From positions 57,897-121,896 of the forward strand of contig NZ_JASBRG010000007.1 in NCBI RefSeq assembly GCF_029961145.1: a stretch of DNA of 64,000 bases. The letters are read 5' to 3'. Positions 1-64,000 of the stretch are shown piece by piece. A program made the position numbers and the translations under genes. Position 1 is the stretch's first letter. Every line of letters starts with the position of its first letter. Below the pieces are notes generated by a model that saw only the letters and a list, made by a program, of their open reading frames with translations, was not told the origin of the DNA and did not search any database. The stretch is from Pinibacter soli (GTDB lineage: Bacteria > Bacteroidota > Bacteroidia > Chitinophagales > Chitinophagaceae).

Positions 1-952
1 TTTCAATCCATGCTACTGTCGTTTCATTGCCATCCCCGGCATTTGAGAAAAGAATCATTTGATTGTCATCGTATTTGATAGTTGTTGTAGATGTTTCCCC
101 GTGAATAATTTTTATAAGCATTCCGTTTTCAAAAATCAAACTGGTTCTTCCATTTTCATTTCCTTTTCTATTATAGTTTTTTACCGAGATAGGTTGTTGA
201 TCTTTATTGAACTCAATCTTTTTTAAAAGTATTTTTTTGCCATTGGGTTCTGGAAAATAGGTTTCGATGCTTTTCAACCTTGTAAATTTTTGCTCATACA
301 ACGGGGCATCTTCACCTTTATCGTCAGGAAACGGAATTGATAGGTTGCTTAAAAAAGCATTCATTGTTTTTCTTGATTTTTCGGTAACGTTATTCGCGTT
401 TTCCAAAGAGGCAACTTCTTTTTTGTATTTTCTTGTGTTGGCAACATAAGATGATTCCTTGTGTACATTCATCTGTTCCGCTACAAATTCAGTAGCATAA
501 TGAGTTCCTTCTTTTGTTTGCACCTTATCTTCCAGATCTCCTCCCCAATAAGCAAATGCCTGGTAAGAGTTTTCAAAATCGCTTATATCTAACGTTTGTC
601 CGTTTTCAAAAATGACATAAGTGTGTTGATCTATATATATTATTTGCAACGCATCTTTTCCAAAATTTTGAATTAACTCCTTTTCTTCAACATGATCATT
701 ATAACCTACAGTTGGATATTGGTAAACGTTAACTAAAACTAAGCATGGTTTTCCTGCTTGTATACGCAACGTATCAACGACCTTACTCTCTTCTGCTATT
801 ATTTGGTAAGCAGTAGTATCGACAGGAGCGATAATAATACTTTGCTGAGGGATTTTTTTTGCCGTTTTTTTATTCGGTTGAGTTTTTGAATTTTGTGAAA
901 AGCCTGAAAGAGATAAAGCCAGAATAAAAATAACGGCTGGTAATTGTTTCAT
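1..952 (-). CDS. Exported protein of unknown function (3' end cut by window edge)
   Basis: A minus-strand frame opens with ATG at 952 and stays open to base 1, giving 317 codons without a stop. The N-terminus is MKQLPAVIFILALSLSGFSQ, a typical signal peptide with a probable cut after Ser-Gln, followed by a Lys/Gln/Pro-rich linker. The rest is a soluble, charged, Tyr-rich extracytoplasmic sequence. Near the edge it has short beta-strand-like stretches (KNYNRKGNENG, FENGMLIKI, IKYDDNQ) resembling the repeats of exported MORN- or YD-like proteins, but I do not recognise a family. It is transcribed away from the DUF1345 gene. Role unknown; the secreted location is the only inference I would defend. 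Confidence 0.8.
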   Translation of the reverse strand, partial: MKQLPAVIFILALSLSGFSQNSKTQPNKKTAKKIPQQSIIIAPVDTTAYQIIAEESKVVDTLRIQAGKPCLVLVNVYQYPTVGYNDHVEEKELIQNFGKDALQIIYIDQHTYVIFENGQTLDISDFENSYQAFAYWGGDLEDKVQTKEGTHYATEFVAEQMNVHKESSYVANTRKYKKEVASLENANNVTEKSRKTMNAFLSNLSIPFPDDKGEDAPLYEQKFTRLKSIETYFPEPNGKKILLKKIEFNKDQQPISVKNYNRKGNENGRTSLIFENGMLIKIIHGETSTTTIKYDDNQMILFSNAGDGNETTVAWIE

Positions 953-1272
953 TTAGATGTGTTTGTTATTTAATGATATTGATGATTCTCTTTAGCGTTT
1001 CTCTGAGTATTATTTTCTCCTAAGGTTATTCATTCTACAGTATTCATGTTTATTGTTGTAGAATAGAAGAATGCTTTGGCTGGTTTGATAGGCCGCTCCG
1101 GAGAAAACATCAAATATATTCAAGCGAGTCCTAAAGGTTTTTATTGAAAAGCCTTTTGTTTAGTTTGATAGGACTGATTTTATAAAGGGCTGACTTACTT
1201 TTTTTAAAATATTGATTATAAAGTGCTTTTAAAAATTATTCTGTAATTTGAACGAAACATTTCATTCCTCTT
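953..1272. other. Intergenic region between divergent genes
   Basis: About 320 AT-rich bases separate two divergent genes, so promoters for both should lie here. I see one short inverted repeat, ATTCTACA at 1032-1039 and TGTAGAAT at 1057-1064, that could be a hairpin or regulator site. There is no gene, no arm-type repeat and no clear TAnnTTTG box, although GTAATTTG just upstream of the plus-strand gene is close. Confidence 0.4.
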
Positions 1273-1965
1273 ATGGATGCAGAATATGCAAAGCTTCAGA
1301 AAGAAAATTTCTGGTTGCGTTTAACACCAACACATCGCGTAATCATTGGACTTACCGCAGGGGCACTGGTTTTTATTTTATTGAACGCGTTTCAGTTGAA
1401 CGTGTTGCTTCGTCTTACATTTTCGTGGGATATATTTGCCGCCATGCTTATTGTGCTTAGCTGGACGGTGATCTTTGCACGATCCACGGCAAGAATCCGC
1501 GAATTTGCAAGGCGTGAAGATGGTAGTCGTTTGTATGTTTTTCTGCTTGTTTTGATATCGTCTTTCGCCAGCATGATTGCAGTGCTGATGCTCATTTTAT
1601 CTAAAAGTGATTCTGATAAACATCACACCCTTTATTTGATCGCTACTATCGCCGGCATGCTTTTTTCGTGGATCATTGTTCATACAACTTTTACGTTTCA
1701 TTATGCACACATGTATTATGATCACGATGACAACGATCCGCATTTGAAAGTTGGTGGACTCGATTTTCCATCCGAGAAAAAACCTGATTATTTAGATTTT
1801 GCCTACTTCGCATTTGTCATTGGAATGACCTTCCAGGTTTCGGATGTAGAGATCAGTAATCGTAAAATAAGAAGACTTGCTCTTGCGCATGGATTGATCT
1901 CTTTTGTACTCAATACGTTTGTAGTGGCGTTGACGGTGAACTTAATCGCCGGATTAAAGGGATAA
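1273..1965 (+). CDS. DUF1345 family integral membrane protein
   Basis: The 230-residue product has a short cytoplasmic N-terminus and about five hydrophobic helices. The C-terminal half carries the typical DUF1345 block: an acidic segment with DFPSEKKPDYLDFAYFAF, then GMTFQVSDVEIS and RKIRRLALAHGLISF, which I recognise as this family's conserved region. Length matches the family (about 210-230 residues). Function is unknown; members are inner-membrane proteins. The ATG at 1273 leaves a plausible N-terminus of about 20 residues before the first helix. It stands alone, with divergent and downstream unrelated genes, so context gives no clue. Confidence 0.85.
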   Translation: MDAEYAKLQKENFWLRLTPTHRVIIGLTAGALVFILLNAFQLNVLLRLTFSWDIFAAMLIVLSWTVIFARSTARIREFARREDGSRLYVFLLVLISSFASMIAVLMLILSKSDSDKHHTLYLIATIAGMLFSWIIVHTTFTFHYAHMYYDHDDNDPHLKVGGLDFPSEKKPDYLDFAYFAFVIGMTFQVSDVEISNRKIRRLALAHGLISFVLNTFVVALTVNLIAGLKG

Positions 1966-2005
1966 TTTGCTTAGTGTGCCTGGATTCTTTTCATAAAAAC
2001 GTCTT

Positions 2006-2013
2006 TATATTTG
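2006..2013 (+). promoter_or_regulatory. Bacteroidota -7 promoter box TATATTTG
   Basis: TATATTTG matches the Bacteroidota sigma-A consensus TAnnTTTG exactly and lies 74 bases before the ATG at 2088, leaving a 5' leader of roughly 65 bases. Confidence 0.45.
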
Positions 2014-2087
2014 TACCCGGGTCCGGCCTTACGACGAATAGGTCTATCAATCCGGAGCCATTCGAAAATTGTAAACCCTAAGCAGTA

Positions 2088-3716
2088 ATGAAAAAGTTAT
2101 TAATCGTACCCGCTTGCTTTTTGTCGGCAATGTTATTTGCTCAAAAAAGCAACAAATTTGATTTTAAAGTAGGATCTGAATATGACCTGCCACGTAAAAC
2201 AACCGATCTGGCATTCATAGGCAACCAGAAAGATGGCATAGTAAATATCTCCTTAAAAAAGGAAGAATTGATTCTCGTGAGATTCAATCCTTCTACGCTT
2301 GAGAGAACAACAGAACAACGGATTGATCTTGATGCGACCAGAAATTTCAACAGTGAGATATTAACGGACTTTTACAACGGCAGTTACTATTGGATACATA
2401 GTGATTGGGACAAAAGCAGTGAAACAGAAATACTGTATTGCGACAAAGTTGATATTGCAAAAGGAAGAATTGCTGAAGCCAATACCAAATTGCTGGAGAC
2501 AACGAAAATTGCCGGAACATCAGTTGCCAAAGGCTTCTACAACATGAAAACAACTGATAAGTATGGCTTTCAGTACGATGCTGCGCATAAAAAACTCTTG
2601 ATTAGTTACCGTCTTCATCCCGAACAAAAAAACGATAAAAAGAACTATGATAAAATAGGCTTGAACGTGTTTGACGAAAACATGAAAAAAATATGGGGCG
2701 GCGAATTTACGATGCCTTACACAGAAGCTGTAATGGATAACCTGGATTTTTCTGTAGATGCTGAAGGCAATGCATACATGCTCACCAAAGTATATGCCAG
2801 CGATTCACGCAAAGAGGTTGATAAGGAAACGGGAAATCCTGGTTACCATTTCGAGATACTGAAATTTAGCAGGGACAGTAAAAAGCCCGCAATCATTCCG
2901 GTTGAGCTGGATAACTATTTTATTAAGCAAACCTCAATAACTGAAGATTCGCAACATGAACTGGTTGTGGCTTGCACATACAGTAAAAAATCAAAGGGCA
3001 ACGGCACTGAAGGTGTGTTCCTGGCTAAAATAGATCCGAGTGGTAAATTGGTAGGCTATCAAAAAGGGTACTACCAGTTTCCTGCAGAAGAACTGAAAAA
3101 ATTCGAATCGGCAAGAAGCAAAAGAAAAATCGACAAAGAAGAAAATTACGAAGCAAAGAATCTATCAGTTCGTGACATTATTTTAGACAAAGATGGTGGC
3201 ATTTTCATTACGTGTGAAGAATACCAGGTGATAGAGACAAGTTATTACGATAACATGACCCACAGTTATCGCCGTTATATCACCTACTATTATGGAGATA
3301 TTTTTGCATCTAAAATTGATGCTTCCGGTAACTTTCAATGGCTGAGAAAAATTCCAAAGAATCAAAAAGGTTCAGCAGGCAGAGGAACAATGAGTTTTAA
3401 ATTGATCAACGATGCTTCAGGCTATTACTTCCTGTATCTTGACAATTTAAAGAACCTCAACCTGGCAGAGGATGAAACTCCAAAATACCATGTTGACGGT
3501 TACGGTGGCCAGGTGATGGTTACTAAAATTACTAATGATGGCGCTGTTTCAAAAGATCTGCTCTTCGATACAAGAGAAGAAGATATTATGATCTTTCCCG
3601 CAGATTTTTACAAGTTTAACAGCAATCAATTTATAGGCAGGGCGCGGTTGAAAAGGAGTCTTTTTCAGCCATTGCTGATAACTGTGAAGCCGGGTGAAGT
3701 AGTAAGCAGTAAATAA
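2088..3716 (+). CDS. Exported protein of unknown function, beta-propeller-like
   Basis: The 542-residue product begins with a signal peptide (MKKLLIVPACFLSAMLFAQ, cut probably before KSNKFDF). The mature part alternates short hydrophobic strands with DxDG- and DASG-type turns (KIDPSGK, DKDGGIFI, KIDASGNFQW, KITNDGAVSKD). That pattern is usual for secreted six- or seven-bladed propellers of Bacteroidota, but no catalytic motif is visible and I do not recognise a named family. There is no T9SS sorting tail, so it is probably periplasmic or released by the Sec route. A strong hairpin terminator follows within five bases of the stop codon. Confidence 0.8.
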   Translation: MKKLLIVPACFLSAMLFAQKSNKFDFKVGSEYDLPRKTTDLAFIGNQKDGIVNISLKKEELILVRFNPSTLERTTEQRIDLDATRNFNSEILTDFYNGSYYWIHSDWDKSSETEILYCDKVDIAKGRIAEANTKLLETTKIAGTSVAKGFYNMKTTDKYGFQYDAAHKKLLISYRLHPEQKNDKKNYDKIGLNVFDENMKKIWGGEFTMPYTEAVMDNLDFSVDAEGNAYMLTKVYASDSRKEVDKETGNPGYHFEILKFSRDSKKPAIIPVELDNYFIKQTSITEDSQHELVVACTYSKKSKGNGTEGVFLAKIDPSGKLVGYQKGYYQFPAEELKKFESARSKRKIDKEENYEAKNLSVRDIILDKDGGIFITCEEYQVIETSYYDNMTHSYRRYITYYYGDIFASKIDASGNFQWLRKIPKNQKGSAGRGTMSFKLINDASGYYFLYLDNLKNLNLAEDETPKYHVDGYGGQVMVTKITNDGAVSKDLLFDTREEDIMIFPADFYKFNSNQFIGRARLKRSLFQPLLITVKPGEVVSSK

Positions 3717-3720
3717 AATT

Positions 3721-3773
3721 TACAAAATAAAAAAGCAAACTTCTTTTAAAAGAGTTTGCTTTTTTATTTTGTA
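3721..3773. terminator. Bidirectional rho-independent terminator
   Basis: A perfect 21-base inverted repeat (3721-3741 and 3753-3773) has AAAAAAGCAAACT on one side and AGTTTGCTTTTTT on the other, so each strand ends in a T-run. It lies between convergent genes. The right arm overlaps the last codons and stop of the minus-strand HD gene. Confidence 0.85.
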
Positions 3774-4291
3774 AACATTGGTAATGGATTGGAAGGATGT
3801 TTAAATAAATTCTTCGTAATCCTTTTGATAAGAAAAAAATGGAAACCTTTATTGGGCAATAGTTTCCGGATATTGCTGATTTCTTTTGAACTATAGCCAA
3901 ATGTAATGAGGCCAAGCGAAACATCAATGTAATCCGCCTTGCGAAACACTTCTGCAGTTTTATATTCTCCTTTGTATGCGCTTTGTTTGTGATGCCAGTA
4001 AATCATTTGCATCAACTCATCAACAAATGCTTGCTTGTTTTCGCAGATCAAATAATTTTTAGCCTGCTCCATAGATGGTTGCAAATAGTCAATCGTGTTA
4101 TTTGTCCAAATGCCAATATCGTGGAAAACAGCAGCCACAGAGTATTTCCATTCGTTCTCATGGCTGTTGTCAATCATTTTACAATTAAGAAATACGCGAT
4201 ATACATGGTTGCGATATTTCTCATAATCATTGCCAAGAACAGGGTAGAAGCTATTCAGTATATCTTCTATTAAATTATTTGTGTAAGTCAT
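3764..4291 (-). CDS. HD-domain phosphohydrolase
   Basis: The 175-residue protein carries the metal-binding pattern of small HD hydrolases: an early His in NHVYRVFLNC, the HD pair in VAAVFHDIGIW, then YWHHKQSAY further on. There is no signal peptide, so it is cytoplasmic. Members hydrolyse phosphate esters, often of nucleotides, but the substrate cannot be read from the sequence. The stop codon sits inside the bidirectional terminator shared with the convergent upstream gene, and no operon partner is near. Confidence 0.8.
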   Translation of the reverse strand: MTYTNNLIEDILNSFYPVLGNDYEKYRNHVYRVFLNCKMIDNSHENEWKYSVAAVFHDIGIWTNNTIDYLQPSMEQAKNYLICENKQAFVDELMQMIYWHHKQSAYKGEYKTAEVFRKADYIDVSLGLITFGYSSKEISNIRKLLPNKGFHFFLIKRITKNLFKHPSNPLPMFTK

Positions 4292-4463
4292 TGCTCGATT
4301 TTCTTGCGTTAAATGTAATCCACTGAGCCGGTAAAAGCAATGAGCAGCAGTGCTTCACTAACAGAATAAATGCAAATCAAGTCAGCAAAAACTTTTTTTT
4401 GATTGTGCCAACAATCCGGGAACTTAGTTGTAATGACAATGACACTAAAAAACCAAAAGAAAT

Positions 4464-5441
4464 ATGCAAAATGAAATCAAGGTGGCGGATTACGCTACCG
4501 ATCCAAACATTGAGGCTCATACGAAAAGCTTCCTCAACTCATTGAACAGCGGCGACGGAAAACCGATGGAACAAATGACTCCTGGTGAAGCAAGGAGGGT
4601 TCTGGAAGGGGCACAAACATCAGTTACAGTGAATGTTTCCGGAATTGATGTAACGGAAAAAACGATCTCACAAGATGGCTTGTCTGTGAAAATGTATGTT
4701 ATAAAGCCTGCGGGCAAAACAAGTGTATTACCGGTTTTCATGTTCTTTCACGGTGGAGGATGGGTGCTGGGTGATTTTCTTACGCATAAAAGATTTGTTC
4801 GCGACCTAGTAGTGTACTCGGGTGTGGCATGCGTATTTGTTGAATATACCCGTTCTCCGGAAGCTAAATATCCAGCCGCACTGAATGAATGTTATGCCGC
4901 TACGAAATGGGTAGCTGAACATGGCGCCGAAATAAATGTTGATGGTAAAAAACTGGCGGTTGTCGGCAACAGCGTGGGCGGCAATCTTACTGCGGCTACA
5001 GCTTTGATGGCAAAACAAAAAGGTGGTCCTGCATTGAAATTGCAATTGTTGTTCTGGCCGGTTACAAATGCCGACTTCGAGACAGGTTCTTACAACCAAT
5101 ATGCAACCCAAAGATTTCTTACAAAAAACATGATGATCTGGTTCTGGGACAACTATACCGGCGAACAACGAAATGACATACTTGCTTCTCCTCTTAAAGC
5201 AAGCCTTGACCAGTTGAAAGGACTTCCCCCTGCTTATGTACAAACCGCAGAAAACGATGTTTTGCGTGATGAAGGAGAAGCTTACGCAAGAAAAATGGAC
5301 GAAGCAGGAGTGGATGTAACGCTGACAAGAGTGCAGGGCATGATCCATGATTTCGGACTGTTGAACCCGTTAGCGACCACTCCGGCGGTACAGGCAGCTT
5401 TGAGGTCAGCGGGTGCCGAGATCGCGAATGCGCTTAAATAG
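4464..5441 (+). CDS. Alpha/beta hydrolase, hormone-sensitive-lipase-type esterase
   Basis: This 325-residue carboxylesterase of the HSL/bacterial family IV group has the oxyanion-hole motif HGGGW at residues 96-100. The nucleophile is Ser170 in GNSVGGN, the probable catalytic Asp265 is in AENDVLRDEG, and His295 is in MIHDFGLL, so the triad is complete. No signal peptide is present, so it is probably cytoplasmic. The family cleaves short-chain acyl esters; the natural substrate is unknown. The N-terminal 90 residues form the cap. It is a lone gene followed by repeat elements. Confidence 0.9.
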   Translation: MQNEIKVADYATDPNIEAHTKSFLNSLNSGDGKPMEQMTPGEARRVLEGAQTSVTVNVSGIDVTEKTISQDGLSVKMYVIKPAGKTSVLPVFMFFHGGGWVLGDFLTHKRFVRDLVVYSGVACVFVEYTRSPEAKYPAALNECYAATKWVAEHGAEINVDGKKLAVVGNSVGGNLTAATALMAKQKGGPALKLQLLFWPVTNADFETGSYNQYATQRFLTKNMMIWFWDNYTGEQRNDILASPLKASLDQLKGLPPAYVQTAENDVLRDEGEAYARKMDEAGVDVTLTRVQGMIHDFGLLNPLATTPAVQAALRSAGAEIANALK

Positions 5442-5442
5442 A

Positions 5443-5816
5443 AATTAAGAATTAGGAATTAAGAATTGTTTCTGTGTTGCAGGCGAATAAAAATATATAA
5501 TCTCTACGCATTGTAAAAGTTGTCGAGGCCTTCGTTTCTCACGTGCATGTGACCTTCCAATTAAGAAAATTCAAACTAAAGAATCTTAATTCCTAATTCG
5601 ATGTCGTTTAGTTAAGCAACTTTTCAATTACATGGTTGCTATGTCCAGGAAAGAAAGACTGCTTGTCATCGGGGCGAAGGAGGGATCTGTGTGATTGTTT
5701 ACGCATAGTGTTCGTTAGTGAGGCCCAGATCCCTCGTTCCTTGGGATGACAAATGAGATGCTTTTGTTTTTTCAAACACCTTAAATAAACGACATTGAAT
5801 TCCTAATTCTTAATTG
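5443..5816. repeat. Inverted-repeat element (GAATTAGGAATTA family) carrying an inserted MITE-like element
   Basis: The left arm at 5443-5467 reiterates AATTAAG/AATTAGG directly after the esterase stop. The matching TTAATTCCTAATTC arm is at 5582-5599 and again at 5798-5816, with a 195-bp element (5601-5795) between the two copies. The right end abuts the stop codon of the minus-strand Fnr-like gene. This accounts for the whole gap; no other gene is seen. Confidence 0.75.
5601..5795. mobile_element. MITE-like element, copy 1 (terminal inverted repeats ATGTCGTTTAGTTAAG)
   Basis: The 195-bp element begins ATGTCGTTTAGTTAAG and ends CTTAAATAAACGACAT; these termini are inverted repeats matching at 15 of 16 positions. 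Inside is a second inverted repeat around GTCATC...GGAGGGATCTG and CAGATCCCTC...GATGAC. It is about 93% identical, in opposite orientation, to 33311-33507. It has no coding capacity. The direct repeat AATTCCTAATTC on both sides may be a target duplication, although the host arm is itself repetitive. Confidence 0.7.
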
Positions 5817-6490
5817 TTCACAAATCCCCTCAGCTTCTTTGCATTATTAATCTTAATGCTCTTGCCTGAAGTCGTGATGATTTTTTCCTGTAACAGTTCC
5901 GTAAAGAATTTGAATACCGTTTCATAAGTGGAACCCGCATAAGAAGCAATGTCCTGGCGCGTAATGGCTACTGCAATAAATTTATCCTTATTCAATCCGA
6001 ATATTTCCTGCATCTCCAACAGCAATTCTGCAATGCGACCCTTTACATCCATATGTGCGAGATTGCGCATGCGGCGCTCGGCTTTTTTCAATTCTGCTGC
6101 ATACAACTGCATCATTTTATAAGTGAAAGAAGGATTGGTTTTAAATGTCGCTTCAAGAAAATCGTTTGTAATAAAGCATGCCTTACAATCTTCCAATGTT
6201 GTCGCTGAGATAGGATAAATATCATTGTCAACCAGGGCTCGATGCCCCAAAACATCACCGGCTTTTGCAAAGCGGATGATGAGCTCTTTATTGTCTACCC
6301 ATTGTTTATGCACTTTTACAAAGCCCTCGTAAATAAAGTAAATGCCTTTTACGGCATCGCCTTCGGCGAAAATTGTTTCACCGCGTTTAAAGGAATAAGT
6401 GGTTTTCTTCACACTGATTGCGTCGCGCCATTCGGGCATGCAATGAATGCAGAGAAAGCAATTTTCTATATCACATTTAGATACTTGCAT
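5810..6490 (-). CDS. Crp/Fnr-family transcription regulator with N-terminal cysteine cluster
   Basis: This 226-residue regulator has a cyclic-nucleotide-binding-like beta-roll (roughly residues 30-140, with RGETIFAEGD and GDVLGH) and a C-terminal winged helix (TRQDIASYAGSTYETVFKFF). The N-terminus has Cys6, Cys11, Cys14 and Cys17, a CX4CX2CX2C cluster, plus a central pair in LEDCKAC. Such cysteines in Fnr proteins hold an oxygen-sensing Fe-S cluster, so redox or oxygen sensing is likely but not proved. The recognition helix lacks the classical ExxSR of E. coli FNR. It is divergent from the CLC gene. Confidence 0.85.
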   Translation of the reverse strand: MQVSKCDIENCFLCIHCMPEWRDAISVKKTTYSFKRGETIFAEGDAVKGIYFIYEGFVKVHKQWVDNKELIIRFAKAGDVLGHRALVDNDIYPISATTLEDCKACFITNDFLEATFKTNPSFTYKMMQLYAAELKKAERRMRNLAHMDVKGRIAELLLEMQEIFGLNKDKFIAVAITRQDIASYAGSTYETVFKFFTELLQEKIITTSGKSIKINNAKKLRGFVNN

Positions 6491-6516
6491 GGATCAATAA
6501 TAAGTTTTTTTTGCAA

Positions 6517-6676
6517 GCAGATGACGCTGATTTAGCAGATGGGCGCTGATTTTTTTAATATTAATACCTGAATCATTGAATCATTGAGGAGTCGAATTAG
6601 TAAGAGGTCGATTTAATTTTACTGCTTCCTTAGCAGAAAGAAATCAGCGCCCATCTGCCAAATCAGCGTCATCTGC
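6517..6676. repeat. Inverted-repeat element (CAGATGACGCTGATTT family)
   Basis: The left arm 6517-6552 (GCAGATGACGCTGATTTAGC...) pairs with 6641-6676 over 36 bases with only a few mismatches, separated by an 88-base spacer. It lies in the divergent gap between the Fnr-like regulator and the CLC gene. Confidence 0.8.
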
Positions 6677-6709
6677 GTGCCATCAAATCTCAAATCAAAA
6701 AATGTTTAC

Positions 6710-6743
6710 AAATCATCATAATCATGAAGATCTGCGTTCCGTT
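6710..6743. repeat. Solitary right arm of the GGAACGCAGATTTTCATGAT family
   Basis: AATCATCATAATCATGAAGA followed by TCTGCGTTCCG matches the right arms of complete elements at 53310, 56204 and 60368, but no left arm is found upstream. It is probably a half element left by deletion or partial copying. Confidence 0.6.
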
Positions 6744-6788
6744 TCCTTTAAATGTTTTTCAATTTATATTTTTTAATAAAATAACGTC

Positions 6789-6825
6789 TAATTTTGCTTA
6801 AAAATATTGCTTATGCAATATTTTT
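6789..6825 (+). promoter_or_regulatory. Promoter with palindrome at predicted transcription start of the CLC gene
   Basis: TAATTTTG at 6789-6796 is a good -7 box. Directly after it, 6800-6810 and 6815-6825 form a perfect 11-bp inverted repeat (AAAAATATTGC / GCAATATTTTT) with a 4-base loop, ending 16 bases before the ATG. A repressor site at +1 or a 5' hairpin would both fit. Confidence 0.45.
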
Positions 6826-6841
6826 GTAAAAAATACGATTA

Positions 6842-8509
6842 ATGAAAAGTGACAGTATACCTGTAGCGCCATCGCTAAACGTACCCTATGGAAAACAAAA
6901 AAAGCTTAAGACTGAAGTAGTTAACAAACGTGTTTTGTACCTTGCTGTTCAGGCAATTGTAAATGCCGTCATCATTGGATTAATTGCACGTCTCCTCGTT
7001 TACCTGATCAATTTTGTAACCAACATCGCTTTCTACGGAAAGTGGTCTATCCAACCCGCTTCTCCTGCAGGACATCATTTGGGAATGGCTGTGTTGCTCG
7101 TTCCTATTATCGGCAGCATCATTGTTGGTATAATGGCCCGTTACGGATCAAAAGCCATTCGTGGCCATGGCATCCCCGAGGCAATGGAAAAAATTATTCT
7201 TGAGGAGAGCCGTATTCCGCCAATCATTACTTTTCTGAAACCTTTATCCGCCGCCATTTCAATCGGTACCGGTGGTCCTTTTGGCGCCGAAGGTCCGATC
7301 ATCGCAACTGGTGGTGCATTCGGTTCTGTTACAGGTCAATGGATGCACATTTCATCTACGGAAAGAAAGATCATTCTGGCTGCCGGAGCTTGTGCTGGTA
7401 TGTCAGCCATCTTCGGAAGCCCGCTGGCAGCCGTTTTGCTGGCTATCGAATTGCTGTTGTTTGAATTTTCTCCAAGATCAATCATCCCCGTAACGCTTGC
7501 CTGTATCACAGGTGCGGGCATGCACATACTTTTATTTGAGAGCAGACCGGTGTTTGAAATGCCAAACATTCCTGCTCCGTCAGACACTGCATTGATCGTG
7601 TACGTTGTCTTTGGCCTGATCGTTGGAGTTGTTGCCAGTTTTGTTTCGAAGTCTGTGTATGCAGTGGAAGATCTGTTTGAGAAATTGCCCATCCACTGGA
7701 TGTGGTGGCCGGCGATCGGCGCTGTGGCGGTAGGTGTTGTAGGATATTTTGCCCCTGTTACAATGGGCGTTGGTTATAGCAATATTCAAAATTTATTAAC
7801 TGGCAGCTTGCCTTTGCAAATGTTGCTGGTATTGTGCTTCCTTAAATATATATCATGGGTTATTGCGCTGGGCAGCGGTACTTCCGGTGGTACACTTGCG
7901 CCATTGTTTACCATTGGAGGTGCGCTCGGTGCATTGTTGGGCACTTATGCATTGCAACTGTTTCCTTCATTGGGTATTAACGTGGCAACCGCTGCATTGA
8001 TCGGCATGGCAGCTATGTTTGCAGGTGCGTCACGTGCATTGCTAACATCCATTGTGTTTGCACTGGAAACAACTGGGCAAAGCAATGGATTGCTTCCGTT
8101 GATCGCGGCTTGTATTGCGGCGTACGCAATCTCTTTCTTTATGATGAAAGAAAGTATAATGACGGAAAAGATCCACAGAAGGGGGGTAAAAACGCCCAAT
8201 GCTTACGAGCCTGATGTGTTGCAGCAAACGAAGGTTCAGGTGCTCATGTCTCCGGCTCTGCAAGACCACCGCGGTAATTTTTATGTGCATATGTCGGATG
8301 ATATAGCGGTTGCTGCGGAGATAATGGGTAAGTACAACACTGACTCTTTGATTGTTTTAAACGATAACGACGTCGCTGAGGGAATCATTACATCCCGCGC
8401 AATCCTGCAATTCTACAGCAAGGAAAGAGCAAAGACTCATCGCTACGAGTCGCCGGCAAGAACCAGAAGGATTATGGTGAGAGGAAGGAAGCTGTTTCTC
8501 AGGAACTAG
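6842..8509 (+). CDS. CLC-family chloride transporter or channel with C-terminal CBS-like region
   Basis: The 555-residue membrane protein has the three CLC selectivity signatures: GHGIP (108-112), GAEGP with the gating Glu150 (148-152), and GGTLAP further on. After the transmembrane core a C-terminal region (MSPALQDHRGNFYV ... GIITSRAILQ) resembles half of a CBS pair and probably regulates the pore. The residue aligned with the internal proton glutamate of E. coli CLC-ec1 appears to be Leu (AIELLLFEF), so proton coupling is uncertain. An Fnr-like regulator is divergent upstream. Confidence 0.9.
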   Translation: MKSDSIPVAPSLNVPYGKQKKLKTEVVNKRVLYLAVQAIVNAVIIGLIARLLVYLINFVTNIAFYGKWSIQPASPAGHHLGMAVLLVPIIGSIIVGIMARYGSKAIRGHGIPEAMEKIILEESRIPPIITFLKPLSAAISIGTGGPFGAEGPIIATGGAFGSVTGQWMHISSTERKIILAAGACAGMSAIFGSPLAAVLLAIELLLFEFSPRSIIPVTLACITGAGMHILLFESRPVFEMPNIPAPSDTALIVYVVFGLIVGVVASFVSKSVYAVEDLFEKLPIHWMWWPAIGAVAVGVVGYFAPVTMGVGYSNIQNLLTGSLPLQMLLVLCFLKYISWVIALGSGTSGGTLAPLFTIGGALGALLGTYALQLFPSLGINVATAALIGMAAMFAGASRALLTSIVFALETTGQSNGLLPLIAACIAAYAISFFMMKESIMTEKIHRRGVKTPNAYEPDVLQQTKVQVLMSPALQDHRGNFYVHMSDDIAVAAEIMGKYNTDSLIVLNDNDVAEGIITSRAILQFYSKERAKTHRYESPARTRRIMVRGRKLFLRN

Positions 8510-8712
8510 GAATTAGAAATTCATTCTGTGTAACATAACGAAGATGGCCTTTATCACTATATTGTAAAAGGCATCGACAAGCACAACTGACAAACTGTTA
8601 CGCTGTCAGTTGTGTTTGTCGATGCCTTCTCGTTCTTTAAGACAGACAAATATTCATAACGAAACGGAGACCTTAGGAATTCCTAATTTCTAGCTCCTAA
8701 TTCCTAACTCCT
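8501..8712. repeat. Inverted-repeat element (GGAATTAG family) with an inner 25-bp hairpin
   Basis: The outer arms are AGGAACTAGGAATTAGAAAT from 8501 and AATTTCTAGCTCCTAATTCC up to 8712. They overlap the last codons of the CLC gene and of the convergent plsC. Inside is the separate long hairpin at 8568-8628. Confidence 0.75.
8568..8628. terminator. Very stable 25-bp hairpin between convergent genes
   Basis: 8568-8592 pairs with 8604-8628 (AAGGCATCGACAAGC... against ...TTTGTCGATGCCTT) with a single G-T wobble and an 11-base loop. It lies between convergent genes. The T-run after it is weak (CTCGTTCTTT), so it may be a terminator, an mRNA 3'-end stabiliser or simply the core of the surrounding element. 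Confidence 0.55.
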
Positions 8713-9450
8713 GTATCTCCGTACCGCTTCTTCCATTTTCGCATGTACAATTTCCTTCAGTTTCGAAACATCATGGTGTGTCATGCCTGCGACCTCAACC
8801 GACTCTAAGAGTATGGCGCGGCAAATGCCCGGTGTAAATGAAAATACGCTGCTGTGGTGTAATCTTTTCACCGTATCAGGAAAGATCAACGGTTGAATAG
8901 GCGTTTGCGTTTCGATGGCAATACGGAATGCTCCATCGTAAAATGATTTTAGCGGCTGCGCAGTTTCGTTAAAAGTGCCTTCGGGAAAAATAAAGATCGA
9001 CACCCCGAAACGAATGAATTGCTTCAAGGTGCGAACGCTTCTGGCACGATTCTTTGCACTGCTGCGGTCAACCATAACCGCTGCATTTCGATATAAAAAG
9101 CCAAATAACGGAATCTTGCTCATTTCATATTTGCCCAGCGGACGCACGGGCTCACGAATGATCTTTACGATCATCGGAATATCCAGATAGGAAATATGAT
9201 TCGCTACAAACACACATGGCCGTTTTTCTGTTGACTTTGCTTCGTGGATTGTTTTGGGGTAAATGCCGATCAGCGTGAACCAGATGTCTGCCCATAGAGT
9301 ACAGAGCCTGAACATCATGTTGCCGCCCTTTATTCTGCCAAAAAAAGAAGCAATGAAAAAGAATGGCATGAGCAATAGCAACAGGACAACAAAGAGCGCC
9401 ATCGCGTAAAGTGAGTAAATAAGCTGGAAGGGTTTAATAATATACTTCAT
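8704..9450 (-). CDS. plsC: 1-acyl-sn-glycerol-3-phosphate acyltransferase (PlsC type)
   Basis: The 248-residue protein has N-terminal membrane helices followed by the acyltransferase motifs NHISYLD (84-90) and FPEGT (155-159), the catalytic and glycerophosphate-binding motifs of the PlsC family. It would acylate lysophosphatidic acid to phosphatidic acid at the inner membrane in phospholipid synthesis. Length is normal. An ornithine-lipid or related lysophospholipid acyltransferase is an alternative that motifs alone do not exclude. It lies upstream of no obvious partner; the DUF4258 gene starts 46 bases beyond its start on the same strand and is probably co-transcribed. Confidence 0.88.
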   Translation of the reverse strand: MKYIIKPFQLIYSLYAMALFVVLLLLLMPFFFIASFFGRIKGGNMMFRLCTLWADIWFTLIGIYPKTIHEAKSTEKRPCVFVANHISYLDIPMIVKIIREPVRPLGKYEMSKIPLFGFLYRNAAVMVDRSSAKNRARSVRTLKQFIRFGVSIFIFPEGTFNETAQPLKSFYDGAFRIAIETQTPIQPLIFPDTVKRLHHSSVFSFTPGICRAILLESVEVAGMTHHDVSKLKEIVHAKMEEAVRRYRS

Positions 9451-9495
9451 GTAAATTCCAGTAATAAAATCTAAACTTGGGTTTTCAAATATGCA

Positions 9496-9924
9496 TTAAT
9501 TGCAATTGCATTCAAAATCGTTATCCAGGTCAATGCAGGTCACAACTTTCGTGTCGGTTTCGCATTGGGCAAACACGATGCGCACGTGCTGTTGATCCTG
9601 TGTGTATCCTTCGAGTGCGTAAGTAGGGCAGGGCTGATCCTGCAGATTGCTTTTCTTATAATTGATGTTGCCTGTCTTCATGATGTCTTCCACTTCAGCT
9701 TGCGTGATGTGCCTGCATTTCATCCGGCATTTTGCATGTTGCGTGTAGTCAAGATAGCTGATTTTTCTGTTGAATCCGCGGCTGCGGGTAGTTTCGGGCT
9801 TGGCTTGAGGACCGTTATCGTCTGTTCTTTTGCCGTTATCATTCAAGCCGCGACAGGTACGAACAAAGAACAGCAATACAGCGAGTACGATTAAAAGGAA
9901 AAAGGGAACAAGCTTCTTTGTCAT
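9496..9924 (-). CDS. DUF4258 protein with membrane anchor, cysteine-rich
   Basis: Residues 4-22 form one hydrophobic helix, followed by a Gly/Asp/Arg-rich linker. A DUF4258 domain then starts at about residue 60 (YTQHAKCRMKCRHITQAEV, then DIMKTGNINY). The domain is unusually Cys-rich: CRMKC, DQPCP, AQCETDTKVVTC and a final ECNCN. If the anchor places the domain outside the cytoplasm, disulfides or metal binding are plausible; that is inference. DUF4258 members are of unknown function, some near toxin genes, but no partner is seen here. Confidence 0.75.
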   Translation of the reverse strand: MTKKLVPFFLLIVLAVLLFFVRTCRGLNDNGKRTDDNGPQAKPETTRSRGFNRKISYLDYTQHAKCRMKCRHITQAEVEDIMKTGNINYKKSNLQDQPCPTYALEGYTQDQQHVRIVFAQCETDTKVVTCIDLDNDFECNCN

Positions 9925-9972
9925 TATCGGAATTTAAACGGCCAAATCTAAAGCATTTTCTCTCAATGAGTT

Positions 9973-10265
9973 GAATTTCACGCAAAGACGCAAAGAGAAA
10001 ATCCAAGGGCGCAAAGAATTTCACGCGGCCAACACGGCGGAGCGGCGAGGCGGCGGTAAGTATGAATATTCATTTTTTTTCTGCATGTAAATGTTAACAA
10101 CAGTAAAGCAAGAAAATGCTAGTGAATTCATATCATCAACCATGCTTTGCGTCGCTGCTCCGCTGCGTTCGCTGCGAGAAACAAATCTCTGTGTGAAATT
10201 CTTTGCGTTCTTGGCTTTTATCTTTGCGCTTTTGCGTGAAACCGTTGCGCTTTTGCGTGAAATCC
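9973..10265. repeat. Inverted-repeat element (CGCAAAG family)
   Basis: The left arm from 9973 reads GAATTTCACGCAAAGACGCA and continues with more CGCAAAG words to about 10028. The right arm 10191-10265 has TTTGCG words in the opposite sense. Inner GC-rich segments (GCGGAGCGGCG... and ...CGCTGCTCCGC) also pair. It fills the gap between DUF4258 and mtaB and creates a false N-terminal extension for mtaB. Confidence 0.75.
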
Positions 10266-10274
10266 CCTTTTGCT

Positions 10275-10282
10275 TATCTTTG
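10275..10282 (+). promoter_or_regulatory. -7 box TATCTTTG directly before mtaB
   Basis: TATCTTTG ends only 7 bases before the ATG at 10290. Transcription starting at the usual distance would give an almost leaderless mRNA. The box supports the start at 10290 rather than one further upstream. Confidence 0.5.
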
Positions 10283-10289
10283 CGCCCTT

Positions 10290-11564
10290 ATGTCAGCAAG
10301 TAAATCAGTCGCATTTCACACATTGGGTTGTAAACTAAACTTTTCTGAAACCTCTTCTATTTCACGAATGATGGAGAATGAAGGTTTTGTGAAGAAGGAA
10401 TTCGACGACATTGCCGATGTTTACGTGATCAACACCTGTTCCGTAACCGATAATGCTGACAAAGAATGCCGCCAGATCGTGCGTCGCATTCAGCGCAAAT
10501 CTCCTGAAAGCCTGGTTATTATCACCGGCTGTTATGCACAATTGAAACCCAAAGAAATTTCTGAAATTCCGGGCGTTGACCTTGTGCTGGGAGCTGCTGA
10601 AAAATTCAATATTGCCAAGCATATTGCGGAACTCAGCAAAGGCGATTCTGCCAAAATCTCCAGTTGCGATATTGAAGAAGTTACCGGTTTCAATTCTTCT
10701 TTTTCTATAAACGATCGTACACGTACTTTCCTTAAAGTGCAGGACGGTTGTGATTATACCTGCTCATTTTGTACTATACCAATGGCCCGCGGTAAAAGCC
10801 GTAGTGATAGTATAGCAAATGTGATCCGCAATGCGGAAGAACTGGCTGCTAATGGTGTAAAAGAGATCGTGCTTACAGGTGTGAACCTCGGCGATTTTGG
10901 TAAAGGTCCGGATGGCAATAAAAAAAACGAAGAAAGCTTTTTTGATCTGGTACAGGCGCTTGATAAAGTGGAAGGTATTCAGCGCTACAGGATCTCATCT
11001 ATTGAGCCTAATTTGCTGACAAATGACATCATCACGTTTGTGGCAAACAGCGATAAGTTCATGCCGCACTTTCATATTCCATTGCAAAGCGGTAGCAATA
11101 AAACACTGGGTCAAATGCGTCGCCGCTACAAACGAGAATTGTACGCGGAACGAGTGCATCTTATTAAAACATTGATGCCGCATTGCGCGATTGGTGTGGA
11201 TGTGATCGTGGGCTTCCCAGGCGAGACTGGCGAAGATTTTAAAGAAACATTTGATTTCCTGCATTCTCTTGATGTGTCATATTTGCACGTGTTCACTTAC
11301 TCCGAACGCGACAATACACACGCACTTACTATAAACCCCGTTGTTCCTGTCAATGTGAGATATGAGCGTAATAAAACCTTGCGCAATCTGTCTTACATGA
11401 AAATGCAATACTTCACCGAACAACATGCCGGTCAAACAAGAAAAGTATTATTTGAGGGCCACGAAAAGAACGGCATGATGGAAGGCTATACCGACAACTA
11501 CATCAAGATTTCTGCACCGTTTAATGCTGAGTGGGTGAATGGGATTGTTGACTGGAAAGTCTAG
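10290..11564 (+). CDS. mtaB: tRNA (N6-threonylcarbamoyladenosine-37) methylthiotransferase MtaB
   Basis: This 424-residue radical-SAM enzyme adds the methylthio group to t6A37 of ANN-decoding tRNAs. The N-terminal MTTase domain has the three cluster cysteines Cys14 (LGCKLN), Cys50 (NTCSVTD) and Cys81 (GCYAQ). The radical-SAM motif CDYTCSFC gives Cys154, Cys158 and Cys161, and the C-terminus is TRAM-like. An upstream in-frame start at 10203 exists, but it lies inside a CGCAAAG repeat and upstream of the promoter box, so I use the ATG at 10290, which gives the family-typical MSASKSVAFHTLGCKLN start. Confidence 0.92.
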   Translation: MSASKSVAFHTLGCKLNFSETSSISRMMENEGFVKKEFDDIADVYVINTCSVTDNADKECRQIVRRIQRKSPESLVIITGCYAQLKPKEISEIPGVDLVLGAAEKFNIAKHIAELSKGDSAKISSCDIEEVTGFNSSFSINDRTRTFLKVQDGCDYTCSFCTIPMARGKSRSDSIANVIRNAEELAANGVKEIVLTGVNLGDFGKGPDGNKKNEESFFDLVQALDKVEGIQRYRISSIEPNLLTNDIITFVANSDKFMPHFHIPLQSGSNKTLGQMRRRYKRELYAERVHLIKTLMPHCAIGVDVIVGFPGETGEDFKETFDFLHSLDVSYLHVFTYSERDNTHALTINPVVPVNVRYERNKTLRNLSYMKMQYFTEQHAGQTRKVLFEGHEKNGMMEGYTDNYIKISAPFNAEWVNGIVDWKV

Positions 11565-11570
11565 ATGACG

Positions 11571-11718
11571 AATTTGAAAATTTGAAAATTTGAAAATGCT
11601 TCAGGTGCGTCTTCGCAAGTGATCTTCATTGTTCTTGCAATGCAAAAATGATTTAAATTAATAATGACACCTGCACAGACTGAATTTTCAAATCTTCAAA
11701 TTCCCACATTTTCAAATT
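11571..11718. repeat. Inverted-repeat element (TTTGAAAA family)
   Basis: The left arm 11571-11597 has three AATTTGAAA units. The right arm 11683-11718 has TTTTCAAATCTTCAAA and a second unit. The right arm supplies the TAA stop of the convergent GNAT gene. An inner CAGGTG/CACCTG pair extends the fold. Confidence 0.75.
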
Positions 11719-12274
11719 ATTCTCTTGGCTTGACCTGGGAATATATCACTGTATCTTCAAACACACCCTCCAGACTGAGTTTGTTTTCTTTAAAGTAGGC
11801 GTCGCGTGTGAAGCCCTTCTTTTCCAGCAATTTTGCAGATGGTATATTATTGGGGTGAATAGTTGCTTCGATGGAATGTAAATTCATTTTTTCGTAACCA
11901 TATTTTACCACAGCGTCAAAGGCTTCCTGTACTATTCCTTGCCGGTGGTATTTGCCGTTAAGCATGTAACCGATCTCGGCACGATAATCTTCTTTGTACA
12001 GATTTACAAAACCTATCATGCCCAGGAGAAACGGATTGTTTTTTAGAAATATACCCCAGTTGATGCCTTCATTGCTTTTCCTTCTTCTGGCGATTAATTC
12101 TATCAGACTAGTAACGTCCTGCAGGTTGGTAGCAACCGGACGGGAAATGTATTTCATCAATTCTTTATCCCTCCTTATTTCAAACAAGGCTTCTGCATCA
12201 TTGGCTGTGATTTCTTTCAGCTCCAATCGTTCAGTAACGAGCACGGGAAATGGCTCGAAGTTTACCTGCATCAT
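11717..12274 (-). CDS. GNAT N-acetyltransferase, RimJ/RimL type
   Basis: The protein has the ribosomal-protein-alanine acetyltransferase layout: TERLELKEITANDAEALFEI near the start, then GMIGFVNLYKEDYRAEIGYML, and the acetyl-CoA loop region RQGIVQEAF followed by HPNNIPSAKLLEKKGF. It would transfer acetyl from acetyl-CoA to an amine; the substrate is unknown. The frame extends upstream to 12340, but that part is encoded by a CACAGAGG repeat arm, so I use the ATG at 12274 (MMQVNFEPF; 12271 is equally possible). Its stop codon lies in the neighbouring repeat arm. Confidence 0.82.
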   Translation of the reverse strand: MMQVNFEPFPVLVTERLELKEITANDAEALFEIRRDKELMKYISRPVATNLQDVTSLIELIARRRKSNEGINWGIFLKNNPFLLGMIGFVNLYKEDYRAEIGYMLNGKYHRQGIVQEAFDAVVKYGYEKMNLHSIEATIHPNNIPSAKLLEKKGFTRDAYFKENKLSLEGVFEDTVIYSQVKPRE

Positions 12275-12336
12275 GGTGTGAAGGTTTTGTGAGATGCAAT
12301 GTAAGAAAAGGGGGAGAGATGCGATGCATCTTTTTT

Positions 12337-12422
12337 CCACAGAGGCACGGAATGCACTGAGTTTTATGAAGAGAAATTAACGTAAACCTTAGTAAAGCTC
12401 AGTGCCTTCTGTGCCTCTGTGG
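12337..12422. repeat. Inverted-repeat element (CACAGAGG family)
   Basis: CCACAGAGGCACGGAATGCA from 12337 pairs with the segment ending CTGTGCCTCTGTGG at 12422, about 29-base arms with a short spacer of about 28 bases. It sits between two minus-strand genes. Confidence 0.8.
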
Positions 12423-12428
12423 CAGATA

Positions 12429-12866
12429 TTATAAAGCCGGCATCATGTGCGTTGCTATGCCAATCCTGTTCCATGCATTGATGATAATGATTGCCATGAT
12501 CAGCTGGCCGATTGTTTTATCGTCAAAATATTTTGCTGCCTCCGCATAAGTTGCGTCGGAAACATGCTGATGGATTAAAGTCACTTCTTCCGTTAGTGCA
12601 AGGATAGCTCTTTCTTCAGGAGAGAAAAACGGCGTGTCGCGCCACACGGAAAGTGCATAAATCCTTTGCTCTGTTTCGCCGAGTTTGCGGGCATCTTTGG
12701 TGTGCTTGTCAATACAATAAGAACAACCGTTGATTTGCGAAGCCCTTATCTTGATCATCTCTTTGTGCAGCGGAGCAATATTAGTGGTCGCTAAAAATTT
12801 ATCGAACTCGATCATTGCCTTGTACGCTTCCGGATTTGTTTCGTTCATTTTGATTCTTGTGCTCAT
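12429..12866 (-). CDS. Carboxymuconolactone decarboxylase / AhpD-like protein
   Basis: The 145-residue protein shows the AhpD-type redox motif CSYC followed by IDKHTKDARKLGE, preceded by EMIKIRASQING. The Cys pair and nearby His form the peroxidase-type active site of the CMD family, so thiol-dependent peroxide or alkylhydroperoxide reduction is likelier than the name-giving decarboxylation. Next upstream on the same strand is a Crp-like regulator, a pairing I regard as common in Bacteroidota, which suggests oxidative or electrophile stress control. A palindrome covers the predicted transcription start. Confidence 0.88.
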   Translation of the reverse strand: MSTRIKMNETNPEAYKAMIEFDKFLATTNIAPLHKEMIKIRASQINGCSYCIDKHTKDARKLGETEQRIYALSVWRDTPFFSPEERAILALTEEVTLIHQHVSDATYAEAAKYFDDKTIGQLIMAIIIINAWNRIGIATHMMPAL

Positions 12867-12868
12867 GA

Positions 12869-12894
12869 GTAAGTTTTTTACTTACACAAAGGTG
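12869..12894 (-). promoter_or_regulatory. Promoter and GTAAGT palindrome before the AhpD-like gene
   Basis: On the minus strand CACCTTTG (12887-12894) is one mismatch from TAnnTTTG. It is followed at once by the perfect palindrome GTAAGT-N5-ACTTAC (12869-12885), which ends 2 bases before the ATG. Its placement at +1 suggests an operator. The outer half-sites resemble those at 33239-33280. Confidence 0.45.
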
Positions 12895-12904
12895 GGGCAG
12901 TTGG

Positions 12905-13022
12905 GAATTTGAAAAACTTGAAGTAGTTCAAGAAATGGAAAATTGAAAGTTGAAAGTTGAATTGCTGTGGATCAGGAAAGCCTAATTGAATTAGAACAAT
13001 CATTTTCAATTTTCAAATTATT
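12905..13022. repeat. Degenerate inverted-repeat element (TTTGAAAA / GTTGAAA family)
   Basis: GAATTTGAAAAACTTGAA and GGAAAATTGAAAGTTGAAAG lie on the left; TTTTCAATTTTCAAATTATT on the right overlaps the stop of the Crp-like gene. Pairing is weaker than in other elements. Confidence 0.5.
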
Positions 13023-13587
13023 TCCCCGCTCTTATCTTACTCAAAAACTCCGCCGAGAATCCCAGGTACGACGCGAGCATGTACTGCGGAATGCGTTGAA
13101 TAAATTCAGGAAACAAATTGCTGAAATGGAGATAGCGTTCTTTGCCAGTCATACCGTAAATATACCGGATACGCATTTGCGAAGCGGCGTATGCTTTTTG
13201 AATAATAATGCGAAAATAGCGCTCCATTTGCGGAAGCTTTTGAAACATTTCATCCTGCATATTTCTTCTTACGATCAACACTTCGGTTGGTTCGATCGCT
13301 TGAATAAAAAAAGACGCGGGCCTGCCTGTTTCATAACTCATGTAATCGCTCAGCCACCAGTTTTCAATAGCAAATTGAGTTATTTGCTCGGCTTTCAATT
13401 CATTTAAAAAATAGGAGCGAAGACATCCTTTCAAAACAAAATAATTGCCTGAGCAAACCCGGCCTTCTTTTACCAGCAGTTCTTTTTTCTTTACCGTAGC
13501 AATCTCAACGAACTCCAACAAAATGTTGGCTTCGGCATTGGAAAGCGGAACAAATTTTCTGACGTGATCAATAAAAGCAGCGGGCAT
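13018..13587 (-). CDS. Crp-like transcription regulator
   Basis: The 189-residue protein has a cyclic-nucleotide-binding beta-roll (roughly residues 20-115, with KKKELLVKEGRVCSGNYFV and FFIQAIEPTEVLIV) and a short C-terminal helix-turn-helix (IPQYMLASYLGFSAEFLSKIR). It ends soon after the recognition helix, as many Bacteroidota Crp-like proteins do. It probably binds DNA as a dimer. It precedes the AhpD-like gene on the same strand and likely regulates it; no ligand can be assigned. Confidence 0.85.
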   Translation of the reverse strand: MPAAFIDHVRKFVPLSNAEANILLEFVEIATVKKKELLVKEGRVCSGNYFVLKGCLRSYFLNELKAEQITQFAIENWWLSDYMSYETGRPASFFIQAIEPTEVLIVRRNMQDEMFQKLPQMERYFRIIIQKAYAASQMRIRYIYGMTGKERYLHFSNLFPEFIQRIPQYMLASYLGFSAEFLSKIRAGK

Positions 13588-13614
13588 TTGTTGAGTTTAT
13601 TGCTTAAGAATATC

Positions 13615-13763
13615 AACGTGGATTTTCATGATTGTCATGATTTGTTAAGATCTTTTGATTTGGGATTAAAACTTCAGATTATTGGCGGAGAAACCCTGTT
13701 GAAAAATCTCACCCAAAATTTCAAATCATAACGAATCTTCATCACTCTAAAATCTGCGTTCCT
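13615..13763. repeat. Inverted-repeat element (CAGATTTTCATGATTGTCATGAT family)
   Basis: The left arm 13615-13665 (GATTTTCATGATTGTCATGA, then TTTGTTAAGATC) pairs with 13712-13763 (TCAAATCATAACGAATCTTC ... AATCTGCGTTCC). It lies just upstream of the Crp-like gene. Confidence 0.75.
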
Positions 13764-13834
13764 CCCCCAAAAAAAGGTAATTGCGAAGGTCAGAAATAAA
13801 TTTTCTACCCTGTTCGTTTTGGCTATTTTTCATT

Positions 13835-13866
13835 TAACTTTAGTGTTCACCAAAGAAAAAGGAGGT
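13835..13866 (+). promoter_or_regulatory. Promoter-like box and perfect Shine-Dalgarno sequence of the mini-ORF
   Basis: TAACTTTA at 13835-13842 is one base from TAnnTTTG. AAAGGAGGT at 13858-13866 is complementary to the 16S rRNA 3' end and lies 4 bases before the ATG at 13871. Strong Shine-Dalgarno sequences are rare in Bacteroidota and nearly absent elsewhere in this window, which makes this one notable. Confidence 0.5.
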
Positions 13867-13870
13867 ATTC

Positions 13871-13918
13871 ATGCAATCTACAGATAAATCATGGACGCCT
13901 TCGGTTATTATCGCGTAA
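13871..13918 (+). CDS. 15-residue mini-ORF, leader-peptide-like
   Basis: ATG at 13871 follows a perfect Shine-Dalgarno sequence and encodes MQSTDKSWTPSVIIA before TAA at 13916. Downstream are a hairpin CGGTTA/TAACCG (13902-13921) that includes the stop codon, a second hairpin CTGACC/GGTCAG (13945-13960) and a terminator. A second overlapping frame, 13891-13935, encodes MDAFGYYRVTGLSP but has no ribosome site of its own. The layout is that of an attenuation leader, but no plus-strand gene follows; the next gene is the convergent MATE exporter. It is an orphan leader, a stand-alone small protein or a ribosome-sensing RNA. Function unknown. Confidence 0.5.
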   Translation: MQSTDKSWTPSVIIA

Positions 13919-13961
13919 CCGGGCTTTCTCCATAAAAATAATCTGCTGACCTTGGGTCAGA

Positions 13962-13988
13962 AGCCTTTCGCTTGCGGAGGGCTTTTTT
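13962..13988 (+). terminator. Rho-independent terminator after the mini-ORF
   Basis: AGCCTTTCGC and GCGGAGGGCT (13962-13983) pair over ten positions including G-T wobbles; with the innermost pairs open this leaves a small loop. A run of six T follows on the plus strand. A smaller hairpin CTGACC-TTG-GGTCAG lies just before. Confidence 0.75.
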
Positions 13989-13994
13989 ATTTTT

Positions 13995-14162
13995 AACCGC
14001 AAAGGGCGCAAAGGATGCGCAAAGAGAACGAAGGGTTTCTAATCGAATACGTTTTGCCTAAAAGAAGAAAGGAGTGTTTATGCTTCTATCAATCTCTCTT
14101 GCTGTTCTCCAATGTTGTAAAAGCTTTGCGTTCTTTGCGCAACCTTTGAGTTCTTTGCGGTT
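13995..14162. repeat. Inverted-repeat element (CGCAAAG family)
   Basis: AACCGCAAAGGGCGCAAAGG at 13995 pairs with the segment ending GAGTTCTTTGCGGTT near 14162. It starts directly after the mini-ORF terminator and ends just before the stop of the convergent MATE gene. Confidence 0.8.
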
Positions 14163-14172
14163 TAAAAAAAGA

Positions 14173-15576
14173 TCACACTTTAACCAATTTCCACTTTCCT
14201 CTTGTAAATACGATCACGGAAATCACGGTCATTAGGCTTTCTGCAATGGGTATTGCCGCGAACACACCTTTGGGACCAAGCTTCCAATAGATGGCCATTA
14301 AATAAGCTATGGGTATTTGAAAAAGCCAGAAACCAAACAGGTTAATAACAGTTGGTGTTCTTGTGTCTCCGGCGCCGTTGAAGGCATTCATCATTACCAT
14401 GCCAACTCCATAAAAAATATATCCTGTGCTCACAATTGTTATTGCGTTGATCGCGACTTTTTCCGCGATCGGATCATCATTCAAAAATCGCACGATATTA
14501 GTACCCCACGCAAAGAAAAGTAGCGTGACCATCAACATGAAAATAGCATTATAGAGTGCGGTTTGCCAGACACTTTTTTCGGCACGGTCCAATTGTTTGG
14601 CGCCAAGATTTTGCCCCACTAGTGTTGCAGCTGCATTGCTCAATCCCCAGGCGGGCAGAATGAAGAACGTGATGATGCGCAATGCTACCTGGTAGCCTGC
14701 CATCACATCCTTACCAAATTCAGAAACAATTCTTGCGAGGAATATCCAACTCGCAGAACCGATCAGGAACTGTAAAGTGCCCGTCCAGGCAATGTTGAAC
14801 AATGATCTGATCATTTTGAAATCAGGAATAAAATGTTCCTTATAAATTTTCAACACACCATTTCCTTTAAACAAATGGTACAATTGATATACTACACCGA
14901 TGCCGCGTCCGCATGTGGTAGCAATCGCCGCGCCTTTAAGACCCAATTCAGGGAAAGGTCCCCAGCCTTTGATCAACGCAGGACAAAGGAGGATGTTGCA
15001 AATGTTTGCGATCCACAGGCTTTTCATGGCTATTGCCGCATCACCAGCTCCACGAAATACACCGTTTATAAGGTAGAGCAACATCACGAAAATGCTACCG
15101 CCAAAAACGATTCTTGTGTATATGGCGCCGTTTTCAACCACCTGCTGATCCGCGCCCATCAGCGACAGGATATTATGAGAGAAGATAATTCCAAGTATAC
15201 TAATAACAAGTGTAAAAGCCAATGCAAGCAATACAGATTGAATGGCCGATTTTGCCGCAGCCTCCGGATTTTTCTCGCCAATACGTCTTGCTACCGTTGC
15301 TGTTGCCGCCATGCTTAAGCCGATAGCCACGGAGTATACAATAGTTAAAACCGACTCTGTTAAACCAACGGTTGCGACAGCGCCATTGCCGAGTTTGCCC
15401 ACAAAGTAAATGTCTACAATGGCAAACACTGACTCCATCATCATTTCAAGGATCATGGGAATCGCCAGCAAAAGCACCGCCTTGCTTATATTTCCTTTTG
15501 TATAATCCTGCGGAGGTCCGTCAATAGCGAGTTTTAGAAAAGATATAGAACGTGCAAAAAAACCTTTATGCGTCAT
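14173..15576 (-). CDS. MATE family efflux transporter
   Basis: The 467-residue integral membrane protein has twelve hydrophobic segments in two similar halves, beginning ISKAVLLLAIPMILEMMMESVFAIVDIYFVGKLG and repeating the pattern after the midpoint (MIRSLFNIAWTGTLQFLIGS...). These are the hallmarks of Na+- or H+-driven MATE exporters of drugs and cationic compounds. The substrate is unknown. The N-terminal 30 residues (MTHKGFFARSISFLKLAIDG) are an amphipathic extension. It is flanked by hairpin elements on both sides and is monocistronic. Confidence 0.9.
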   Translation of the reverse strand: MTHKGFFARSISFLKLAIDGPPQDYTKGNISKAVLLLAIPMILEMMMESVFAIVDIYFVGKLGNGAVATVGLTESVLTIVYSVAIGLSMAATATVARRIGEKNPEAAAKSAIQSVLLALAFTLVISILGIIFSHNILSLMGADQQVVENGAIYTRIVFGGSIFVMLLYLINGVFRGAGDAAIAMKSLWIANICNILLCPALIKGWGPFPELGLKGAAIATTCGRGIGVVYQLYHLFKGNGVLKIYKEHFIPDFKMIRSLFNIAWTGTLQFLIGSASWIFLARIVSEFGKDVMAGYQVALRIITFFILPAWGLSNAAATLVGQNLGAKQLDRAEKSVWQTALYNAIFMLMVTLLFFAWGTNIVRFLNDDPIAEKVAINAITIVSTGYIFYGVGMVMMNAFNGAGDTRTPTVINLFGFWLFQIPIAYLMAIYWKLGPKGVFAAIPIAESLMTVISVIVFTRGKWKLVKV

Positions 15577-15580
15577 GGAG

Positions 15581-15703
15581 AATTAATAATTAATAGTTAT
15601 TGCACCATACGTACAATGCAAGCTGCCGTACCATCGAATTTTTGAGGATAACATTCAACAACGAATGTAGCCCTCTTAATTATTAATTCTTAATTATTAA
15701 TTG
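15581..15703. repeat. Inverted-repeat element (AATTAATAATTAA family)
   Basis: AATTAATAATTAATAGTTAT at 15581 pairs with TAATTATTAATTCTTAATTA (15677 onward). It lies between the start of the MATE gene and the lipoprotein gene, so it is upstream of both. Confidence 0.7.
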
Positions 15704-15764
15704 TTTTCTCCCCTGTGGTTCAATTTTTGCATAGCAGCTAAATCAAAATAACTACATTCATTGT

Positions 15765-16367
15765 ATGAGAAGAATTGCCCTATTACTATTTACCGTACTA
15801 GCCATTACCAGTTGCGACGAAAATTCAGGTTCAAAGAAAAAATCCAAACACAATAATCAAAATAAAGATACAGCCAAAAGTACTATCCAACCGGACTTTG
15901 ATAAATACTTGGCGTCATTGTCCACAATCCCTTTGCCTTTTAAGAATTCAACCATTGCTGGCTGCATTAAATCGTATTCAAAAAATTATGACAAAGCCGG
16001 TTTTATTAAATTCAAACATGCATGGACGACGCAACCCATCGGCGTTTTATACAGAACAGATAAGTACGTGGTGACTATGGAAACTTCTGTTGGTGAAGAT
16101 GGCCAGGTGCCTTATATCAATTCCTATGATAAGAAGGGGAACAAAATTGATTCACTGGCGCCGTACAAAAAAACAGGCTTCGATATGGGATATGAAAGCG
16201 TAGAATATTTAATGGTGGGTGCAGACAAAATGATTAGCGTAATCGATTCTACAAAAAGATGGAAACTGAACAAGGATAAAACAGATATTATCAAGAATAC
16301 AATGAAACTTTCTGTTGATACGACTTTGTTTATTGTGACAAAAGACGGAAGGATAAACAAACGGTGA
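15765..16367 (+). CDS. Lipoprotein of unknown function
   Basis: The 200-residue product has a short lipoprotein signal ending in the lipobox AITSC (Cys at about residue 17), then a Lys/Asn/Ser-rich linker and a soluble domain with no recognised family. The sequence after the linker (FDKYLASLSTIPLPF ... CIKSYSKNYDKAGFIKFKH) looks like a compact domain that compares a measured value with thresholds, but that is only impression. It is probably anchored in a cell-envelope membrane. No operon partner is evident. Confidence 0.75.
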   Translation: MRRIALLLFTVLAITSCDENSGSKKKSKHNNQNKDTAKSTIQPDFDKYLASLSTIPLPFKNSTIAGCIKSYSKNYDKAGFIKFKHAWTTQPIGVLYRTDKYVVTMETSVGEDGQVPYINSYDKKGNKIDSLAPYKKTGFDMGYESVEYLMVGADKMISVIDSTKRWKLNKDKTDIIKNTMKLSVDTTLFIVTKDGRINKR

Positions 16368-16407
16368 TTTGTATGCGAATAACTGAATAACTCAATTATT
16401 CAGTTAA

Positions 16408-16436
16408 TAAAAAAGCCACAGCTTTTTTGCTGCGGC
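16408..16436 (-). terminator. Rho-independent terminator of the small membrane protein gene
   Basis: On the minus strand GCCGCAGC-AAAAAA-GCTGTGGC is followed by TTTTTTATT. It lies 33 bases after the stop of the 50-residue membrane protein and between convergent genes. Confidence 0.8.
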
Positions 16437-16468
16437 CTAGTTAAAGAATATACCTTATTGAGTTATGG

Positions 16469-16621
16469 TTAATGGACCAAATTAGCTACGCCATGTATGG
16501 ATAATAAAACACAATAACTAAAAGCCATTAATACAGATGCCAGCATTACTAACTTAGAAACAAGTTTCCATGCCGGAATCTCTTTGTAAACATTTTGAGG
16601 GCGCAATGTAATTGTTGTCAT
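16469..16621 (-). CDS. Small single-pass membrane protein
   Basis: From the ATG at 16621 the product is 50 residues: a short polar N-terminus (MTTITLRPQNVYKEIPAWKL) and one hydrophobic helix (LVMLASVLMAFSYCVLLSI). The frame can be extended to a TTG at 16660, but the ATG is preferred. It has its own terminator, which supports a real gene. No family recognised. Confidence 0.6.
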   Translation of the reverse strand: MTTITLRPQNVYKEIPAWKLVSKLVMLASVLMAFSYCVLLSIHGVANLVH

Positions 16622-16765
16622 AGGTATTGTTTTAGGATGATAAGATAAAGGACAATTCAAACTTACTCATAAGATTTTGTGCTTGCAATAAGAGTTTTAC
16701 CTTATTTTAATAGTAATATTACCATGCGGCTTTCACCAGAAATGGGTAAAAAATTGGCAAAGTAA

Positions 16766-16794
16766 TTGCCTTAGAGCCATCTGCCTTAATTTTG
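16766..16794 (+). promoter_or_regulatory. Promoter of the response regulator gene
   Basis: TTG at 16766-16768 and TAATTTTG at 16787-16794, with an 18-base spacer, match the Bacteroidota promoter. The leader to the ATG at 16833 is about 30 bases. Confidence 0.55.
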
Positions 16795-16832
16795 AAACCA
16801 TTAGCATTAATAAAAGCAACAAAACGAAGCCT

Positions 16833-17996
16833 ATGTCTAACATTTTGATCATCGATGATGAAAAGGCCATACGGAAAACCTTAGGCGAAATTCTTTCTTA
16901 CGAAGGATACAAGATTGAAGAAGCGATGGACGGCGAAGAGGGCTTGAAAAAATTTAAGGAAAAGCCTTTCGACGTTGTTCTTTGCGATATTAAAATGCCC
17001 AAGATCGATGGCATTGAGTTTCTCGAAAAAGCAAGGGAAATAAATACAGATGTTCCTATCATAATGATCTCTGGTCACGGCAATATAGAGACTGCAGTTG
17101 AAGCTGTGAAAAAAGGTGCGTTTGATTATATTTCCAAGCCACCGGATCTGAACAGGTTGCTTATTACGATTCGCAATGCGATGGATAAAACTTCTCTGGT
17201 TACTGAAACCAAAGTGCTGAAACGGAAGGTGAGCAAGGTGCAGGAAATCATTGGAGACGCTGCGCCCATTCAACGTATAAAGGACACAATCGATAAAGTG
17301 GCACCAACAGAGGCCCGTGTACTTATCACAGGTGAAAACGGAGTGGGTAAAGAACTGGTGGCAAGATGGCTGCATGAAAAAAGCAACCGTGCTTCCGGCC
17401 CTTTGGTAGAAGTAAACTGCGCTGCTATCCCCGGAGAGTTGATCGAAAGTGAATTGTTTGGTCACGAAAAAGGTTCATTTACTTCCGCCATCAAACAGCG
17501 CATAGGAAAGTTTGAGCAGGCGCAAGGCGGTACGCTCTTCCTGGATGAAATAGGAGATATGAGTCTTAGCGCACAGGCAAAAGTATTGCGTGCCTTGCAG
17601 GAAGCAAAAATTACCCGCGTAGGTGGGGATAAAGAAATTTCAGTTGACGTACGTGTGATCGCGGCGACCAACAAGGATTTGCTGAAAGAAGTGGAAGAGA
17701 AAAATTTCCGTCTCGACTTGTACCATCGTTTGAGTGTCATTCTCATTCATGTTCCTTCACTGAACGAGAGACGTGATGACATTCCTCTCTTAACTGATAA
17801 GTTTCTCGAAGACATTTGCGCCGACTATGGTATCGCAAAAAAAGCCATTGACAAGGAAGCGCTTGACGAATTAAAGAACTACAACTGGAGCGGTAACATC
17901 CGCGAATTAAGAAACGTTGTAGAGCGCCTTGTTATTCTTTCCGGTAAAACAATTACGAGGGAAGATGTGGTGAATAATGTGGTGCCGAGGAGGTAA
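16833..17996 (+). CDS. NtrC-type response regulator lacking the C-terminal DNA-binding domain
   Basis: The 387-residue protein joins a receiver domain (phospho-acceptor Asp52 in LCDIKMP, Lys102 in ISKPP) to a sigma-54-type AAA+ domain. Walker A is GENGVGKE (167-174) and Walker B TLFLDEIGD is near 234-242. The loop that contacts sigma-54, normally GAFTGA, reads GSFTSA (214-219). The protein ends at NVVERLVILSGKTITREDVV, without the Fis-type helix-turn-helix that NtrC proteins carry, so it is about 60-80 residues shorter than usual. It may act without specific DNA binding or through a partner. No histidine kinase is adjacent. The stop codon is part of the following repeat arm. Confidence 0.88.
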   Translation: MSNILIIDDEKAIRKTLGEILSYEGYKIEEAMDGEEGLKKFKEKPFDVVLCDIKMPKIDGIEFLEKAREINTDVPIIMISGHGNIETAVEAVKKGAFDYISKPPDLNRLLITIRNAMDKTSLVTETKVLKRKVSKVQEIIGDAAPIQRIKDTIDKVAPTEARVLITGENGVGKELVARWLHEKSNRASGPLVEVNCAAIPGELIESELFGHEKGSFTSAIKQRIGKFEQAQGGTLFLDEIGDMSLSAQAKVLRALQEAKITRVGGDKEISVDVRVIAATNKDLLKEVEEKNFRLDLYHRLSVILIHVPSLNERRDDIPLLTDKFLEDICADYGIAKKAIDKEALDELKNYNWSGNIRELRNVVERLVILSGKTITREDVVNNVVPRR

Positions 17997-18126
17997 TTAA
18001 TAATTAACAATTAATAGGTGCTTCAGCAATAATCGAAGCACGATTGATTTTACGTTCAACAATTAATAGAGCCACATTCTTGAGTGAATGCGGCTCTATT
18101 AATTATTCTTTATTAATTATTAATTT
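17994..18126. repeat. Inverted-repeat element (AATTAATAATTAA family)
   Basis: The left arm starts at the TAA stop of the response regulator (TAATTAATAATTAACAATTA). The right arm (ATTAATTATTCTTTATTAAT...) runs to 18126 and contains the last codons and stop of the convergent antiporter gene. An inner 12-bp stem (18068-18079 with 18086-18097) holds one mismatch. Confidence 0.8.
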
Positions 18127-20520
18127 AGTCGCCAAACGTGCCATTGTTCCTGCGTTCAAAGGCGCATCTTCAGGAACCTCCGTATGTTTTATGATCAGCA
18201 CACTTGGTACATGTTCCAGCCAAACGCTTTTGCTGGCAACGAGTGAGTTCCAGCTTTCGTAGCTGATCAGCGTTAGGCTGAATTTTGACAATAAAGATTT
18301 ATTGATGGTTCTGTCTGATGCCAGTTCGATAGAAGCAGGATATTCACTTTGTATTTCTGCAACTTCTTTGTCCCAGTACTCATTTTCATGCACATTGCTC
18401 AACGCATCCAGTACTACAAGTTTTGATTCGTTGTTTTGAATAAATTTCTTTGCATACCTGAGCAACGACGCGTCAGATGGATGGAACATTGGCATGAAAA
18501 TATCTTTCGAGTTGCGGTAATCTTTGTCAATAAATACGCCGATGCTGCATTTCGCTTCTTCAATAAACGTCGTTGCCTTTTGATCGATCATATCATTGGT
18601 TGGCAACAATTGCGGCATCAGTTTTTTATCGCCAGTTATAGTCTTCAACAAATTTTCAGGATACAAAACTTTTGTCGCCTGGAATAAGCTACCAAGAAAA
18701 GTACCTTTCAGCAATGATTTCCCCGCATCGATCAGCATAAAATCATAATGCTCATCTTCAGTTATTTTAACGATCTCTTTCCGCACATCAATAACAGGTT
18801 GATAGCGTGTGTTAAGCTGAAGTTTCATCTTCTTTGCTTCTTCGCGTATGTGAGAAAAACTTTCCTTTTCAAACTCTTCGATCTGCGTGGTAGTGATATC
18901 AGGATTGTAGGTAAGATTGATAGCAGTAATGTGATTGTTCAATTGTTTTCTGCCCATGAGTTGCGACGCCAGTTGCAATAGTTTTCTGCCACTTTCTGCA
19001 GCATCAAAAGAGAGCAATATTTTGAAAGTCCTGGTATTGGCGACTGCCGGTCTTTTTGCTGCGTCTTTCCCTTTAAAGAACCAGTTGATAAGTTCCAGCG
19101 CCGGACCTGTCATGAACGTGGTTACGATGGCCATGATCACCATCATTGCAAACACTTGTGGTGAAAGAATGCCAAGGTCGTAACCGATGTTTAGTACCAC
19201 AAGTTCCATCAGGCCGCGAGTGTTCATCAATGCACCTATTGAAAGACTGTCGCGCCAGCTTTGGCCCATGATGCGTGCCGCAAAGGTACTGCCTCCAAAT
19301 TTTCCTGCAACAGCCACAAGCGTTATGCCTCCGCAAGCCAGCCACAATTCCGGTGTATTCAATAAACCAATTTGTGTACGCAAACCTGTTAGCACAAAGA
19401 ACAATGGAAGAAGTAATACTATGCTGATATCCTCTACTTTATCGGTAACAATTTTTCTGAAATTAAAATTATCGGGCATGATCACTCCGGCAAGAAATGC
19501 ACCGAATAATGCGTGTATGCCAATCACCTCTGTTGCATAGGCAGAGCCCAGCAGGATCATGAATACAAATGCCATCACGGCTTTGCTCACCATTTCGCGA
19601 CCCGCATAAATACTTCCAAGCCTGTTTAGGAATGGTTTTAAAACCATTAACATGAACAGTACATAACCTACTGCCAGTGCGATCGTGTATAGCGCTGTTA
19701 CAATTGTACCTGCCTTTACAATGGCGATCACGGCAGCCAGTATGCACCATGCTGTTACGTCGTCTGCAGCGGCACATGTAAGGGCCATTGAACCAAGTTT
19801 TGTTTTGGTTAAACCGCGTTCTTGTATAATACGTGCGAGCACAGGAAATGCAGTAATGCTCATCGCAATGCCGAGAAACAGTGCAAACGATAAAAATGAA
19901 ATACTTGTTGGGGCAAACTGAGTGTACATTAAACACGCCAGTCCCATTCCAAGTGTATATGGAATGATGATGCTGGCATGACTGATTACAACCGCGTCTT
20001 TCGCCTGCTTCCGTACATGCTCGATATCGAGTTCCATTCCTATTACAAACATGAATAGCATCAAACCGATCTGGCTGAGAAAATTAAGATTGCCTAACGA
20101 AGCTGCGGGAAAAATAAATCCTGAAACGCCGGGAAAAAACAACCCAAGCACCGAAGGACCTAATACAATACCAGCTATGATTTCGCCAATTACTGCAGGT
20201 TGTCCAATTTTATTAAAGATGAATCCAAATACCCTTGCAACAACAACAATCGTGATGATTTGCAAAAGCAATATAGCGGAAGGATGCGTAAGACTATGCT
20301 GAAGTGAATCTGCAAACAAGCCAAAGCTATTTCCGGAAACGGGTTTGTGGGCATGATTCAATCCCGCTTTTTGAAGTTTGGATCCAAATTGCGCAATAAA
20401 ATAAATCGCCGTACCACAGAAAGCCACGACCAATGTGTAAAACAACAGGCTCAATTTTCTCATAATCGACACGTGGGATAAAGTTTCTACCTCAAAATAC
20501 TCTTCAATATTACTATTCAT
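18103..20520 (-). CDS. CPA2-type cation:proton antiporter with universal-stress-like C-terminus
   Basis: The 805-residue protein has an extra N-terminal helix, then a Kef/CPA2 exchanger core of about 12 helices (IGQPAVIGEIIAGIVLGP; CAAADDVTAWCILA holds the Asp-Asp pair of the ion site; GALMNTRGLMELVVLNIGYDLG). The last 300 or so residues are cytoplasmic, beginning TFKILLSFDAAESGRKLLQLA, and look like tandem universal-stress-protein-like domains that probably bind nucleotide and regulate transport. It would exchange K+ or Na+ for protons across the inner membrane. The last codons (LIINKE and stop) are encoded by the repeat arm that follows. Confidence 0.9.
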   Translation of the reverse strand: MNSNIEEYFEVETLSHVSIMRKLSLLFYTLVVAFCGTAIYFIAQFGSKLQKAGLNHAHKPVSGNSFGLFADSLQHSLTHPSAILLLQIITIVVVARVFGFIFNKIGQPAVIGEIIAGIVLGPSVLGLFFPGVSGFIFPAASLGNLNFLSQIGLMLFMFVIGMELDIEHVRKQAKDAVVISHASIIIPYTLGMGLACLMYTQFAPTSISFLSFALFLGIAMSITAFPVLARIIQERGLTKTKLGSMALTCAAADDVTAWCILAAVIAIVKAGTIVTALYTIALAVGYVLFMLMVLKPFLNRLGSIYAGREMVSKAVMAFVFMILLGSAYATEVIGIHALFGAFLAGVIMPDNFNFRKIVTDKVEDISIVLLLPLFFVLTGLRTQIGLLNTPELWLACGGITLVAVAGKFGGSTFAARIMGQSWRDSLSIGALMNTRGLMELVVLNIGYDLGILSPQVFAMMVIMAIVTTFMTGPALELINWFFKGKDAAKRPAVANTRTFKILLSFDAAESGRKLLQLASQLMGRKQLNNHITAINLTYNPDITTTQIEEFEKESFSHIREEAKKMKLQLNTRYQPVIDVRKEIVKITEDEHYDFMLIDAGKSLLKGTFLGSLFQATKVLYPENLLKTITGDKKLMPQLLPTNDMIDQKATTFIEEAKCSIGVFIDKDYRNSKDIFMPMFHPSDASLLRYAKKFIQNNESKLVVLDALSNVHENEYWDKEVAEIQSEYPASIELASDRTINKSLLSKFSLTLISYESWNSLVASKSVWLEHVPSVLIIKHTEVPEDAPLNAGTMARLATKLIINKE

Positions 20521-20611
20521 TTACCTAAATGTAAAATTGTAGTAATGAATTAATTGTTAGAAAACCTTCATTTACCATATGCTTATTAAGTCGTATACAA
20601 ATTGAATGCAT

Positions 20612-20714
20612 GTTGCTTGTCATCCCGACGAAGGAGGGATCTGGGTGCTTTTTTTATGTGGCATGTTGGCCAGTGTTAAACCCAGATCCCTCCTTCGTCG
20701 GGATGACAAGCAAC
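20612..20714. repeat. Perfect 35-bp inverted repeat, core of the MITE-like family
   Basis: 20612-20646 and 20680-20714 are perfect inverted copies containing GTCATCCCGACGAAGGAGGG, with a 33-base loop. The same core lies inside the two elements at 5601 and 33311, but here the outer terminal repeats are absent. It lies between the antiporter start and the end of the PepSY gene. Confidence 0.8.
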
Positions 20715-20778
20715 CTTTCTTTACTGATTACGATCAGCAAGAATTGAGGATGTTGTTAAAAGAAAAAGCGGTTGAAGC

Positions 20779-22083
20779 TTAAACAGTCACAAGATCATCT
20801 TCCTTCACAACAACACTCGTCTTTGATGTCTTATTCCTACGTCCCCACCAAATGATAACGCCTGTTATCGGCAAACTTGTTGCAAGCAGGCAGGCAATGA
20901 AATAGAGTATTTTAGAGAACGTGCCGAAAATTTCACCTGTATGAATTGCTTTTGCAAGCGTAACGATCTTTTGTCCGGTTGTTTTTTCTGCAAAGCGTTC
21001 CACCTTTATCACCTGTGCAGTGTATTGATCAATCATCAATCGATCCGCTGCTGGAGACTCGAAGAAACCTTCTTTGTTTTTCTGCACCGTAATCACACCT
21101 TCGTTGTCTTTTGGAAGAAAAAATTTTGTGGTAAAATCACCGGCAAGTGTTTCATTTGATTTTGCCAAAGCTGTTGCAATACTGATGGCAGGCAAACTGT
21201 CTGTATTCACCGCTGACTTCATTTCATTCTCTTGTCCCTTCTTCACTGGATTAACGCCCAGTGCCTTTGAGAAACCAGCTTTGTACCAGTCGAATCCCAT
21301 AACAGGTCCGGTGATGGCCATGATGGTAATAAACAGGAAAGTGTAAAAACCTATTGCTTTGTGAAGATCAAAATTGAAACGTTTTCCTGAGGCATTGCGT
21401 TTAACCACAAAACCTTGTTTCCATAAATGTTTTTTCTTCCAGCTTTTTATTTTAGCAGGAAACCACAACATCATTCCGGTAATCTGCAAAAGTATCATCA
21501 AAATAGCAGCCGTGCCGGTAATGGCGGCGCCTATATCATGATTGTCTATCAGCAACCATCTGTGAAACTGCATGACGAAAAGAAAGAATTTTGCCGATGG
21601 CGTTTGCGCATCTCCCAATATTTTTCCTGTGTAAGGGTCCACGAAAAAGTTTTTCATTTGAACCCTTTCATTGTTTTTTCTTTGCGGTCCGCCTCTTTCG
21701 TCCTTACCATTTTTGCCATCCGCTTTTGGTGGGGCAGATTGCATCTCGTTCATCTCCGCTTGTGGCTTGTTCTTCTTGTCTTCTTTGGGGCGTATTGAAA
21801 AGACCCAGGCTTCAGTATTGCTTTGCGGAATTTGAATCGCCGCAATGATCATTCCTTTTTTTTCATTTTCTACCAATACTTTCAACTGGTCTGGTGTCAA
21901 TTTCACTGCGCCTTCTGTGGCTTTTATTGTAGTAAGATCACGGTCGAACCACTGTGTAATTTCTTTATTGAAAACATATACTGTTCCGGAAATGCAAATA
22001 AAGAATAGAAACAGGGCGCATGGAACGCCTACCCATAAATGTATCAGATGAATTACCCTGCGAAACGTCAATTTGTTTTTCAT
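20779..22083 (-). CDS. PepSY-associated transmembrane protein (iron-uptake associated)
   Basis: From the ATG at 22083 the protein is 434 residues. It begins KNKLTFRRVIHLIHLWVGVP, the conserved first helix of the PepSY_TM family, and contains a large periplasmic region with a charged insert (EDKKNKPQAEMNEMQSAPPK). About four helices with conserved His (LHKAIGFYTF, HTGEIFGTF) follow. Members are thought to work as ferric-siderophore reductases next to TonB receptors, which fits its position just downstream of one. A frame extension to TTG at 22095 runs into an intercistronic terminator and is not used. Confidence 0.88.
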   Translation of the reverse strand: MKNKLTFRRVIHLIHLWVGVPCALFLFFICISGTVYVFNKEITQWFDRDLTTIKATEGAVKLTPDQLKVLVENEKKGMIIAAIQIPQSNTEAWVFSIRPKEDKKNKPQAEMNEMQSAPPKADGKNGKDERGGPQRKNNERVQMKNFFVDPYTGKILGDAQTPSAKFFLFVMQFHRWLLIDNHDIGAAITGTAAILMILLQITGMMLWFPAKIKSWKKKHLWKQGFVVKRNASGKRFNFDLHKAIGFYTFLFITIMAITGPVMGFDWYKAGFSKALGVNPVKKGQENEMKSAVNTDSLPAISIATALAKSNETLAGDFTTKFFLPKDNEGVITVQKNKEGFFESPAADRLMIDQYTAQVIKVERFAEKTTGQKIVTLAKAIHTGEIFGTFSKILYFIACLLATSLPITGVIIWWGRRNKTSKTSVVVKEDDLVTV

Positions 22084-22093
22084 GCTATTATCC

Positions 22094-22125
22094 AAAATAA
22101 AAGCTACCGCATTTAACGGCAGCCT
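22094..22125 (-). terminator. Intercistronic terminator or attenuator between receptor and PepSY gene
   Basis: On the minus strand GCTGCCG (22117-22123) pairs with CGGTAGC (22103-22109), followed by TTTTATTTT. It lies between the receptor stop (22150) and the PepSY start (22083), so it would lower but not abolish downstream expression. Confidence 0.65.
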
Positions 22126-22149
22126 TTATCGTATTAAGTGAGTATTAAA

Positions 22150-24609
22150 TTAAAATCTGTAAGCCACTGTGGCCATGAACTGTCTTGGAGGAATCGGGTT
22201 AATGCTATAGTTTTCATGCACATAGTAGTTCAATGTATTGGTGATGTTGGAAAGCTTTGCCAATACCGATATATGTTTGAATGTATAGCCCGCAGACAAA
22301 TCAATGGTAGTGAAGCCACTAACAGGGATCAATCTTGATTTGGTATAAGAACCAGCTGGTTTAGAAGGATCTTTTGTGTCGTTCCAGCCGCCAAAGCGAT
22401 CGCCGATATAAACAACCGTTGCGCCAACTTTAAATCCTTTCAATTTGCTGTCACGAGAGAAGTTATAGAACAGGCTACCATTTGCAGTGTTTGCCGGAGT
22501 GTTTACCAGTCTTTGACCTTCTACGTAGTTACCTTTTACATCTGGCGTTTTAGTGTAGCGCATATTGTTGTAGCTGTAACCTGCAATGATATCAAGACCT
22601 TTTAAAGGATGAGCTGTGATATCAAGTTCTACACCATCGCTGGTTGTTTCACCTGCCAGTACTTTGATGTTGGCGTTGCTGTTAGGTGTACCATCTGCAA
22701 GGAATGGCGCGGTTTGCGCAAGATTGTTATTTACGATTCTGTAAACCGTTACGTTCGCAGATAATTTACCGTTTAAGAAATCATTTTTTACACCTAGTTC
22801 ATATTGGTTCACAATAGAAGGGTCCAATTGTTTGTAGTTAATATCAGTTCCGGTATTAACCACAAAATTGTTTGAATAACTCGCAAAGATCGAAGTATGC
22901 CCGAACGGTTTATACACGATACCTGCTCTTGGTGAAAACGCTTTATCCACTTTGTCGGAGCCCATTGTTTTCACATTCGTTGCAAACGTCAATGTATCTG
23001 GAGCTTTCGAATCCTGGTATGACCAGCGAACACCCACCAATACTTTTAATTTTGATGAAAGGCTGATCAAATCCTGCACGTAAGCGCCAAAGCGGTTAAC
23101 AGGCTGGTGACCCAGCTTCAATGCTGTTGCCACTGGAATATCTGTACGTGGAGTGTATTTGGTGGCATCATAAATGTTGATGGTGTCATAGATACCACCT
23201 TTTACATTTGCAAGACTGTAAGTATAGTTCGATGTATAAAATCTATCCGCATCCACACCAGCTAACAATGTATGCTCAATGAAAGCTGTTTTGAATTTGC
23301 CCGTAAGGTCCACGGACGCAACATAGTAATCTTCTCTTGTGTACAATTTGTTGATTGGTCGGGGCAAATTACCATTTGCAGCAGCCTGCATTCTTTCTAT
23401 AGAGTAGTAATCTCTTTTGTACATCTGGTAAGATCCGTTGGCAGTAATCGTCCAGCTATCATTCAACTGGTGTTTCAAAGAGAACCCTGCAGATGATTGT
23501 TCTGTTTTGGTATATTGCCAGTTTGTGCCGAGGAACCTGTTTCTTGGCAATTTAGCAATAGCAGAATCTGCTACTGAAGGAATGCCAAAATCAGGAGTGA
23601 AATTGTGGTGCAAATAATCTCCCTGAACCAATAATTCCGTGCGTTTGCCGAGTTTGAACAACATGGAAGGATTTACATAATAACGTTCGCTTTTTACCAC
23701 ATCGCGATAGCTTTTTGCATTTTCGTAAGTGCCATTTATGCGGAACGCAATTGTTTTGCTGATTGGTCCGTACACATCAAAAGATGGTTTGTACAAAGCG
23801 TTGCTTCCAACACGCATTGACACTTCACCACCTGTTTGGAATTTGGGTTGCTTGGTCACCATATTCAAAATGCCGCCCGGAGCAACGTTTCCGTACAGGA
23901 TAGCCGCGCTGCCTTTCAATATTTCCACTCTTTCCAGAGAACTTACTTCCGGCATTGCGCCAGAGTTTACACGGGCACCATTTTTAAACATATTGTTGCT
24001 GCCGAAGCTGTAGCCGCGACTGGAAAAAGCTTCCTGCGTTGAACCTCTTGTAGTTGCCAGGTAAATGCCGTTTACGTTTTTCACCACATCGCTCAGGCGT
24101 TGTGATTGCTGATCTGTAATAATGTCTTTATTGATGATACTGATGCTCTGTGGAAGATCCATCGGATCAATTGGCGCTTTACCGATTGTCAGCGGTTTTG
24201 CATTGAGGCCCTTTCTTGCATTCACGATCACTTCATCCAGTTCTTTTGAAGTTTCTTTCAAAACAAAACTTGCTTCTGTGGTGGTTCCCGCTATTACCGC
24301 AACTTCTTTGGTTTGTGTTTGCAGTCCGGTATACGATACAACCAGCATATACTGGCCCACCTTTATATTGTGTAACGAAAAAGTGCCGTCTTCGTTTGAG
24401 ATAGTTCCTTTTGAAGTTTCCTTAAGAACGATATTTACGTAAGCTGCCGGCTTTCCGTCTGTTGTTGTGATGTTTCCATTGATAGCGCCAGTCTGAACCA
24501 TTGTTGTAATTGTGTCCGTCTGTGCGACTACCCCGATATTGCCTGTCTGTGCGATTCCATTAATTGTGCTGAATAAAACTGTTAGCAGTAGTAAATAGAG
24601 ATATTTCAC
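22150..24609 (-). CDS. TonB-dependent siderophore receptor
   Basis: About 820 residues: a signal peptide (KYLYLLLLTVLFSTINGIAQ), an N-terminal carboxypeptidase-regulatory-like domain (GNITTTDGKPAAYVNIVLKE...), a plug domain (DLPQSISIINKDII ... LERVEILKGSAAILYGNVAPGG) and a 22-stranded barrel ending in Phe (ATVAYRF). The plug resembles FhuA/FpvA-type ferric-siderophore receptors rather than SusC. It imports an iron chelate across the outer membrane with TonB energy. There is no in-frame ATG; GTG at 24609 or TTG at 24618 must be the start. It forms an operon with the PepSY gene. Confidence 0.9.
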   Translation of the reverse strand: MKYLYLLLLTVLFSTINGIAQTGNIGVVAQTDTITTMVQTGAINGNITTTDGKPAAYVNIVLKETSKGTISNEDGTFSLHNIKVGQYMLVVSYTGLQTQTKEVAVIAGTTTEASFVLKETSKELDEVIVNARKGLNAKPLTIGKAPIDPMDLPQSISIINKDIITDQQSQRLSDVVKNVNGIYLATTRGSTQEAFSSRGYSFGSNNMFKNGARVNSGAMPEVSSLERVEILKGSAAILYGNVAPGGILNMVTKQPKFQTGGEVSMRVGSNALYKPSFDVYGPISKTIAFRINGTYENAKSYRDVVKSERYYVNPSMLFKLGKRTELLVQGDYLHHNFTPDFGIPSVADSAIAKLPRNRFLGTNWQYTKTEQSSAGFSLKHQLNDSWTITANGSYQMYKRDYYSIERMQAAANGNLPRPINKLYTREDYYVASVDLTGKFKTAFIEHTLLAGVDADRFYTSNYTYSLANVKGGIYDTINIYDATKYTPRTDIPVATALKLGHQPVNRFGAYVQDLISLSSKLKVLVGVRWSYQDSKAPDTLTFATNVKTMGSDKVDKAFSPRAGIVYKPFGHTSIFASYSNNFVVNTGTDINYKQLDPSIVNQYELGVKNDFLNGKLSANVTVYRIVNNNLAQTAPFLADGTPNSNANIKVLAGETTSDGVELDITAHPLKGLDIIAGYSYNNMRYTKTPDVKGNYVEGQRLVNTPANTANGSLFYNFSRDSKLKGFKVGATVVYIGDRFGGWNDTKDPSKPAGSYTKSRLIPVSGFTTIDLSAGYTFKHISVLAKLSNITNTLNYYVHENYSINPIPPRQFMATVAYRF

Positions 24610-24703
24610 TTTGGTCAAATTTTATGCAAAAAAAGAACGAAGCAAACTTTAATTAGTGCCGGATCGGGAAAAACGGTTTACGGTATCGGGAAAAAGAGAA
24701 ATA

Positions 24704-24800
24704 GCAATGTTCGATGAAAGATGTAAGATGTGCGAAATTCGTTGAGAACGAGCACGTTAATAACTATCGTACATCGTACTCCGTACATCATACGTCTTGC
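24704..24800. repeat. Degenerate inverted-repeat element (GATGTAAGATGT family)
   Basis: GATGAAAGATGTAAGATGTG pairs imperfectly with GTACATCGTACTCCGTACAT on the right. It lies in the divergent region between the receptor and the esterase gene. The architecture matches the other elements but pairing is poor. Confidence 0.45.
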
Positions 24801-24865
24801 TTATCACGGTTGTGTTTTCTGTAGAAGATCTTGTTGAGCTACACCAAATGCCCTAAATTCACTTC

Positions 24866-25648
24866 ATGCGCAAACTACTCTCCACCATACTGTTGCCCAT
24901 TTTATCGATCGCGGCACAGGGACAATTATTGGGTGATTTCCAAAAGCAAAAATTTACCCATAAGGGCGATGTACTGCTGTACAGGGTTCAGTACCCGTTG
25001 AACAATGTACCATCTAAAAAATACCCGCTGGTGGTGGTGCTGCATGGATCCGGAGAAAAGGGAAATGACAATGAAGCACAGCTAAAATGGGGCGGCGATC
25101 TGTTTGCCAACCCGGCCAACCGGGAAAAATTTCCGGCCATTGTCGTATTCCCGCAATGCCCCTCAAACGAGTCCTGGGGACGGGTAGGAGGCCGCAAAGG
25201 AGGAGATTCTTCAAACCGCTTTACTTTCCTCTCAAACGAGCCAGTTGGTAAACCGCTGACGCTAGTGTTGGAATTGATCGACTCGTTAGTGGCGTCCGGA
25301 GTGGTCGACCGCAAACGCATTTATATCGGAGGTCTGTCAATGGGCGGTTTTGGCACGTTTGAAGCTTTGTGGCGCAGACCAAAATTATTTGCGGCAGCGT
25401 TTCCCATTTGCGGTGGTGGTGATACTAGTAAAGTTGATGCTTATGCGAAAAAATTTCCCATCCGCGTTTTTCATGGCAGCAATGATCCTGCCGTTGGTGT
25501 AAACTACTCCCGTTCCATGGTAGCCGCTTTGCAAAAAGCCGGTGCCAAAGTACAATACACAGAATATCCGGGCATTGGGCACGACAGCTGGAAAAATGCT
25601 TTTGCCGAACCGGACTTCCTGTCGTGGTTGTTTACGCAGAAGAAGTAA
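24866..25648 (+). CDS. Exported alpha/beta hydrolase (esterase, PHB-depolymerase-like)
   Basis: The 260-residue product has a signal peptide (MRKLLSTILLPILSIAAQGQ) and an esterase fold: LVVVLHGSGEKG as the oxyanion region, the nucleophile elbow GLSMGGFG, an Asp in FHGSNDPAV and His in GIGHDSW. This arrangement is seen in secreted carbohydrate esterases and PHB-depolymerase-like enzymes of Bacteroidota. With the GH95 fucosidase next on the same strand, removal of ester groups from plant or animal glycans is a reasonable guess but not proved. A nested repeat element separates the two genes. Confidence 0.85.
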   Translation: MRKLLSTILLPILSIAAQGQLLGDFQKQKFTHKGDVLLYRVQYPLNNVPSKKYPLVVVLHGSGEKGNDNEAQLKWGGDLFANPANREKFPAIVVFPQCPSNESWGRVGGRKGGDSSNRFTFLSNEPVGKPLTLVLELIDSLVASGVVDRKRIYIGGLSMGGFGTFEALWRRPKLFAAAFPICGGGDTSKVDAYAKKFPIRVFHGSNDPAVGVNYSRSMVAALQKAGAKVQYTEYPGIGHDSWKNAFAEPDFLSWLFTQKK

Positions 25649-25653
25649 GAGAT

Positions 25654-25815
25654 CGGCATGCAGATGACACTGATTTGGCTGATTTACACAGATTATTTTC
25701 AGTTGAGTAACTGAGCACAACTTCGCCTTTCCTTTCAATTATTCAGTTATTCAGTTACTCAGTTATTCAGCTGTTCATCCGTGTAAATCAGCTAAATCTG
25801 CGTCAGCCGCGTGCC
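25654..25815. repeat. Nested pair of inverted-repeat elements
   Basis: The outer arms are CGGCATGCAGATGACACTGA (25654 onward) and the segment AAATCTGCGTCAGCCGCGTG ending near 25815 (CAGATG family). Inside, CAGTTGAGTAACTGAG at about 25700 pairs with CTCAGTTATTCAGCTG ending near 25774 (ACTGAATA family). Confidence 0.75.
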
Positions 25816-25893
25816 GTTTTCTTTCTTTCATTATCTTAGTTGCGCAAACGTTAACACAAATCAAATATCGCCATTAAACGGACCGCATTGCAT

Positions 25894-28131
25894 ATGACTA
25901 AAAACACAATTGCAGCTTGTACTTTGTTGGGTACATTACTTTTTTCAAACACAATAGCCAGTGCACAGGAAGACCTGAAGTTGCATTACACATCTCCTGC
26001 AAAAGACTGGATGACTGAGGCTTTGCCGATGGGCAATGGTAGAATGGGAGCGATGATCTTTGGAGGTGTTGATCAGGAGCATCTGCAGTTCAATGAACAA
26101 TCTTTATGGACTGGTGATGAAAAAGAAACGGGCGAGTACCAGGCATTCGGCGATCTCTACATTAATTTCAGCAATAAGGATGCTTTTGCAAACTATAGCC
26201 GCGATTTGGAAATCAGCAGTTCAATTCATCGCATTTCCTATGTACAAAACGATGTGCTATTTAACCGCGAATATTTTTGCAGCTTTCCCGACAAAGTAAT
26301 GGTGCTGCGGTTTACAGCCAATAAGCAAAATGCTTACAACTGTAAAATAAGATTGACAGATATGCACAAGGCGACTTTCAGTGCAAGCAATGATCATATC
26401 GCATCAAGTGGAGGGCTCTCAAATAATTTATTGTATGGCGCTGATGTTTATGTAAAAACAGAAGGAGGCCAAACAAAATTGATGCAGGACACTGCTGGTT
26501 ACTTTATCTCTGTTAGCAATGCAAACAATCTTACGATATATCTCACTGCAACTACTAATTATTTACAGGACAGCAAAAAAGGATGGCGCACGGCAGGTTT
26601 GGCACGCTCATCAAAACCTGCGTTTCTGCAAAAAACATATGAGCAGCTGAAGGCCGCACACATAAAAGATTACAAAGCCCTGTTTGATCGTGTACAAATT
26701 GATTTGGGTAGTACGGATGCTGCAACCTTGCAACAGTCAACCGACAAGAGAATTCTTGCGTATAAGAAAAATCAAGATCATCAACTAGAAGGGTTGTTGT
26801 TTCAATATGGCCGTTATTTATTGATCAGTTCTTCACGCAAAGGCGGCTTGCCTGCCAACTTGCAGGGTCTTTGGAACAACAGCAACACACCGCCATGGCG
26901 CAGCGATTACCACTCCAATATCAACATACAAATGAATTACTGGTTGGCAGAACCAACTAATCTTTCAGAATTGCACTTGCCATTCCTTGACTATATCAAC
27001 AGCATTCGTGATGTTCGCAAAAAAGCAACAAGTGATTACTACAAAGGCGTTCGCGGGTGGACAGTGCAAACGGAAAACAATATATACGGAGGCTCAGGCT
27101 GGAAATGGAACCCGCCGGGAAGCGCATGGTATGGGCAACATCTGTGGGAACATTATGACTTCACGATGGACAAAGCATACCTCAAAACATTTGCGTATCC
27201 AATCTTAAAAGAGATTTGTGAGTTTTGGGAAGATCATTTAAAACGCAGGCCGGACGGCACTTTGGTGACACCTGACGGCTGGTCGCCTGAGCAGGGCCCG
27301 GAAGAAGAAGGTGTGACTTATGACCAGGAGATTATTTACGATCTCTTCACCAATTATATTGCGGCAGCAGATACATTGAAAGTTGATGCCTCATATCGTC
27401 AGCATGTATATGAAATGAGAGAGAAATTGTTGAAACCTAAAATAGGCAAGTGGGGACAGATCCAGGAGTGGGAAACAGACAGGGATGATTCGACCAATCG
27501 TCACAGGCATGCTTCGCATTTATTTGCATTACATCCGGGAAAACAAATTACACCAGAAACGTCAGCGCTTTTCAACGCTGCAAGAGTTAGTCTGAATGCA
27601 AGAGGCGATTTGGCAACGGGTTGGTCTATGGCCTGGAAAATAAATTTTTGGGCCCGGCTGCTGGATGGCAATCACGCATATAAAATTCTGCAAAATTTCA
27701 TCACGTTAGTAGGTGGTGCAAACATCAATTACAAGGAAGGCGGCGGTATTTATCCCAATCTTTTTTGTGCGCACCCACCATTTCAAATGGATGGAAATTT
27801 TGGCTACACAGCGGCAGTGGCAGAAATGTTATTGCAAAGCCAATCAAACGCGATTCGATTGTTGCCAGCATTGCCGGACGCATGGCCAACTGGCTTTGTG
27901 AAAGGCTTGCGTGCTCGCGGTGGTTTTGAACTTTCTTTTAATTGGAAGAGCGCGAAAGTGCAAACAATCAATATCGTTTCGACAAGTGGCTTGCCTTGTA
28001 AGATTTTATTGAATGATAAATTCTCGATAAAAGATAGGAATGGTAAAACAGTGAAGTACAAAAAAGGAGAGGATGGCGCAATGGAATTTGCAACCGTGAA
28101 AAATGGAGTTTATACGATTGAGGTGATTTGA
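25894..28131 (+). CDS. GH95 family alpha-L-fucosidase
   Basis: The protein is 745 residues from the ATG at 25894; the frame extends two codons to a TTG that I do not use. A signal peptide (ending NTIASAQ) precedes the GH95 N-terminal domain (WMTEALPMGNGRMGAMIFGG). The (alpha/alpha)6 barrel carries the NLQGLWNN and HSNINIQMNYW blocks with the catalytic-site asparagines, PDGWSPEQGPEEEG as the likely acid region, and QMDGNFGYTAA with the conserved Asp. The family releases terminal alpha-1,2-L-fucose or galactose, here in the periplasm or outside. It is slightly shorter than many members. Confidence 0.9.
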   Translation: MTKNTIAACTLLGTLLFSNTIASAQEDLKLHYTSPAKDWMTEALPMGNGRMGAMIFGGVDQEHLQFNEQSLWTGDEKETGEYQAFGDLYINFSNKDAFANYSRDLEISSSIHRISYVQNDVLFNREYFCSFPDKVMVLRFTANKQNAYNCKIRLTDMHKATFSASNDHIASSGGLSNNLLYGADVYVKTEGGQTKLMQDTAGYFISVSNANNLTIYLTATTNYLQDSKKGWRTAGLARSSKPAFLQKTYEQLKAAHIKDYKALFDRVQIDLGSTDAATLQQSTDKRILAYKKNQDHQLEGLLFQYGRYLLISSSRKGGLPANLQGLWNNSNTPPWRSDYHSNINIQMNYWLAEPTNLSELHLPFLDYINSIRDVRKKATSDYYKGVRGWTVQTENNIYGGSGWKWNPPGSAWYGQHLWEHYDFTMDKAYLKTFAYPILKEICEFWEDHLKRRPDGTLVTPDGWSPEQGPEEEGVTYDQEIIYDLFTNYIAAADTLKVDASYRQHVYEMREKLLKPKIGKWGQIQEWETDRDDSTNRHRHASHLFALHPGKQITPETSALFNAARVSLNARGDLATGWSMAWKINFWARLLDGNHAYKILQNFITLVGGANINYKEGGGIYPNLFCAHPPFQMDGNFGYTAAVAEMLLQSQSNAIRLLPALPDAWPTGFVKGLRARGGFELSFNWKSAKVQTINIVSTSGLPCKILLNDKFSIKDRNGKTVKYKKGEDGAMEFATVKNGVYTIEVI

Positions 28132-28148
28132 TATTCGTTTCGGGACAT

Positions 28149-28253
28149 CGTAGAGACGCATTGCATGCGTCTGCGCAACACCATAACGTTTGTAGTGTTT
28201 GATCGGACCGCCTACATATAAGAGAAAGACGCCTTCAAGGCGTCTTTCTCTTA
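28149..28253. repeat. Paired hairpins (GAGACGC family), possible terminator
   Basis: GACGCATTGCATGCGTC (28155-28171) is one palindrome. AAGAGAAAGACGCC and GGCGTCTTTCTCTT (28219-28253) form a second, followed by TATTATTTG. It lies between the convergent GH95 and IPT genes and may end transcription from both. Confidence 0.65.
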
Positions 28254-28288
28254 TTATTTGTCAGCTTTCCTTACTGCGGCTTACTAAC

Positions 28289-31200
28289 CTATTCTACCAT
28301 CAGCGACTTTATAATTGTTTGTTTGCCATCACTCCACACGATCTTATACGTTCCTGCAGCAACACCTTGTAAGTTGATTATTGTTTGAGTAGAACCTTTC
28401 TCCATTTTTACAACTTTTACAACGCGTCCGCCTAGATCAATCAGTTTTACCTGGTTGTTTTCTTTGGCTTCAGGATGGGCAATCGTTACTTTACCTCTTG
28501 CCGGATTTGGATATACAACCAACAAATTGTCAGTCACACCAAATGTCTTAACCACCTTGCTCAGGCTGAATTTTCCATCGTTGTCCACCATCTTTAGTCG
28601 ATAGTATGCGGTCGCTGAATTGCCTGCAGGATCATTGTAACTGTAAGAATTTTCACCCGCATGCGATTGTGATTTTATTGTTGCGATGAGGTTGAATGCT
28701 GCGCCATCATTGCTTTTCATGACATCAAAATGATCTACGTTTTTCTCGTCAGCCGTCTTCCAGTTTAGCATAACATTGCTTTCTTTTTGTTGTGCACTTA
28801 ACGATAGTAGTTTTAAAGGCAAAATAGCACTACCCATTGAAGCAACAAAGAAACCGCTGAAGCCATTTACTTCGAAGGTTACTTCCCACATTTGCGTAGT
28901 TGCATTCCAAACGATATTATTATCATCCGGGTTGATTTCAATGCCAACGCCATCATAAGTGCCGGGTTTGCTGGTGGCACTGAATCCGTGATATTGATAT
29001 ACTCTCAGGTTTGCTTTATTCGCAATGTCTGCCGGACCGGTAGGCAGATCGAAGCCGTGATCCGGTACCTGGTTGTAGTTGTCGAATTCATACTGGAAGA
29101 AATACAGCGTGACAAGAGCCGTTGAAGTAGACGGATTATTTATCGGCTCAATATCGTAGTGTCTTTGCACGTATGGGTTGCCGTTATATTCCTGCACAGC
29201 GGAGTCTACAGTTATTTTTGTATTTACAGCGCCGCTAACCGGGTTGGTTCCGGATGCGGCAACAAGGGGTTGTAAGGGATCTTTGTAATCAAACAATGCG
29301 CCTGACCATCCATACACGCGCCTGTCGTTGCCTACACCGAGCTTTCCCTTGCACGTAGTGTCTATCACAGCTGTCAGCACAGAGTCAGAAATAATTTTGA
29401 AAGATGAAGCGTGTTTTAAATCCGATGTTACATCGGGAAGGAAGTCAACGTATTTTGCGTAATTAAAATACCTTCCTTTCACTGTAACAACCGTTCCTAC
29501 GCTGCCTGTGGAAGGGCTGAACGAATTGACCTGCGGTGTGGGTGAGTAGAAATTGAGCCCGTAGCTTACACTGCCGTTAGGGGTTGTTACAATAAGTTGG
29601 GCCGCACCCGGAATACCTGTGCCAACAAAAACATGAATCAAACCCAGTGAATAAACCTTTATTGATTTAACAGGTGCCCCACCGATCGTAACAGTCGTTG
29701 CATAGCCAACATTATTTCCGCTGATAATCAACTCAAGATCTTCTGTCACAGAATTTTGATTAACCGATGAAATGATGGGAGGACCTGGCGCGTAAACAAA
29801 GCCAGCTACTGAATCTATCCCGAGCGGGCTAAACACGGCGATGTATCCTGAACTGCCATAATCAACCTGTGCCTGTATCTGATTTCTTGAGATAACCTGG
29901 AAGCCCGCAGCAGCTGTGCCCCCGAACTTAACCTGGTTAACACGGGCAAAATAATCTCCCGTGATGGTGATAACAGTTCCTTTACCTCCTGCAAGAGCAG
30001 ATACCGACGCAATTTTAGGTGGTGGTGAGCTGAACGTAAAACCGCTGCGCGATGCCTGGCCCGCCGGTGTAGTAACCAGCACATCACCGTCGTTTCCGTC
30101 ACCTAAGATTGCGGTGATTTGTGTGTCGCTGTTTACCTGGAACGAGGCTGCGGGCTGACCACCAAAGGTAACCGCGGTCGTTGCTGATAAGTTGGTTCCG
30201 GTTATAACAATTGGGTCGCCAATCTTTGCGACGAAAGGACTAAACGTTGTGATAGTGGGCGGTGGCGGCGCCAGGTAAATAAAACCGGTGGCTGTGGCTG
30301 TGTTGTAAGCTGACTTTACAACAATACTTCCGCTTTTGCCGGTGTCTATTACTGCTGTTATTTGTGTAGGGGAAACAACTTCAAAAGATTTTGCATTGAG
30401 TCCACCGAAGCTGACTTCATTAACATTCACGAAGTTGGTTCCAGTTATTACGACCGTGCCTCCCGGCTTTGATGAGGTGGGGCTAAACGATGTGATGGTG
30501 GTTTGCGGTGTGATATAGCCGAAGCCTGCCAGATTTGCGGTATTGCTTACGGTTTGTACGGTCACTGCGCCACTCGCGCCTGTGTCGACGATGGCGGAAA
30601 TCAAAGTGCTGGAACTTACTGTGAAACTTTTTGCCGCCACATTTCCAAAGAAAACTTGTTGAACATTAACGAAACCGGTGCCATAAATGTAAACTACGTC
30701 ATTGTTTTTGGCATATGTTGGGGTGAAACTATTAATTACTGCATTTGGCAGCGCATACACAAAACTGCCTCCCGAATCGGTACCATATGGGGTGGTTACT
30801 TTTACAGATCCACTTGCGCCATTGTCCACATAGGCATTGATTTGCCCGGCATTCAGGACTGTAAAACTTTTCGCAGGCGCACCTCCAAAGGTCACTGCAC
30901 TTGCATTGGTGAAATTGCTGCCATAAACCTTGATCAGGTCGCCGGTGTAACCGGTTGATGGGGAGATTTGTGTGACAGAAGGAGCGGCGATAAATGTGAA
31001 ATTCATCGAGGTGTCACCACTGTAGGCTCCTTTGATAACAACAGCACCCTGTGCTCCATTTCCCAACACCGCATCAATTTGAGTGGAAGATAGTACCTGG
31101 AACGATGCCGCGGCCTGACCCCCAAATGAAACGGCACTTACATAATCCAGGTCAGTGCCCGTAATCGTGATGTGATCGCCTGGCCTTCCCGTTGTTGGAG

Positions 31201-31570
31201 CAATGGATGTTATTTTGGTATTAACAAAAGTGAAACCGGCCAGAGATACAATATTTGCACCGGAACTAACTGTTACACTGCCGCTCGTACACTGAGAACC
31301 AACAAAGGCCCATATCTCCGTATCAGAATCAACGTGCCATCCGCTTGCGATTCCGCTTCCAAATGCTACACCCGTTGCACCTGTAAATCCGCTTCCCCTG
31401 ATGGTTATGAGTGTTCCTGGTGTCGCCGTCATAGGGGAAAACGAAGTGATTACAGGAATGCCCCGCGGATGCGAATTTGCGAAGGCTTTTAGGGAAACAA
31501 ATGAAAATACGACAAAGAACAAAAGGCTGACAATTCTTTTTGTCAAATGAATAAGGTTGAAATTTTTCAT
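28289..31570 (-). CDS. Surface protein with nine IPT/TIG repeats and T9SS type A sorting domain
   Basis: The 1093-residue secreted protein starts with a signal peptide (cut near LKAFANS). Residues from about 37 to 720 hold nine IPT/TIG immunoglobulin-like repeats of about 78 residues, each with the pattern SFSPxxxxxGxxVxIxGxxF and xVxFGG. A beta-rich region (EPINNPSTSTALVTLYFFQYEF...) follows, then an FN3-like segment (LNWKTADEKNVDHFDVMKSND). The C-terminal 75 residues (LLVVYPNPARGKVTI ... GTYKIVWSDGKQTIIKSLMVE) are the type A sorting signal for T9SS export. Probably an adhesin or surface scaffold; ligand unknown. Confidence 0.92.
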   Translation of the reverse strand: MKNFNLIHLTKRIVSLLFFVVFSFVSLKAFANSHPRGIPVITSFSPMTATPGTLITIRGSGFTGATGVAFGSGIASGWHVDSDTEIWAFVGSQCTSGSVTVSSGANIVSLAGFTFVNTKITSIAPTTGRPGDHITITGTDLDYVSAVSFGGQAAASFQVLSSTQIDAVLGNGAQGAVVIKGAYSGDTSMNFTFIAAPSVTQISPSTGYTGDLIKVYGSNFTNASAVTFGGAPAKSFTVLNAGQINAYVDNGASGSVKVTTPYGTDSGGSFVYALPNAVINSFTPTYAKNNDVVYIYGTGFVNVQQVFFGNVAAKSFTVSSSTLISAIVDTGASGAVTVQTVSNTANLAGFGYITPQTTITSFSPTSSKPGGTVVITGTNFVNVNEVSFGGLNAKSFEVVSPTQITAVIDTGKSGSIVVKSAYNTATATGFIYLAPPPPTITTFSPFVAKIGDPIVITGTNLSATTAVTFGGQPAASFQVNSDTQITAILGDGNDGDVLVTTPAGQASRSGFTFSSPPPKIASVSALAGGKGTVITITGDYFARVNQVKFGGTAAAGFQVISRNQIQAQVDYGSSGYIAVFSPLGIDSVAGFVYAPGPPIISSVNQNSVTEDLELIISGNNVGYATTVTIGGAPVKSIKVYSLGLIHVFVGTGIPGAAQLIVTTPNGSVSYGLNFYSPTPQVNSFSPSTGSVGTVVTVKGRYFNYAKYVDFLPDVTSDLKHASSFKIISDSVLTAVIDTTCKGKLGVGNDRRVYGWSGALFDYKDPLQPLVAASGTNPVSGAVNTKITVDSAVQEYNGNPYVQRHYDIEPINNPSTSTALVTLYFFQYEFDNYNQVPDHGFDLPTGPADIANKANLRVYQYHGFSATSKPGTYDGVGIEINPDDNNIVWNATTQMWEVTFEVNGFSGFFVASMGSAILPLKLLSLSAQQKESNVMLNWKTADEKNVDHFDVMKSNDGAAFNLIATIKSQSHAGENSYSYNDPAGNSATAYYRLKMVDNDGKFSLSKVVKTFGVTDNLLVVYPNPARGKVTIAHPEAKENNQVKLIDLGGRVVKVVKMEKGSTQTIINLQGVAAGTYKIVWSDGKQTIIKSLMVE

Positions 31571-31911
31571 CGAACGGGGTAATTATTTACAGTAAAAAAT
31601 CGGCAAGGGGAACGAATCAGGTAAAAGCGACGATGGGAGTTTTCGAAAGGATATATTGACTAACAGTGATGGATAATCTAAGCGACGAAGTTAATACAGA
31701 TTTTTTAAAAAATATATTGCCTTTGAAGAAAATCATGATAGCTTAATGGAAGGAAAGTAAATGCCATTTTTAAAAGATCAACCAAAACCGGTTCATGTAG
31801 AGATGCATGATAATGCGTCTCCGGTGCTTCACGCGAACGCATCATTGACTATTATTGGAGGACACCCAAAAAAAGAGAGACGCATGATCAGGCGTCTCTA
31901 CGGGTCGCTAA
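31571..31911. repeat. Gap with an inverted-repeat element of GAGACGC family (31797-31901)
   Basis: GTAGAGATGCATGATAATGC at 31797 pairs with the segment 31877-31901 ending GGCGTCTCTAC; each arm is also a palindrome by itself. The first 220 bases of the gap, upstream of the IPT gene, hold no gene I can support. A frame over 31761-31958 is only the repeat read through and is not called. Confidence 0.65.
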
Positions 31912-32886
31912 TTAATTATTGTAGTTCACCATCCACTTCACACCAAACTTGTCAGTAAACTCACCGAAGTAAGCGCCGAAAAACATATCCTGCAAAGGCA
32001 TGGTAACTATGCCACCTTCAGATAAAGAATCGAATAATCTTTTGGCTTCTTCCCGTGATTCCGGCTCAAGGCAAATGTGTGCATTGTTGCCAAAGTTTAG
32101 TTGAAACCCCATTTCCTTCGGTGCATCAGTTCCCATCAGTACGTGGCCGCCGAGAATAGGGAGTTCTATGTGAAGGATCATCTTTTTGATGTTGTCGGGG
32201 ATATTCGGATGGTCAGCATCTTGAGGAATATCGCTGAAACGTTGAACGCCTTTTCCGCCAAATTCAGTTTTGAAAACCGATTGATAGAATTTAAATGCTT
32301 CGTATGTATTGCCATCAAAATTCAGATAGGTACAAACTCTTGCTTTTGTATCCGTTTTTGCAGCTTTTCTTAATTTAAACCCGGCTTCGAGGTATTTGTC
32401 AAGTTGATCAAATGTTTTGTTGAAACCACCGTTGACATTGGATTTCATTGATTGGAAGAATTCATATTCTTCTTCTGTATTGTTGATAGGATAACCAACC
32501 AGCGAGATAGTTGTTTTATTATCTTTTTCAGTAAATGTTATTCGATTAAAAATTTCCAGCGGCCATCTTTCATCAAAATCGGCTCTCACAATTTCACCTT
32601 TCTCATTTGAAAATGAGTTTGTGAATTCAAGCAGGTCGGGTCTTTGAATATGACCGTACACAAATCTGCCCCACATCGTGTGTCCGCCGTTTTCCATTTT
32701 ATAATGAAAAACTCCTTTGGGCCTGAAATCAAATTTCACGACGGTCGTTTTAAATTCGATAGGTCCCCACCATGCCGCCATTGCTTCTGGGGTTGCGAAA
32801 GCGTCAAATACCAACTCTTTCGGCGCGTCAAATTCGCGTACGATTGCGAGTACTTCGCGTTGTGTTGCTTGATTGGTCTTTGTCAT
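31912..32886 (-). CDS. Fusion of SRPBCC (AHSA1-type) and VOC (PhnB-like) domains
   Basis: Residues 1 to about 165 are an activator-of-Hsp90-like SRPBCC domain (VREFDAPKELVFDAFATPEAMAAWWGP). From about 180 the protein continues as a PhnB-like VOC domain (ARVCTYLNFDGNTYEAFKFYQSVF ... GGHVLMGTDAP ... YFGEFTDKFGVKWMVNY). The two are usually separate neighbouring genes in this phylum; here they share one frame. Both may bind small hydrophobic ligands; activity unknown. The ATG overlaps the stop of the upstream ArsR gene by four bases, so they are translationally coupled. Confidence 0.88.
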   Translation of the reverse strand: MTKTNQATQREVLAIVREFDAPKELVFDAFATPEAMAAWWGPIEFKTTVVKFDFRPKGVFHYKMENGGHTMWGRFVYGHIQRPDLLEFTNSFSNEKGEIVRADFDERWPLEIFNRITFTEKDNKTTISLVGYPINNTEEEYEFFQSMKSNVNGGFNKTFDQLDKYLEAGFKLRKAAKTDTKARVCTYLNFDGNTYEAFKFYQSVFKTEFGGKGVQRFSDIPQDADHPNIPDNIKKMILHIELPILGGHVLMGTDAPKEMGFQLNFGNNAHICLEPESREEAKRLFDSLSEGGIVTMPLQDMFFGAYFGEFTDKFGVKWMVNYNN

Positions 32887-33233
32887 TTTGAATTGTTTTT
32901 AGTTTTATTCTTTAATTGAATATTATGCAGGTATTTATCGAGAGCATTGAATTTCTCGTTCCAGAATTGCTTGTATTGATCCACCCAGGCAGACACTTCA
33001 ACAAGCTTATCAAGTTTGGCTTCGCAATATCTTTCCCTGCCTTGTTTTTTGATAACGATCATTCCGCATTCTGTCAGGATCTTAATGTGCTGAGAAATAG
33101 CCGGACGGCTGATGTCAAAATTCTCTGCGATCGCATTCAGGTTCATTGATTGCTTTGCGACCAGGCTGATGATCTGACGCCTTGTTGGATCGGCAATTGC
33201 CTGGAATACATCTCTTCTTGCTTCTATAGACAT
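32883..33233 (-). CDS. ArsR-family transcription regulator
   Basis: The 116-residue winged-helix repressor begins RRDVFQAIADPTRRQIISLVAK, the ArsR signature, and has the recognition helix in ISRPAISQHIKILTECGMIVIKKQGRERYCEA. No ELCVC metal motif is present, so it is the non-metal SRPBCC-associated type. The four-base overlap with the SRPBCC-VOC gene and the twin palindromes over its own promoter point to autoregulation of a two-gene operon. The inducer is unknown. Confidence 0.92.
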   Translation of the reverse strand: MSIEARRDVFQAIADPTRRQIISLVAKQSMNLNAIAENFDISRPAISQHIKILTECGMIVIKKQGRERYCEAKLDKLVEVSAWVDQYKQFWNEKFNALDKYLHNIQLKNKTKNNSK

Positions 33234-33238
33234 AATGT

Positions 33239-33280
33239 GTAAGTAAATGCTTACGCAAATATACGTAAGTATTTGCTTAC
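33239..33280 (-). promoter_or_regulatory. Twin ArsR operators around the promoter
   Basis: GTAAGTAAATGCTTAC (33239-33254) and GTAAGTATTTGCTTAC (33265-33280) are near-identical palindromes of the form GTAAG-N6-CTTAC with centres 26 bp apart. Between them on the minus strand lies TATATTTG (33256-33263), a perfect -7 box. One operator covers the predicted start site and the other the region just upstream of the box, a classic repression geometry. Confidence 0.7.
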
Positions 33281-33295
33281 AGAATAAAAAAAATA

Positions 33296-33602
33296 GAAAT
33301 TAAGGATTCAATGTCGTTTGGTTAAGGTGTTTGAAAAAACAAAAGCATCTCGCTTGTCATCCCGAGGAATGAGGGATCTGGGCCTAACACTAACGAACAC
33401 TTTGCGTAAACAATCAAGCAGATCCCTCCTTCGTCGGGATGACAAGCAGTATTTCTTTCCTGGACATGGCAACTAAGTAATTGAAAAGTTGCTTAACTAA
33501 ACGACATTGAATTAAGGATTAGGAATTAGTGTAGGACTCAACACTCACCAAATAGAAAATGACATTTCCGTATTTATCTTCCAATTCCTGATTCCTAGTT
33601 CT
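33296..33602. repeat. Inverted-repeat element (GGATTAGGAATTA family) carrying a MITE-like insertion
   Basis: Left-arm sequence GAAATTAAGGATT at 33296 is interrupted by the 197-bp element and resumes as GAATTAAGGATTAGGAATTA at 33509. The right arm CAATTCCTGATTCCTAGTTC ends near 33602, at the stop of the 83-residue gene. AATTAAGGATT on both sides of the insertion may be an 11-bp target duplication. Confidence 0.7.
33311..33507. mobile_element. MITE-like element, copy 2
   Basis: It is inverted relative to 5601-5795 and about 93% identical by eye. The termini ATGTCGTTTGGTTAAG and CTTAACTAAACGACAT are inverted repeats. The inner palindrome contains GTCATCCCGAGG... and CCTTCGTCGGGATGAC. It has no coding capacity. 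Confidence 0.75.
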
Positions 33603-33605
33603 GAT

Positions 33606-33857
33606 CTAGCGTTTCACGCTTGAACTATTGTCCTCGATCGCCTCGCCAATCGCAATGATCAGGTCGTCAGATTTATTATTGCTGTCAACCCATGAAGATT
33701 CGTCGTTTATGAGGGTTGGCTTTATTGTAGCTTTGTCAAGATATACTTTTCCTGTTTCATCATTTCTAACGTTTGTCACTTCATACCCACCATCTTTCTC
33801 TTCATAATCGGCTTTCAGATAATCATCTTCATACTTGAATAAAATCTGCATCTTCAT
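33606..33857 (-). CDS. Small acidic protein of unknown function
   Basis: The 83-residue cytoplasmic protein, MKMQILFKYEDDYLKADYEE onward, is rich in Asp, Glu, Asn and Lys. It has a beta-strand-rich first half and the sequence KATIKPTLINDESSWVD in the middle. No family recognised. A repeat arm follows its stop codon directly. Composition and codon use look like a real gene. Confidence 0.6.
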   Translation of the reverse strand: MKMQILFKYEDDYLKADYEEKDGGYEVTNVRNDETGKVYLDKATIKPTLINDESSWVDSNNKSDDLIIAIGEAIEDNSSSVKR

Positions 33858-34446
33858 ACAATAAGTTTACTGGTTCGTCTGCAATTTTGATACCCGCGAA
33901 ATTCTTTGACGCGACAGTGATATTCAGCTTTTTTTTATTAACTTGTTAGTACTAAGTTCCGACAAAGCCGCCAATCCTGGCTTCCCCAATTTATCTTCTT
34001 TGCCGGGCTTCAGTGGACTACACAGTAAACAATGTGGAAATAATTTCTCCGATCACGTGACTTTGTGTGGCATGTGTGCGGCACAAAGAATGAAGATGAA
34101 ATTCCTGGCAGGAACATCATTGAATGGTGTCTTGATTTTTTTCGTACCGCGTTAAATCAAATTTGACTGCATCTTCTTTAATCGACCATGAGGAAAAGTG
34201 CTTTAATTAAAAGATTCATTGAAGGCCCTGATGCCACGCAATACAGAAATCTGCAATGACAAGGCACACTCACTTCTACACAAGATTATAACCGAAGGCG
34301 GAAAAACAATTTAATAGAAATGCTGTAAACGAGACTCTGCGTGCATTTTTCAATCATGAAAAATTTCGTGCAGTGGCGGCAATGTAACTATTTAAACATA
34401 TAGTATGAAACACGTGTTATTAAAATCAAATCAAAAACCTTTAATT
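33858..34446. other. Long gap with possible degraded coding sequence
   Basis: Nearly 590 bases without a supportable gene. Short protein-like fragments occur on both strands: on the minus strand a frame ending near 33930 reads FPHCLLCSPLKPGKEDKLGK, and on the plus strand MRKSALIKRFIEGPDATQYR near 34187 and VNETLRAFFNHEKFRAVAAM near 34330 lie in different frames broken by stops. This could be a decayed gene. No arm-type repeat is present. Confidence 0.35.
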
Positions 34447-35643
34447 ATGAGAACTCTTTATTCATCGATGCTTGCAACGGTGGTTTGCGCATTGCTTACC
34501 ACCGGCTGCCAAAAGGATTACAAAAGTGATGAGGCAGCCCAACCGGCTCAAAGCAATTCCGCTGCTAAAACAAAGACAACAACTCCGGCTGATGTGGCTG
34601 CAACACTGGCTAAACTCAGGGCAACACTGCCTGCCAATTTCGAAAGCAGATCGAATAGTATTAAAGCCGACCTGCTTGCGAAAGTTAACCCTGAGTATAA
34701 GTATACTGTGTTGAATGCCCTCAAGCTTACAGAAACAACTTGTGACGACAACACTTTGGTTACTCAATGGTTGAACCTACAACTAGCCGACTGGAGCTAC
34801 GAAATTATTTTCTATGCGTCTCTTACAGGAATGCTTGACTTTCCTACTTACGATGCATTGCTTTTTGAGAACACAGAGAGTGGCCAGCAATTTGGTATCA
34901 ATGGAGAGTACTCGCACCGCATCACCAAAACGATGAAGGATTTGAAACGTTTCTGGGACATTCAATCTTCCCAGATAATTGTAGTACCGATGCATGGAAG
35001 TATGTTACAGAATAGAGACAAAGTGATCAGGATCGATATGATTCTTTACGGCGATTCAGAAATTGGTGCAGAATATTGGGCAGATGTAATAGCAGAATTA
35101 CTCCAGGGAATTCCTCAGTACAGAAACGGCAACCATCCCATTTTTACTTTCAACGCATTTGCTCAAGGCTCGTTTGATTTTCCACCATTTGGTGTAGTGC
35201 CTGATAAAATTGTAATGGGCGATGGCATCCTGGATTCCTATGCTGCTATCGGCTATGGTGACGTTGCTCCTCAGGCGATACTCGCTCATGAGTTTGGCCA
35301 CCATGTGCAATTTCAAAGAGGTGTATTTGGTAACGTGTCTTCACCGGAAGCAACAAGAAGAACAGAGTTAATGGCAGATGCGATGTCTGCATATTTTCTT
35401 TCCAGCGCAAGAGGAGCTTCAATGCAGTGGAAAAGAGTTAAAGAATTTTTGCAGGTGTTCTTTAATATCGGCGACTGTTCATTTACCAGCATCAATCACC
35501 ACGGTACGCCAACACAAAGAATGGCGGCTGCAGAGTTTGGCTATCAAACAGCGAACAATGCACAAAAACAAGGTCATATTATGAGCGCTAATGACTTTAT
35601 TGCTTTGTTTGACGCTGCATTGCCGGGAATTGTAAGTCAATAA
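34447..35643 (+). CDS. Lipoprotein with neutral zinc metallopeptidase-like domain
   Basis: The protein has a lipoprotein signal ending LLTTGC and a Lys/Thr/Ala-rich linker. Its C-terminal domain has the zinc motif in LAHEFGHHVQFQRG (HExxH), a later Glu in TELMADAMSAYF and the block HGTPTQRMAAAEFGY. That order matches the YpfJ-type Zn_peptidase family (HEVGHHVQ, ELQAD, HGT-QR). It is probably a membrane-anchored peptidase, substrate unknown. The frame extends to an ATG at 34405, but the start at 34447 (MRTLYSSMLATVV) gives the usual short n-region. Four bases later a hairpin element begins. Confidence 0.8.
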   Translation: MRTLYSSMLATVVCALLTTGCQKDYKSDEAAQPAQSNSAAKTKTTTPADVAATLAKLRATLPANFESRSNSIKADLLAKVNPEYKYTVLNALKLTETTCDDNTLVTQWLNLQLADWSYEIIFYASLTGMLDFPTYDALLFENTESGQQFGINGEYSHRITKTMKDLKRFWDIQSSQIIVVPMHGSMLQNRDKVIRIDMILYGDSEIGAEYWADVIAELLQGIPQYRNGNHPIFTFNAFAQGSFDFPPFGVVPDKIVMGDGILDSYAAIGYGDVAPQAILAHEFGHHVQFQRGVFGNVSSPEATRRTELMADAMSAYFLSSARGASMQWKRVKEFLQVFFNIGDCSFTSINHHGTPTQRMAAAEFGYQTANNAQKQGHIMSANDFIALFDAALPGIVSQ

Positions 35644-35732
35644 GTGAAAGTTGAAAGTTGAAAATGATGGCGTTTGATTACGAATAGTCGTTATTGAACG
35701 AACCATTTTCAACTTTCAACTTTCAATTTTAA
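35644..35732. repeat. Inverted-repeat element (GTTGAAA family)
   Basis: 35646-35666 and 35704-35724 are perfect 21-base inverted copies (GAAAGTTGAAAGTTGAAAAT core), with a 37-base spacer. It lies between convergent genes and starts right after the TAA of the zinc peptidase-like gene. Confidence 0.85.
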
Positions 35733-35740
35733 ATTAATTA

Positions 35741-36544
35741 CTATTTAACCAAAGTAACAGTAGGCACATTCGTCACCACGCCTGTTTGTACTCCTACATT
35801 TGCAATGCTGGAGTTATGGTAGCCGGTTAAAGAATCCGGAACAAAATATAAACTCCATGTTCCTGCATTTATGCCTGCAAAGCGATAGAACCCGATTATA
35901 GAAGGAATGGCGTATAATGTGTCGGTACCGTTTACAGCCATCACTGTTGCTTTTGCATCAGGAGGTAAAACTGTACCCTGCACCGTACCGCCTGTTGCTT
36001 CCGAATAAGTTCTGATAACAGGTTTAAGATTGTATTTGCCGCTTCCTGTTGCAACGATAGATTTGTTCGCATCAAAATCGATCCACAAACGGTAAACAAT
36101 TCCGGGAGTAAGATTTGCGTGAAGATTAAGTTTTAAACCGCTTTGCTGTGCAGAAGGTGTATTCAACGGATAGCTTGCACCATTTACTACAACACTGTTA
36201 TTATTCCCCAACACCAATCTTATTTGGCTTATTGTTCCGGCAGGAATATCTACAGAAGCGAGCAACGTGTCGATGCCATTTCTAAAGTCCAGCAGATTGT
36301 ATACTCCTGGTTTTATTAAAGGTACATCGGTCCAGCCGTTTGTTGAGTCAGTGGTAGCATTGATCTTCACACTTTGAATATCAACATACACCGCATCGTA
36401 GTTTCCCGGAGCATCAGTAAGTCTCAATTCAAGCTTAGCTGAACCGCCAGACGAGCTCTTGTTGTCGTTCTTACTGCATGCGGCAAATGTGATTGCTATG
36501 ATCAATAAGCATAACGCCGTTAATTGAAGGATGTTCTTTTTCAT
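35741..36544 (-). CDS. DUF4382 lipoprotein
   Basis: The 267-residue protein has a lipobox (ITFAAC, Cys at about residue 23), a Ser/Gly-rich linker and the DUF4382 domain (KLELRLTDAPGNYDAVYVDIQSVKIN, then PGVYNLLDFRNGIDTLLASVDIPAGTISQIRLVLG). A C-terminal beta-domain follows (GTVQGTVLPPDAKATVMAV...). DUF4382 proteins are surface or periplasmic lipoproteins of unknown role in Bacteroidota. The gene stands alone. Confidence 0.88.
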   Translation of the reverse strand: MKKNILQLTALCLLIIAITFAACSKNDNKSSSGGSAKLELRLTDAPGNYDAVYVDIQSVKINATTDSTNGWTDVPLIKPGVYNLLDFRNGIDTLLASVDIPAGTISQIRLVLGNNNSVVVNGASYPLNTPSAQQSGLKLNLHANLTPGIVYRLWIDFDANKSIVATGSGKYNLKPVIRTYSEATGGTVQGTVLPPDAKATVMAVNGTDTLYAIPSIIGFYRFAGINAGTWSLYFVPDSLTGYHNSSIANVGVQTGVVTNVPTVTLVK

Positions 36545-36634
36545 TGAGTTACGTTTTCACAACGTATTCGAATTCCGTGCCAATTTATTCCTGATTAAAA
36601 ATATGTGGGGGCAAATGCATTCGTCCTTAAACCA

Positions 36635-36672
36635 AAAACAAAAAAGAGTCTCGTAAACGGGACCCTTTTTTA
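36635..36672 (-). terminator. Rho-independent terminator downstream of the SIR2-TPR gene
   Basis: On the minus strand GGGTCCCG-TTTA-CGAGACTC (one mismatch) is followed by TTTTTTTG. It is the only notable feature in the gap 36545-36846. Confidence 0.65.
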
Positions 36673-36846
36673 TGTCAATAGCTGAAATGATGAGCGCAAC
36701 AACTGCGCAAATTATATGTTGCAAAAAACGTTCCCATGATTTTTATCCTAAAAAACTAAGGATCAATGCGTTTAATATTGATTTTCTGGTAAAACATGTG
36801 GTGCTTTGTACACAATCTTTTAAATAGAGCTTCAGGAATGTTCTCA

Positions 36847-38661
36847 TTATGTTACCTTATTTTTTTCGAGCTCCTTGATCGTGTTATCGTCGGCCGCAGC
36901 AAGATCAGCGTGAACCATAGCCATGTGTATCTTGCTCCTTATTTTGTACGCAGAAACATAGCTCCGGTCAAATTCGATGGCTTTATTTGCGGCTTCCAAT
37001 GCCTGTTCATATTTTCCCTGTGCATAGTAAACTTCCGCAAGGTGCTTGTAAGGATATTCGTAAGTTGGATCCAATTGAATCGCTTTCTCCAAATCAACAA
37101 TCGCTTCCGGATATCTGCTTGTTTGCAGAAAATAGTAACCGCGTGTATTGTAGAAAACAGATTTGTCAATATTTGACATGTTGGCACTTGCTTCCATTAA
37201 ATTGATAGAGGTATCAAGATCTTTAATGGCCAGATCATAATCCCCACGGTCGGTATAGGCCCAGCCACGTCCGCGATAGGCGGATGAATTTTTATCGTCG
37301 CGGTTGATCGCTTCGGTAAAATCTTTAATGGCATTATCGTAATCCATTTTATTATTCACATAAATAAATCCGCGGTGCATATAGGCATCAGTGAAATCAG
37401 GGTCATGTTTTAGTATTTCTGAAAGTAACTGAAAGCGTTTTTCTTCATCGGTTTCTTTATTGGTTTTGTTGATCAGGTCCCAAACGACTTCCTGTTTCTC
37501 CAGCTTGTTGATCTCGGTTGCAGACGCATTCTCTTTTACCTTCTTCGAAATTTCTGCTATATAGCGATTGAACTCGTCTTCTCGTTTTCTGGCCCTGGTA
37601 ACGGGTCCGAGCGATTTCTCCAGGAACTGATAATAAAAATCACTAATCACATCATCGAAGTCTTTTATTTTGATGAACCAACTATTCGATGTGTTATTGA
37701 TGAGATTAGCCACACGCCAGTGCACATTGTTTTCATCAAGACCGCACCAAAGCAATTCACAGTTGGGAGACTTCATTTGCTGTAAAACATTCATGATGGA
37801 ATAGTCCGCTCCATTGTAGCCGATCACAATAAGATCTTGGTTTACTAACAACTCCCGAAGTTTTTCTTCCATGCTTTTTGACAAACGCATTGTCTCCTCG
37901 CTGGTGTTTTTAATGTTTGCGTAGCGATAGTCGCCGTGTAGCTTAATAATATTTGGTTTGTTGCCATAAATGGAAATAAATTGGCTGATCTCGTCGTCCG
38001 CAAAGAACCTCACTCGTTTCGAAGTGAAGTAGGCCACCGTTTCGTTGATAAAGTCGTCAAAATTCGTGGTAAGTATATTGTTGAAATATCCTTTATCAAT
38101 CATGTGAGCAAGTATAACATATGCTCCGCCGGGGTTGCACTCTTCAATCAATGCTTCTACCAGTCGTTGCCTTTCTCTCGGGCTATTGTTGTAGGCATCC
38201 ATCCAAAAACCATATTTGGCATCAGATACAAGATGACTCTCATAATCGTTCCAGTCTGCTTCAGGCACTAAGCTTTGCAGTTTCTTTAGTTCCTCTGTTT
38301 TTACTTTTTGAATGTTGAGGGTAATTGTTTTTTCTTTTTCTGCTACATAGTCTTCAAAAGTTTGCTGGTCAATTTGTTGGTCCTGGAAAAACTTGTCAAT
38401 AATATCAGAGCTTGGCTTAGTTAAAAAGTTTGCATGTATTTCAGCTGCATATAGTGGAAATTTGTCTCTTAGGAAACTTAGCTACTGGCAAAACTTAATA
38501 ATACCCGATCCAAGCGGCACAACAGGATAGGAGCAGCCGGCGCCCAGCAATAATGCGCTCTTCGGCGTTTTCCAATATTCATGCTTTTGCTGGATCTTGT
38601 ATTGCAGGTAAGATTTTTCCCGCATCTTTTCGGGTAAGATCTTAGTTGACGGCGCGGTCAT
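36847..38661 (-). pseudogene. SIR2-TPR protein interrupted by an in-frame amber stop
   Basis: The gene starts at ATG 38661 and is one continuous frame of 605 codons to 36847, except for TAG at 38484-38482 (codon 60, after IIKFCQ). Before it lies the nucleotide-binding start of a SIR2-like domain (LLLGAGCSYPVVPLGSG). After it come SIR2 core motifs ILTTNFDDFIN, IIKLHGDY and IVIGYNGADYS, then about five TPR units (DAYMHRGFIYVNNKMDYDNAIKDF...). SIR2-like NADase domains joined to repeat domains are typical of abortive-infection anti-phage proteins. The downstream part has no ATG, only GTG at 38268, so it is probably not expressed as an active protein. The rest of the frame is intact, which indicates recent inactivation or recoding. 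Confidence 0.8.
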
Positions 38662-38668
38662 CGTTTAA

Positions 38669-38812
38669 TTCGAATTAATAATTAATAATTAACAATTAAC
38701 AGGTGTAACAGCAAAATGAGAAATAAGTTCTATTCGGTTCAACGTCAACTGTTTTAAATTCAATAACGAATCAAACTCTATTAATTCTTAATTCTTAATT
38801 ATTAATTAAATC
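38669..38812. repeat. Inverted-repeat element (AATTAATAATTAA family)
   Basis: AATTAATAATTAATAATTAA at 38672 pairs with TTAATTCTTAATTCTTAATT ending near 38810. It lies between the start of the SIR2-TPR gene and the TPP riboswitch, close to or overlapping the thi promoter. Confidence 0.75.
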
Positions 38813-38827
38813 TCCCTAATTTTAACC

Positions 38828-38907
38828 GGCTTTAGGGGTATTCTGAAAAGAATTGAGATAGTCCCTTTGAACCTGATTCGGTTGATACCGGCGTAGGGAA
38901 AAGTCAG
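38828..38907 (+). promoter_or_regulatory. TPP riboswitch (THI element) aptamer
   Basis: The sequence shows the conserved TPP aptamer landmarks in order: AGGGGT at 38834, TTGAGATAGTCCC (the CTGAGA box variant), TGAACCTGATTCGGTTGATA and CCGGCGTAGGGAAAAGTC. It precedes thiM by about 75 bases. It should lower expression of the thi genes when thiamine pyrophosphate is plentiful. AGGTTCAAA at 38942-38950 is the exact complement of TTTGAACCT at 38866-38874 within the aptamer, a candidate switching helix. Confidence 0.93.
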
Positions 38908-38981
38908 ATGACACGCTGCATCTATTTTCTACTCTCACCAGAGGTTCAAAAAGCCATAATTATTATTCAACAAAACAGATT

Positions 38982-39773
38982 ATGGAACAACTGCTCTGGA
39001 AGCATATTCAAAACGTCAGGGAAAAATCTCCGCTCGTACACAACATCACGAACTATGTAGTAATGAACAATACTGCAAATGCTTTGTTGGCCGTTGGCGC
39101 ATCGCCCATCATGGCCCATGCACACCAGGAAGTGGAAGAAATGGTCAACATTTGCCAGGCTTTGGTAATTAATATTGGTACACTGGATGAGTATTGGACC
39201 GTTTCAATGATACAGGCTGCAAAAACGGCAAATCGCCTGAACAAGCCGTGGATACTGGATCCCGTAGGTGCCGGTGCTACTTCTTACAGGGATACAACGC
39301 TTGAGTATCTGCTATCTTTTAAACCAACGGTAATAAGGGGCAACGCTTCTGAAATACTGGCGCTGGCAAAACTCAACCAGGAAAAAACCAAAGGCGTTGA
39401 CAGTACTGCACATAGCAATGACGCAGTGCAAGCGGCTCAATATCTTCATAAGAAATTTGGTTCGACTATTTGTATTTCCGGCGAAACAGATATCATTGTT
39501 GCTGGTAAAGAAATGCGTCTGTTCAATGGAAATGCTTTAATGACAAAGGTTACAGGTCTCGGTTGTACAGCAACAGCTATTATCGGTGCATTTATCGCAG
39601 TAACAGGAGATATTGTCGAAGCGGCTGCGGCGGCTATTTCGCTATTGAATATTGCAGGCGAAATTGTGGCAAAAAATGTGGAAGGACCGGGAAGCTTGCA
39701 AATACATTTGCTGGATAAATTATACAACCTGACCCAAACAGAATTTGATCAACACATCAAATTGTCGGCTTAG
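38982..39773 (+). CDS. thiM: Hydroxyethylthiazole kinase
   Basis: The 263-residue ribokinase-fold enzyme phosphorylates 4-methyl-5-(2-hydroxyethyl)thiazole with ATP, the thiazole-salvage step. It shows the family start SPLVHNITNYVVMNNTANALLAVGASPIM, the substrate region KPWILDPVGAGATSYR, NASEI, and the ATP-site MTKVTGLGCTATAIIGAFIA. It is the first gene after the TPP riboswitch, and thiE follows after only two bases. Confidence 0.95.
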   Translation: MEQLLWKHIQNVREKSPLVHNITNYVVMNNTANALLAVGASPIMAHAHQEVEEMVNICQALVINIGTLDEYWTVSMIQAAKTANRLNKPWILDPVGAGATSYRDTTLEYLLSFKPTVIRGNASEILALAKLNQEKTKGVDSTAHSNDAVQAAQYLHKKFGSTICISGETDIIVAGKEMRLFNGNALMTKVTGLGCTATAIIGAFIAVTGDIVEAAAAAISLLNIAGEIVAKNVEGPGSLQIHLLDKLYNLTQTEFDQHIKLSA

Positions 39774-39775
39774 AA

Positions 39776-40411
39776 ATGAATAATGTTTTTCCCTACAGAT
39801 TATACCTTGTAATTTCCGAAGATGCCTGTAATGGACAACCACTTAACAAAGTAGCCGAAATGGCTATTCTCGGCGGGGTTGATATTATTCAGCTGAGAGA
39901 GAAATTCGATACTTCAGAAGTGTTTTTGAAAAAAGCAATGTCATTGCAGGAAGTTTTGTACAAGTACAACGTACCGTTGATTATAAATGACAATCTTGAT
40001 GTTGCAAGACGCAGCAAGGCATACGGCATTCACGTGGGCAATAGTGATCTGCCGCCAACTGTGATAAGGGAAGGATGGCCGGAGTGTCAATGTCTCGGTT
40101 ATTCGATTGAATATCTAAAGCAACTGATTAGCAAAGAAACGCTTGTATCAGATTACTTAGGCATTAGTCCTATATTCGATACGTTGACTAAACGCGATAC
40201 CGTTACACAGTGGGGATTGGCGGGCCTGCGGCAAATACGTGGCATCACAGATAAGCCGCTGGTAGCCATTGGCAACATGAATGCACAAAACGCTTACGAT
40301 GTAATGAAAGCTGGCGCTGATTGCCTCGCGGTCGTTTCTGCAATTTGTGGTGCCGCCGACCCGGAGAAAGCGGCGGGAGAGATAAGAGGGAATATTGAAA
40401 GAGCACTATAG
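39776..40411 (+). CDS. thiE: Thiamine-phosphate synthase
   Basis: The 211-residue TIM-barrel enzyme joins HMP pyrophosphate and thiazole phosphate to thiamine monophosphate. Diagnostic stretches are DIIQLREK, PLIINDNLDVARR, GIHVGNSDL, AIGNMN and LAVVSAIC. It lies two bases after thiM and is certainly co-transcribed. The gap to thiD contains a GTTATGA-type inverted repeat. Confidence 0.93.
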   Translation: MNNVFPYRLYLVISEDACNGQPLNKVAEMAILGGVDIIQLREKFDTSEVFLKKAMSLQEVLYKYNVPLIINDNLDVARRSKAYGIHVGNSDLPPTVIREGWPECQCLGYSIEYLKQLISKETLVSDYLGISPIFDTLTKRDTVTQWGLAGLRQIRGITDKPLVAIGNMNAQNAYDVMKAGADCLAVVSAICGAADPEKAAGEIRGNIERAL

Positions 40412-40519
40412 AAGTTATGAGTTATGAGTTGAGGTTCGAAGTTGTAAATATTGCAAAAATTCATTGGCCACATTAATTGATAGAGAATTGCACATCACTC
40501 AAAACTCATAACTCATGAC
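40412..40519. repeat. Inverted-repeat element (GTTATGA family) inside the thi operon
   Basis: AAGTTATGAGTTATGAGTTG at 40413 pairs with ACTCAAAACTCATAACTCAT ending near 40516. It lies between thiE and thiD, probably within the transcript, and supplies a spurious ATG at 40515. Confidence 0.75.
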
Positions 40520-40535
40520 TGAAAAAAAAGCAACA

Positions 40536-41372
40536 ATGAAAAAATACAAACCCCCCTCCGTGCTTACCATCGCAGGCTTTGACGGCAGCGGAGGAGCGGG
40601 CATACAGGCAGATATAAAAACGATCTCAGCGCTGGGTTGCTATGCTACCTCCGCATTAACAGCGTTGCCGGTGCAAAATACAATGGGCGTTCGTTCCATT
40701 TATCCCATACCAAACAAAGCTGTGGAAGAACAAATCAAGGCAGTGATGGACGATATTTTTCCAGGCGCGATTAAAATAGGTATGGTGCACACCAGTGATT
40801 TGGTGGATACAATTGTAAGCACATTGCAGCAATACACGAAAGTGCCGCTGGTGTTTGATCCGGTAATGGTGGCAACGAGTGGACATAGCTTAATTGAAGA
40901 ACAAACCATTCAAACAATCATCGACAAACTAATTCCAATTGCATCTGTCATTACACCCAATCTTGATGAAGCGGAAATCCTTGCAGGCATGAAGATTCAA
41001 ACGGTGGATGAAATGTATGTTGCCGGGGAAAAAATTAAGAAACTTGGTTGCCATTCTTTATTATTAAAAGGAGGTCACTTAAAAGCAAGTGTACTTACTT
41101 CGCTTTATTTTGCGGAAGAAGGAAAAGTGCATGAATATCATTACGAAAAATTTGAGACTAATAACACTCATGGGTCGGGCTGTACTTTGTCATCTGCGAT
41201 CGCCAGTTATATTGCGCAAAACAGGCCATTGGAAGAAGCTGTTGCAATGGCGCAGAATTATGTACACAAGGCGATCTATTATGGAAAAGACTTGCAAATA
41301 GGGAAAGGCAACGGCCCGTTGAATCATTTTTTTGATCCGCAAAAACTTATAACACATGAATTGGTCGGCTAA
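40536..41372 (+). CDS. thiD: Bifunctional HMP kinase / HMP-phosphate kinase
   Basis: The ribokinase-fold enzyme phosphorylates 4-amino-5-hydroxymethyl-2-methylpyrimidine twice. It has VLTIAGFDGSGGAGIQADIKT near the start, GCYATSALTALPVQNT, VFDPVMVATSGH, VITPNLDEAEIL and the ATP motif NTHGSGCTLSSAIAS. A start seven codons upstream (40515) lies in the repeat arm; the ATG at 40536 gives the usual start. The 3' end overlaps tenA by 17 bases. Confidence 0.94.
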   Translation: MKKYKPPSVLTIAGFDGSGGAGIQADIKTISALGCYATSALTALPVQNTMGVRSIYPIPNKAVEEQIKAVMDDIFPGAIKIGMVHTSDLVDTIVSTLQQYTKVPLVFDPVMVATSGHSLIEEQTIQTIIDKLIPIASVITPNLDEAEILAGMKIQTVDEMYVAGEKIKKLGCHSLLLKGGHLKASVLTSLYFAEEGKVHEYHYEKFETNNTHGSGCTLSSAIASYIAQNRPLEEAVAMAQNYVHKAIYYGKDLQIGKGNGPLNHFFDPQKLITHELVG

Positions 41373-42009
41373 GGCTTGGAATGCAATTGAAGGGATTTAT
41401 AAGAACATTATCGAAATGCCTTTCATTAAAGAATTAACGGAAGGCTCATTGCCTCTGGAAAAATTTCAGTTTTACATAACGCAGGATTCACGCTATCTCG
41501 ATCATTTTGGCAGGGCATTGGCATTGATCGGGGCGAGGGCAAATGATTTGCAGGATGCATTGGCTTTCATTCGTTTTGCCGAAGGCGCCGTTGTAGTTGA
41601 AAATGCTTTGCATGGTTCTTATTTCGAAATGTTTGGTATAACCAGCGCAGGCAATATTGAGCCTGCCTGTCATCATTATATCAACTTTCTTAAAAGCACT
41701 GCAGCATTGGATTCCGTAGAAGTTGCAATGGCGGCAGTTTTGCCCTGCTTCTGGATATACAAAAAGGTAGGTGATCATATTTATAGCAACCAGGCAAACG
41801 CAACAAACCCCTACCGCAAATGGATCGATACATATGCAGGCGAAGAGTTTGGCGAGTTGGTGAATCGTGCAATTGCTATTTGTGACAATGCTGCAGCAAA
41901 GTGCACTGAAGCACAGCAGCAAAAAATGACAGAGGCTTTTGTAACAGCCAGCAAGCTTGAGTTTGATTTCTGGGATGCTGCTTACAGGATAAGAAAATGG
42001 GATACTTGA
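41356..42009 (+). CDS. tenA: TenA family thiaminase II / aminopyrimidine aminohydrolase
   Basis: The 217-residue helical enzyme has the catalytic set of TenA: Asp44 in ITQDSRYL, Cys131 in LPCFWIYKKVG and Glu202 in KLEFDFWDAAY. It hydrolyses amino-HMP derived from degraded thiamine to HMP, feeding ThiD. The overlap with thiD shows translational coupling. With thiM and thiE this forms a salvage rather than de novo set; thiC, thiG and thiH are not in the window. Confidence 0.92.
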   Translation: MNWSAKAWNAIEGIYKNIIEMPFIKELTEGSLPLEKFQFYITQDSRYLDHFGRALALIGARANDLQDALAFIRFAEGAVVVENALHGSYFEMFGITSAGNIEPACHHYINFLKSTAALDSVEVAMAAVLPCFWIYKKVGDHIYSNQANATNPYRKWIDTYAGEEFGELVNRAIAICDNAAAKCTEAQQQKMTEAFVTASKLEFDFWDAAYRIRKWDT

Positions 42010-42023
42010 TGTTCCGGGCACTA

Positions 42024-42213
42024 TTTTGACCACAGAGGAAAGGAGTTTTTTTCACAGAGAAAAGGAGAATAGATTACGAAAGTGATAACAAATAGGATAG
42101 ACATATGAGAACGGCGATAAACCTTCAGTTCTCTACCTGTTTCAACGACAGCTATCTGCCTTGCAACTCCCCCTTCCCTCTGTGAAAAAAATCCTTTCCT
42201 CTGTGGTCAAAAA
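42024..42213. repeat. Inverted-repeat element (CACAGAGG family)
   Basis: GACCACAGAGGAAAGGAGTT... on the left pairs with CTTTCCTCTGTGGTC on the right, with arms of about 45 bases including a second unit TTCACAGAG. It lies between tenA and the TonB receptor gene. Confidence 0.8.
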
Positions 42214-42298
42214 AAATCTCAGCGAAGCGTAGAGTTAACATTCGCTACAGAATTACTCCAAATTTATTGTTTTTATTTGCCTGAAATATATTCGGATT

Positions 42299-44467
42299 AT
42301 GAAATGGTTTTCGTCAATAGTTTTAATGTTTTTTGTTTTTGCAGCTGAGGCACAACAGGCATCACGATTGGTGATTTCAGTGAAAGACAGCGCTTCGCAA
42401 AAAGCATTGGATGGCGTTTCTATAATAGACAGGTCTTCAAAAAAAGGTGGTACAACCAACAGCAATGGTCTTTACATTTTGACTACGTCTGAAAGTGGAA
42501 ATAGATCTTTTCAGTTTTCATCTACTGGTTACAATGAAAAAACTGTAGATATTACCCTGCCATTTTCTTCAGATACGCTGAACGTTCTTTTGAGCAGAAA
42601 AGAAAATGATCTTGCAGAAGTAGTAATTACGAGTACAAGATCATCGGCGAACAGGATAGAAGATTTGCCGATGAAAGTAGAGGTTTTAGGTCAGGAAGAA
42701 ACGCAGGAGGAAAGCGGTATCAAGCCCGGTAATGTAGCAAGTTTATTGGGCGATCTGTCCGTTATCCATATTCAGAATACCTCAGCAGTAAGCGGCAGCA
42801 ATGCCATCCGCATGCAAGGCCTGGATGGTAAATACACACAATTATTAAGAGATGGTGTTCCGGTATATGAGGGCATCAGCGGAAACTTTGGTGTGCTGGC
42901 CATTCCACCGCTGGACCTGAAACAAATTGAGATTATTAAAGGATCCATTTCTACTTTGTATGGCGGCGGCGCGATTGCAGGTATGATCAACTTTGTGTCA
43001 AAAACACCAACTAAAAAACCTGAGCTGACGGTTTTGCTCAATCACTCAACATTGAAGGAGACCAATGCCAATGTTTATTATGCTCAACGTTGGAATAAAA
43101 CCGGTGTTACTTTTTTCGCCGGCACTACACAACAAAAAGCAGTGGACGTAAACAAAGATGGCTTTAGCGATGTGCCACAATTGCGCCAATACATTATTCA
43201 TCCGAAGTTCTTTTACTATATTAATCCGAGAGCAACTTTTAGTGCCGGCTATACCGGAACATTCGAAACCCGCAACGGTGGCGACATGCGGGCGATCGGT
43301 ACAAAGGAGTCGGGAATTAGCCATTATTTTGACAACAACACGAACAGTCGTCACAGTTTAGATTTGCAGTACACGCAAAGAGGCACCGATGGAGGAAAAT
43401 TTACGGCAAAGGCTGTAGGAAGTCTTTTTAATGTGAATGAGAATGAAAAATATTTTCTCACACACGGTCAACAAATAAACAGCTATGCGGAAGTGTCATA
43501 CAACAAAGTTGTTGGCAAAAATGATCTTGTATTCGGTCTTAATAATACAAGTGAAAACTATTCACGCAAACCGGATGACAGCACATTAGTGAACAATTAT
43601 TTCTATAACACGACAGGATTGTTTGCGCAGGACGGTATACATTTTTCAGACAAATTCATTACAGAGCTTGGCATTCGCGTAGATTACCATAATCGCTACC
43701 ATTGGTTCATATTGCCCCGTATGGCGTTTGTGTATAAACCAATCGATGGAATGAGCATTCGCCTTTCATCAGGAACGGGATATAAGGTGCCTGAGATATT
43801 TACTTCGCAGACACAAATGATGGGTTACCAGAAATTGTTGCCGTTGGGAGACAACGTTGAGTCTGAAAAAAGTTATGGCATCAACTTCGACGCGAATTAT
43901 GAATTTAAAGTGGGAGAGGTTAAGCTAACACTGAACCAGGCACTGTATTACACCGACATCCAACATGTCATTATTCCTGTTGTTCGTGCTGATGGATATT
44001 ATAGTTTGCAAAGCGCTCCTTTTAATGCGCACAGCTTAGGAACAGATACCTACGTACAATCCGAATGGAACAACTGGGAACTGTATCTTGGTTATAACCA
44101 TACCGTTTCAAAATATAGGGATGATGCCAAAACCAACTTCCCGTTCGCTCCGCGGGATAAATTTGCTTTTACGTTTGCATACAGCCTTGAAGAAAAATGG
44201 CGAATGGGTATTGAAAGCAGTTGGGTAGGCAATCAATATTTACCAGATAATACCAAGGCGCCTGATTACTGGTTTTGGGCTGCAATGGTTCAGTGCAAAT
44301 TTGGCGATCACTTCACCGTTGTTCTAAACTGCGAAAACCTTTTTGACTCTCGCCAGGGTAAAAACGAACCACTTTACACGGGGCCGATGAGCGATCCGCA
44401 ATTCAAACCACTCTGGGGGCCAATTGATGGAAGAGCAGTGAATTTAAGTGTAAAGTTTTCCCTTTAA
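42299..44467 (+). CDS. TonB-dependent receptor, possibly for thiamine or its precursors
   Basis: The 722-residue protein has a signal peptide (ending AAEAQQ), a carboxypeptidase-regulatory-like domain (VISVKDSASQKALDGVSIIDR), a plug (EVVITSTRSSANRIEDLP ... QIEIIKGSISTLYGGGAIAGMINF) and a barrel with aromatic strands ending FSL. Bacteroidota often place an outer-membrane receptor in TPP-controlled loci, so uptake of thiamine or HMP is a reasonable inference. However, a 290-base gap with a hairpin element separates it from tenA and no second riboswitch is seen. Other substrates such as vitamin B12 or iron chelates are not excluded. Confidence 0.85.
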   Translation: MKWFSSIVLMFFVFAAEAQQASRLVISVKDSASQKALDGVSIIDRSSKKGGTTNSNGLYILTTSESGNRSFQFSSTGYNEKTVDITLPFSSDTLNVLLSRKENDLAEVVITSTRSSANRIEDLPMKVEVLGQEETQEESGIKPGNVASLLGDLSVIHIQNTSAVSGSNAIRMQGLDGKYTQLLRDGVPVYEGISGNFGVLAIPPLDLKQIEIIKGSISTLYGGGAIAGMINFVSKTPTKKPELTVLLNHSTLKETNANVYYAQRWNKTGVTFFAGTTQQKAVDVNKDGFSDVPQLRQYIIHPKFFYYINPRATFSAGYTGTFETRNGGDMRAIGTKESGISHYFDNNTNSRHSLDLQYTQRGTDGGKFTAKAVGSLFNVNENEKYFLTHGQQINSYAEVSYNKVVGKNDLVFGLNNTSENYSRKPDDSTLVNNYFYNTTGLFAQDGIHFSDKFITELGIRVDYHNRYHWFILPRMAFVYKPIDGMSIRLSSGTGYKVPEIFTSQTQMMGYQKLLPLGDNVESEKSYGINFDANYEFKVGEVKLTLNQALYYTDIQHVIIPVVRADGYYSLQSAPFNAHSLGTDTYVQSEWNNWELYLGYNHTVSKYRDDAKTNFPFAPRDKFAFTFAYSLEEKWRMGIESSWVGNQYLPDNTKAPDYWFWAAMVQCKFGDHFTVVLNCENLFDSRQGKNEPLYTGPMSDPQFKPLWGPIDGRAVNLSVKFSL

Positions 44468-44469
44468 GA

Positions 44470-44559
44470 AATGACTGAATAACTGAATAACTGAGTAGTT
44501 CATTTTCGATTTTGCACTTCGACTATCGACAACTCAGTTATTCAGTTACTCAGTCATTT
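44470..44559. repeat. Inverted-repeat element (ACTGAATA family)
   Basis: ATGACTGAATAACTGAATAA at 44471 pairs with the segment TCAGTTATTCAGTTACTCAG ending near 44555; arms are about 27 bases with a short spacer. It follows the receptor stop. Confidence 0.85.
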
Positions 44560-44716
44560 CCCTTCACAGTAAAATCTCTTCTTTCTTCAGTTATTCTTCT
44601 GGATTAACTAGCTTATTCAAACAAAGCCTTGTATCTTTTCTGCATAACTCGTTGTTCAAAAAAATAATGCCCGTCTTGCGTGCCTTATTTTAAAAACATT
44701 CAATTTGCAAAAACAT

Positions 44717-46216
44717 ATGCAGTCTTTGTTGGAGTCTATCAAAAGTCGTTATGGCAACTTTATCGTCGTTTCGGTTTTGTTCATTTGCTTATTGCGGCTG
44801 TGTTTTATAGGAGAAATGGGTATGATGCCGCAGGACGCATACTATAGTTTTTATTCCGATCACCTGGCACTTTCTTATTTTGATCATCCTCCAGCAATTG
44901 CTTACATGCTCAGGTTTTTTATGATGATTTTCGGCCGGTATGTTTTTGTTTTGAAACTAGCAGATACCGTAGTTACAGCGCTTACTATTTTTTGCTTCTA
45001 CAAATTGGCATCGCTTTTTCTTGACAAGGAGAAGGTACCCACAGCAATGATCTTGTTGCTGAGCACATTTATGGTAACGATCTTGTCCCTCATTTCAACA
45101 CCAGATGTTCCCTTGTTGTTATTCTGGACCTTGTCGCTACTGGTGTTGTACAATGCCATTTTTCGTAAAAAGAAATATTATTGGCTGTTGGCCGGAATAT
45201 GCATGGGGCTTACGTTTGATAGCAAGTATACGGCCGTGTTTTTGCCGGCAGGAGTGTTCCTGTTTTTAATTTTGTCTCCTACCTATCGCAGGCAATTGCT
45301 TTCACCATGGCTATGGATTGGAGCGATACTTTTTGTTATTACTATCAGTCCCGTTATTATATGGAACGCTCAACATGATTTTGCATCCTTCCGTTTTCAA
45401 TCGGAAAGCAGAATGAGTGATCCTGAAACTTCACATCTGAACATACAATATTTTTTCGGTTTGCTTGGACATCAGGCAGGTATATTAATGCCAGTGCTGT
45501 TGGTGGCTTTTTTTATTTTGTTGTTTAGAACGTTTAAGCAATACAAACTACGTGTAGGAAGTATGCCAGCCGAAGAGTTATTTCTATTGTGTTTCTTTCT
45601 TCCATTGTTTGGAGGATTTATTTTGCTGTCATTCGTTTACTGGATAAAACTGAACTGGATAATGCCGGCCTATATTACAGCTATTATCTGGGTCACTAAA
45701 TTCTTTAATAAAAAGTGGCTGAAGGTTCAGGTGGCATTTGCGCTGGTGCTGCATGTAGCGTTGGCGCTGGAAATTATTTTTTATCTGGTTCCTGTAAAAT
45801 CAAATGATACATGGGTAGGATGGCCGCAACTCGCTCAAAAAGTGGAAACAGTTCGAAAAGCTTATCCTGGTGATTTTATTTTTTCTGCAGATGGATACAA
45901 GACATCTGCCGTTCTTAATTTTTACATGGACGAAATGATTTATGGCGCAAACATTATAGGCGAAGAGGGATTGCAATTTGATTTTGTCAACAACAATTTT
46001 GAGGCGTTGAGAGGGAAAAATGCGTTGTATTTCCGTGTCGATCCACGATTTAAAAATTTGGAGAAAGCGAATGACCAGCCTGATATTTTACTGAAATATT
46101 TTGATGGCATTAAAGAACTTGATCCCATTATCATCGCAGATAAAAATGGCAAATCCATCAGAAAGTTTTTAGTCTACGAGTGCACGAATTATAAGCCGGG
46201 GAAAAGAAAAGACTGA
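44717..46216 (+). CDS. GT39/ArnT-like glycosyltransferase (PMT_2 family)
   Basis: The 499-residue polytopic membrane protein starts from the ATG at 44717; a TTG four codons upstream is less likely. The N-terminal luminal loop has MPQDAYYSFYSDHLALSYFDHPPAIAYMLRFF, the acidic-residue and HPP motif of the dolichyl/undecaprenyl-phosphate-mannose family. About eleven helices are followed by a periplasmic C-terminal domain. It would move a sugar from a polyprenyl-phosphate carrier to lipid A, glycolipid or protein. The TGA stop lies within the next repeat arm. Confidence 0.85.
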   Translation: MQSLLESIKSRYGNFIVVSVLFICLLRLCFIGEMGMMPQDAYYSFYSDHLALSYFDHPPAIAYMLRFFMMIFGRYVFVLKLADTVVTALTIFCFYKLASLFLDKEKVPTAMILLLSTFMVTILSLISTPDVPLLLFWTLSLLVLYNAIFRKKKYYWLLAGICMGLTFDSKYTAVFLPAGVFLFLILSPTYRRQLLSPWLWIGAILFVITISPVIIWNAQHDFASFRFQSESRMSDPETSHLNIQYFFGLLGHQAGILMPVLLVAFFILLFRTFKQYKLRVGSMPAEELFLLCFFLPLFGGFILLSFVYWIKLNWIMPAYITAIIWVTKFFNKKWLKVQVAFALVLHVALALEIIFYLVPVKSNDTWVGWPQLAQKVETVRKAYPGDFIFSADGYKTSAVLNFYMDEMIYGANIIGEEGLQFDFVNNNFEALRGKNALYFRVDPRFKNLEKANDQPDILLKYFDGIKELDPIIIADKNGKSIRKFLVYECTNYKPGKRKD

Positions 46217-46313
46217 ATAAACTGAATGGACTGAATAACTGAGTGGTTCAATTTCAATTTCCCATGCCGAATATCAACCATTCAGTTATTCAGTCCATTC
46301 AGTTTATTCAGTC
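46211..46313. repeat. Near-perfect inverted-repeat element (ACTGAATA family)
   Basis: 46211-46248 and 46276-46313 match as inverted copies at 37 of 38 positions (GACTGAATAAACTGAATGGA ...), with a 27-base spacer. It lies between convergent genes, and the left arm provides the stop codon of the GT39-like gene. Confidence 0.9.
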
Positions 46314-46318
46314 ATTTG

Positions 46319-46591
46319 TCACTCAGCAGTCGTTGGGTCAATCATTGTTGACACCTGGCTTATCACATTTGCCGGAAATCCTCCTTGTTTCGCATGTTCA
46401 ATAACCATTTCCTTATTAGGTGCAATGTAAACGCAATAGATTTTATCACCGGTTACAAAGCTTTCCACCCATTGGATTGTTGGACCTATACTTCCCAATA
46501 CTCTGCAGGATGTTTGTGAAATATTTTTCAGCTCCTGTGAAGATAGTTTTCCAGCGCCGGGAATCTCCCGTTCGATAACATACATAGGCAT
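46319..46591 (-). CDS. DUF4242 protein
   Basis: The 90-residue protein begins MPMYVIEREIPGAGKLSSQE and has WVESFVTGDKIYCVYIAPNKEMVIEHAKQGGFP, the typical DUF4242 sequence. The family folds as a small alpha-beta barrel and some members bind nickel. Its function here is unknown. It is monocistronic and convergent with the GT39-like gene. Confidence 0.88.
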   Translation of the reverse strand: MPMYVIEREIPGAGKLSSQELKNISQTSCRVLGSIGPTIQWVESFVTGDKIYCVYIAPNKEMVIEHAKQGGFPANVISQVSTMIDPTTAE

Positions 46592-46815
46592 TTGTTCGGT
46601 TTTTAATGATGAAAAAAACTAAGAGAATTTTTTCAGGGAAGTAATTTCAGCGCCTCAGAGGAGAGGACTTGAAAGAGAGTATAAATCAAATCCGCAGACA
46701 ACGCTGTTGCCTAAGATAAGCGATAAAGACAGCATTTGCAAGTGCGGCAATGTTCGTGGCTTCTTGTATTAGTCAGGAATAACTGTTATTATCGCATCCT
46801 TGTAATACCGTGTTT

Positions 46816-47628
46816 ATGAATAAACTTTTTTCCCCTCTAATTCTGTTCATTTTGTGTTCCGTTTATGTTGTCGCGCAAAACAAATCTTGCCTGGATGTTC
46901 GCAATGGCCTCTTTTATTATTATCCCAAAACTTCGGCTGCTCACTACATTGACTTCAGGAATGGAGACTCAGTGCATGAAATCGAGACGGAAAAGGGCGA
47001 TACAAGTGTATGGAGCGTGAAATGGCTAAGCGATTGCAGGTACAAACTGCAATATGTTTCAGGTGGGAATTTTAATGAGAAACAAGTTGAGTTGCTTAAG
47101 AAAAGTACGCCTGAATTTGAAATATCAAAGGTTGCCGATAGCTATTATGTGTTTGATGGATTTGTTGACAAAAAACAAGTTATCGTAAACGACACGATGT
47201 GGCTGCACGAAAAAGTTGATGCTGGCAATACACAAATTTTTTGGCAGTTGAAACCTAATGTAAACTTGAAAAAGCTCCATTTCAGTGATACTTCGAAATA
47301 CGCCATTCTATACGTTTACAGACCAGGCAAATTGAGCAACTCGCTGGGGCAGTACAATATCTACATCAACAATGAGCCTTTGTGTGTGGGACAAAACAAT
47401 ACCGGCTATGGCTTTGCAATAATTAAAGAAGGCCGATACGAGATCAAAAGCAAGTTGTATAAAGATGCATCTTCAACCTTCGTTGATATAAAATTTGGCA
47501 ACGTGTATTATGTGAAATCGATGGTTCATTGGGCCATTACCTCAAGGCTGTACAATTTCAAACTGGAGATGGCCACCATGAAACCGGAAGATGGTAAAAT
47601 TGAATTTGCAGAGGTCGATCAGAAATAG
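46816..47628 (+). CDS. Exported protein with DUF2846-like C-terminal domain
   Basis: The protein is 270 residues from the ATG at 46816 (a GTG two codons earlier is possible). A signal peptide (FSPLILFILCSVYVVAQ) is followed by an N-terminal domain containing LDVRNGLFYYYP and DTSVWSVKWLSDCRYKLQY, and a C-terminal domain containing AILYVYRPGKLSNSLGQYNIYINNEPL, which resembles DUF2846. Role unknown; probably periplasmic. Confidence 0.7.
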   Translation: MNKLFSPLILFILCSVYVVAQNKSCLDVRNGLFYYYPKTSAAHYIDFRNGDSVHEIETEKGDTSVWSVKWLSDCRYKLQYVSGGNFNEKQVELLKKSTPEFEISKVADSYYVFDGFVDKKQVIVNDTMWLHEKVDAGNTQIFWQLKPNVNLKKLHFSDTSKYAILYVYRPGKLSNSLGQYNIYINNEPLCVGQNNTGYGFAIIKEGRYEIKSKLYKDASSTFVDIKFGNVYYVKSMVHWAITSRLYNFKLEMATMKPEDGKIEFAEVDQK

Positions 47629-47798
47629 AAGAAGCAGTGGGTGCCTAACGGTTTGACAACCAATGAAATTTTGCATTTTTCCAGAACCAGTAGTTAAAAA
47701 TAAACGGGCAATCGTTTTTCATTGCAACTTTTGTATTTTTAAGAAGCCATCAGATAATTGGCATGGCGGATAAATTAAAATTTTAAAACTACCCTGGA

Positions 47799-48635
47799 AT
47801 GTTAGGCATCGGACTCGTAGGTTTACTGCTCATATTGGCCAATATCATTGTTACGTACAGAGGATTGAAGAGCGGTTCTTTTTATGAAAAATATAAGTTT
47901 GAAGTAGAAAAGGTACTTCTGTATAAAGACTATAAAAGAATTGTAACGGGCGGCTTTTTACACGTAAGCTGGCTGCACCTGGTCTTTAACATGCTTTCAT
48001 TGTTTTTCTTTAGCGGCAGCATTGAAAGCGGAATCGGCCACTGGCAATTTTTACTCATTTATTTTGGTGGATTGATTGGCGGCAACCTGTTTGCATTATA
48101 CGTTCATCGCAATCATCCTGACTATAGCAGCATCGGCGCTTCGGGTGCCACTTGTGGAATTTTGTTTGCAGCAGTCGCATTGATTCCCGGCATGAGCATA
48201 ATGCTTTTTCCTTTACCCATCTCTGTTCCGGCCTGGTTGTACAGTTTATTGTTTGTCGGCATTTCAGTCTATGGCATTAGATCAGGCAGGGATAATATTG
48301 GTTACGAAGCACATCTCGGCGGTGCATTAGTGGGCATGATCACGGCCATCTTGCTGAAGCCAACTGTTGTTTCGCATAACTACTTCGCCATCCTTGCAGT
48401 AGCGGTTCCTACTATCGCTTTCATTTACATCATCGCGAAGCAGCCGCATCTCCTGATGGTTAATAATTTATTTTACGATACTCATAAGAACTATCGCTCC
48501 ATAGATCATAGGTACAATGCGGAAAGATACAACCGTCAGCAGGAAGTGGACCGCATCCTCGACAAAATAAGCTCCCGAGGCATGAAGAGTTTGACAAAGA
48601 AGGAAAGGGAAACGCTTAAAGAATATTCGAAGTAA
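47799..48635 (+). CDS. Rhomboid family intramembrane serine protease
   Basis: The 278-residue membrane protein has the rhomboid catalytic dyad: Ser115 in SIGASGATCG and His172 in YEAHLGGALVG. The supporting motif is FLHVSWLHLVFNM in the preceding helix. The six-helix core is followed by a cytoplasmic C-terminal tail rich in charged residues (RYNAERYNRQQEVDRILDKI). It cleaves membrane proteins within or near the membrane; substrates unknown. No partner gene is adjacent. Confidence 0.92.
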   Translation: MLGIGLVGLLLILANIIVTYRGLKSGSFYEKYKFEVEKVLLYKDYKRIVTGGFLHVSWLHLVFNMLSLFFFSGSIESGIGHWQFLLIYFGGLIGGNLFALYVHRNHPDYSSIGASGATCGILFAAVALIPGMSIMLFPLPISVPAWLYSLLFVGISVYGIRSGRDNIGYEAHLGGALVGMITAILLKPTVVSHNYFAILAVAVPTIAFIYIIAKQPHLLMVNNLFYDTHKNYRSIDHRYNAERYNRQQEVDRILDKISSRGMKSLTKKERETLKEYSK

Positions 48636-48893
48636 TTCAATAGTAGCGGAATCGCCTTTGCCCGAGACTTAACATAGTTGATAGTGCTGGTCAACTTCAA
48701 CAAGAACCAGCTTGCAAGCCGGTTGTTTGAGAGCGTAAATGCTTCCGCAAATAACGCACTATATCATTGATGGCTTCATCTGGAAAAATGAAGAACAACA
48801 AGTCGGCACCCGATTAAATATCAATTTGACACTTATTTGACATAATCTGCTCTATTTACCATGATTTATACCTGCAGCCGGCTGTGAATGTTT

Positions 48894-48901
48894 TATTTTT
48901 G
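48894..48901 (+). promoter_or_regulatory. -7 box TATTTTTG of the HAD gene
   Basis: TATTTTTG fits TAnnTTTG and lies 23 bases before the double ATG at 48924. This argues that translation starts at 48924 and not at the ATG at 48888, which would be upstream of the transcript. The rest of the gap from 48636 holds a short broken frame (LVNFNKNQLASRLFE near 48690) but no gene. Confidence 0.5.
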
Positions 48902-48923
48902 CGGAAAATTTAAACCAGTGGCT

Positions 48924-49583
48924 ATGATGAAAGCGAAGGCCTTATTGTTTGACATGAACGGAACAATGATCGATGACATGGCATATCACGCCAAAGCCTG
49001 GTACAATATTCTGAACGATGACCTGCGGGCGGGGTTGACTTATGATGAGGTGAAAAAAGAAATGTATGGAAAGAATGATGAAGTGCTTGTGAGAATTTTC
49101 GGTCCTTCAAAGTTTAGCCTGGCGGAAATGACAGCGTTATCCATTGAAAAGGAAAAACGCTACCAGCAGGAATATTTGCCTTTCTTAAAATTGATCGATG
49201 GGTTGAAGGAATTATTGGTTGTTGCAAAATCACAAGGCGTGAAACTGGCGATAGGCTCTGCGGCGATTCCTTTTAATATTGATTTTGTGTTGGACAACCT
49301 GCACATCCGCGAATACTTTCCCGTAATTGTAAGTGCAGATGATGTGGCCATAAGCAAACCCCATCCTGAAACGTTCACGAAAGCAGCGGAGCTGTTGGGC
49401 GTTGCTCCGGAAGATTGTATAGTATTTGAAGATGCACCAAAAGGCGTAGAAGCCGCACAAAATGCGGGAATGCAATCAATCGTGTTAACCACCATGCATG
49501 AAAAAGAAGAGTTTGCACAATATTCCAACGTTAGAGGATTCATTAAAGATTACACCGATCCGCATTTAATTTCGCTCCTGTAG
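48924..49583 (+). CDS. HAD-superfamily hydrolase, beta-phosphoglucomutase-like
   Basis: From MMKAKALLFDMNGTMIDDMAY the protein is 219 residues with the helical cap of subfamily I. Asp10 is the nucleophile; the second catalytic Asp of the DxD motif is Asn12. Motif II appears as LAIGSAA, motif III Lys as ISKPHPETF and motif IV as CIVFEDAPKGVEAAQNAGM. It is probably a sugar-phosphate phosphatase or mutase. The DxN form occurs in part of this family but would weaken acid-base catalysis, so activity needs testing. Confidence 0.87.
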   Translation: MMKAKALLFDMNGTMIDDMAYHAKAWYNILNDDLRAGLTYDEVKKEMYGKNDEVLVRIFGPSKFSLAEMTALSIEKEKRYQQEYLPFLKLIDGLKELLVVAKSQGVKLAIGSAAIPFNIDFVLDNLHIREYFPVIVSADDVAISKPHPETFTKAAELLGVAPEDCIVFEDAPKGVEAAQNAGMQSIVLTTMHEKEEFAQYSNVRGFIKDYTDPHLISLL

Positions 49584-49673
49584 AGACGCATGCGTCTCAG
49601 GTGTTGCACCCTATTTGTGTGACATTTTTTTAACCACAGAGGTAAGGAGATTTTTTTCACAGAGGAACGGAGA
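49582..49673. repeat. GAGACGC palindrome plus a single CACAGAGG left arm
   Basis: GAGACGCATGCGTCTC (about 49584-49599) is a perfect 16-base palindrome at the HAD stop codon. ACCACAGAGGTAAGGAGATT... to 49673 is a left arm of the CACAGAGG family without a partner on the right. Confidence 0.65.
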
Positions 49674-49706
49674 TATATCTGAAAGTCAAACGCTCCGATA
49701 ATATTT

Positions 49707-49731
49707 AGGTCGCCGCACAGCGACCTTTTTT
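49707..49731 (+). terminator. Rho-independent terminator
   Basis: AGGTCGC-CGCACA-GCGACCT is followed by a T-run on the plus strand. It would end transcripts from the HAD gene. Confidence 0.8.
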
Positions 49732-49756
49732 ACTTTTGATTTTTGACTTCTTCGAA

Positions 49757-49790
49757 TAAAAAAAGCCCCGATGTAGACACATCGGGACTT
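49757..49790 (-). terminator. Rho-independent terminator of hppA
   Basis: On the minus strand TCCCGATGT-GTCT-ACATCGGGG is followed by CTTTTTTTATT. It lies about 75 bases after the hppA stop. Confidence 0.85.
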
Positions 49791-49862
49791 TTGGTATTTG
49801 GAATTGATTAGTTTCTGAAGCAAATATAGGTAAAAAATCGACTTTGGAAATTTTACTCAAAG

Positions 49863-52091
49863 TTAATTTTTCAGAATATACGTATGAGCTGGTAAATTCG
49901 CTGTAGTACTTACACCAGATAATTCTTTTTTTGACTCTAACTTATTATTAACACCCATCTTAACCTCTTTCGTATGATGCACCTGTGCTAATGTAGGAGC
50001 GATTACCAAAGACACAATTGACATCAGTTTGATCAAAATGTTCATTGATGGTCCTGAAGTATCTTTGAATGGATCACCTACAGTATCACCGGTTACAGAA
50101 GCTTTATGTGGCTCTGATTTTTTGTAATAAGTTTCTCCGTTAATTTCTACACCTTTCTCAAAAGATTTTTTTGCGTTGTCCCATGCACCGCCGGCATTGT
50201 TTTGGAACATGCCCATCAACACACCACTCACTGTAGCGCCGGCAAGGAAACCGCCTAATGCTTCAGGTCCTAGAATAAAACCCATCAGCAATGGAGAGAT
50301 CAAAGCAATCGCACCTGGCAGCATCATTTTTTTGATGGACGCGTCTGTAGAGATCGCAACGCATTTTTCATACTCAGGTTTTCCTGTACCTTCCATTATG
50401 CCTGGAATGGTACGGAACTGGCGACGAACTTCTTCCACCATGGCCATAGCAGCTTGTCCAACCGCACGGATAGCAAGAGAAGAAAATACAAACGGGATCA
50501 TACCGCCTATGAATAAAGAAGCCAATACATCGGCTTTGTAAATATCAATACCCTTGATTCCTGCAACACCAACGAAAGCGGCAAACAACGCCAGCGCCGT
50601 TAATGCAGCAGAAGCAATCGCGAAACCTTTACCGGTTGCAGCGGTGGTGTTACCAACGGCATCCAGTATGTCGGTTTTTTCACGCACTTCTTTAGGCAAT
50701 TCACTCATCTCAGCAATACCACCTGCGTTATCTGCAATCGGACCGAAAGCGTCGATCGCCAATTGCATGGCAGTGGTTGCCATCATACCGGCAGCAGCGA
50801 TTGCCACGCCATATAATCCGGCAAAAGCATAAGAACCATAAATACCGCCAGCCAAAACAAGGATCGGCAGAAAAGTAGATTCCATACCCACCGCAAGACC
50901 GCCGATAACGTTGGTCGCGTGACCAGTAGCTGATTGTTTTACAATACTCATCACCGGTTTTTTACCCATCGCTGTGTAATATTCAGTGATGATGCTCATC
51001 AGCGTACCAACCACCAAACCGACAACGATGGCTCCGAACACGTCATTGCTGGTGAACTCAAAACCTCTTAATGTCATTGGTGTATCGGGAAGAATATTTT
51101 TGGTAAGGAAGAAAGCAGCAATAGCAGTAAGGACAATTGATCCCCAGTTACCCATGTTCAACGCTCTTTGAACCGCACTGGTACTGATTCCTGCAGATTC
51201 AGAAATTCGCACGAAGAATGTTCCGATGATAGAGAACAAAATGCCAACACCTGCAATTATCATTGGCAGCAGGATAGGAGAGTATCCGTTAAATGCGTCC
51301 TGCGCAATAGTTTCCTGACCTAGTACCATTGTTGCCAAAACAGTTGCTACATAAGAACCGAACAAGTCAGCACCCATTCCGGCAACGTCACCCACGTTAT
51401 CACCCACGTTATCTGCAATGGTAGCAGGGTTGCGCGGATCATCTTCCGGAATACCGGCTTCTACTTTACCAACAAGATCCGCACCTACGTCAGCAGCTTT
51501 GGTATAAATACCGCCGCCCACGCGGGCAAACAATGCGATAGATTCCGCACCGAGCGAAAATCCGGTCAGCACCTCAATGGCACGTGTCACCATGTGATCG
51601 TTTGCCATTGCATCCGGAGCAAATATGTGTACTAGAATAATAAACAAGCTTCCGAGACCAAGAACTGCAAGTCCGGCAACACCCAGACCCATTACGGAAC
51701 CGCCGGTGAAAGAAACGTTCAATGCTTTGGCCAAGCTGGTTCTTGCGGCCTGTGCCGTACGCACATTGGCTTTGGTGGCAACACGCATACCGATGAAACC
51801 GGCGAGTGCGCTGAAAATAGCACCCAAAACAAAAGCAATACAAATTGACCAGTGGGACTCAGGGTTACGGCTTCCCATAAAGCCGAGCAAACATGCAGCG
51901 ATTACCACGAAATACGCAAGAATCTTATATTCTGCCTTCAGAAACGCCATGGCCCCCTCAGCAATGTATTTGGCGATCTCTTTCATTCGGTCAGAACCGG
52001 CATCCTGCTTTGAAACCCAGGCGAATTTTATAAAAGTGTACAGTAGTCCTATCGCGCCCATCGCAGGAACCAAATAAATCAGTTTGTCCAT
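49863..52091 (-). CDS. hppA: Membrane-bound ion-pumping pyrophosphatase
   Basis: From the ATG at 52091 ([17 protein letters not shown]) the protein is 742 residues with about 16 helices. It has the catalytic signatures of V-type pyrophosphatases: [30 protein letters not shown] and a C-terminal [19 protein letters not shown] carries Ala where K+-independent enzymes have Lys, so it belongs to the K+-dependent class. It pumps H+ or Na+ out of the cytoplasm using pyrophosphate; which ion cannot be read safely. A longer frame to TTG at 52154 is unlikely. It has its own terminator. Confidence 0.95.
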
Positions 52092-52297
52092 ACAAGTTAA
52101 TCGTTGTTTTAATGTGGTTGTAATATATAATTCTATAAATATAGGCTTTGCCAATTAAGTTGTGAAACTGCGGGCCAATTTTGTTTGGGGATTTTTATCA
52201 GTTTTATTTCGGGTAAAAATTGTTATGCGGTCAATATATTGGCATCTATTCTCATCATATTACACTATATTTCGTACTGCGAATTTGGTTTATCCCT

Positions 52298-52305
52298 AAG
52301 TTTGC
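52298..52305 (+). promoter_or_regulatory. -7 box TAAGTTTG upstream of an inverted-repeat element
   Basis: TAAGTTTG fits the consensus. If used, the transcript would run through the hairpin element at 52351-52497 before reaching the SDR gene. The rest of 52092-52350 shows no gene. Confidence 0.35.
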
Positions 52306-52350
52306 GCGGTCAAAAAACAACAAGTTTAAGTTGAAGCACCGTGCGGGGCC

Positions 52351-52497
52351 AATTAATAATTAATAAAGAATAATTAATAGGGCTGCCGTCATTGAAAAAA
52401 TGCAGCATATCCAAGGCCCTTTGATACCGCCAGATAGGTGAAATGTCAAAGTTTTAGAGAGTCGAAATATTAATTATCAATTATTAATTATTAATTC
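52351..52497. repeat. Inverted-repeat element (AATTAATAATTAA family)
   Basis: AATTAATAATTAATAAAGAA at 52351 pairs with the TAATTATTAATTCG end near 52497. Its left arm is almost identical over about 34 bases to the inverse of the right arm of the element at 54351-54496, so members of this family share sequence beyond simple AT richness. Confidence 0.8.
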
Positions 52498-52543
52498 GCC
52501 TTGCAAAATTTTACTAAATAGAACAGAATAAAAATACATTCCT

Positions 52544-53308
52544 ATGTTTCGAATAGACGATAAACATGCCGTTATAACAGGAGCAGGAAGCGGGATCGGG
52601 AAAGCAGTAGCATTGGTGTTTGCCAAACAAGGCGCCATTGTGCACGTGCTGGATGTGCAGGAAAATGCAGCGCTGCAAACAGTAAATGACATTACATCTG
52701 CCGGAGGACGGGCACAGGCTCATGTGTGCGACGTAACTAATCAAAAGCAGGTTACAGAGTTATTCAATTCAATTGAAAAGGTTGACATACTGGTGAATAG
52801 TGCCGGTATATCTCACATTGGTAGTGCCGACAATACCAGCGAAAGCGATTTTGACAAAGTGTATTCTGTAAATGTGAAAGGCGTTTATAATTGCTTGTAT
52901 GCCGCCATTCCGCGAATGAAGACGAACAAAGGTGGTGTGATTGTAAACATGTCATCCATTGCTGCAGTAGTTGGTCTAGCGGACAGGTTTGCGTACTCCA
53001 TGAGTAAAGGCGCGGTGTATGCAATGACGATGTCTGTTGCAAAAGATTATCTTGCAGATAATATCCGTTGTAATTCCATTGCACCGGCAAGGGTTCATAC
53101 ACCATTCGTAGATGGATTTTTGCAAAAGAATTATCCAGGTCAGGAAAAAGAAATGTACGAGAAACTATCTAAAACACAGCCGATCGGCCGCATGGGTAAA
53201 CCAGATGAGATCGCTAATCTCATTTTGTTCCTTTGCAGTGACGAAGCGGGTTTCATCACCGGCTGCGATTACCCGATAGATGGTGGCTTTATAAAACTAA
53301 ATACATAA
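52544..53308 (+). CDS. SDR-family oxidoreductase
   Basis: The 254-residue classical short-chain dehydrogenase has the NAD(P) motif TGAGSGIG (12-19), NSAGIS, Ser at 137-138 (NMSSIAA), Tyr151 and Lys155 (YSMSKG), and the C-terminal GFITGCDYPIDGGF. It oxidises a hydroxyl group of an unknown substrate. An FAH-family hydrolase follows on the same strand. The pair matches the last steps of non-phosphorylating L-fucose degradation (2-keto-3-deoxy-L-fuconate dehydrogenase and diketo-acid hydrolase), which would suit the GH95 fucosidase elsewhere in the window; this is inference. Confidence 0.9.
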   Translation: MFRIDDKHAVITGAGSGIGKAVALVFAKQGAIVHVLDVQENAALQTVNDITSAGGRAQAHVCDVTNQKQVTELFNSIEKVDILVNSAGISHIGSADNTSESDFDKVYSVNVKGVYNCLYAAIPRMKTNKGGVIVNMSSIAAVVGLADRFAYSMSKGAVYAMTMSVAKDYLADNIRCNSIAPARVHTPFVDGFLQKNYPGQEKEMYEKLSKTQPIGRMGKPDEIANLILFLCSDEAGFITGCDYPIDGGFIKLNT

Positions 53309-53309
53309 G

Positions 53310-53480
53310 ACGGAACGCAGATCTTCAAGATTGTCATGATTCGCTATGATTTTTTTTGAAGAAATCATAGCAAATCACAGACTCTCTAAATTTGTGTTTG
53401 ATTCAATAATAAAATTTAGAACGTAGTATAAAAAGAGGAATCATAACAAATCATGACAATCTTGAAAATCTGCGTTCGCT
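53310..53480. repeat. Inverted-repeat element (GGAACGCAGAT...TGTCATGAT family)
   Basis: CGGAACGCAGATCTTCAAGA then TTGTCATGATTC on the left pairs with AATCATGACAATC... and AATCTGCGTTC on the right (53436-53480). A second short palindrome GCTATGATTT/AAATCATAGC is near 53343-53370. It separates the SDR and FAH genes. Confidence 0.8.
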
Positions 53481-53498
53481 CTCTCAAAAAATCATTCA

Positions 53499-54353
53499 AT
53501 GAAACTTATTCGTTACGGTAGTTTTGAACAGGAAAAAACAGGTGTTATCATTAATGGTGTACAATACGATACATCTGATTTTGGTGAAGATTACAATGAG
53601 AAATTTTTCGCTACAGATGGTATTAAACGTCTTGCAGAATTTGTAGAAAAAAACAAAGGTTCTTTAAAAGAAATTCCTGCGGGAAGCCGTCTTGGTTCGC
53701 CATTGGCAAGACCTTCTAAAATTGTGTGCATCGGATTGAACTATGCCGACCATGCGAAAGAAACCGGCGCCGCGTTGCCTCCGGAGCCTGTAATTTTTAT
53801 GAAATCAACTACTGCATTATGCGGGCCATATGATGAGGTGGTTATTCCAAAGAATTCTGTAAAAACAGACTGGGAAGTGGAACTTGCAGTTGTGATTGGC
53901 AAAAAAGCTTCCTATGTAGAAGAAAAAGATGCGATGGATTACGTTGCAGGATATTGCCTTCACAATGATATCAGCGAAAGGGAATTTCAATTGGAAAGAA
54001 ACGGTACTTGGGATAAAGGTAAAGGTTGCGACACTTTCGCCCCGATGGGCCCATTCCTTGCCACTAAAGATGAAATTAAAGATGTAAACAATTTGCGTCT
54101 CTGGTTAACACTCAATGGCAAATCCATGCAGGACGGAAATACTTCCAACTTCATCTTTAATGTGGCGTTTGTTATCGCTTACGTCAGCAAGTTTATGACC
54201 TTGCTTCCGGGCGATATCATTTCCACAGGAACACCTGCCGGTGTAGGTTTAGGCATGAACCCAAATGTATACGTTAAGCCAGGAGATGTAATGGAGCTGG
54301 GGATCGATGGATTGGGCGTTTCGAGACAAGTGGCGAAAGCGTGGACGAAGTAA
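53499..54353 (+). CDS. Fumarylacetoacetate hydrolase family protein
   Basis: The 284-residue enzyme has the FAH fold: an N-terminal domain, then KIVCIGLNYADHAKETGA, metal-binding acidic residues in DWEVELAVVIG and NDISERE, and GDIISTGTPAGVGLGM. The family hydrolyses or isomerises beta-diketo or 2-hydroxy-diene acids. Relatives of this length in Bacteroidota act in sugar-acid pathways such as L-fuconate breakdown. It sits downstream of the SDR gene. Its TAA stop is the first word of the next repeat arm. Confidence 0.9.
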   Translation: MKLIRYGSFEQEKTGVIINGVQYDTSDFGEDYNEKFFATDGIKRLAEFVEKNKGSLKEIPAGSRLGSPLARPSKIVCIGLNYADHAKETGAALPPEPVIFMKSTTALCGPYDEVVIPKNSVKTDWEVELAVVIGKKASYVEEKDAMDYVAGYCLHNDISEREFQLERNGTWDKGKGCDTFAPMGPFLATKDEIKDVNNLRLWLTLNGKSMQDGNTSNFIFNVAFVIAYVSKFMTLLPGDIISTGTPAGVGLGMNPNVYVKPGDVMELGIDGLGVSRQVAKAWTK

Positions 54354-54496
54354 TTAATAATTAATAAAGGATAATTAATAGGGTGGCATTCGTTATTGAA
54401 TGCCACTTTTTTTATGATTAAACTGTTCATTCATCAGTTGCGGATGCGCTTAAATCGCGGACTGCCTTATTAATTATTCTTTATTAATTATTAATT
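54351..54496. repeat. Inverted-repeat element (AATTAATAATTAA family) with inner terminator
   Basis: TAATTAATAATTAATAAAGG starts at the FAH stop codon; the right arm TTAATTATTCTTTATTAATT ends near 54496. Inside is a true terminator at 54383-54413. Confidence 0.82.
54383..54413 (+). terminator. Rho-independent terminator of the FAH gene
   Basis: GTGGCATTC-GTTATT-GAATGCCAC is a perfect 9-bp stem followed by seven T on the plus strand, inside the inverted-repeat element. Confidence 0.85.
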
Positions 54497-54608
54497 GGCA
54501 CTTCACCCTGTAATATTTCAATCCGTTCTGTTACAAACATTAAGAATGAATTTCTGATCCAATAAAGTACACGGAATCAATTTCTTCTGTACTTTTCAGG
54601 CAGAATGG

Positions 54609-54616
54609 TATTTTTG
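54609..54616 (+). promoter_or_regulatory. -7 box TATTTTTG of lepB
   Basis: The box fits TAnnTTTG and lies 22 bases before the ATG at 54639. Confidence 0.5.
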
Positions 54617-54638
54617 TCCAATTTTAAAAAACAATTGA

Positions 54639-56195
54639 ATGTCGTCCCATCAGCTTTTTGTACTATTTCTTATCTCGATTTTACTGGTAATGCTTCCCTC
54701 ATTTGGTATCGCGGGAATGTTTAAAAAAGCAGGTGTTCCTACCTGGAAAGCTTATGTACCTTTTTACAATACTTATATAATGCAGAAGTTGGCAGACAGG
54801 CCCGTACATTGGGTTTACTGGCAATTCATTCCCATCGTTGGCTGGTTTATCACCATGGGGATTTTTATCGAGTGGGTAAAAGTATTTGGCAAGTTTGCAT
54901 TTTGGGAACATGCGGCAGCGGCTTTGGTGCCGTTTCTTTATTTCCCGTATATCGCTGCTAACAAGGACGACCGGTTTTTGGGTTCTGCGGTAGTAAAAAA
55001 ACACAGAAAATCAACTGCCCGCGAGTGGATCGACGCAGGTATTTTTGCGGTTGTGGCTGCCACACTTATCCGCACTTTTGTTTTTGAGGCTTATACCATT
55101 CCAACCGGTTCAATGGAGAAAACATTGCTGATAAACGACTTCTTGTTTGTAAGCAAATTCAAATACGGTCCGCGGATTCCGAATACGCCACTGGCAGTGC
55201 CTTTTGTACATCACACAATGCCATTTGGCAACGGCAAATCCTACACTGAAATTGTAAGCCTTCCATACATACGTTGGTTCGCTTCTCCCGTTAACAGAAA
55301 CGATGTAGTCGTTTTCAATTTCCCCACAGGTGATACAGTGATCAACAAAGAAGAATTTCAATCGAAAGACCCTTATTATGATGTGGCCCGCCGTTTAGGC
55401 AATGGCGACATCAATATTGGTAGAAACATCATTCTAAACGATCCTGAAACTTATCCGCTCGTAATTCGTCCTGTGGATAAAAAAGAGAATTATATCAAAA
55501 GATGTGTAGCAATCGCAGGCGACACATTGGAAGTTAAAGAAGGTGTTGTTTTCATAAACGGCAAACAAAATTTCATTCCGCCGCAATCTGAAATCCCTTA
55601 CGAAATCGAGACTTCCGGTCAACCGCTCGATCCGCAGATCATGAGAGATGAATATAATATTGACATTGAGAACCCGGAAGAATTTCAACCTTATGGTGGC
55701 AACAAATTTACTATGTTGCTAACGCAGGAGGCGGTAGACAAAATGAAAAAGAACGGTCTTGCAAAAACTATTAAACCACAATTGCAACAGCCTTCAGATA
55801 TTCCCGCACAAATGTGGGGACAGGTGACCTGGCCTTACGACACACTGCACAAATGGACCGTTGATGATTTTGGTCCGTTGTGGATCCCTGCCAAAGGTGC
55901 GACGCTTACATTGACGCCACAGAATTATTCAGTGTATGAAAGGGCAATCCGCACTTACGAAGGCAATAAGCTGGAAGTAAGAAACGGCAAGTATTACATA
56001 AACGATGTGGAAACTAACCAGTATACATTTAAACTGAATTATTACTGGATGATGGGAGATAACCGTCACGGTTCACAGGATTCACGCTACTGGGGCTTTG
56101 TTCCGGAAGATCACATCGTAGGCTCTGCCTCATTGATTTGGATGAGCTGGGACAAAGGAATCAGATGGAAGAGATTGTTTAAAACGATTAAATAG
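54639..56195 (+). CDS. lepB: Signal peptidase I with N-terminal DUF5684-like region
   Basis: The 518-residue enzyme is the long Bacteroidota form. Residues 1-105 are a multi-helix region resembling DUF5684 (GIAGMFKKAGVPTWKAYVPFYNTY). A further helix (AGIFAVVAATLIRTFVF) anchors the catalytic domain: Ser158 in IPTGSMEKTLL, Lys287 in YIKRCVAIAGD, and the late box GDNRHGSQDSRYWGFVPEDHIVG. A large insertion separates the Ser and Lys boxes. It removes signal peptides from secreted proteins on the outer face of the inner membrane. It has its own promoter. Confidence 0.93.
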   Translation: MSSHQLFVLFLISILLVMLPSFGIAGMFKKAGVPTWKAYVPFYNTYIMQKLADRPVHWVYWQFIPIVGWFITMGIFIEWVKVFGKFAFWEHAAAALVPFLYFPYIAANKDDRFLGSAVVKKHRKSTAREWIDAGIFAVVAATLIRTFVFEAYTIPTGSMEKTLLINDFLFVSKFKYGPRIPNTPLAVPFVHHTMPFGNGKSYTEIVSLPYIRWFASPVNRNDVVVFNFPTGDTVINKEEFQSKDPYYDVARRLGNGDINIGRNIILNDPETYPLVIRPVDKKENYIKRCVAIAGDTLEVKEGVVFINGKQNFIPPQSEIPYEIETSGQPLDPQIMRDEYNIDIENPEEFQPYGGNKFTMLLTQEAVDKMKKNGLAKTIKPQLQQPSDIPAQMWGQVTWPYDTLHKWTVDDFGPLWIPAKGATLTLTPQNYSVYERAIRTYEGNKLEVRNGKYYINDVETNQYTFKLNYYWMMGDNRHGSQDSRYWGFVPEDHIVGSASLIWMSWDKGIRWKRLFKTIK

Positions 56196-56203
56196 TAGAA
56201 CTA

Positions 56204-56348
56204 GGAACGCTGATTTTCATGATCGTCATGATTAGTTATGATCTTTTGATTTGAGTTACCAGGTTTTTAAGGGTTTAGTAATGGCTGACACACGAAAACC
56301 CAATTTTCAAATCATAATAATCATGAAAATCTTGAAAATCTGCGTTCC
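56204..56348. repeat. Inverted-repeat element (GGAACGC...TTTTCATGAT family)
   Basis: GGAACGCTGATTTTCATGAT then CGTCATGATTAG on the left pairs with CAAATCATAATAATCATGAA and ATCTGCGTTCC on the right. It lies between lepB and cdd on the same strand. Confidence 0.8.
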
Positions 56349-56367
56349 GTTCTCTTAATGTATTATC

Positions 56368-56853
56368 ATGGAGCAAAAACACATAAACCTCGTCTTCGAG
56401 AAATACAATTCCATAAACGAGTTGCAACCGGATGATGCACTGTTGCTTCGTAAAGCAATAGATGCCACTGGTCTTGCATATGCTCCTTATTCGAAATTCA
56501 ATGTGGGCGCGGCCGCAAAACTTGCCAACGGCGAGATCGTTGTAGGGGCCAACCAGGAAAATGCGTCGTATCCTGTTGGCATATGCGCAGAGCGAACACT
56601 GCTTTCTGCTGCGTCGTCTTTGTTTCCCAATGTTGCCATCGATACAATGGCCATAAGCTACAAAAGCACCGAGCTGGAAAGCGACCATCCCATTACTCCC
56701 TGCGGAGTTTGCAGGCAAACACTACACGAGTTCCAATTGCGGGTAAAACAAAGCATGCGATTGATCCTGGCAGGCGAGAAAGGCGAAGTTTACATTTTAT
56801 CCGATGCGGATATTTTGCTGCCTTTATCATTTTCTGCGACTGATCTACAATAA
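56368..56853 (+). CDS. cdd: Cytidine deaminase
   Basis: The 161-residue zinc enzyme has CAERT (Cys73, Glu75) and PCGVC (Cys112, Cys115), the three zinc cysteines and proton-shuttling Glu of the homotetrameric type. It converts cytidine and deoxycytidine to uridine forms in pyrimidine salvage. It is slightly longer than the usual 130-140 residues because of an N-terminal extension (MEQKHINLVFEKYNSINELQ). No partner gene is adjacent. Confidence 0.94.
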   Translation: MEQKHINLVFEKYNSINELQPDDALLLRKAIDATGLAYAPYSKFNVGAAAKLANGEIVVGANQENASYPVGICAERTLLSAASSLFPNVAIDTMAISYKSTELESDHPITPCGVCRQTLHEFQLRVKQSMRLILAGEKGEVYILSDADILLPLSFSATDLQ

Positions 56854-57022
56854 AGTTTTATTTTTTTCGTTACCAGTATATCTTGTCCTTGTTCTTCCCC
56901 TCCTTAAAAACCGTAAATTATAACCGGCCGGCTGCTTCGCTGAGAGTTCTAAAATCTTGTATTGTTTTTTGTATAAAAAACTGGCTCAAAAATTGTTTAG
57001 CGAGATATACGTTTAATAAATT

Positions 57023-57865
57023 ATGAAAAAATTACTCATTTTTTTAATCGCAGTAAGCCCTTTGTTATCAATGGCTCAGCCGTTTCACATTACGCTGTTT
57101 GGTGGATTGTCAAATTACCAGGGGGATTTGCAAGACAAACCGTACACATTTAGCGGTTCTAAGGCAGCATTTGGCTTGGGGGCACAATGTGACATCAATA
57201 ATCATCTTTCTGTAAAGGCGGGAATGATGTTCGGCAGAGTTGGGGCCGATGATAAGAACAGCGTTGATGTTTACAGAAAAGCACGTAATCTTAATTTTCA
57301 AAGCAACATAACTGAAGGAAGTGTTTTGGCACAATATGATTTCTTTGACCTTTCTGAGAAAAGATTGAGCCCGTATGTATTTGCAGGCATTGGCTTTTAT
57401 CATTTCAATCCGTACAGCTATGACACACTCGGAAGAAAAGTTTTCCTGCAACCATTGAGCACAGAAGGACAAGGCTTGGCGCAATATCCTGATAGAAAGC
57501 CTTATCACCTTACTCAATTTACAATTCCATTTGGCATAGGTCTTCATTTCAAATTGGCGGAGAACCTTGTTCTTGGCTATGAAATGGGCTTCCGTCCGGC
57601 ACTGACAGACTATCTCGATGACGTAAGCAAAACATATGTTGATCACGATGCATTACTGGCAGCAAAAGGTCCGCTGGCAGTGGAAATGTCTTATCGTGGT
57701 GATGAATTAAAAAATGGCGATCCAACTTATCCGCCAGATGGTGAGAAAAGAGGAGGAGCAAACAGAAAAGACTGGTACTATTTTTCAGGCTTTTCGCTTA
57801 GCATAGGCCTCAGCAAAAATGGACACACGCCGAAAGGGTTGGGTTGTCCGACGAGAGTTTATTAA
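57023..57865 (+). CDS. Outer-membrane beta-barrel protein (porin family)
   Basis: The 280-residue product has a signal peptide (LLIFLIAVSPLLSMAQ) and alternating hydrophobic/polar strands typical of an eight-stranded OmpA-like or OprF-like barrel: FHITLFGGLSNYQGDL, NHLSVKAGMMFGRVGADD, RLSPYVFAGIGFYHFNPY and LVLGYEMGFRPALTDYLDDV. The DYLDDVS motif is common in Bacteroidota proteins of this type (DUF6089-like). Role unknown. A small element and a terminator follow. Confidence 0.82.
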   Translation: MKKLLIFLIAVSPLLSMAQPFHITLFGGLSNYQGDLQDKPYTFSGSKAAFGLGAQCDINNHLSVKAGMMFGRVGADDKNSVDVYRKARNLNFQSNITEGSVLAQYDFFDLSEKRLSPYVFAGIGFYHFNPYSYDTLGRKVFLQPLSTEGQGLAQYPDRKPYHLTQFTIPFGIGLHFKLAENLVLGYEMGFRPALTDYLDDVSKTYVDHDALLAAKGPLAVEMSYRGDELKNGDPTYPPDGEKRGGANRKDWYYFSGFSLSIGLSKNGHTPKGLGCPTRVY

Positions 57866-57866
57866 T

Positions 57867-57956
57867 AATGGAAAATCGCAAGTGGAAAATTGAAAATGGT
57901 CGGTAGGGCGAATGGCTATAATTTTTCCAATAATTTTCCACTTTCAATTTTCCATT
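57867..57956. repeat. Inverted-repeat element (GGAAAATTGAAA family)
   Basis: AATGGAAAATCGCAAGTGGA then AAATTGAAAATGG on the left pairs with TTTTCCACTTTCAATTTTCC ending near 57955. It lies directly after the porin-like gene. Confidence 0.78.
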
Positions 57957-57973
57957 AAATCAAGCCTTATCAT

Positions 57974-58008
57974 AAAAAAGTCAATGAAGTTGTTCATTGA
58001 CTTTTTTT
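57974..58008. terminator. Bidirectional rho-independent terminator
   Basis: AAAAAAGTCAATGAA and TTCATTGACTTTTTTT form a 15-bp stem with a 4-base loop and T-runs on both strands, between convergent genes. The remaining bases to 58251 show no gene. Confidence 0.85.
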
Positions 58009-58251
58009 ATGAATTGTCGTAAATATGCCAGAAAAACAATTAATCAAATTCCTTGAAAATATTTTCATTTCTACCTCCTGTTCAACGTAAAAGAAAGATG
58101 ATGCAAGAGCTGGCGGGAATAATTAATTAATATCGTGAAAGAAAAATTTTTATCCACTTCAAATTTTTAATCAACTTGATTGGCAGGGCGAATGCGATTC
58201 TCCCTACAGGGCGCCCAGCATTTTCAACTTTCAATTTTCAATTCGGATGCG

Positions 58252-60189
58252 CTACAGCACGATAAACAACATGCCTGTCAATATCGGCGTGCCGTTTTTC
58301 AAATCGATTACATAAGAATAACCACCCATTGGGCATAGGTTGCCCTGGTATTTACCATCCCACACCGGAGATTCGGCGCCGATTGCTGAATAAACACACT
58401 GTCCAAACCTGTTATAGACCTTTACGGTAGAAGTCGGATATACCTGCAGCGATTCGAGGCGCCAGTAATCATTTGCGCCATCATTATTGGGGGAAAATGC
58501 ATTAGGGATAAGCAGTTTTTTAAAGACCTTCACAAATACGTCGTCAGTAGCCGTTGGGCAATTATGTGCCGATGTTACCACGAGGGTATAAGAGACATCT
58601 TTTGCAGGATTCACAGTTGGCTGCAAAGTGCTTTCTCCTGAAATGTCGGTAGCCGGCTGCCAGCTATAACTGATATCATCGCCCGAGGCCTGACCGTTTA
58701 GCGTGATGAATTGTCCCTGCAATATTTTTCTATCCGGGCCTGCATTTGCTGTTGGATTTTTCCAAACGGTTACTATAACGTCGTCAGAGCCGATGCACCC
58801 ATTTGCGTCGGACGCGGAAACGCGATAAGTGATGGTTTGCGTAGGTGATGCCACTGGATTTGCGACTCCTGTGTTTGATAAAGCCGTAGGTGGCGACCAA
58901 ACATAGTTAGCTCCACCAGAGGCTTGCAGGTTCGTCGATTCGCCGTTGCAAATCGCCACGTCCTGCCCCGCATTGATAACCGGCAGCGGATTCACTACCA
59001 CATCGACTGAGCCGGTATTGGTACAGCTATTATTATCGGTGTACGTGAGTTTATAAGTGCCTGCGCTAACGGTATGTGCAGTCAATGTTGGGTTTTGGTC
59101 GGTTGAAGTAAAACTGTTTGGCCCGGCCCACGCGAACGCCTTGCCGGCATTGGCCGAGAGCTTTATGGTGTTGTTGTCGCAAACCGGACTATTGGAACCG
59201 ATGCCTGTTGGTGGAATGGCATTTACCGTTACCGTTACTACGTTCGAGACAATTCTGCATGCAGTCGAATTTATATTTCCCAACTCTGCTGATACAATGC
59301 GGTATAGAACAACGCCTTTTCCTGTTGGCGTAAAATTAAGAGTAGTGGTAGTCGCGCCGGGTATGTCAGACCATGTCGCGCCATTGTCGGCGCTCTTTTG
59401 CCATTGATACGTTGGATTGCTATAGCCAGATGTAACCGTAGCCTGCAGCTGTACCGGCGCCAAAGCATTCTCACATTGATTCACACTGGGTGTGTGGGTA
59501 GTAGCATCTCCGGCATTCAGCATTGGACCACATGCACGAAAAGTAATGTCGTCCAGCGCGATATCGTTACCACAACCACCATCGGCGTTATTTGTCATGC
59601 GAATCACCACCTGGCTCACGTTTGCCGGTGTTTGAAAGAAAAGGCCATATTGTTTCCAAACCGGTGAAGTCGTGGACGGGATTTTCCCGGTGGAGTAAGT
59701 GCTCAGGACCGTTCCGGTAGTTGTTTCAATGCTGAAAGTAAGATTAGGTTCCTGTTGAGATCCTGGGCCACCGCAAGCAGATTGTCTAAGGATATTTACA
59801 ACCCATGCTGCAAACTCATAAGTAGTGTTGCCACAAAGTCCCGTAACCGTTTGCTTGTAAAAGTCGCCATGTTGCAGGGAAGCATTCACCACCATCATAT
59901 AGCCGTTTGGATCGTTGGGCGTATGATTGGTTAATGTGTGCCAGGAATCACCGAAACAACTGACAATAGAATTGCTAATTGTATAAAGGCCATCATTGGG
60001 GCAGCTGTTATTTCCCCAAAACGTATAAAATGTAACTGATGGATCCAATGCCGGACCGGGATTGGTGGCACCACTACCGAAAGTAATGTTCACTACAGGA
60101 TCGCCAAGGCTGCCGCTGCATAATTGTTGGGCAAAGATTTGGGAACTAAAAAATGCAATCAGAATGCACAGAAGAAACAGTCTTTTCAT
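58252..60189 (-). CDS. Secreted multidomain protein with T9SS type B (CHU_C) sorting domain
   Basis: The 645-residue protein has a signal peptide (ending SSQIFAQ) and an N-terminal jelly-roll-like domain with paired cysteines (QLCSGSLGDPVVNITFGSG, ending DDITFRACGP). Ig/PKD-like domains follow (YQWQKSADNGATWSDIPGA; PVINAGQDVAICNGESTNLQ; ANAGPDRKILQGQFITL). The C-terminal gliding-motility-type tail (LLIPNAFSPNNDGANDYWRL ... VKVYNRFGQCVYS) is the type B signal for T9SS export and attachment. Probably a surface carbohydrate- or protein-binding protein; ligand unknown. Confidence 0.9.
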   Translation of the reverse strand: MKRLFLLCILIAFFSSQIFAQQLCSGSLGDPVVNITFGSGATNPGPALDPSVTFYTFWGNNSCPNDGLYTISNSIVSCFGDSWHTLTNHTPNDPNGYMMVVNASLQHGDFYKQTVTGLCGNTTYEFAAWVVNILRQSACGGPGSQQEPNLTFSIETTTGTVLSTYSTGKIPSTTSPVWKQYGLFFQTPANVSQVVIRMTNNADGGCGNDIALDDITFRACGPMLNAGDATTHTPSVNQCENALAPVQLQATVTSGYSNPTYQWQKSADNGATWSDIPGATTTTLNFTPTGKGVVLYRIVSAELGNINSTACRIVSNVVTVTVNAIPPTGIGSNSPVCDNNTIKLSANAGKAFAWAGPNSFTSTDQNPTLTAHTVSAGTYKLTYTDNNSCTNTGSVDVVVNPLPVINAGQDVAICNGESTNLQASGGANYVWSPPTALSNTGVANPVASPTQTITYRVSASDANGCIGSDDVIVTVWKNPTANAGPDRKILQGQFITLNGQASGDDISYSWQPATDISGESTLQPTVNPAKDVSYTLVVTSAHNCPTATDDVFVKVFKKLLIPNAFSPNNDGANDYWRLESLQVYPTSTVKVYNRFGQCVYSAIGAESPVWDGKYQGNLCPMGGYSYVIDLKNGTPILTGMLFIVL

Positions 60190-60231
60190 GGCGGCGTGTC
60201 GTCGGGTGTAGGGACAAACTTACAAATTATT

Positions 60232-60524
60232 AATTTGAAAATTTGAAGATTTGAAAACGAAATGTGCGAGATTTTTTAATGAATCGACTGTTTTGTTATA
60301 CCATGGTTAAAAGGATGGATGAGAGGAGTATCGTTTAAGGTTTAAGGTGTGGCAGCGAAATGTGAGAGAAGGAACACAGATTTTCATGATTGTCATGATC
60401 GGTGGTGATTTGAGATTTCAAATTTGAAGTCTTCTCAAATCTAAAAATTCAAATCATCAATAACCATGACAATCATGAAAATCCGCGTTCCTTCTCATTT
60501 TCAAATTTCCACATTTTCAAATTA
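60232..60524. repeat. Nested inverted-repeat elements (TTTGAAAA outer, CAGATTTTCATGAT inner)
   Basis: The outer arms are AATTTGAAAATTTGAAGATT at 60232 and TTTCCACATTTTCAAATTA ending near 60524. The inner element at 60368-60496 has AGAAGGAACACAGATTTTCA then TGATTGTCATGAT, and the inverse copy ending GCGTTCCTTCT. This fills the gap between the T9SS protein and the UbiD gene. Confidence 0.78.
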
Positions 60525-60527
60525 ATC

Positions 60528-60535
60528 TACATTTG
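60528..60535 (+). promoter_or_regulatory. -7 box TACATTTG directly before the UbiD gene
   Basis: The box ends 5 bases before the ATG at 60540, so initiation at the normal distance would give a leaderless or near-leaderless mRNA. Confidence 0.45.
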
Positions 60536-60539
60536 CAGC

Positions 60540-62462
60540 ATGGCATATAAAAATCAGCAGGAATTTATACAAGCGCTTGAAAGTGCAGGAGAGTTGGTTC
60601 GTATCAAAGAATATGTAAATCCGGCACTTGAGATAGCAGAGATAACAGACAGGATAAGCAAAAGCGGCAACGGCGGGAAGGCATTGTTGTTCGAAAATAC
60701 AGGCTACGATTTTCCCGTACTCATGAATGCTTACGGCAGTGAAAAACGGATGTGCATGGCGCTTGGCGTAAATCACCTCGATGATGTTGCGAAGGAAATA
60801 GAGGGACTATTTAAAATGCTTTCCGCTCCGAAGGAAAATATTATCGACAAACTGAAACTGTTACCAAAGCTGAGCCAGTTTGCCAGTTGGATGCCCAAAG
60901 TAAAAAACGGGAGAGGTGAGTGCCAGGAAGTTGTAATGACGACTCCCGATATTACCAAACTGCCGGTGATCACTTGCTGGCCGAAAGATGGCGGTCCGTT
61001 TGTAACGCTGCCTGTTATTCATACAAAAGATCCCAACACGAATGCAAGAAACGTAGGCATGTATCGCATGCAGGTGTTTAGCCCTACACTTACGGGCATG
61101 CATTGGCATAAGCATAAAGTGAGTGCAAAACATTTCAGCGAATATAAAAAGCTGAATAAAAGAATGCCTGTGGCCGTGGCCCTTGGCGGAGACCCTGCGT
61201 ATGCATACAGCGCCACTGCTCCATTGCCGGAGAATGTAGATGAATACATGCTGGCAGGTTTCTTACGTAAGAAAAAAGTGGAACTGGTAAAATGTATCAC
61301 ACAGCCCGAAATAGAAGTGCCCGCTGACGCAGACTTCATCATTGAAGGCCATGTTGATCCGGGTGATGAATTGATCTGGGAAGGTCCTTTTGGCGATCAT
61401 ACAGGGTATTATTCATTGCCTGATTGGTATCCGCGCTTTCACATCACTGCTATTACACATAAAAAGAATGCGGTTTATCCCGCAACAATCGTGGGTATTC
61501 CTCCACAGGAGGATGCATGGTTAGGGAAGGCCACAGAAAGAATATTTCTTGCACCGATCAAAATGACAATGGTGCCTGAGATCATTGACATGGACATGCC
61601 GATTGAAGGTGTGTTCCATAATTTGGTGATTGCACAAATTGAAAAATCTTATGCGGGCCAGGGACAAAAAGTAATGAACGCCATGTGGGGCGCTGGGCAA
61701 ATGATGTTCAACAAAATTTTGGTACTGGGAGACCAGCACGTTAAAATACAGGATTACAAAGCACTGGCGAAATATGTATTTGCCAATTTAGATGTGGCAA
61801 ACGATGTGATCATCAGCACAGGTCCGATGGATGTGCTTGATCACAGTTGTAACAAACTTGGATTTGGTGGCAAGATCTGCATTGACGGTACAAAAAAAAT
61901 GGAAGAAGAAATTGAAGATTGCAACTGGTTGACGCCGACTGCATTTGCTTTGAATGAAAATTCTCTTCTTCAATTGTATACGGAAATTAGAAGCGTGAAC
62001 ACTGCGCTGCTGAAACATGGCGTTGGATGCATTATTGTTTCTATCGAAAAGAATAGAAGGCATCATGTAAAAGAAATGCATGAACAGCTTTGCAAACTTC
62101 CTGAAATGGAAGGCATCAAAATGATTTTATACGTTGAACATACAGTGGATGCAAAAGATCTGCCAACCGCATTGTGGCGCTTCTGCAACAATCTTGATCC
62201 GAAACGTGATTCGTTTTTAGTGAAAAACGCTTCAATTACGCAAGCTGGTAAAACCTTTGCCTGTCTTGGTCTTGATGGCACACGTAAAACCAAAGAACTT
62301 GATGGTTTTCAGCGTGACTGGCCGAATATTATCGTTGCCGCAGATGAAACCATCAAGTCAGTAGATGAAAAATGGAACAAGCTTGGTTTAGGCGCATTTC
62401 TTTCATCGCCATCTTTGAAGTACAAAGGACAAATGTATGGCGAAGAAGCTGTGGTGGAGTAG
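60540..62462 (+). CDS. UbiD family decarboxylase (menaquinone type)
   Basis: The 640-residue prenylated-FMN-dependent decarboxylase starts QQEFIQALESAGELVRIKEYVNPALEIAEITDR. The active-site region runs through ARNVGMYRMQVFSPTLTGMHWHKHK, PVAVALGGDPAYAYSATAPLP, EGPFGDHTGYYS and IIDMDMPIEGVFHNL. Length and sequence fit the longer form found in Bacteroidota, assigned to menaquinone synthesis (decarboxylation of dihydroxynaphthoate derivatives) or general aromatic acid decarboxylation; I cannot separate these. No UbiX partner lies in the window. Confidence 0.9.
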   Translation: MAYKNQQEFIQALESAGELVRIKEYVNPALEIAEITDRISKSGNGGKALLFENTGYDFPVLMNAYGSEKRMCMALGVNHLDDVAKEIEGLFKMLSAPKENIIDKLKLLPKLSQFASWMPKVKNGRGECQEVVMTTPDITKLPVITCWPKDGGPFVTLPVIHTKDPNTNARNVGMYRMQVFSPTLTGMHWHKHKVSAKHFSEYKKLNKRMPVAVALGGDPAYAYSATAPLPENVDEYMLAGFLRKKKVELVKCITQPEIEVPADADFIIEGHVDPGDELIWEGPFGDHTGYYSLPDWYPRFHITAITHKKNAVYPATIVGIPPQEDAWLGKATERIFLAPIKMTMVPEIIDMDMPIEGVFHNLVIAQIEKSYAGQGQKVMNAMWGAGQMMFNKILVLGDQHVKIQDYKALAKYVFANLDVANDVIISTGPMDVLDHSCNKLGFGGKICIDGTKKMEEEIEDCNWLTPTAFALNENSLLQLYTEIRSVNTALLKHGVGCIIVSIEKNRRHHVKEMHEQLCKLPEMEGIKMILYVEHTVDAKDLPTALWRFCNNLDPKRDSFLVKNASITQAGKTFACLGLDGTRKTKELDGFQRDWPNIIVAADETIKSVDEKWNKLGLGAFLSSPSLKYKGQMYGEEAVVE

Positions 62463-62463
62463 A

Positions 62464-62662
62464 GAGCACACAGATGACACAGATTTAGCAGATTAACACT
62501 GATTTTTTTGATTTGAGATTTGAAATTTAAGATTGGCGGCAGCTCTCCAATCTCAAATTTCAAATCTCAAATTGTTTTAGCAAAGTGCCCGAATATACAA
62601 TACGATAATGCAGTCAGAAAGAAATCAGTGTAAATCCGTCTAATCCGTGTCATCTGTGTGCT
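62464..62662. repeat. Nested inverted-repeat elements (CAGATGACACAGATTT outer, TTTGAGATTTGAAA inner)
   Basis: The outer arms AGCACACAGATGACACAGAT (62464) and TAATCCGTGTCATCTGTGTG (ending near 62661) pair over about 43 bases. Inside, ATTTGAGATTTGAAATTTAA pairs with CAAATTTCAAATCTCAAATT (62549-62574). The right outer arm encodes the last codons of the convergent TraB-like gene. Confidence 0.82.
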
Positions 62663-63591
62663 ATTGCTACTTGCGTGTTCTTATTTGCTGGTGCATGCTT
62701 AACCGGTGTTAAGACATAACCCTGTTTTTTCAACAAATTGATCACGCCCAAATCGCCCGGAAGATGCGCCGCGCCTACTGCAAAGAGACATGGCGTAGAT
62801 TGAATGATATCATTAATTTTTATTGCCCAGTTTTTATTGCGGTTGTATAAAAGCAGATCGAGTGATTGGTTGATGTCGTCTTCCTTCATTACCATTTCCT
62901 GAATCTTGGAAAGGTCCTGACTTCTGTAGACATCTTCCAGATCGGTATCATCATTACTTTTTACATCAATGCTATCAATCATCTTCACGAGTTGATCAGC
63001 TTGCATTTTGTAAGGAATACTGTCAAAAATACTTGCCTGGTATGCCGCCGTTTCTAATCCTTTTATCTCCTTTCCATTTTTCTTTGCATAAGTCATGATC
63101 ACTTGCTCCATACCATCTTTTTGCGGGCAATCCATTTTTTGTTCCGACAAAAGCGATGCGATAAAATAAGGCTTAAATTTTTCCATCATGCTGAATGGGA
63201 TCATGGAAGGGTTCTTTGTAAAATAATCCTTCACTTTTTTGTAGTCACCCTCGCTCAACAGGTCCGCTAGCTTTTGATTGCCATTCATGCGAATGTACCT
63301 CAGTGCGCCCATCATCTCCATCATGTTGTCCATGTCAATTTCGAAATACACTTTGTCCGTCGTTCGTATAACATATTCCAGCGAGTCGCTCAATTGTGCA
63401 TCATCCGAACATAAAATGTGCATGGTGCCAAAAAGATAAGATGGATGCGAAAGCCCATGACCGCTTATTTTCCAAAGCAATGAATTGGCCAAAGGCTCAC
63501 TTTTGGCGACGGCAGATTTATTGGTAGTTTTCTGTGCGTACAGTCCCAGAGCAATGGCACAGAAAAGGATGAATGCGGTCAGTTTTTTCAT
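62650..63591 (-). CDS. TraB/GumN family exported protein
   Basis: The 313-residue protein has a signal peptide (LTAFILFCAIALGLYAQ) and the TraB/GumN landmarks: SYLFGTMHILCSDD with the GTMH motif, VYFEIDMDN, GKEIKGLETAAYQ and the end motif CLFAVGAAHLPGDLGVINLLKKQGY. The fold is related to EreA/ChaN-type hydrolases (the Tiki superfamily), so a metal-dependent protease-like activity is possible, but members are largely uncharacterised. The last codons (A-H-R-stop) are encoded by the repeat arm. Confidence 0.88.
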   Translation of the reverse strand: MKKLTAFILFCAIALGLYAQKTTNKSAVAKSEPLANSLLWKISGHGLSHPSYLFGTMHILCSDDAQLSDSLEYVIRTTDKVYFEIDMDNMMEMMGALRYIRMNGNQKLADLLSEGDYKKVKDYFTKNPSMIPFSMMEKFKPYFIASLLSEQKMDCPQKDGMEQVIMTYAKKNGKEIKGLETAAYQASIFDSIPYKMQADQLVKMIDSIDVKSNDDTDLEDVYRSQDLSKIQEMVMKEDDINQSLDLLLYNRNKNWAIKINDIIQSTPCLFAVGAAHLPGDLGVINLLKKQGYVLTPVKHAPANKNTQVAIAHR

Positions 63592-63610
63592 ACTTCTAAT
63601 TTACTGAATT

Positions 63611-63645
63611 TGGAACGCAGATTTTGAAGATTATTATAATTTGAG
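63611..63645. repeat. Solitary left arm of the GGAACGCAGATTTT family
   Basis: TGGAACGCAGATTTTGAAGA followed by TTATTATAATTTGAG matches left arms of complete elements; no right arm is seen before the next gene. Confidence 0.55.
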
Positions 63646-63661
63646 ATTTGAGAGAGTAGCA

Positions 63662-64000
63662 TTAGAAGTTCGCAGCCCTCAACTTTCTGTGATCATAAAC
63701 CCGAACACAAACAAAGCAAAGCGACAACCACATCACATTCACCAGCAATGAACCCAGAACATCGCTCGCGAAATGCACGTTGAGATAAATTCTGCTGAGT
63801 CCAATAAGTATGGCAATCACGGCGACAATAATGGAAAATACGATGCGAACAATCTTCCTAAACGGTAAGGTCCACAGCAGATACATAACAATGCCGCAAA
63901 AAGTAAACCCAACCATTGAATGTCCGCTGGGAAAACTATATCCTGCAACATAGTCAAGATGTTTAAATGGTGGACGTGCACGTTGAAAAACATTTTTAAG
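63662..64000 (-). CDS. PAP2-family phosphatase (5' end cut by window edge)
   Basis: The frame is open to the window end and shows all three phosphatase motifs: KNVFQRARP, YSFPSGHSMVG and GLSRIYLNVHFASDVLG with the catalytic His. Helices between and after the motifs (FCGIVMYLLWTL, IVFSIIVAVIAILIG) place it in the membrane. It is probably an undecaprenyl-pyrophosphate or phosphatidate phosphatase. An internal ATG at 63916 exists, but starting there would lose the first two motifs, so the true start lies outside the window. Confidence 0.85.
   Translation of the reverse strand, partial: LKNVFQRARPPFKHLDYVAGYSFPSGHSMVGFTFCGIVMYLLWTLPFRKIVRIVFSIIVAVIAILIGLSRIYLNVHFASDVLGSLLVNVMWLSLCFVCVRVYDHRKLRAANF

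Follow-up and report, generated by a model that had tools for sequence, protein, structure and literature searches.

What are the long hairpins that stand between the genes of this 64-kb window (the whole stretch of DNA analyzed here), and to what kind of element do they belong? A local-alignment scan finds 32 inverted repeats with a score of at least 18, of which 23 score at least 22 and 30 are intergenic, in agreement with the roughly thirty elements of the original prediction. Ten dinucleotide shuffles, built separately per gap and per gene, fail to reproduce these counts, giving 1–5 repeats at the lower threshold and 0–1 at the higher. The claim that most gaps carry a hairpin also stands: 25 of the 41 intergenic gaps longer than 30 nt contain a repeat scoring at least 18, and weaker hairpins (scores 15–16) occur in three further gaps (12867, 15577 and 40412). 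The repeat in gap 3717, counted among the 25, is a plain terminator-like hairpin. The predicted density of one element per ~2 kb holds for the window (~1 per 2.1 kb) but not for the genome at large; with 24 repeats scoring at least 20 in its 64 kb, versus 44 in 200 kb (ten other 20-kb stretches of the same genome), the window is richer in hairpins than the genome average.

The window elements sit between protein genes and outside rRNA genes. An Rfam scan detected no rRNA in the window; its sole match there is a TPP riboswitch. The arms abut stop codons, with a stop-side distance of at most 20 nt in 26 of 30 cases, and stops in all three frames are commoner in arms read inward than in arms read outward. 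Eight hairpins tested for RNA folding, one of them of the CATCCCGA class, gave z scores of -3.1 to -14.8.

The arms are built of reiterated short words that point inward. When the arms are aligned, left arms carry the listed words in forward orientation and right arms carry their reverse complements, so that the fixed polarity claimed for them is upheld for most; GAATTAGG and AATTAAT each show a single exception, and GAGACGC is of mixed orientation. In 16 of 30 hairpins the arms are more reiterated than 95% of shuffled arms, and in 12 of 30 more than 99%; by that measure about half of the arms are therefore only weakly reiterated. The original word list mixes period-7 words (AATTAAT, GTTGAAA, GAATTAG and GTTATGA), words of period 8–9 (TTTGAAAA, ACTGAATA, CACAGAGG, CGCAAAG, CATGATT and CAGATGAC), and long arms without reiteration (TCATCCCGA... 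and GAGACGC). Tandem 7-nt intergenic words are found in the period-7 families and not in those of period 8–9, and the CATCCCGA and GAGACGC hairpins seem to form a class of their own. Individual word families turn up again at unrelated places in the genome and throughout the genus, and the idea of one architecture uniting different words is supported (Table 1).

Table 1. Inverted-repeat elements in window coordinates (strand not assigned), with the state of orthologous sites in two same-genus genomes, G001 and G002
Element	Position	Relatives and remarks
GAATTAG-family compound element with inner TGTCATC-type repeat	5432..5815	Same family at orthologous G001 site
CAGATGAC hairpin	6503..6690	CATGATT element complete in both relatives; hairpin lies within its left part or replaces that part
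GAATTAG hairpin between convergent genes	8501..8698	AATTAAT element in G001
CGCAAAG hairpin	9976..10241	Loop inverted between G001 and G002
TTTGAAAA hairpin	11557..11731	Same family in three species
CACAGAGG hairpin	12337..12422	CACTAAGG in both relatives
GTTGAAA hairpin, weak (score 15)	12930..13022	GTTGAGA array in G001
CATGATT hairpin (score 17)	13615..13760	In G002; absent from G001 (first element, gap 13588)
CGCAAAG hairpin	13987..14170	Same family in three species
AATTAAT hairpin (score 16)	15579..15702	Same family in three species
AATTAAT hairpin directly adjoining two stop codons	17994..18119	GAATTAG element in G002
TCATCCCGACGAAGGAGGGATCTGG hairpin, long non-reiterated arm, probably separate class	20612..20714	CACTAAGG hairpin in gap in both relatives
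CAGATGAC hairpin with nested inner CTGAATAA repeat	25643..25827	
GAGACGC hairpin, non-reiterated, probably separate class	31797..31901	
TCATCCCGA-class hairpin, outer TTCAATGTCGTTT arms	33306..33512	
GTTGAAA hairpin	35633..35736	Run of 16 GTTGAGA in G001
AATTAAT hairpin	38673..38807	GAATTAG element in G002
GTTATGA hairpin (score 16)	40413..40520	GTTGAGA in G001; AATTGAAA in G002
CACAGAGG hairpin	42024..42212	Small hairpin in G001; nested CACTAAGG/CACAGAGG in G002
CTGAATAA hairpin	44468..44560	Loop inverted versus both relatives (by inspection)
CTGAATAA hairpin	46207..46317	RNA fold z -14.5
AATTAAT hairpin	52342..52505	Same family in three species
CATGATT hairpin	53308..53482	Same family in G001
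AATTAAT hairpin	54352..54496	Same arms, different loop in G001
CATGATT hairpin	56197..56353	Same family in G001
GTTGAAA/GTGGAAA hairpin	57866..57957	
TTTGAAAA outer arms, complete CATGATT hairpin (60366-60496) inside	60229..60526	
CAGATGAC outer arms, inner ATTTGAGATTTG hairpin (62511-62572)	62458..62671	

Comparison with the two same-genus genomes revealed that the hairpins are exchanged. At 11 of 23 shared sites the word family has changed in both arms, mostly together with the loop, and gain, loss and loop inversion are also seen. Whole elements are missing from the window at gaps 9451 and 22096 and from G001 at the first position of gap 13588; inspection by eye showed no target duplication in these three gaps, where the arm ends are ill defined. 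The predicted gain and loss at orthologous gaps thus occurs, and the sites do not always hold the same element. Masked loops have a median similarity of 4 within families and 3 between them, with no pair at 12 or above under a masking that is severe; another loop comparison was inflated by leftover arm words. Loop conservation, considered as proof that whole hairpins are copied, was not established, the masked loops within a family being not clearly alike.

Word arms also enclose genes. PF05635 is the 23S rRNA intervening-sequence protein (IVP, or S23), a ring-forming four-helix-bundle family named after rRNA insertions whose function is poorly explained. It has no known catalytic activity; the IVP of known structure is XCC0516 of Xanthomonas campestris, a species that also carries the heptamer GGGAATC. 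All three PF05635 genes of this genome, none of them inside the window, are bracketed by reiterated arms (scores 31, 19 and 23). Among relatives, 72 of 137 matches, mostly the better-scoring ones, were taken and 71 scored (L025, at a contig end, was dropped): the median bracket score is 20, versus 10 in 142 shifted controls (maximum 16), and 50 of the 71 loci lie above every one of these controls. Against swapped flanks, 34 of 71 exceed the 99th percentile and 11 exceed every swap. The flanks are reiterated in 87 of 143 segments versus 7 of 143 controls, with best periods of 7 (46), 14 (21) and 8 (11). Named IVP loci from many phyla behave similarly: 74 of 80 were scored, 24 lie above all 143 controls, 16 of the 74 lie beyond the 99th percentile for swapped flanks, and reiteration appears in 70 of 148 segments (period 7 in 47, period 14 in 18). 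In 12 named genomes, 30 of 86 IVP places were taken and 19 of these lie above all 59 controls; 12 of the 30 repeat many-phyla loci, and 11 of the 18 new ones pass. A weak scan with four short 23S motifs, run with no positive control, found them in 0 of 269 loci. Terminal inverted repeats that form a stem are common to the window hairpins and the IVP loci.

That IVP genes are placed between word arms, in this genome as well as in relatives and in other phyla, is a new link; no tie between S23/IVP and dispersed repeats was found in the literature searched, mainly titles and abstract openings outside subscription papers and preprints. The original prediction did not include the 7-nt period, the position of the arms relative to stop codons, or the presence of an IVP gene in full-length members. 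The two forms also meet at the same sites: three of three IVP-element sites of G002 that were tested hold a compact hairpin of another word family in this genome, CACTAAGG and CATGATT among them. One of these sites has an apparent remnant of the old arm.

The two arms covary, as had been proposed: besides changing together at the exchanged sites, left and right arms correspond across 24 IVP loci upstream of a fadA-like gene (0/20000 permutations), several of which are close relatives and just 5 of which rank their own right arm first. The four argC/argD IVP sites gave no significant covariation (1682/20000). Arm 12-mers of 6 of 12 genus IVP loci (L004, L062, L064, L066, L067 and L075) occur 78–321 times per 100 kb in at least one genus genome, versus 0–3 in a 360-kb sample of other genomes and 0–10 in G006 and G009; the other six are near background, with AAGTCAA slightly above. 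The words common to IVP arms and hairpins in the genus are AATTAAT, GTTGAAA and GTTGAGA, and among the genus loci examined no IVP member was found for CACTAAGG, CGCAAAG, CAGATGAC, TTTGAAAA, CTGAATAA or CATGATT. Reiterated hairpins number 44 in 320 kb of the genus (80 kb of it chosen as syntenic to the window), 2 in 180 kb of six other IVP-bearing genomes and 0 in 280 kb of seven IVP-free genomes; IVP presence alone does not predict hairpin abundance. Evidence for co-evolution of IVP and words is mixed, suggestive at most, with 8/1000 permutations overall and 3/1000 within genomes by an alignment measure, 21/2000 and 480/2000 by a word measure, and 98/2000 and 171/2000 when orientation is ignored; IVP pairs of high identity have more similar words (0/2000, at a cut-off picked after viewing the bins).

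We favor the reading, with a probability of about 0.6, that the hairpins with reiterated arms belong to the intergenic IVS/S23-type elements as compact members without a coding sequence, or are closely related to them. A full-length member would comprise an inverted arm, mostly of 7-nt words, a PF05635 ORF and the complementary arm, and the class would correspond, between genes, to the intervening sequence of 23S rRNA. IVP is likely to work on the arms; it would recognize its own arms or their hairpin, and may help to insert, exchange or maintain the elements. The hairpin would be tolerated because incoming translation is stopped at once and because its transcript would fold away and could serve as a substrate for RNase III, as rRNA IVSs do. 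As a guess that fits the nested cases, a new element might insert at the tip of a hairpin already in place, after which the outer one would be lost.

MITEs are non-coding elements with terminal inverted repeats that exist beside coding ones sharing their arms. The hairpins resemble them in having arms common to a coding element for the three shared words of the genus, and differ from them in the remaining words, in the lack of a transposase found inside or a visible target duplication, and in loops that are not clearly conserved. The 23S rRNA IVS of Leptospira, Coxiella and others is described, in the available part of PMC4990558, as a selfish element with a terminal inverted-repeat stem around an S23p/IVP ORF, taking the place of a small loop at a hairpin tip. 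Like it, the IVP loci have an ORF of this protein family enclosed by stem-forming arms, whereas the elements here lie between protein genes in many copies, have arms of reiterated words and are often non-coding. According to the accessible text of PMC4692102, the heptamer GGGAATC is in sense orientation close to stop codons and antisense close to starts, with convergent inverted pairs frequent (70 and 75 cases), and heptameric repeats generally have no link to mobile elements; the 7-nt intergenic words here have the same orientation to stops and starts. TAACTGA, as far as the available portion of PMC4679880 describes it, differs from the hairpins in lying mostly forward, upstream of start codons, in its main host, with a single inverted pair. 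Neither source, in the parts available, ties IVP to heptameric repeats. The IVP fold matches 2gsc (TM 0.95) and, at a TM of about 0.8, the DGR protein Avd (4dwl, 8ub7), a resemblance also noted in the available text of PMC10053308. A more tentative extension, possible but less probable, would see a previously unrecognized class of exchangeable elements in many phyla, in which an Avd-like IVP installs and swaps heptamer-armed hairpin cassettes without a transposase or reverse transcriptase of their own, with the bacterial surplus of heptameric repeats noted for a long time, including GGGAATC and perhaps TAACTGA, as its footprint and the rRNA IVS as its best-known special case.

Could a different enzyme be responsible? 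The original prediction pointed to a RAYT/TnpA-REP-type transposase, and this part of it is not supported. The genome has three Y1_Tnp matches (L001–L003), and REPINs are likewise dispersed intergenic hairpins made of inverted pairs, as the available sections of PMC6006769 describe them; in addition, L002 has TTTGAAAA-type words on either side at a distance of no more than 450 nt, and L003 has a CATGATT arm next to it. None of the three genes is bracketed by word arms, however: in the test used for IVP, L001 and L002 score 10–12, the control level, and the 37 of L003 comes from a different, REP-like palindrome, with the CATGATT arm outside it on one side. The word arms are also arrays of 20–60 nt rather than short hairpins with a GTAG-type tag. 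Mobilization as REPINs is very improbable. Reverse transcription, with telomerase-like synthesis of the words, was rejected as a general requirement: unlike in DGRs, no PF00078 match at E <= 0.001 was found in this genome or G001, and such matches are present in 8 of 23 genomes, G002 having four. A reverse transcriptase may possibly have been lost later or act in trans; it and RAYT are poor candidates. Elsewhere in this genome, CATCCCGA arms flank a GIY-YIG gene; among the GIY-YIG loci, arms of this type occur only at L233 and L234, with a related palindrome at L258. Reiterated arms were found at 0 of 22 small GIY-YIG ORF loci, and a bracket score of at least 18 at 7 of 22 versus 5 of 38 controls (eight long control ORFs were dropped for insufficient flank); GIY-YIG was therefore discarded as a second general cargo.

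Two accounts dispense with a single element class. Local slippage and template switching would expand the words and let hairpin-templated repair rewrite the opposite arm, the products being kept as terminators or RNA stabilizers, with no mobile unit and with IVP merely preferring such places. This is consistent with runs of 16 and 11 GTTGAGA in G001, with covarying arms around loops that are not clearly conserved within families, and with sites common to species, but it is unlikely given the same word families at unrelated sites, the absences of whole elements and the joint replacement of both arms and mostly the loop. It is also improbable that the hairpins are a mixed bag of unrelated MITE- or REP-like families with their own, partly lost enzymes, alike in appearance, with IVP in a few heptamer families. 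The coexistence of periods 7, 8 and 9 with non-reiterated long arms, the GIY-YIG gene between CATCCCGA arms and the lack, among the genus loci examined, of IVP members for the majority of octamer and 9-mer words argue for such a mixture; against it, the families exchange at the same junctions, IVP slots included, they have polarity, stop-codon position and nesting in common, and a 9-mer-like arm accompanies an IVP in Ignavibacteriales L222 (by inspection). The original interpretation is thus supported in part, in its united architecture, arm covariation, gain and loss, and counts above shuffles, and not in its RAYT-type enzyme; none of the three outcomes named beforehand as refuting it came about.

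The reading as intergenic IVS/S23-type elements would give a testable home to intergenic heptameric repeats, to the orphan S23/IVP family and to the dense hairpins of a Bacteroidota genus. In the compared stretch many genes have such a hairpin at their 3' end, and one hairpin is exchanged for another between closely related species, so that an effect on mRNA ends is plausible. If IVP binds the arms, a repeat that is very common in bacteria would be driven or guarded by a protein without known enzyme activity; failing that, some other reason would have to be found for why gene and arms go together so closely. The paired arms around the IVP gene point to one widespread, little recognized kind of element.

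In the 64-kb window, part of a 5.9-Mb genome, the ten scanned genes are unremarkable: nine have above-threshold hits to common Pfam families, and one, with an HD domain, falls narrowly below the threshold. Local alignment in 500-nt windows recovered 32 inverted repeats at a score of at least 18, 30 of them intergenic, and 23 at a score of at least 22; ten shuffles preserving the dinucleotides of each gap and each gene gave 1–5 and 0–1, respectively. The dense intergenic hairpins of the original prediction are thereby upheld, as, with few exceptions, is their fixed arm polarity: the words (reiterated units of 7, 8 or 9 nt) point inward in nearly all aligned arms. Inverted repeats occupy 25 of the 41 gaps, in one case as a plain terminator-like hairpin, and RNA folding of eight hairpins gave z-scores of −3.1 to −14.8.

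Loci and features of the window and genome
Feature	Window position	Description
L004, IVP gene		AATTAAT arms
L005, IVP gene		AAGTCAA-type arms; between two nuo genes (names by inspection)
L006, IVP gene		GTGGAAATATG-type arms; between sdhA and sdhB (names by inspection)
TCATCCCGACGAAGGAGGGATCTGG hairpins	20612–20714, 33306–33512	Long arm, not reiterated
Nested elements	25643, 60229, 62458	
Probably nested element	6503	
AATTAAT hairpin	38673–38807	
TPP riboswitch (RF00059, 70.9 bits)	38824–38916 (+)	Immediately downstream of the preceding hairpin

All three genes of this genome for PF05635 (S23, 23S rRNA intervening-sequence protein; IVP) are bracketed by reiterated arms. The family has 137 matches in 32 of 39 genomes (this genome and its relatives), at 0–14 copies per genome; 72, mostly better-scoring ones, were sampled, and 71 could be scored. 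The median arm score was 20; control medians were 11 when flanks were exchanged between loci and 10 when positions were moved by 700 nt. Fifty of the 71 loci exceeded all 142 shifted controls, which are mostly coding sequence. The swapped-flank control is stricter because the words resemble one another; 34 of 71 loci lay above its 99th percentile and 11 above every swap. Small GIY-YIG ORFs from this set of genomes, a better matched control, had reiterated arms in 0 of 22 cases, whereas the same measure gives 35 of 71 for IVP loci. Scores above 16 were reached by 12 of 12 loci scored within the genus and 38 of 59 outside it, and 67 of 87 significant flank segments had a period of 7 or 14. One locus, L065 in genome G013, has reverse polarity, with CGTTTCACGATTCACG arms reading inward, against GTGAATC words in its relatives.

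Window gaps, two simple terminator gaps aside, were compared with the orthologous gaps of two same-genus genomes, G001 and G002. An element is present in at least two species at 23 gaps, and at 11 of these the word family, judged by inspection, differs. Between pairs with different words at these 11, own-arm scores average 15–41 and cross-species scores 4–19, the window element at one of them (gap 24619) being weak (score 14). At 24 IVP loci upstream of a fadA-like gene, several of them closely related, the mean own-arm score is 14.9 and that of between-genome arms 10.7; none of 20,000 right-arm permutations reached the observed sum, with the own right arm ranked first at only 5 loci. Joint change of both arms, earlier put forward as testable, is borne out by both comparisons. 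The fadA-like junction is occupied in several Bacteroidota families with differing words; it is either ancient and common to these families or has been targeted repeatedly.

Empty and filled sites, likewise anticipated, were found among these relatives: the first element of gap 13588 is absent from G001, and the window lacks those of gaps 9451 (scored in G002, seen by eye only in G001), 22096 and 48636 (compared with G002 only). Between G001 and G002 the loop is inverted at gaps 9925 (forward score 7, reverse 73) and 22096 (6 and 59); it is also inverted, by eye, at 44468, and at 54354 the same arms enclose different loops. The G001 counterparts of gaps 35644 and 12867 have unbroken one-sided runs of 16 and 11 GTTGAGA, respectively, facing right arms that are shorter and less regular, which suggests that one arm has expanded in tandem.

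The matching flanks of three G002 IVP loci (L058, L062 and L066; G001 counterparts L061, L067 and L064, respectively) enclose 92–129 bp in this genome, against 507–662 bp. All three sites, the IVP sites of the genus tested, hold hairpins of other word families here: CACTAAGG in the GTGAATC slot, GTTGTTAG in the GTTGAGA slot, and CATGATT in the AATTGAAA slot, with an apparent leftover of the former right arm beyond the hairpin. It is this exchange that most strongly indicates a single system comprising the word families, 8- and 9-mer ones included. The relation is not a simple one. Words are common to IVP arms and dispersed hairpins at 6 of the genus's 12 IVP loci; IVP clade and word appear linked on the tree, but permutation tests disagree; and likeness of loops within a word family was not clear once arm words were masked. 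Reiterated hairpins number 44 in 320 kb of this genus, a sample that includes 80 kb selected for synteny with the window; six other IVP-bearing genomes have 2 in 180 kb, and seven genomes without IVP have none in 280 kb; hairpin number is not predicted by IVP presence.

Named genome contigs hold at least 80 IVP loci; of the 80 taken, 74 were scorable, 24 exceeded all 143 controls and 34 lay above the controls' 99th percentile. Reiteration was seen in 70 of 148 flank segments, with a period of 7 or 14 in 65. Many of the records are metagenome bins. Those that pass include Acidobacteriota, Treponema, Planctomycetales, Thiobacillus, Desulfosarcina and Micavibrio; those labelled Rickettsiales (L145), Ignavibacteriales (L173) and Limnohabitans (L176) did not pass the arm test. 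L145 and L176 are MAG contigs in which IVP adjoins a fadA-like gene, the arrangement found in Bacteroidota; mis-binning is possible. Of 30 loci taken from 12 named genomes, 19 pass, including 11 of the 18 new ones, and the complete Planctomycetales genome CP043547 is a sound case from another phylum (arm scores 22, 21 and 47 at three of its four loci).

The elements fit closely to stop codons. For 28 intergenic repeats scoring at least 19, the gene-to-arm distance has a median of 0 nt on the stop side (26 of 30 overlapping or within 20 nt) and 101 nt on the start side (4 of 26 within 20 nt). GTTGAAA, AATTAAT, GAATTAG and similar words include a stop triplet, and because 7 is a multiple of three plus one, three copies place it in every frame. 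Stops in all three frames occur in 61 of 92 reiterated arms read inward and 25 of 92 outward, against 0.30 and 0.08 in shuffled arms, so the asymmetry is partly base composition and partly reiteration; the window repeats scoring at least 22 give 18 (inward) and 4 (outward) of 46.

According to PMC4990558, the Xanthomonas protein forms a homopentamer in which each subunit is a four-helix bundle, and rRNA intervening sequences (IVSs) are stem-loops cut by RNase III; a likeness to the DGR protein Avd is already remarked in PMC10053308. One IVP, modelled at a mean pLDDT of 95.8, matches XCC0516 (2gsc, TM 0.95), BT_0352 (2rld) and Avd (4dwl; TM about 0.8, albeit at a Foldseek E-value of 0.11). TRAP binds repeated triplets, and by analogy we infer that an IVP ring would bind word arrays.

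Other, probably separate, hairpin classes also occur. In another part of this genome (L233), as in G002 (L234), a small GIY-YIG gene is enclosed by the TCATCCCGACGAAGGAGGGATCTGG arms, and two small GIY-YIG ORFs (L235, L239) adjoin or overlap tRNA-like repeated sequences. The palindrome GTAGGGGCGA...TCGCTCCTACGG downstream of one Y1_Tnp gene (L001), and GCAAGGCTTGTAGCCTTGC on both sides of another (L003, bracket score 37), look like those genes' own REP families. Among known repeats, the GGGAATC heptamers of Rehm and colleagues are, in the passages of PMC4692102, oriented to stop and start codons as the window elements are, with numerous convergent inverted pairs; MacGregor's TAACTGA heptamers lie mostly before start codons in their main host (passages of PMC4679880). 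Those passages connect neither repeat with IVP, and our literature search found no paper connecting heptamer repeats with IVP; the most fitting place for the element class is therefore with the IVS kind, as an intergenic variant, the non-coding hairpins being better described as working like that kind than as belonging to it.
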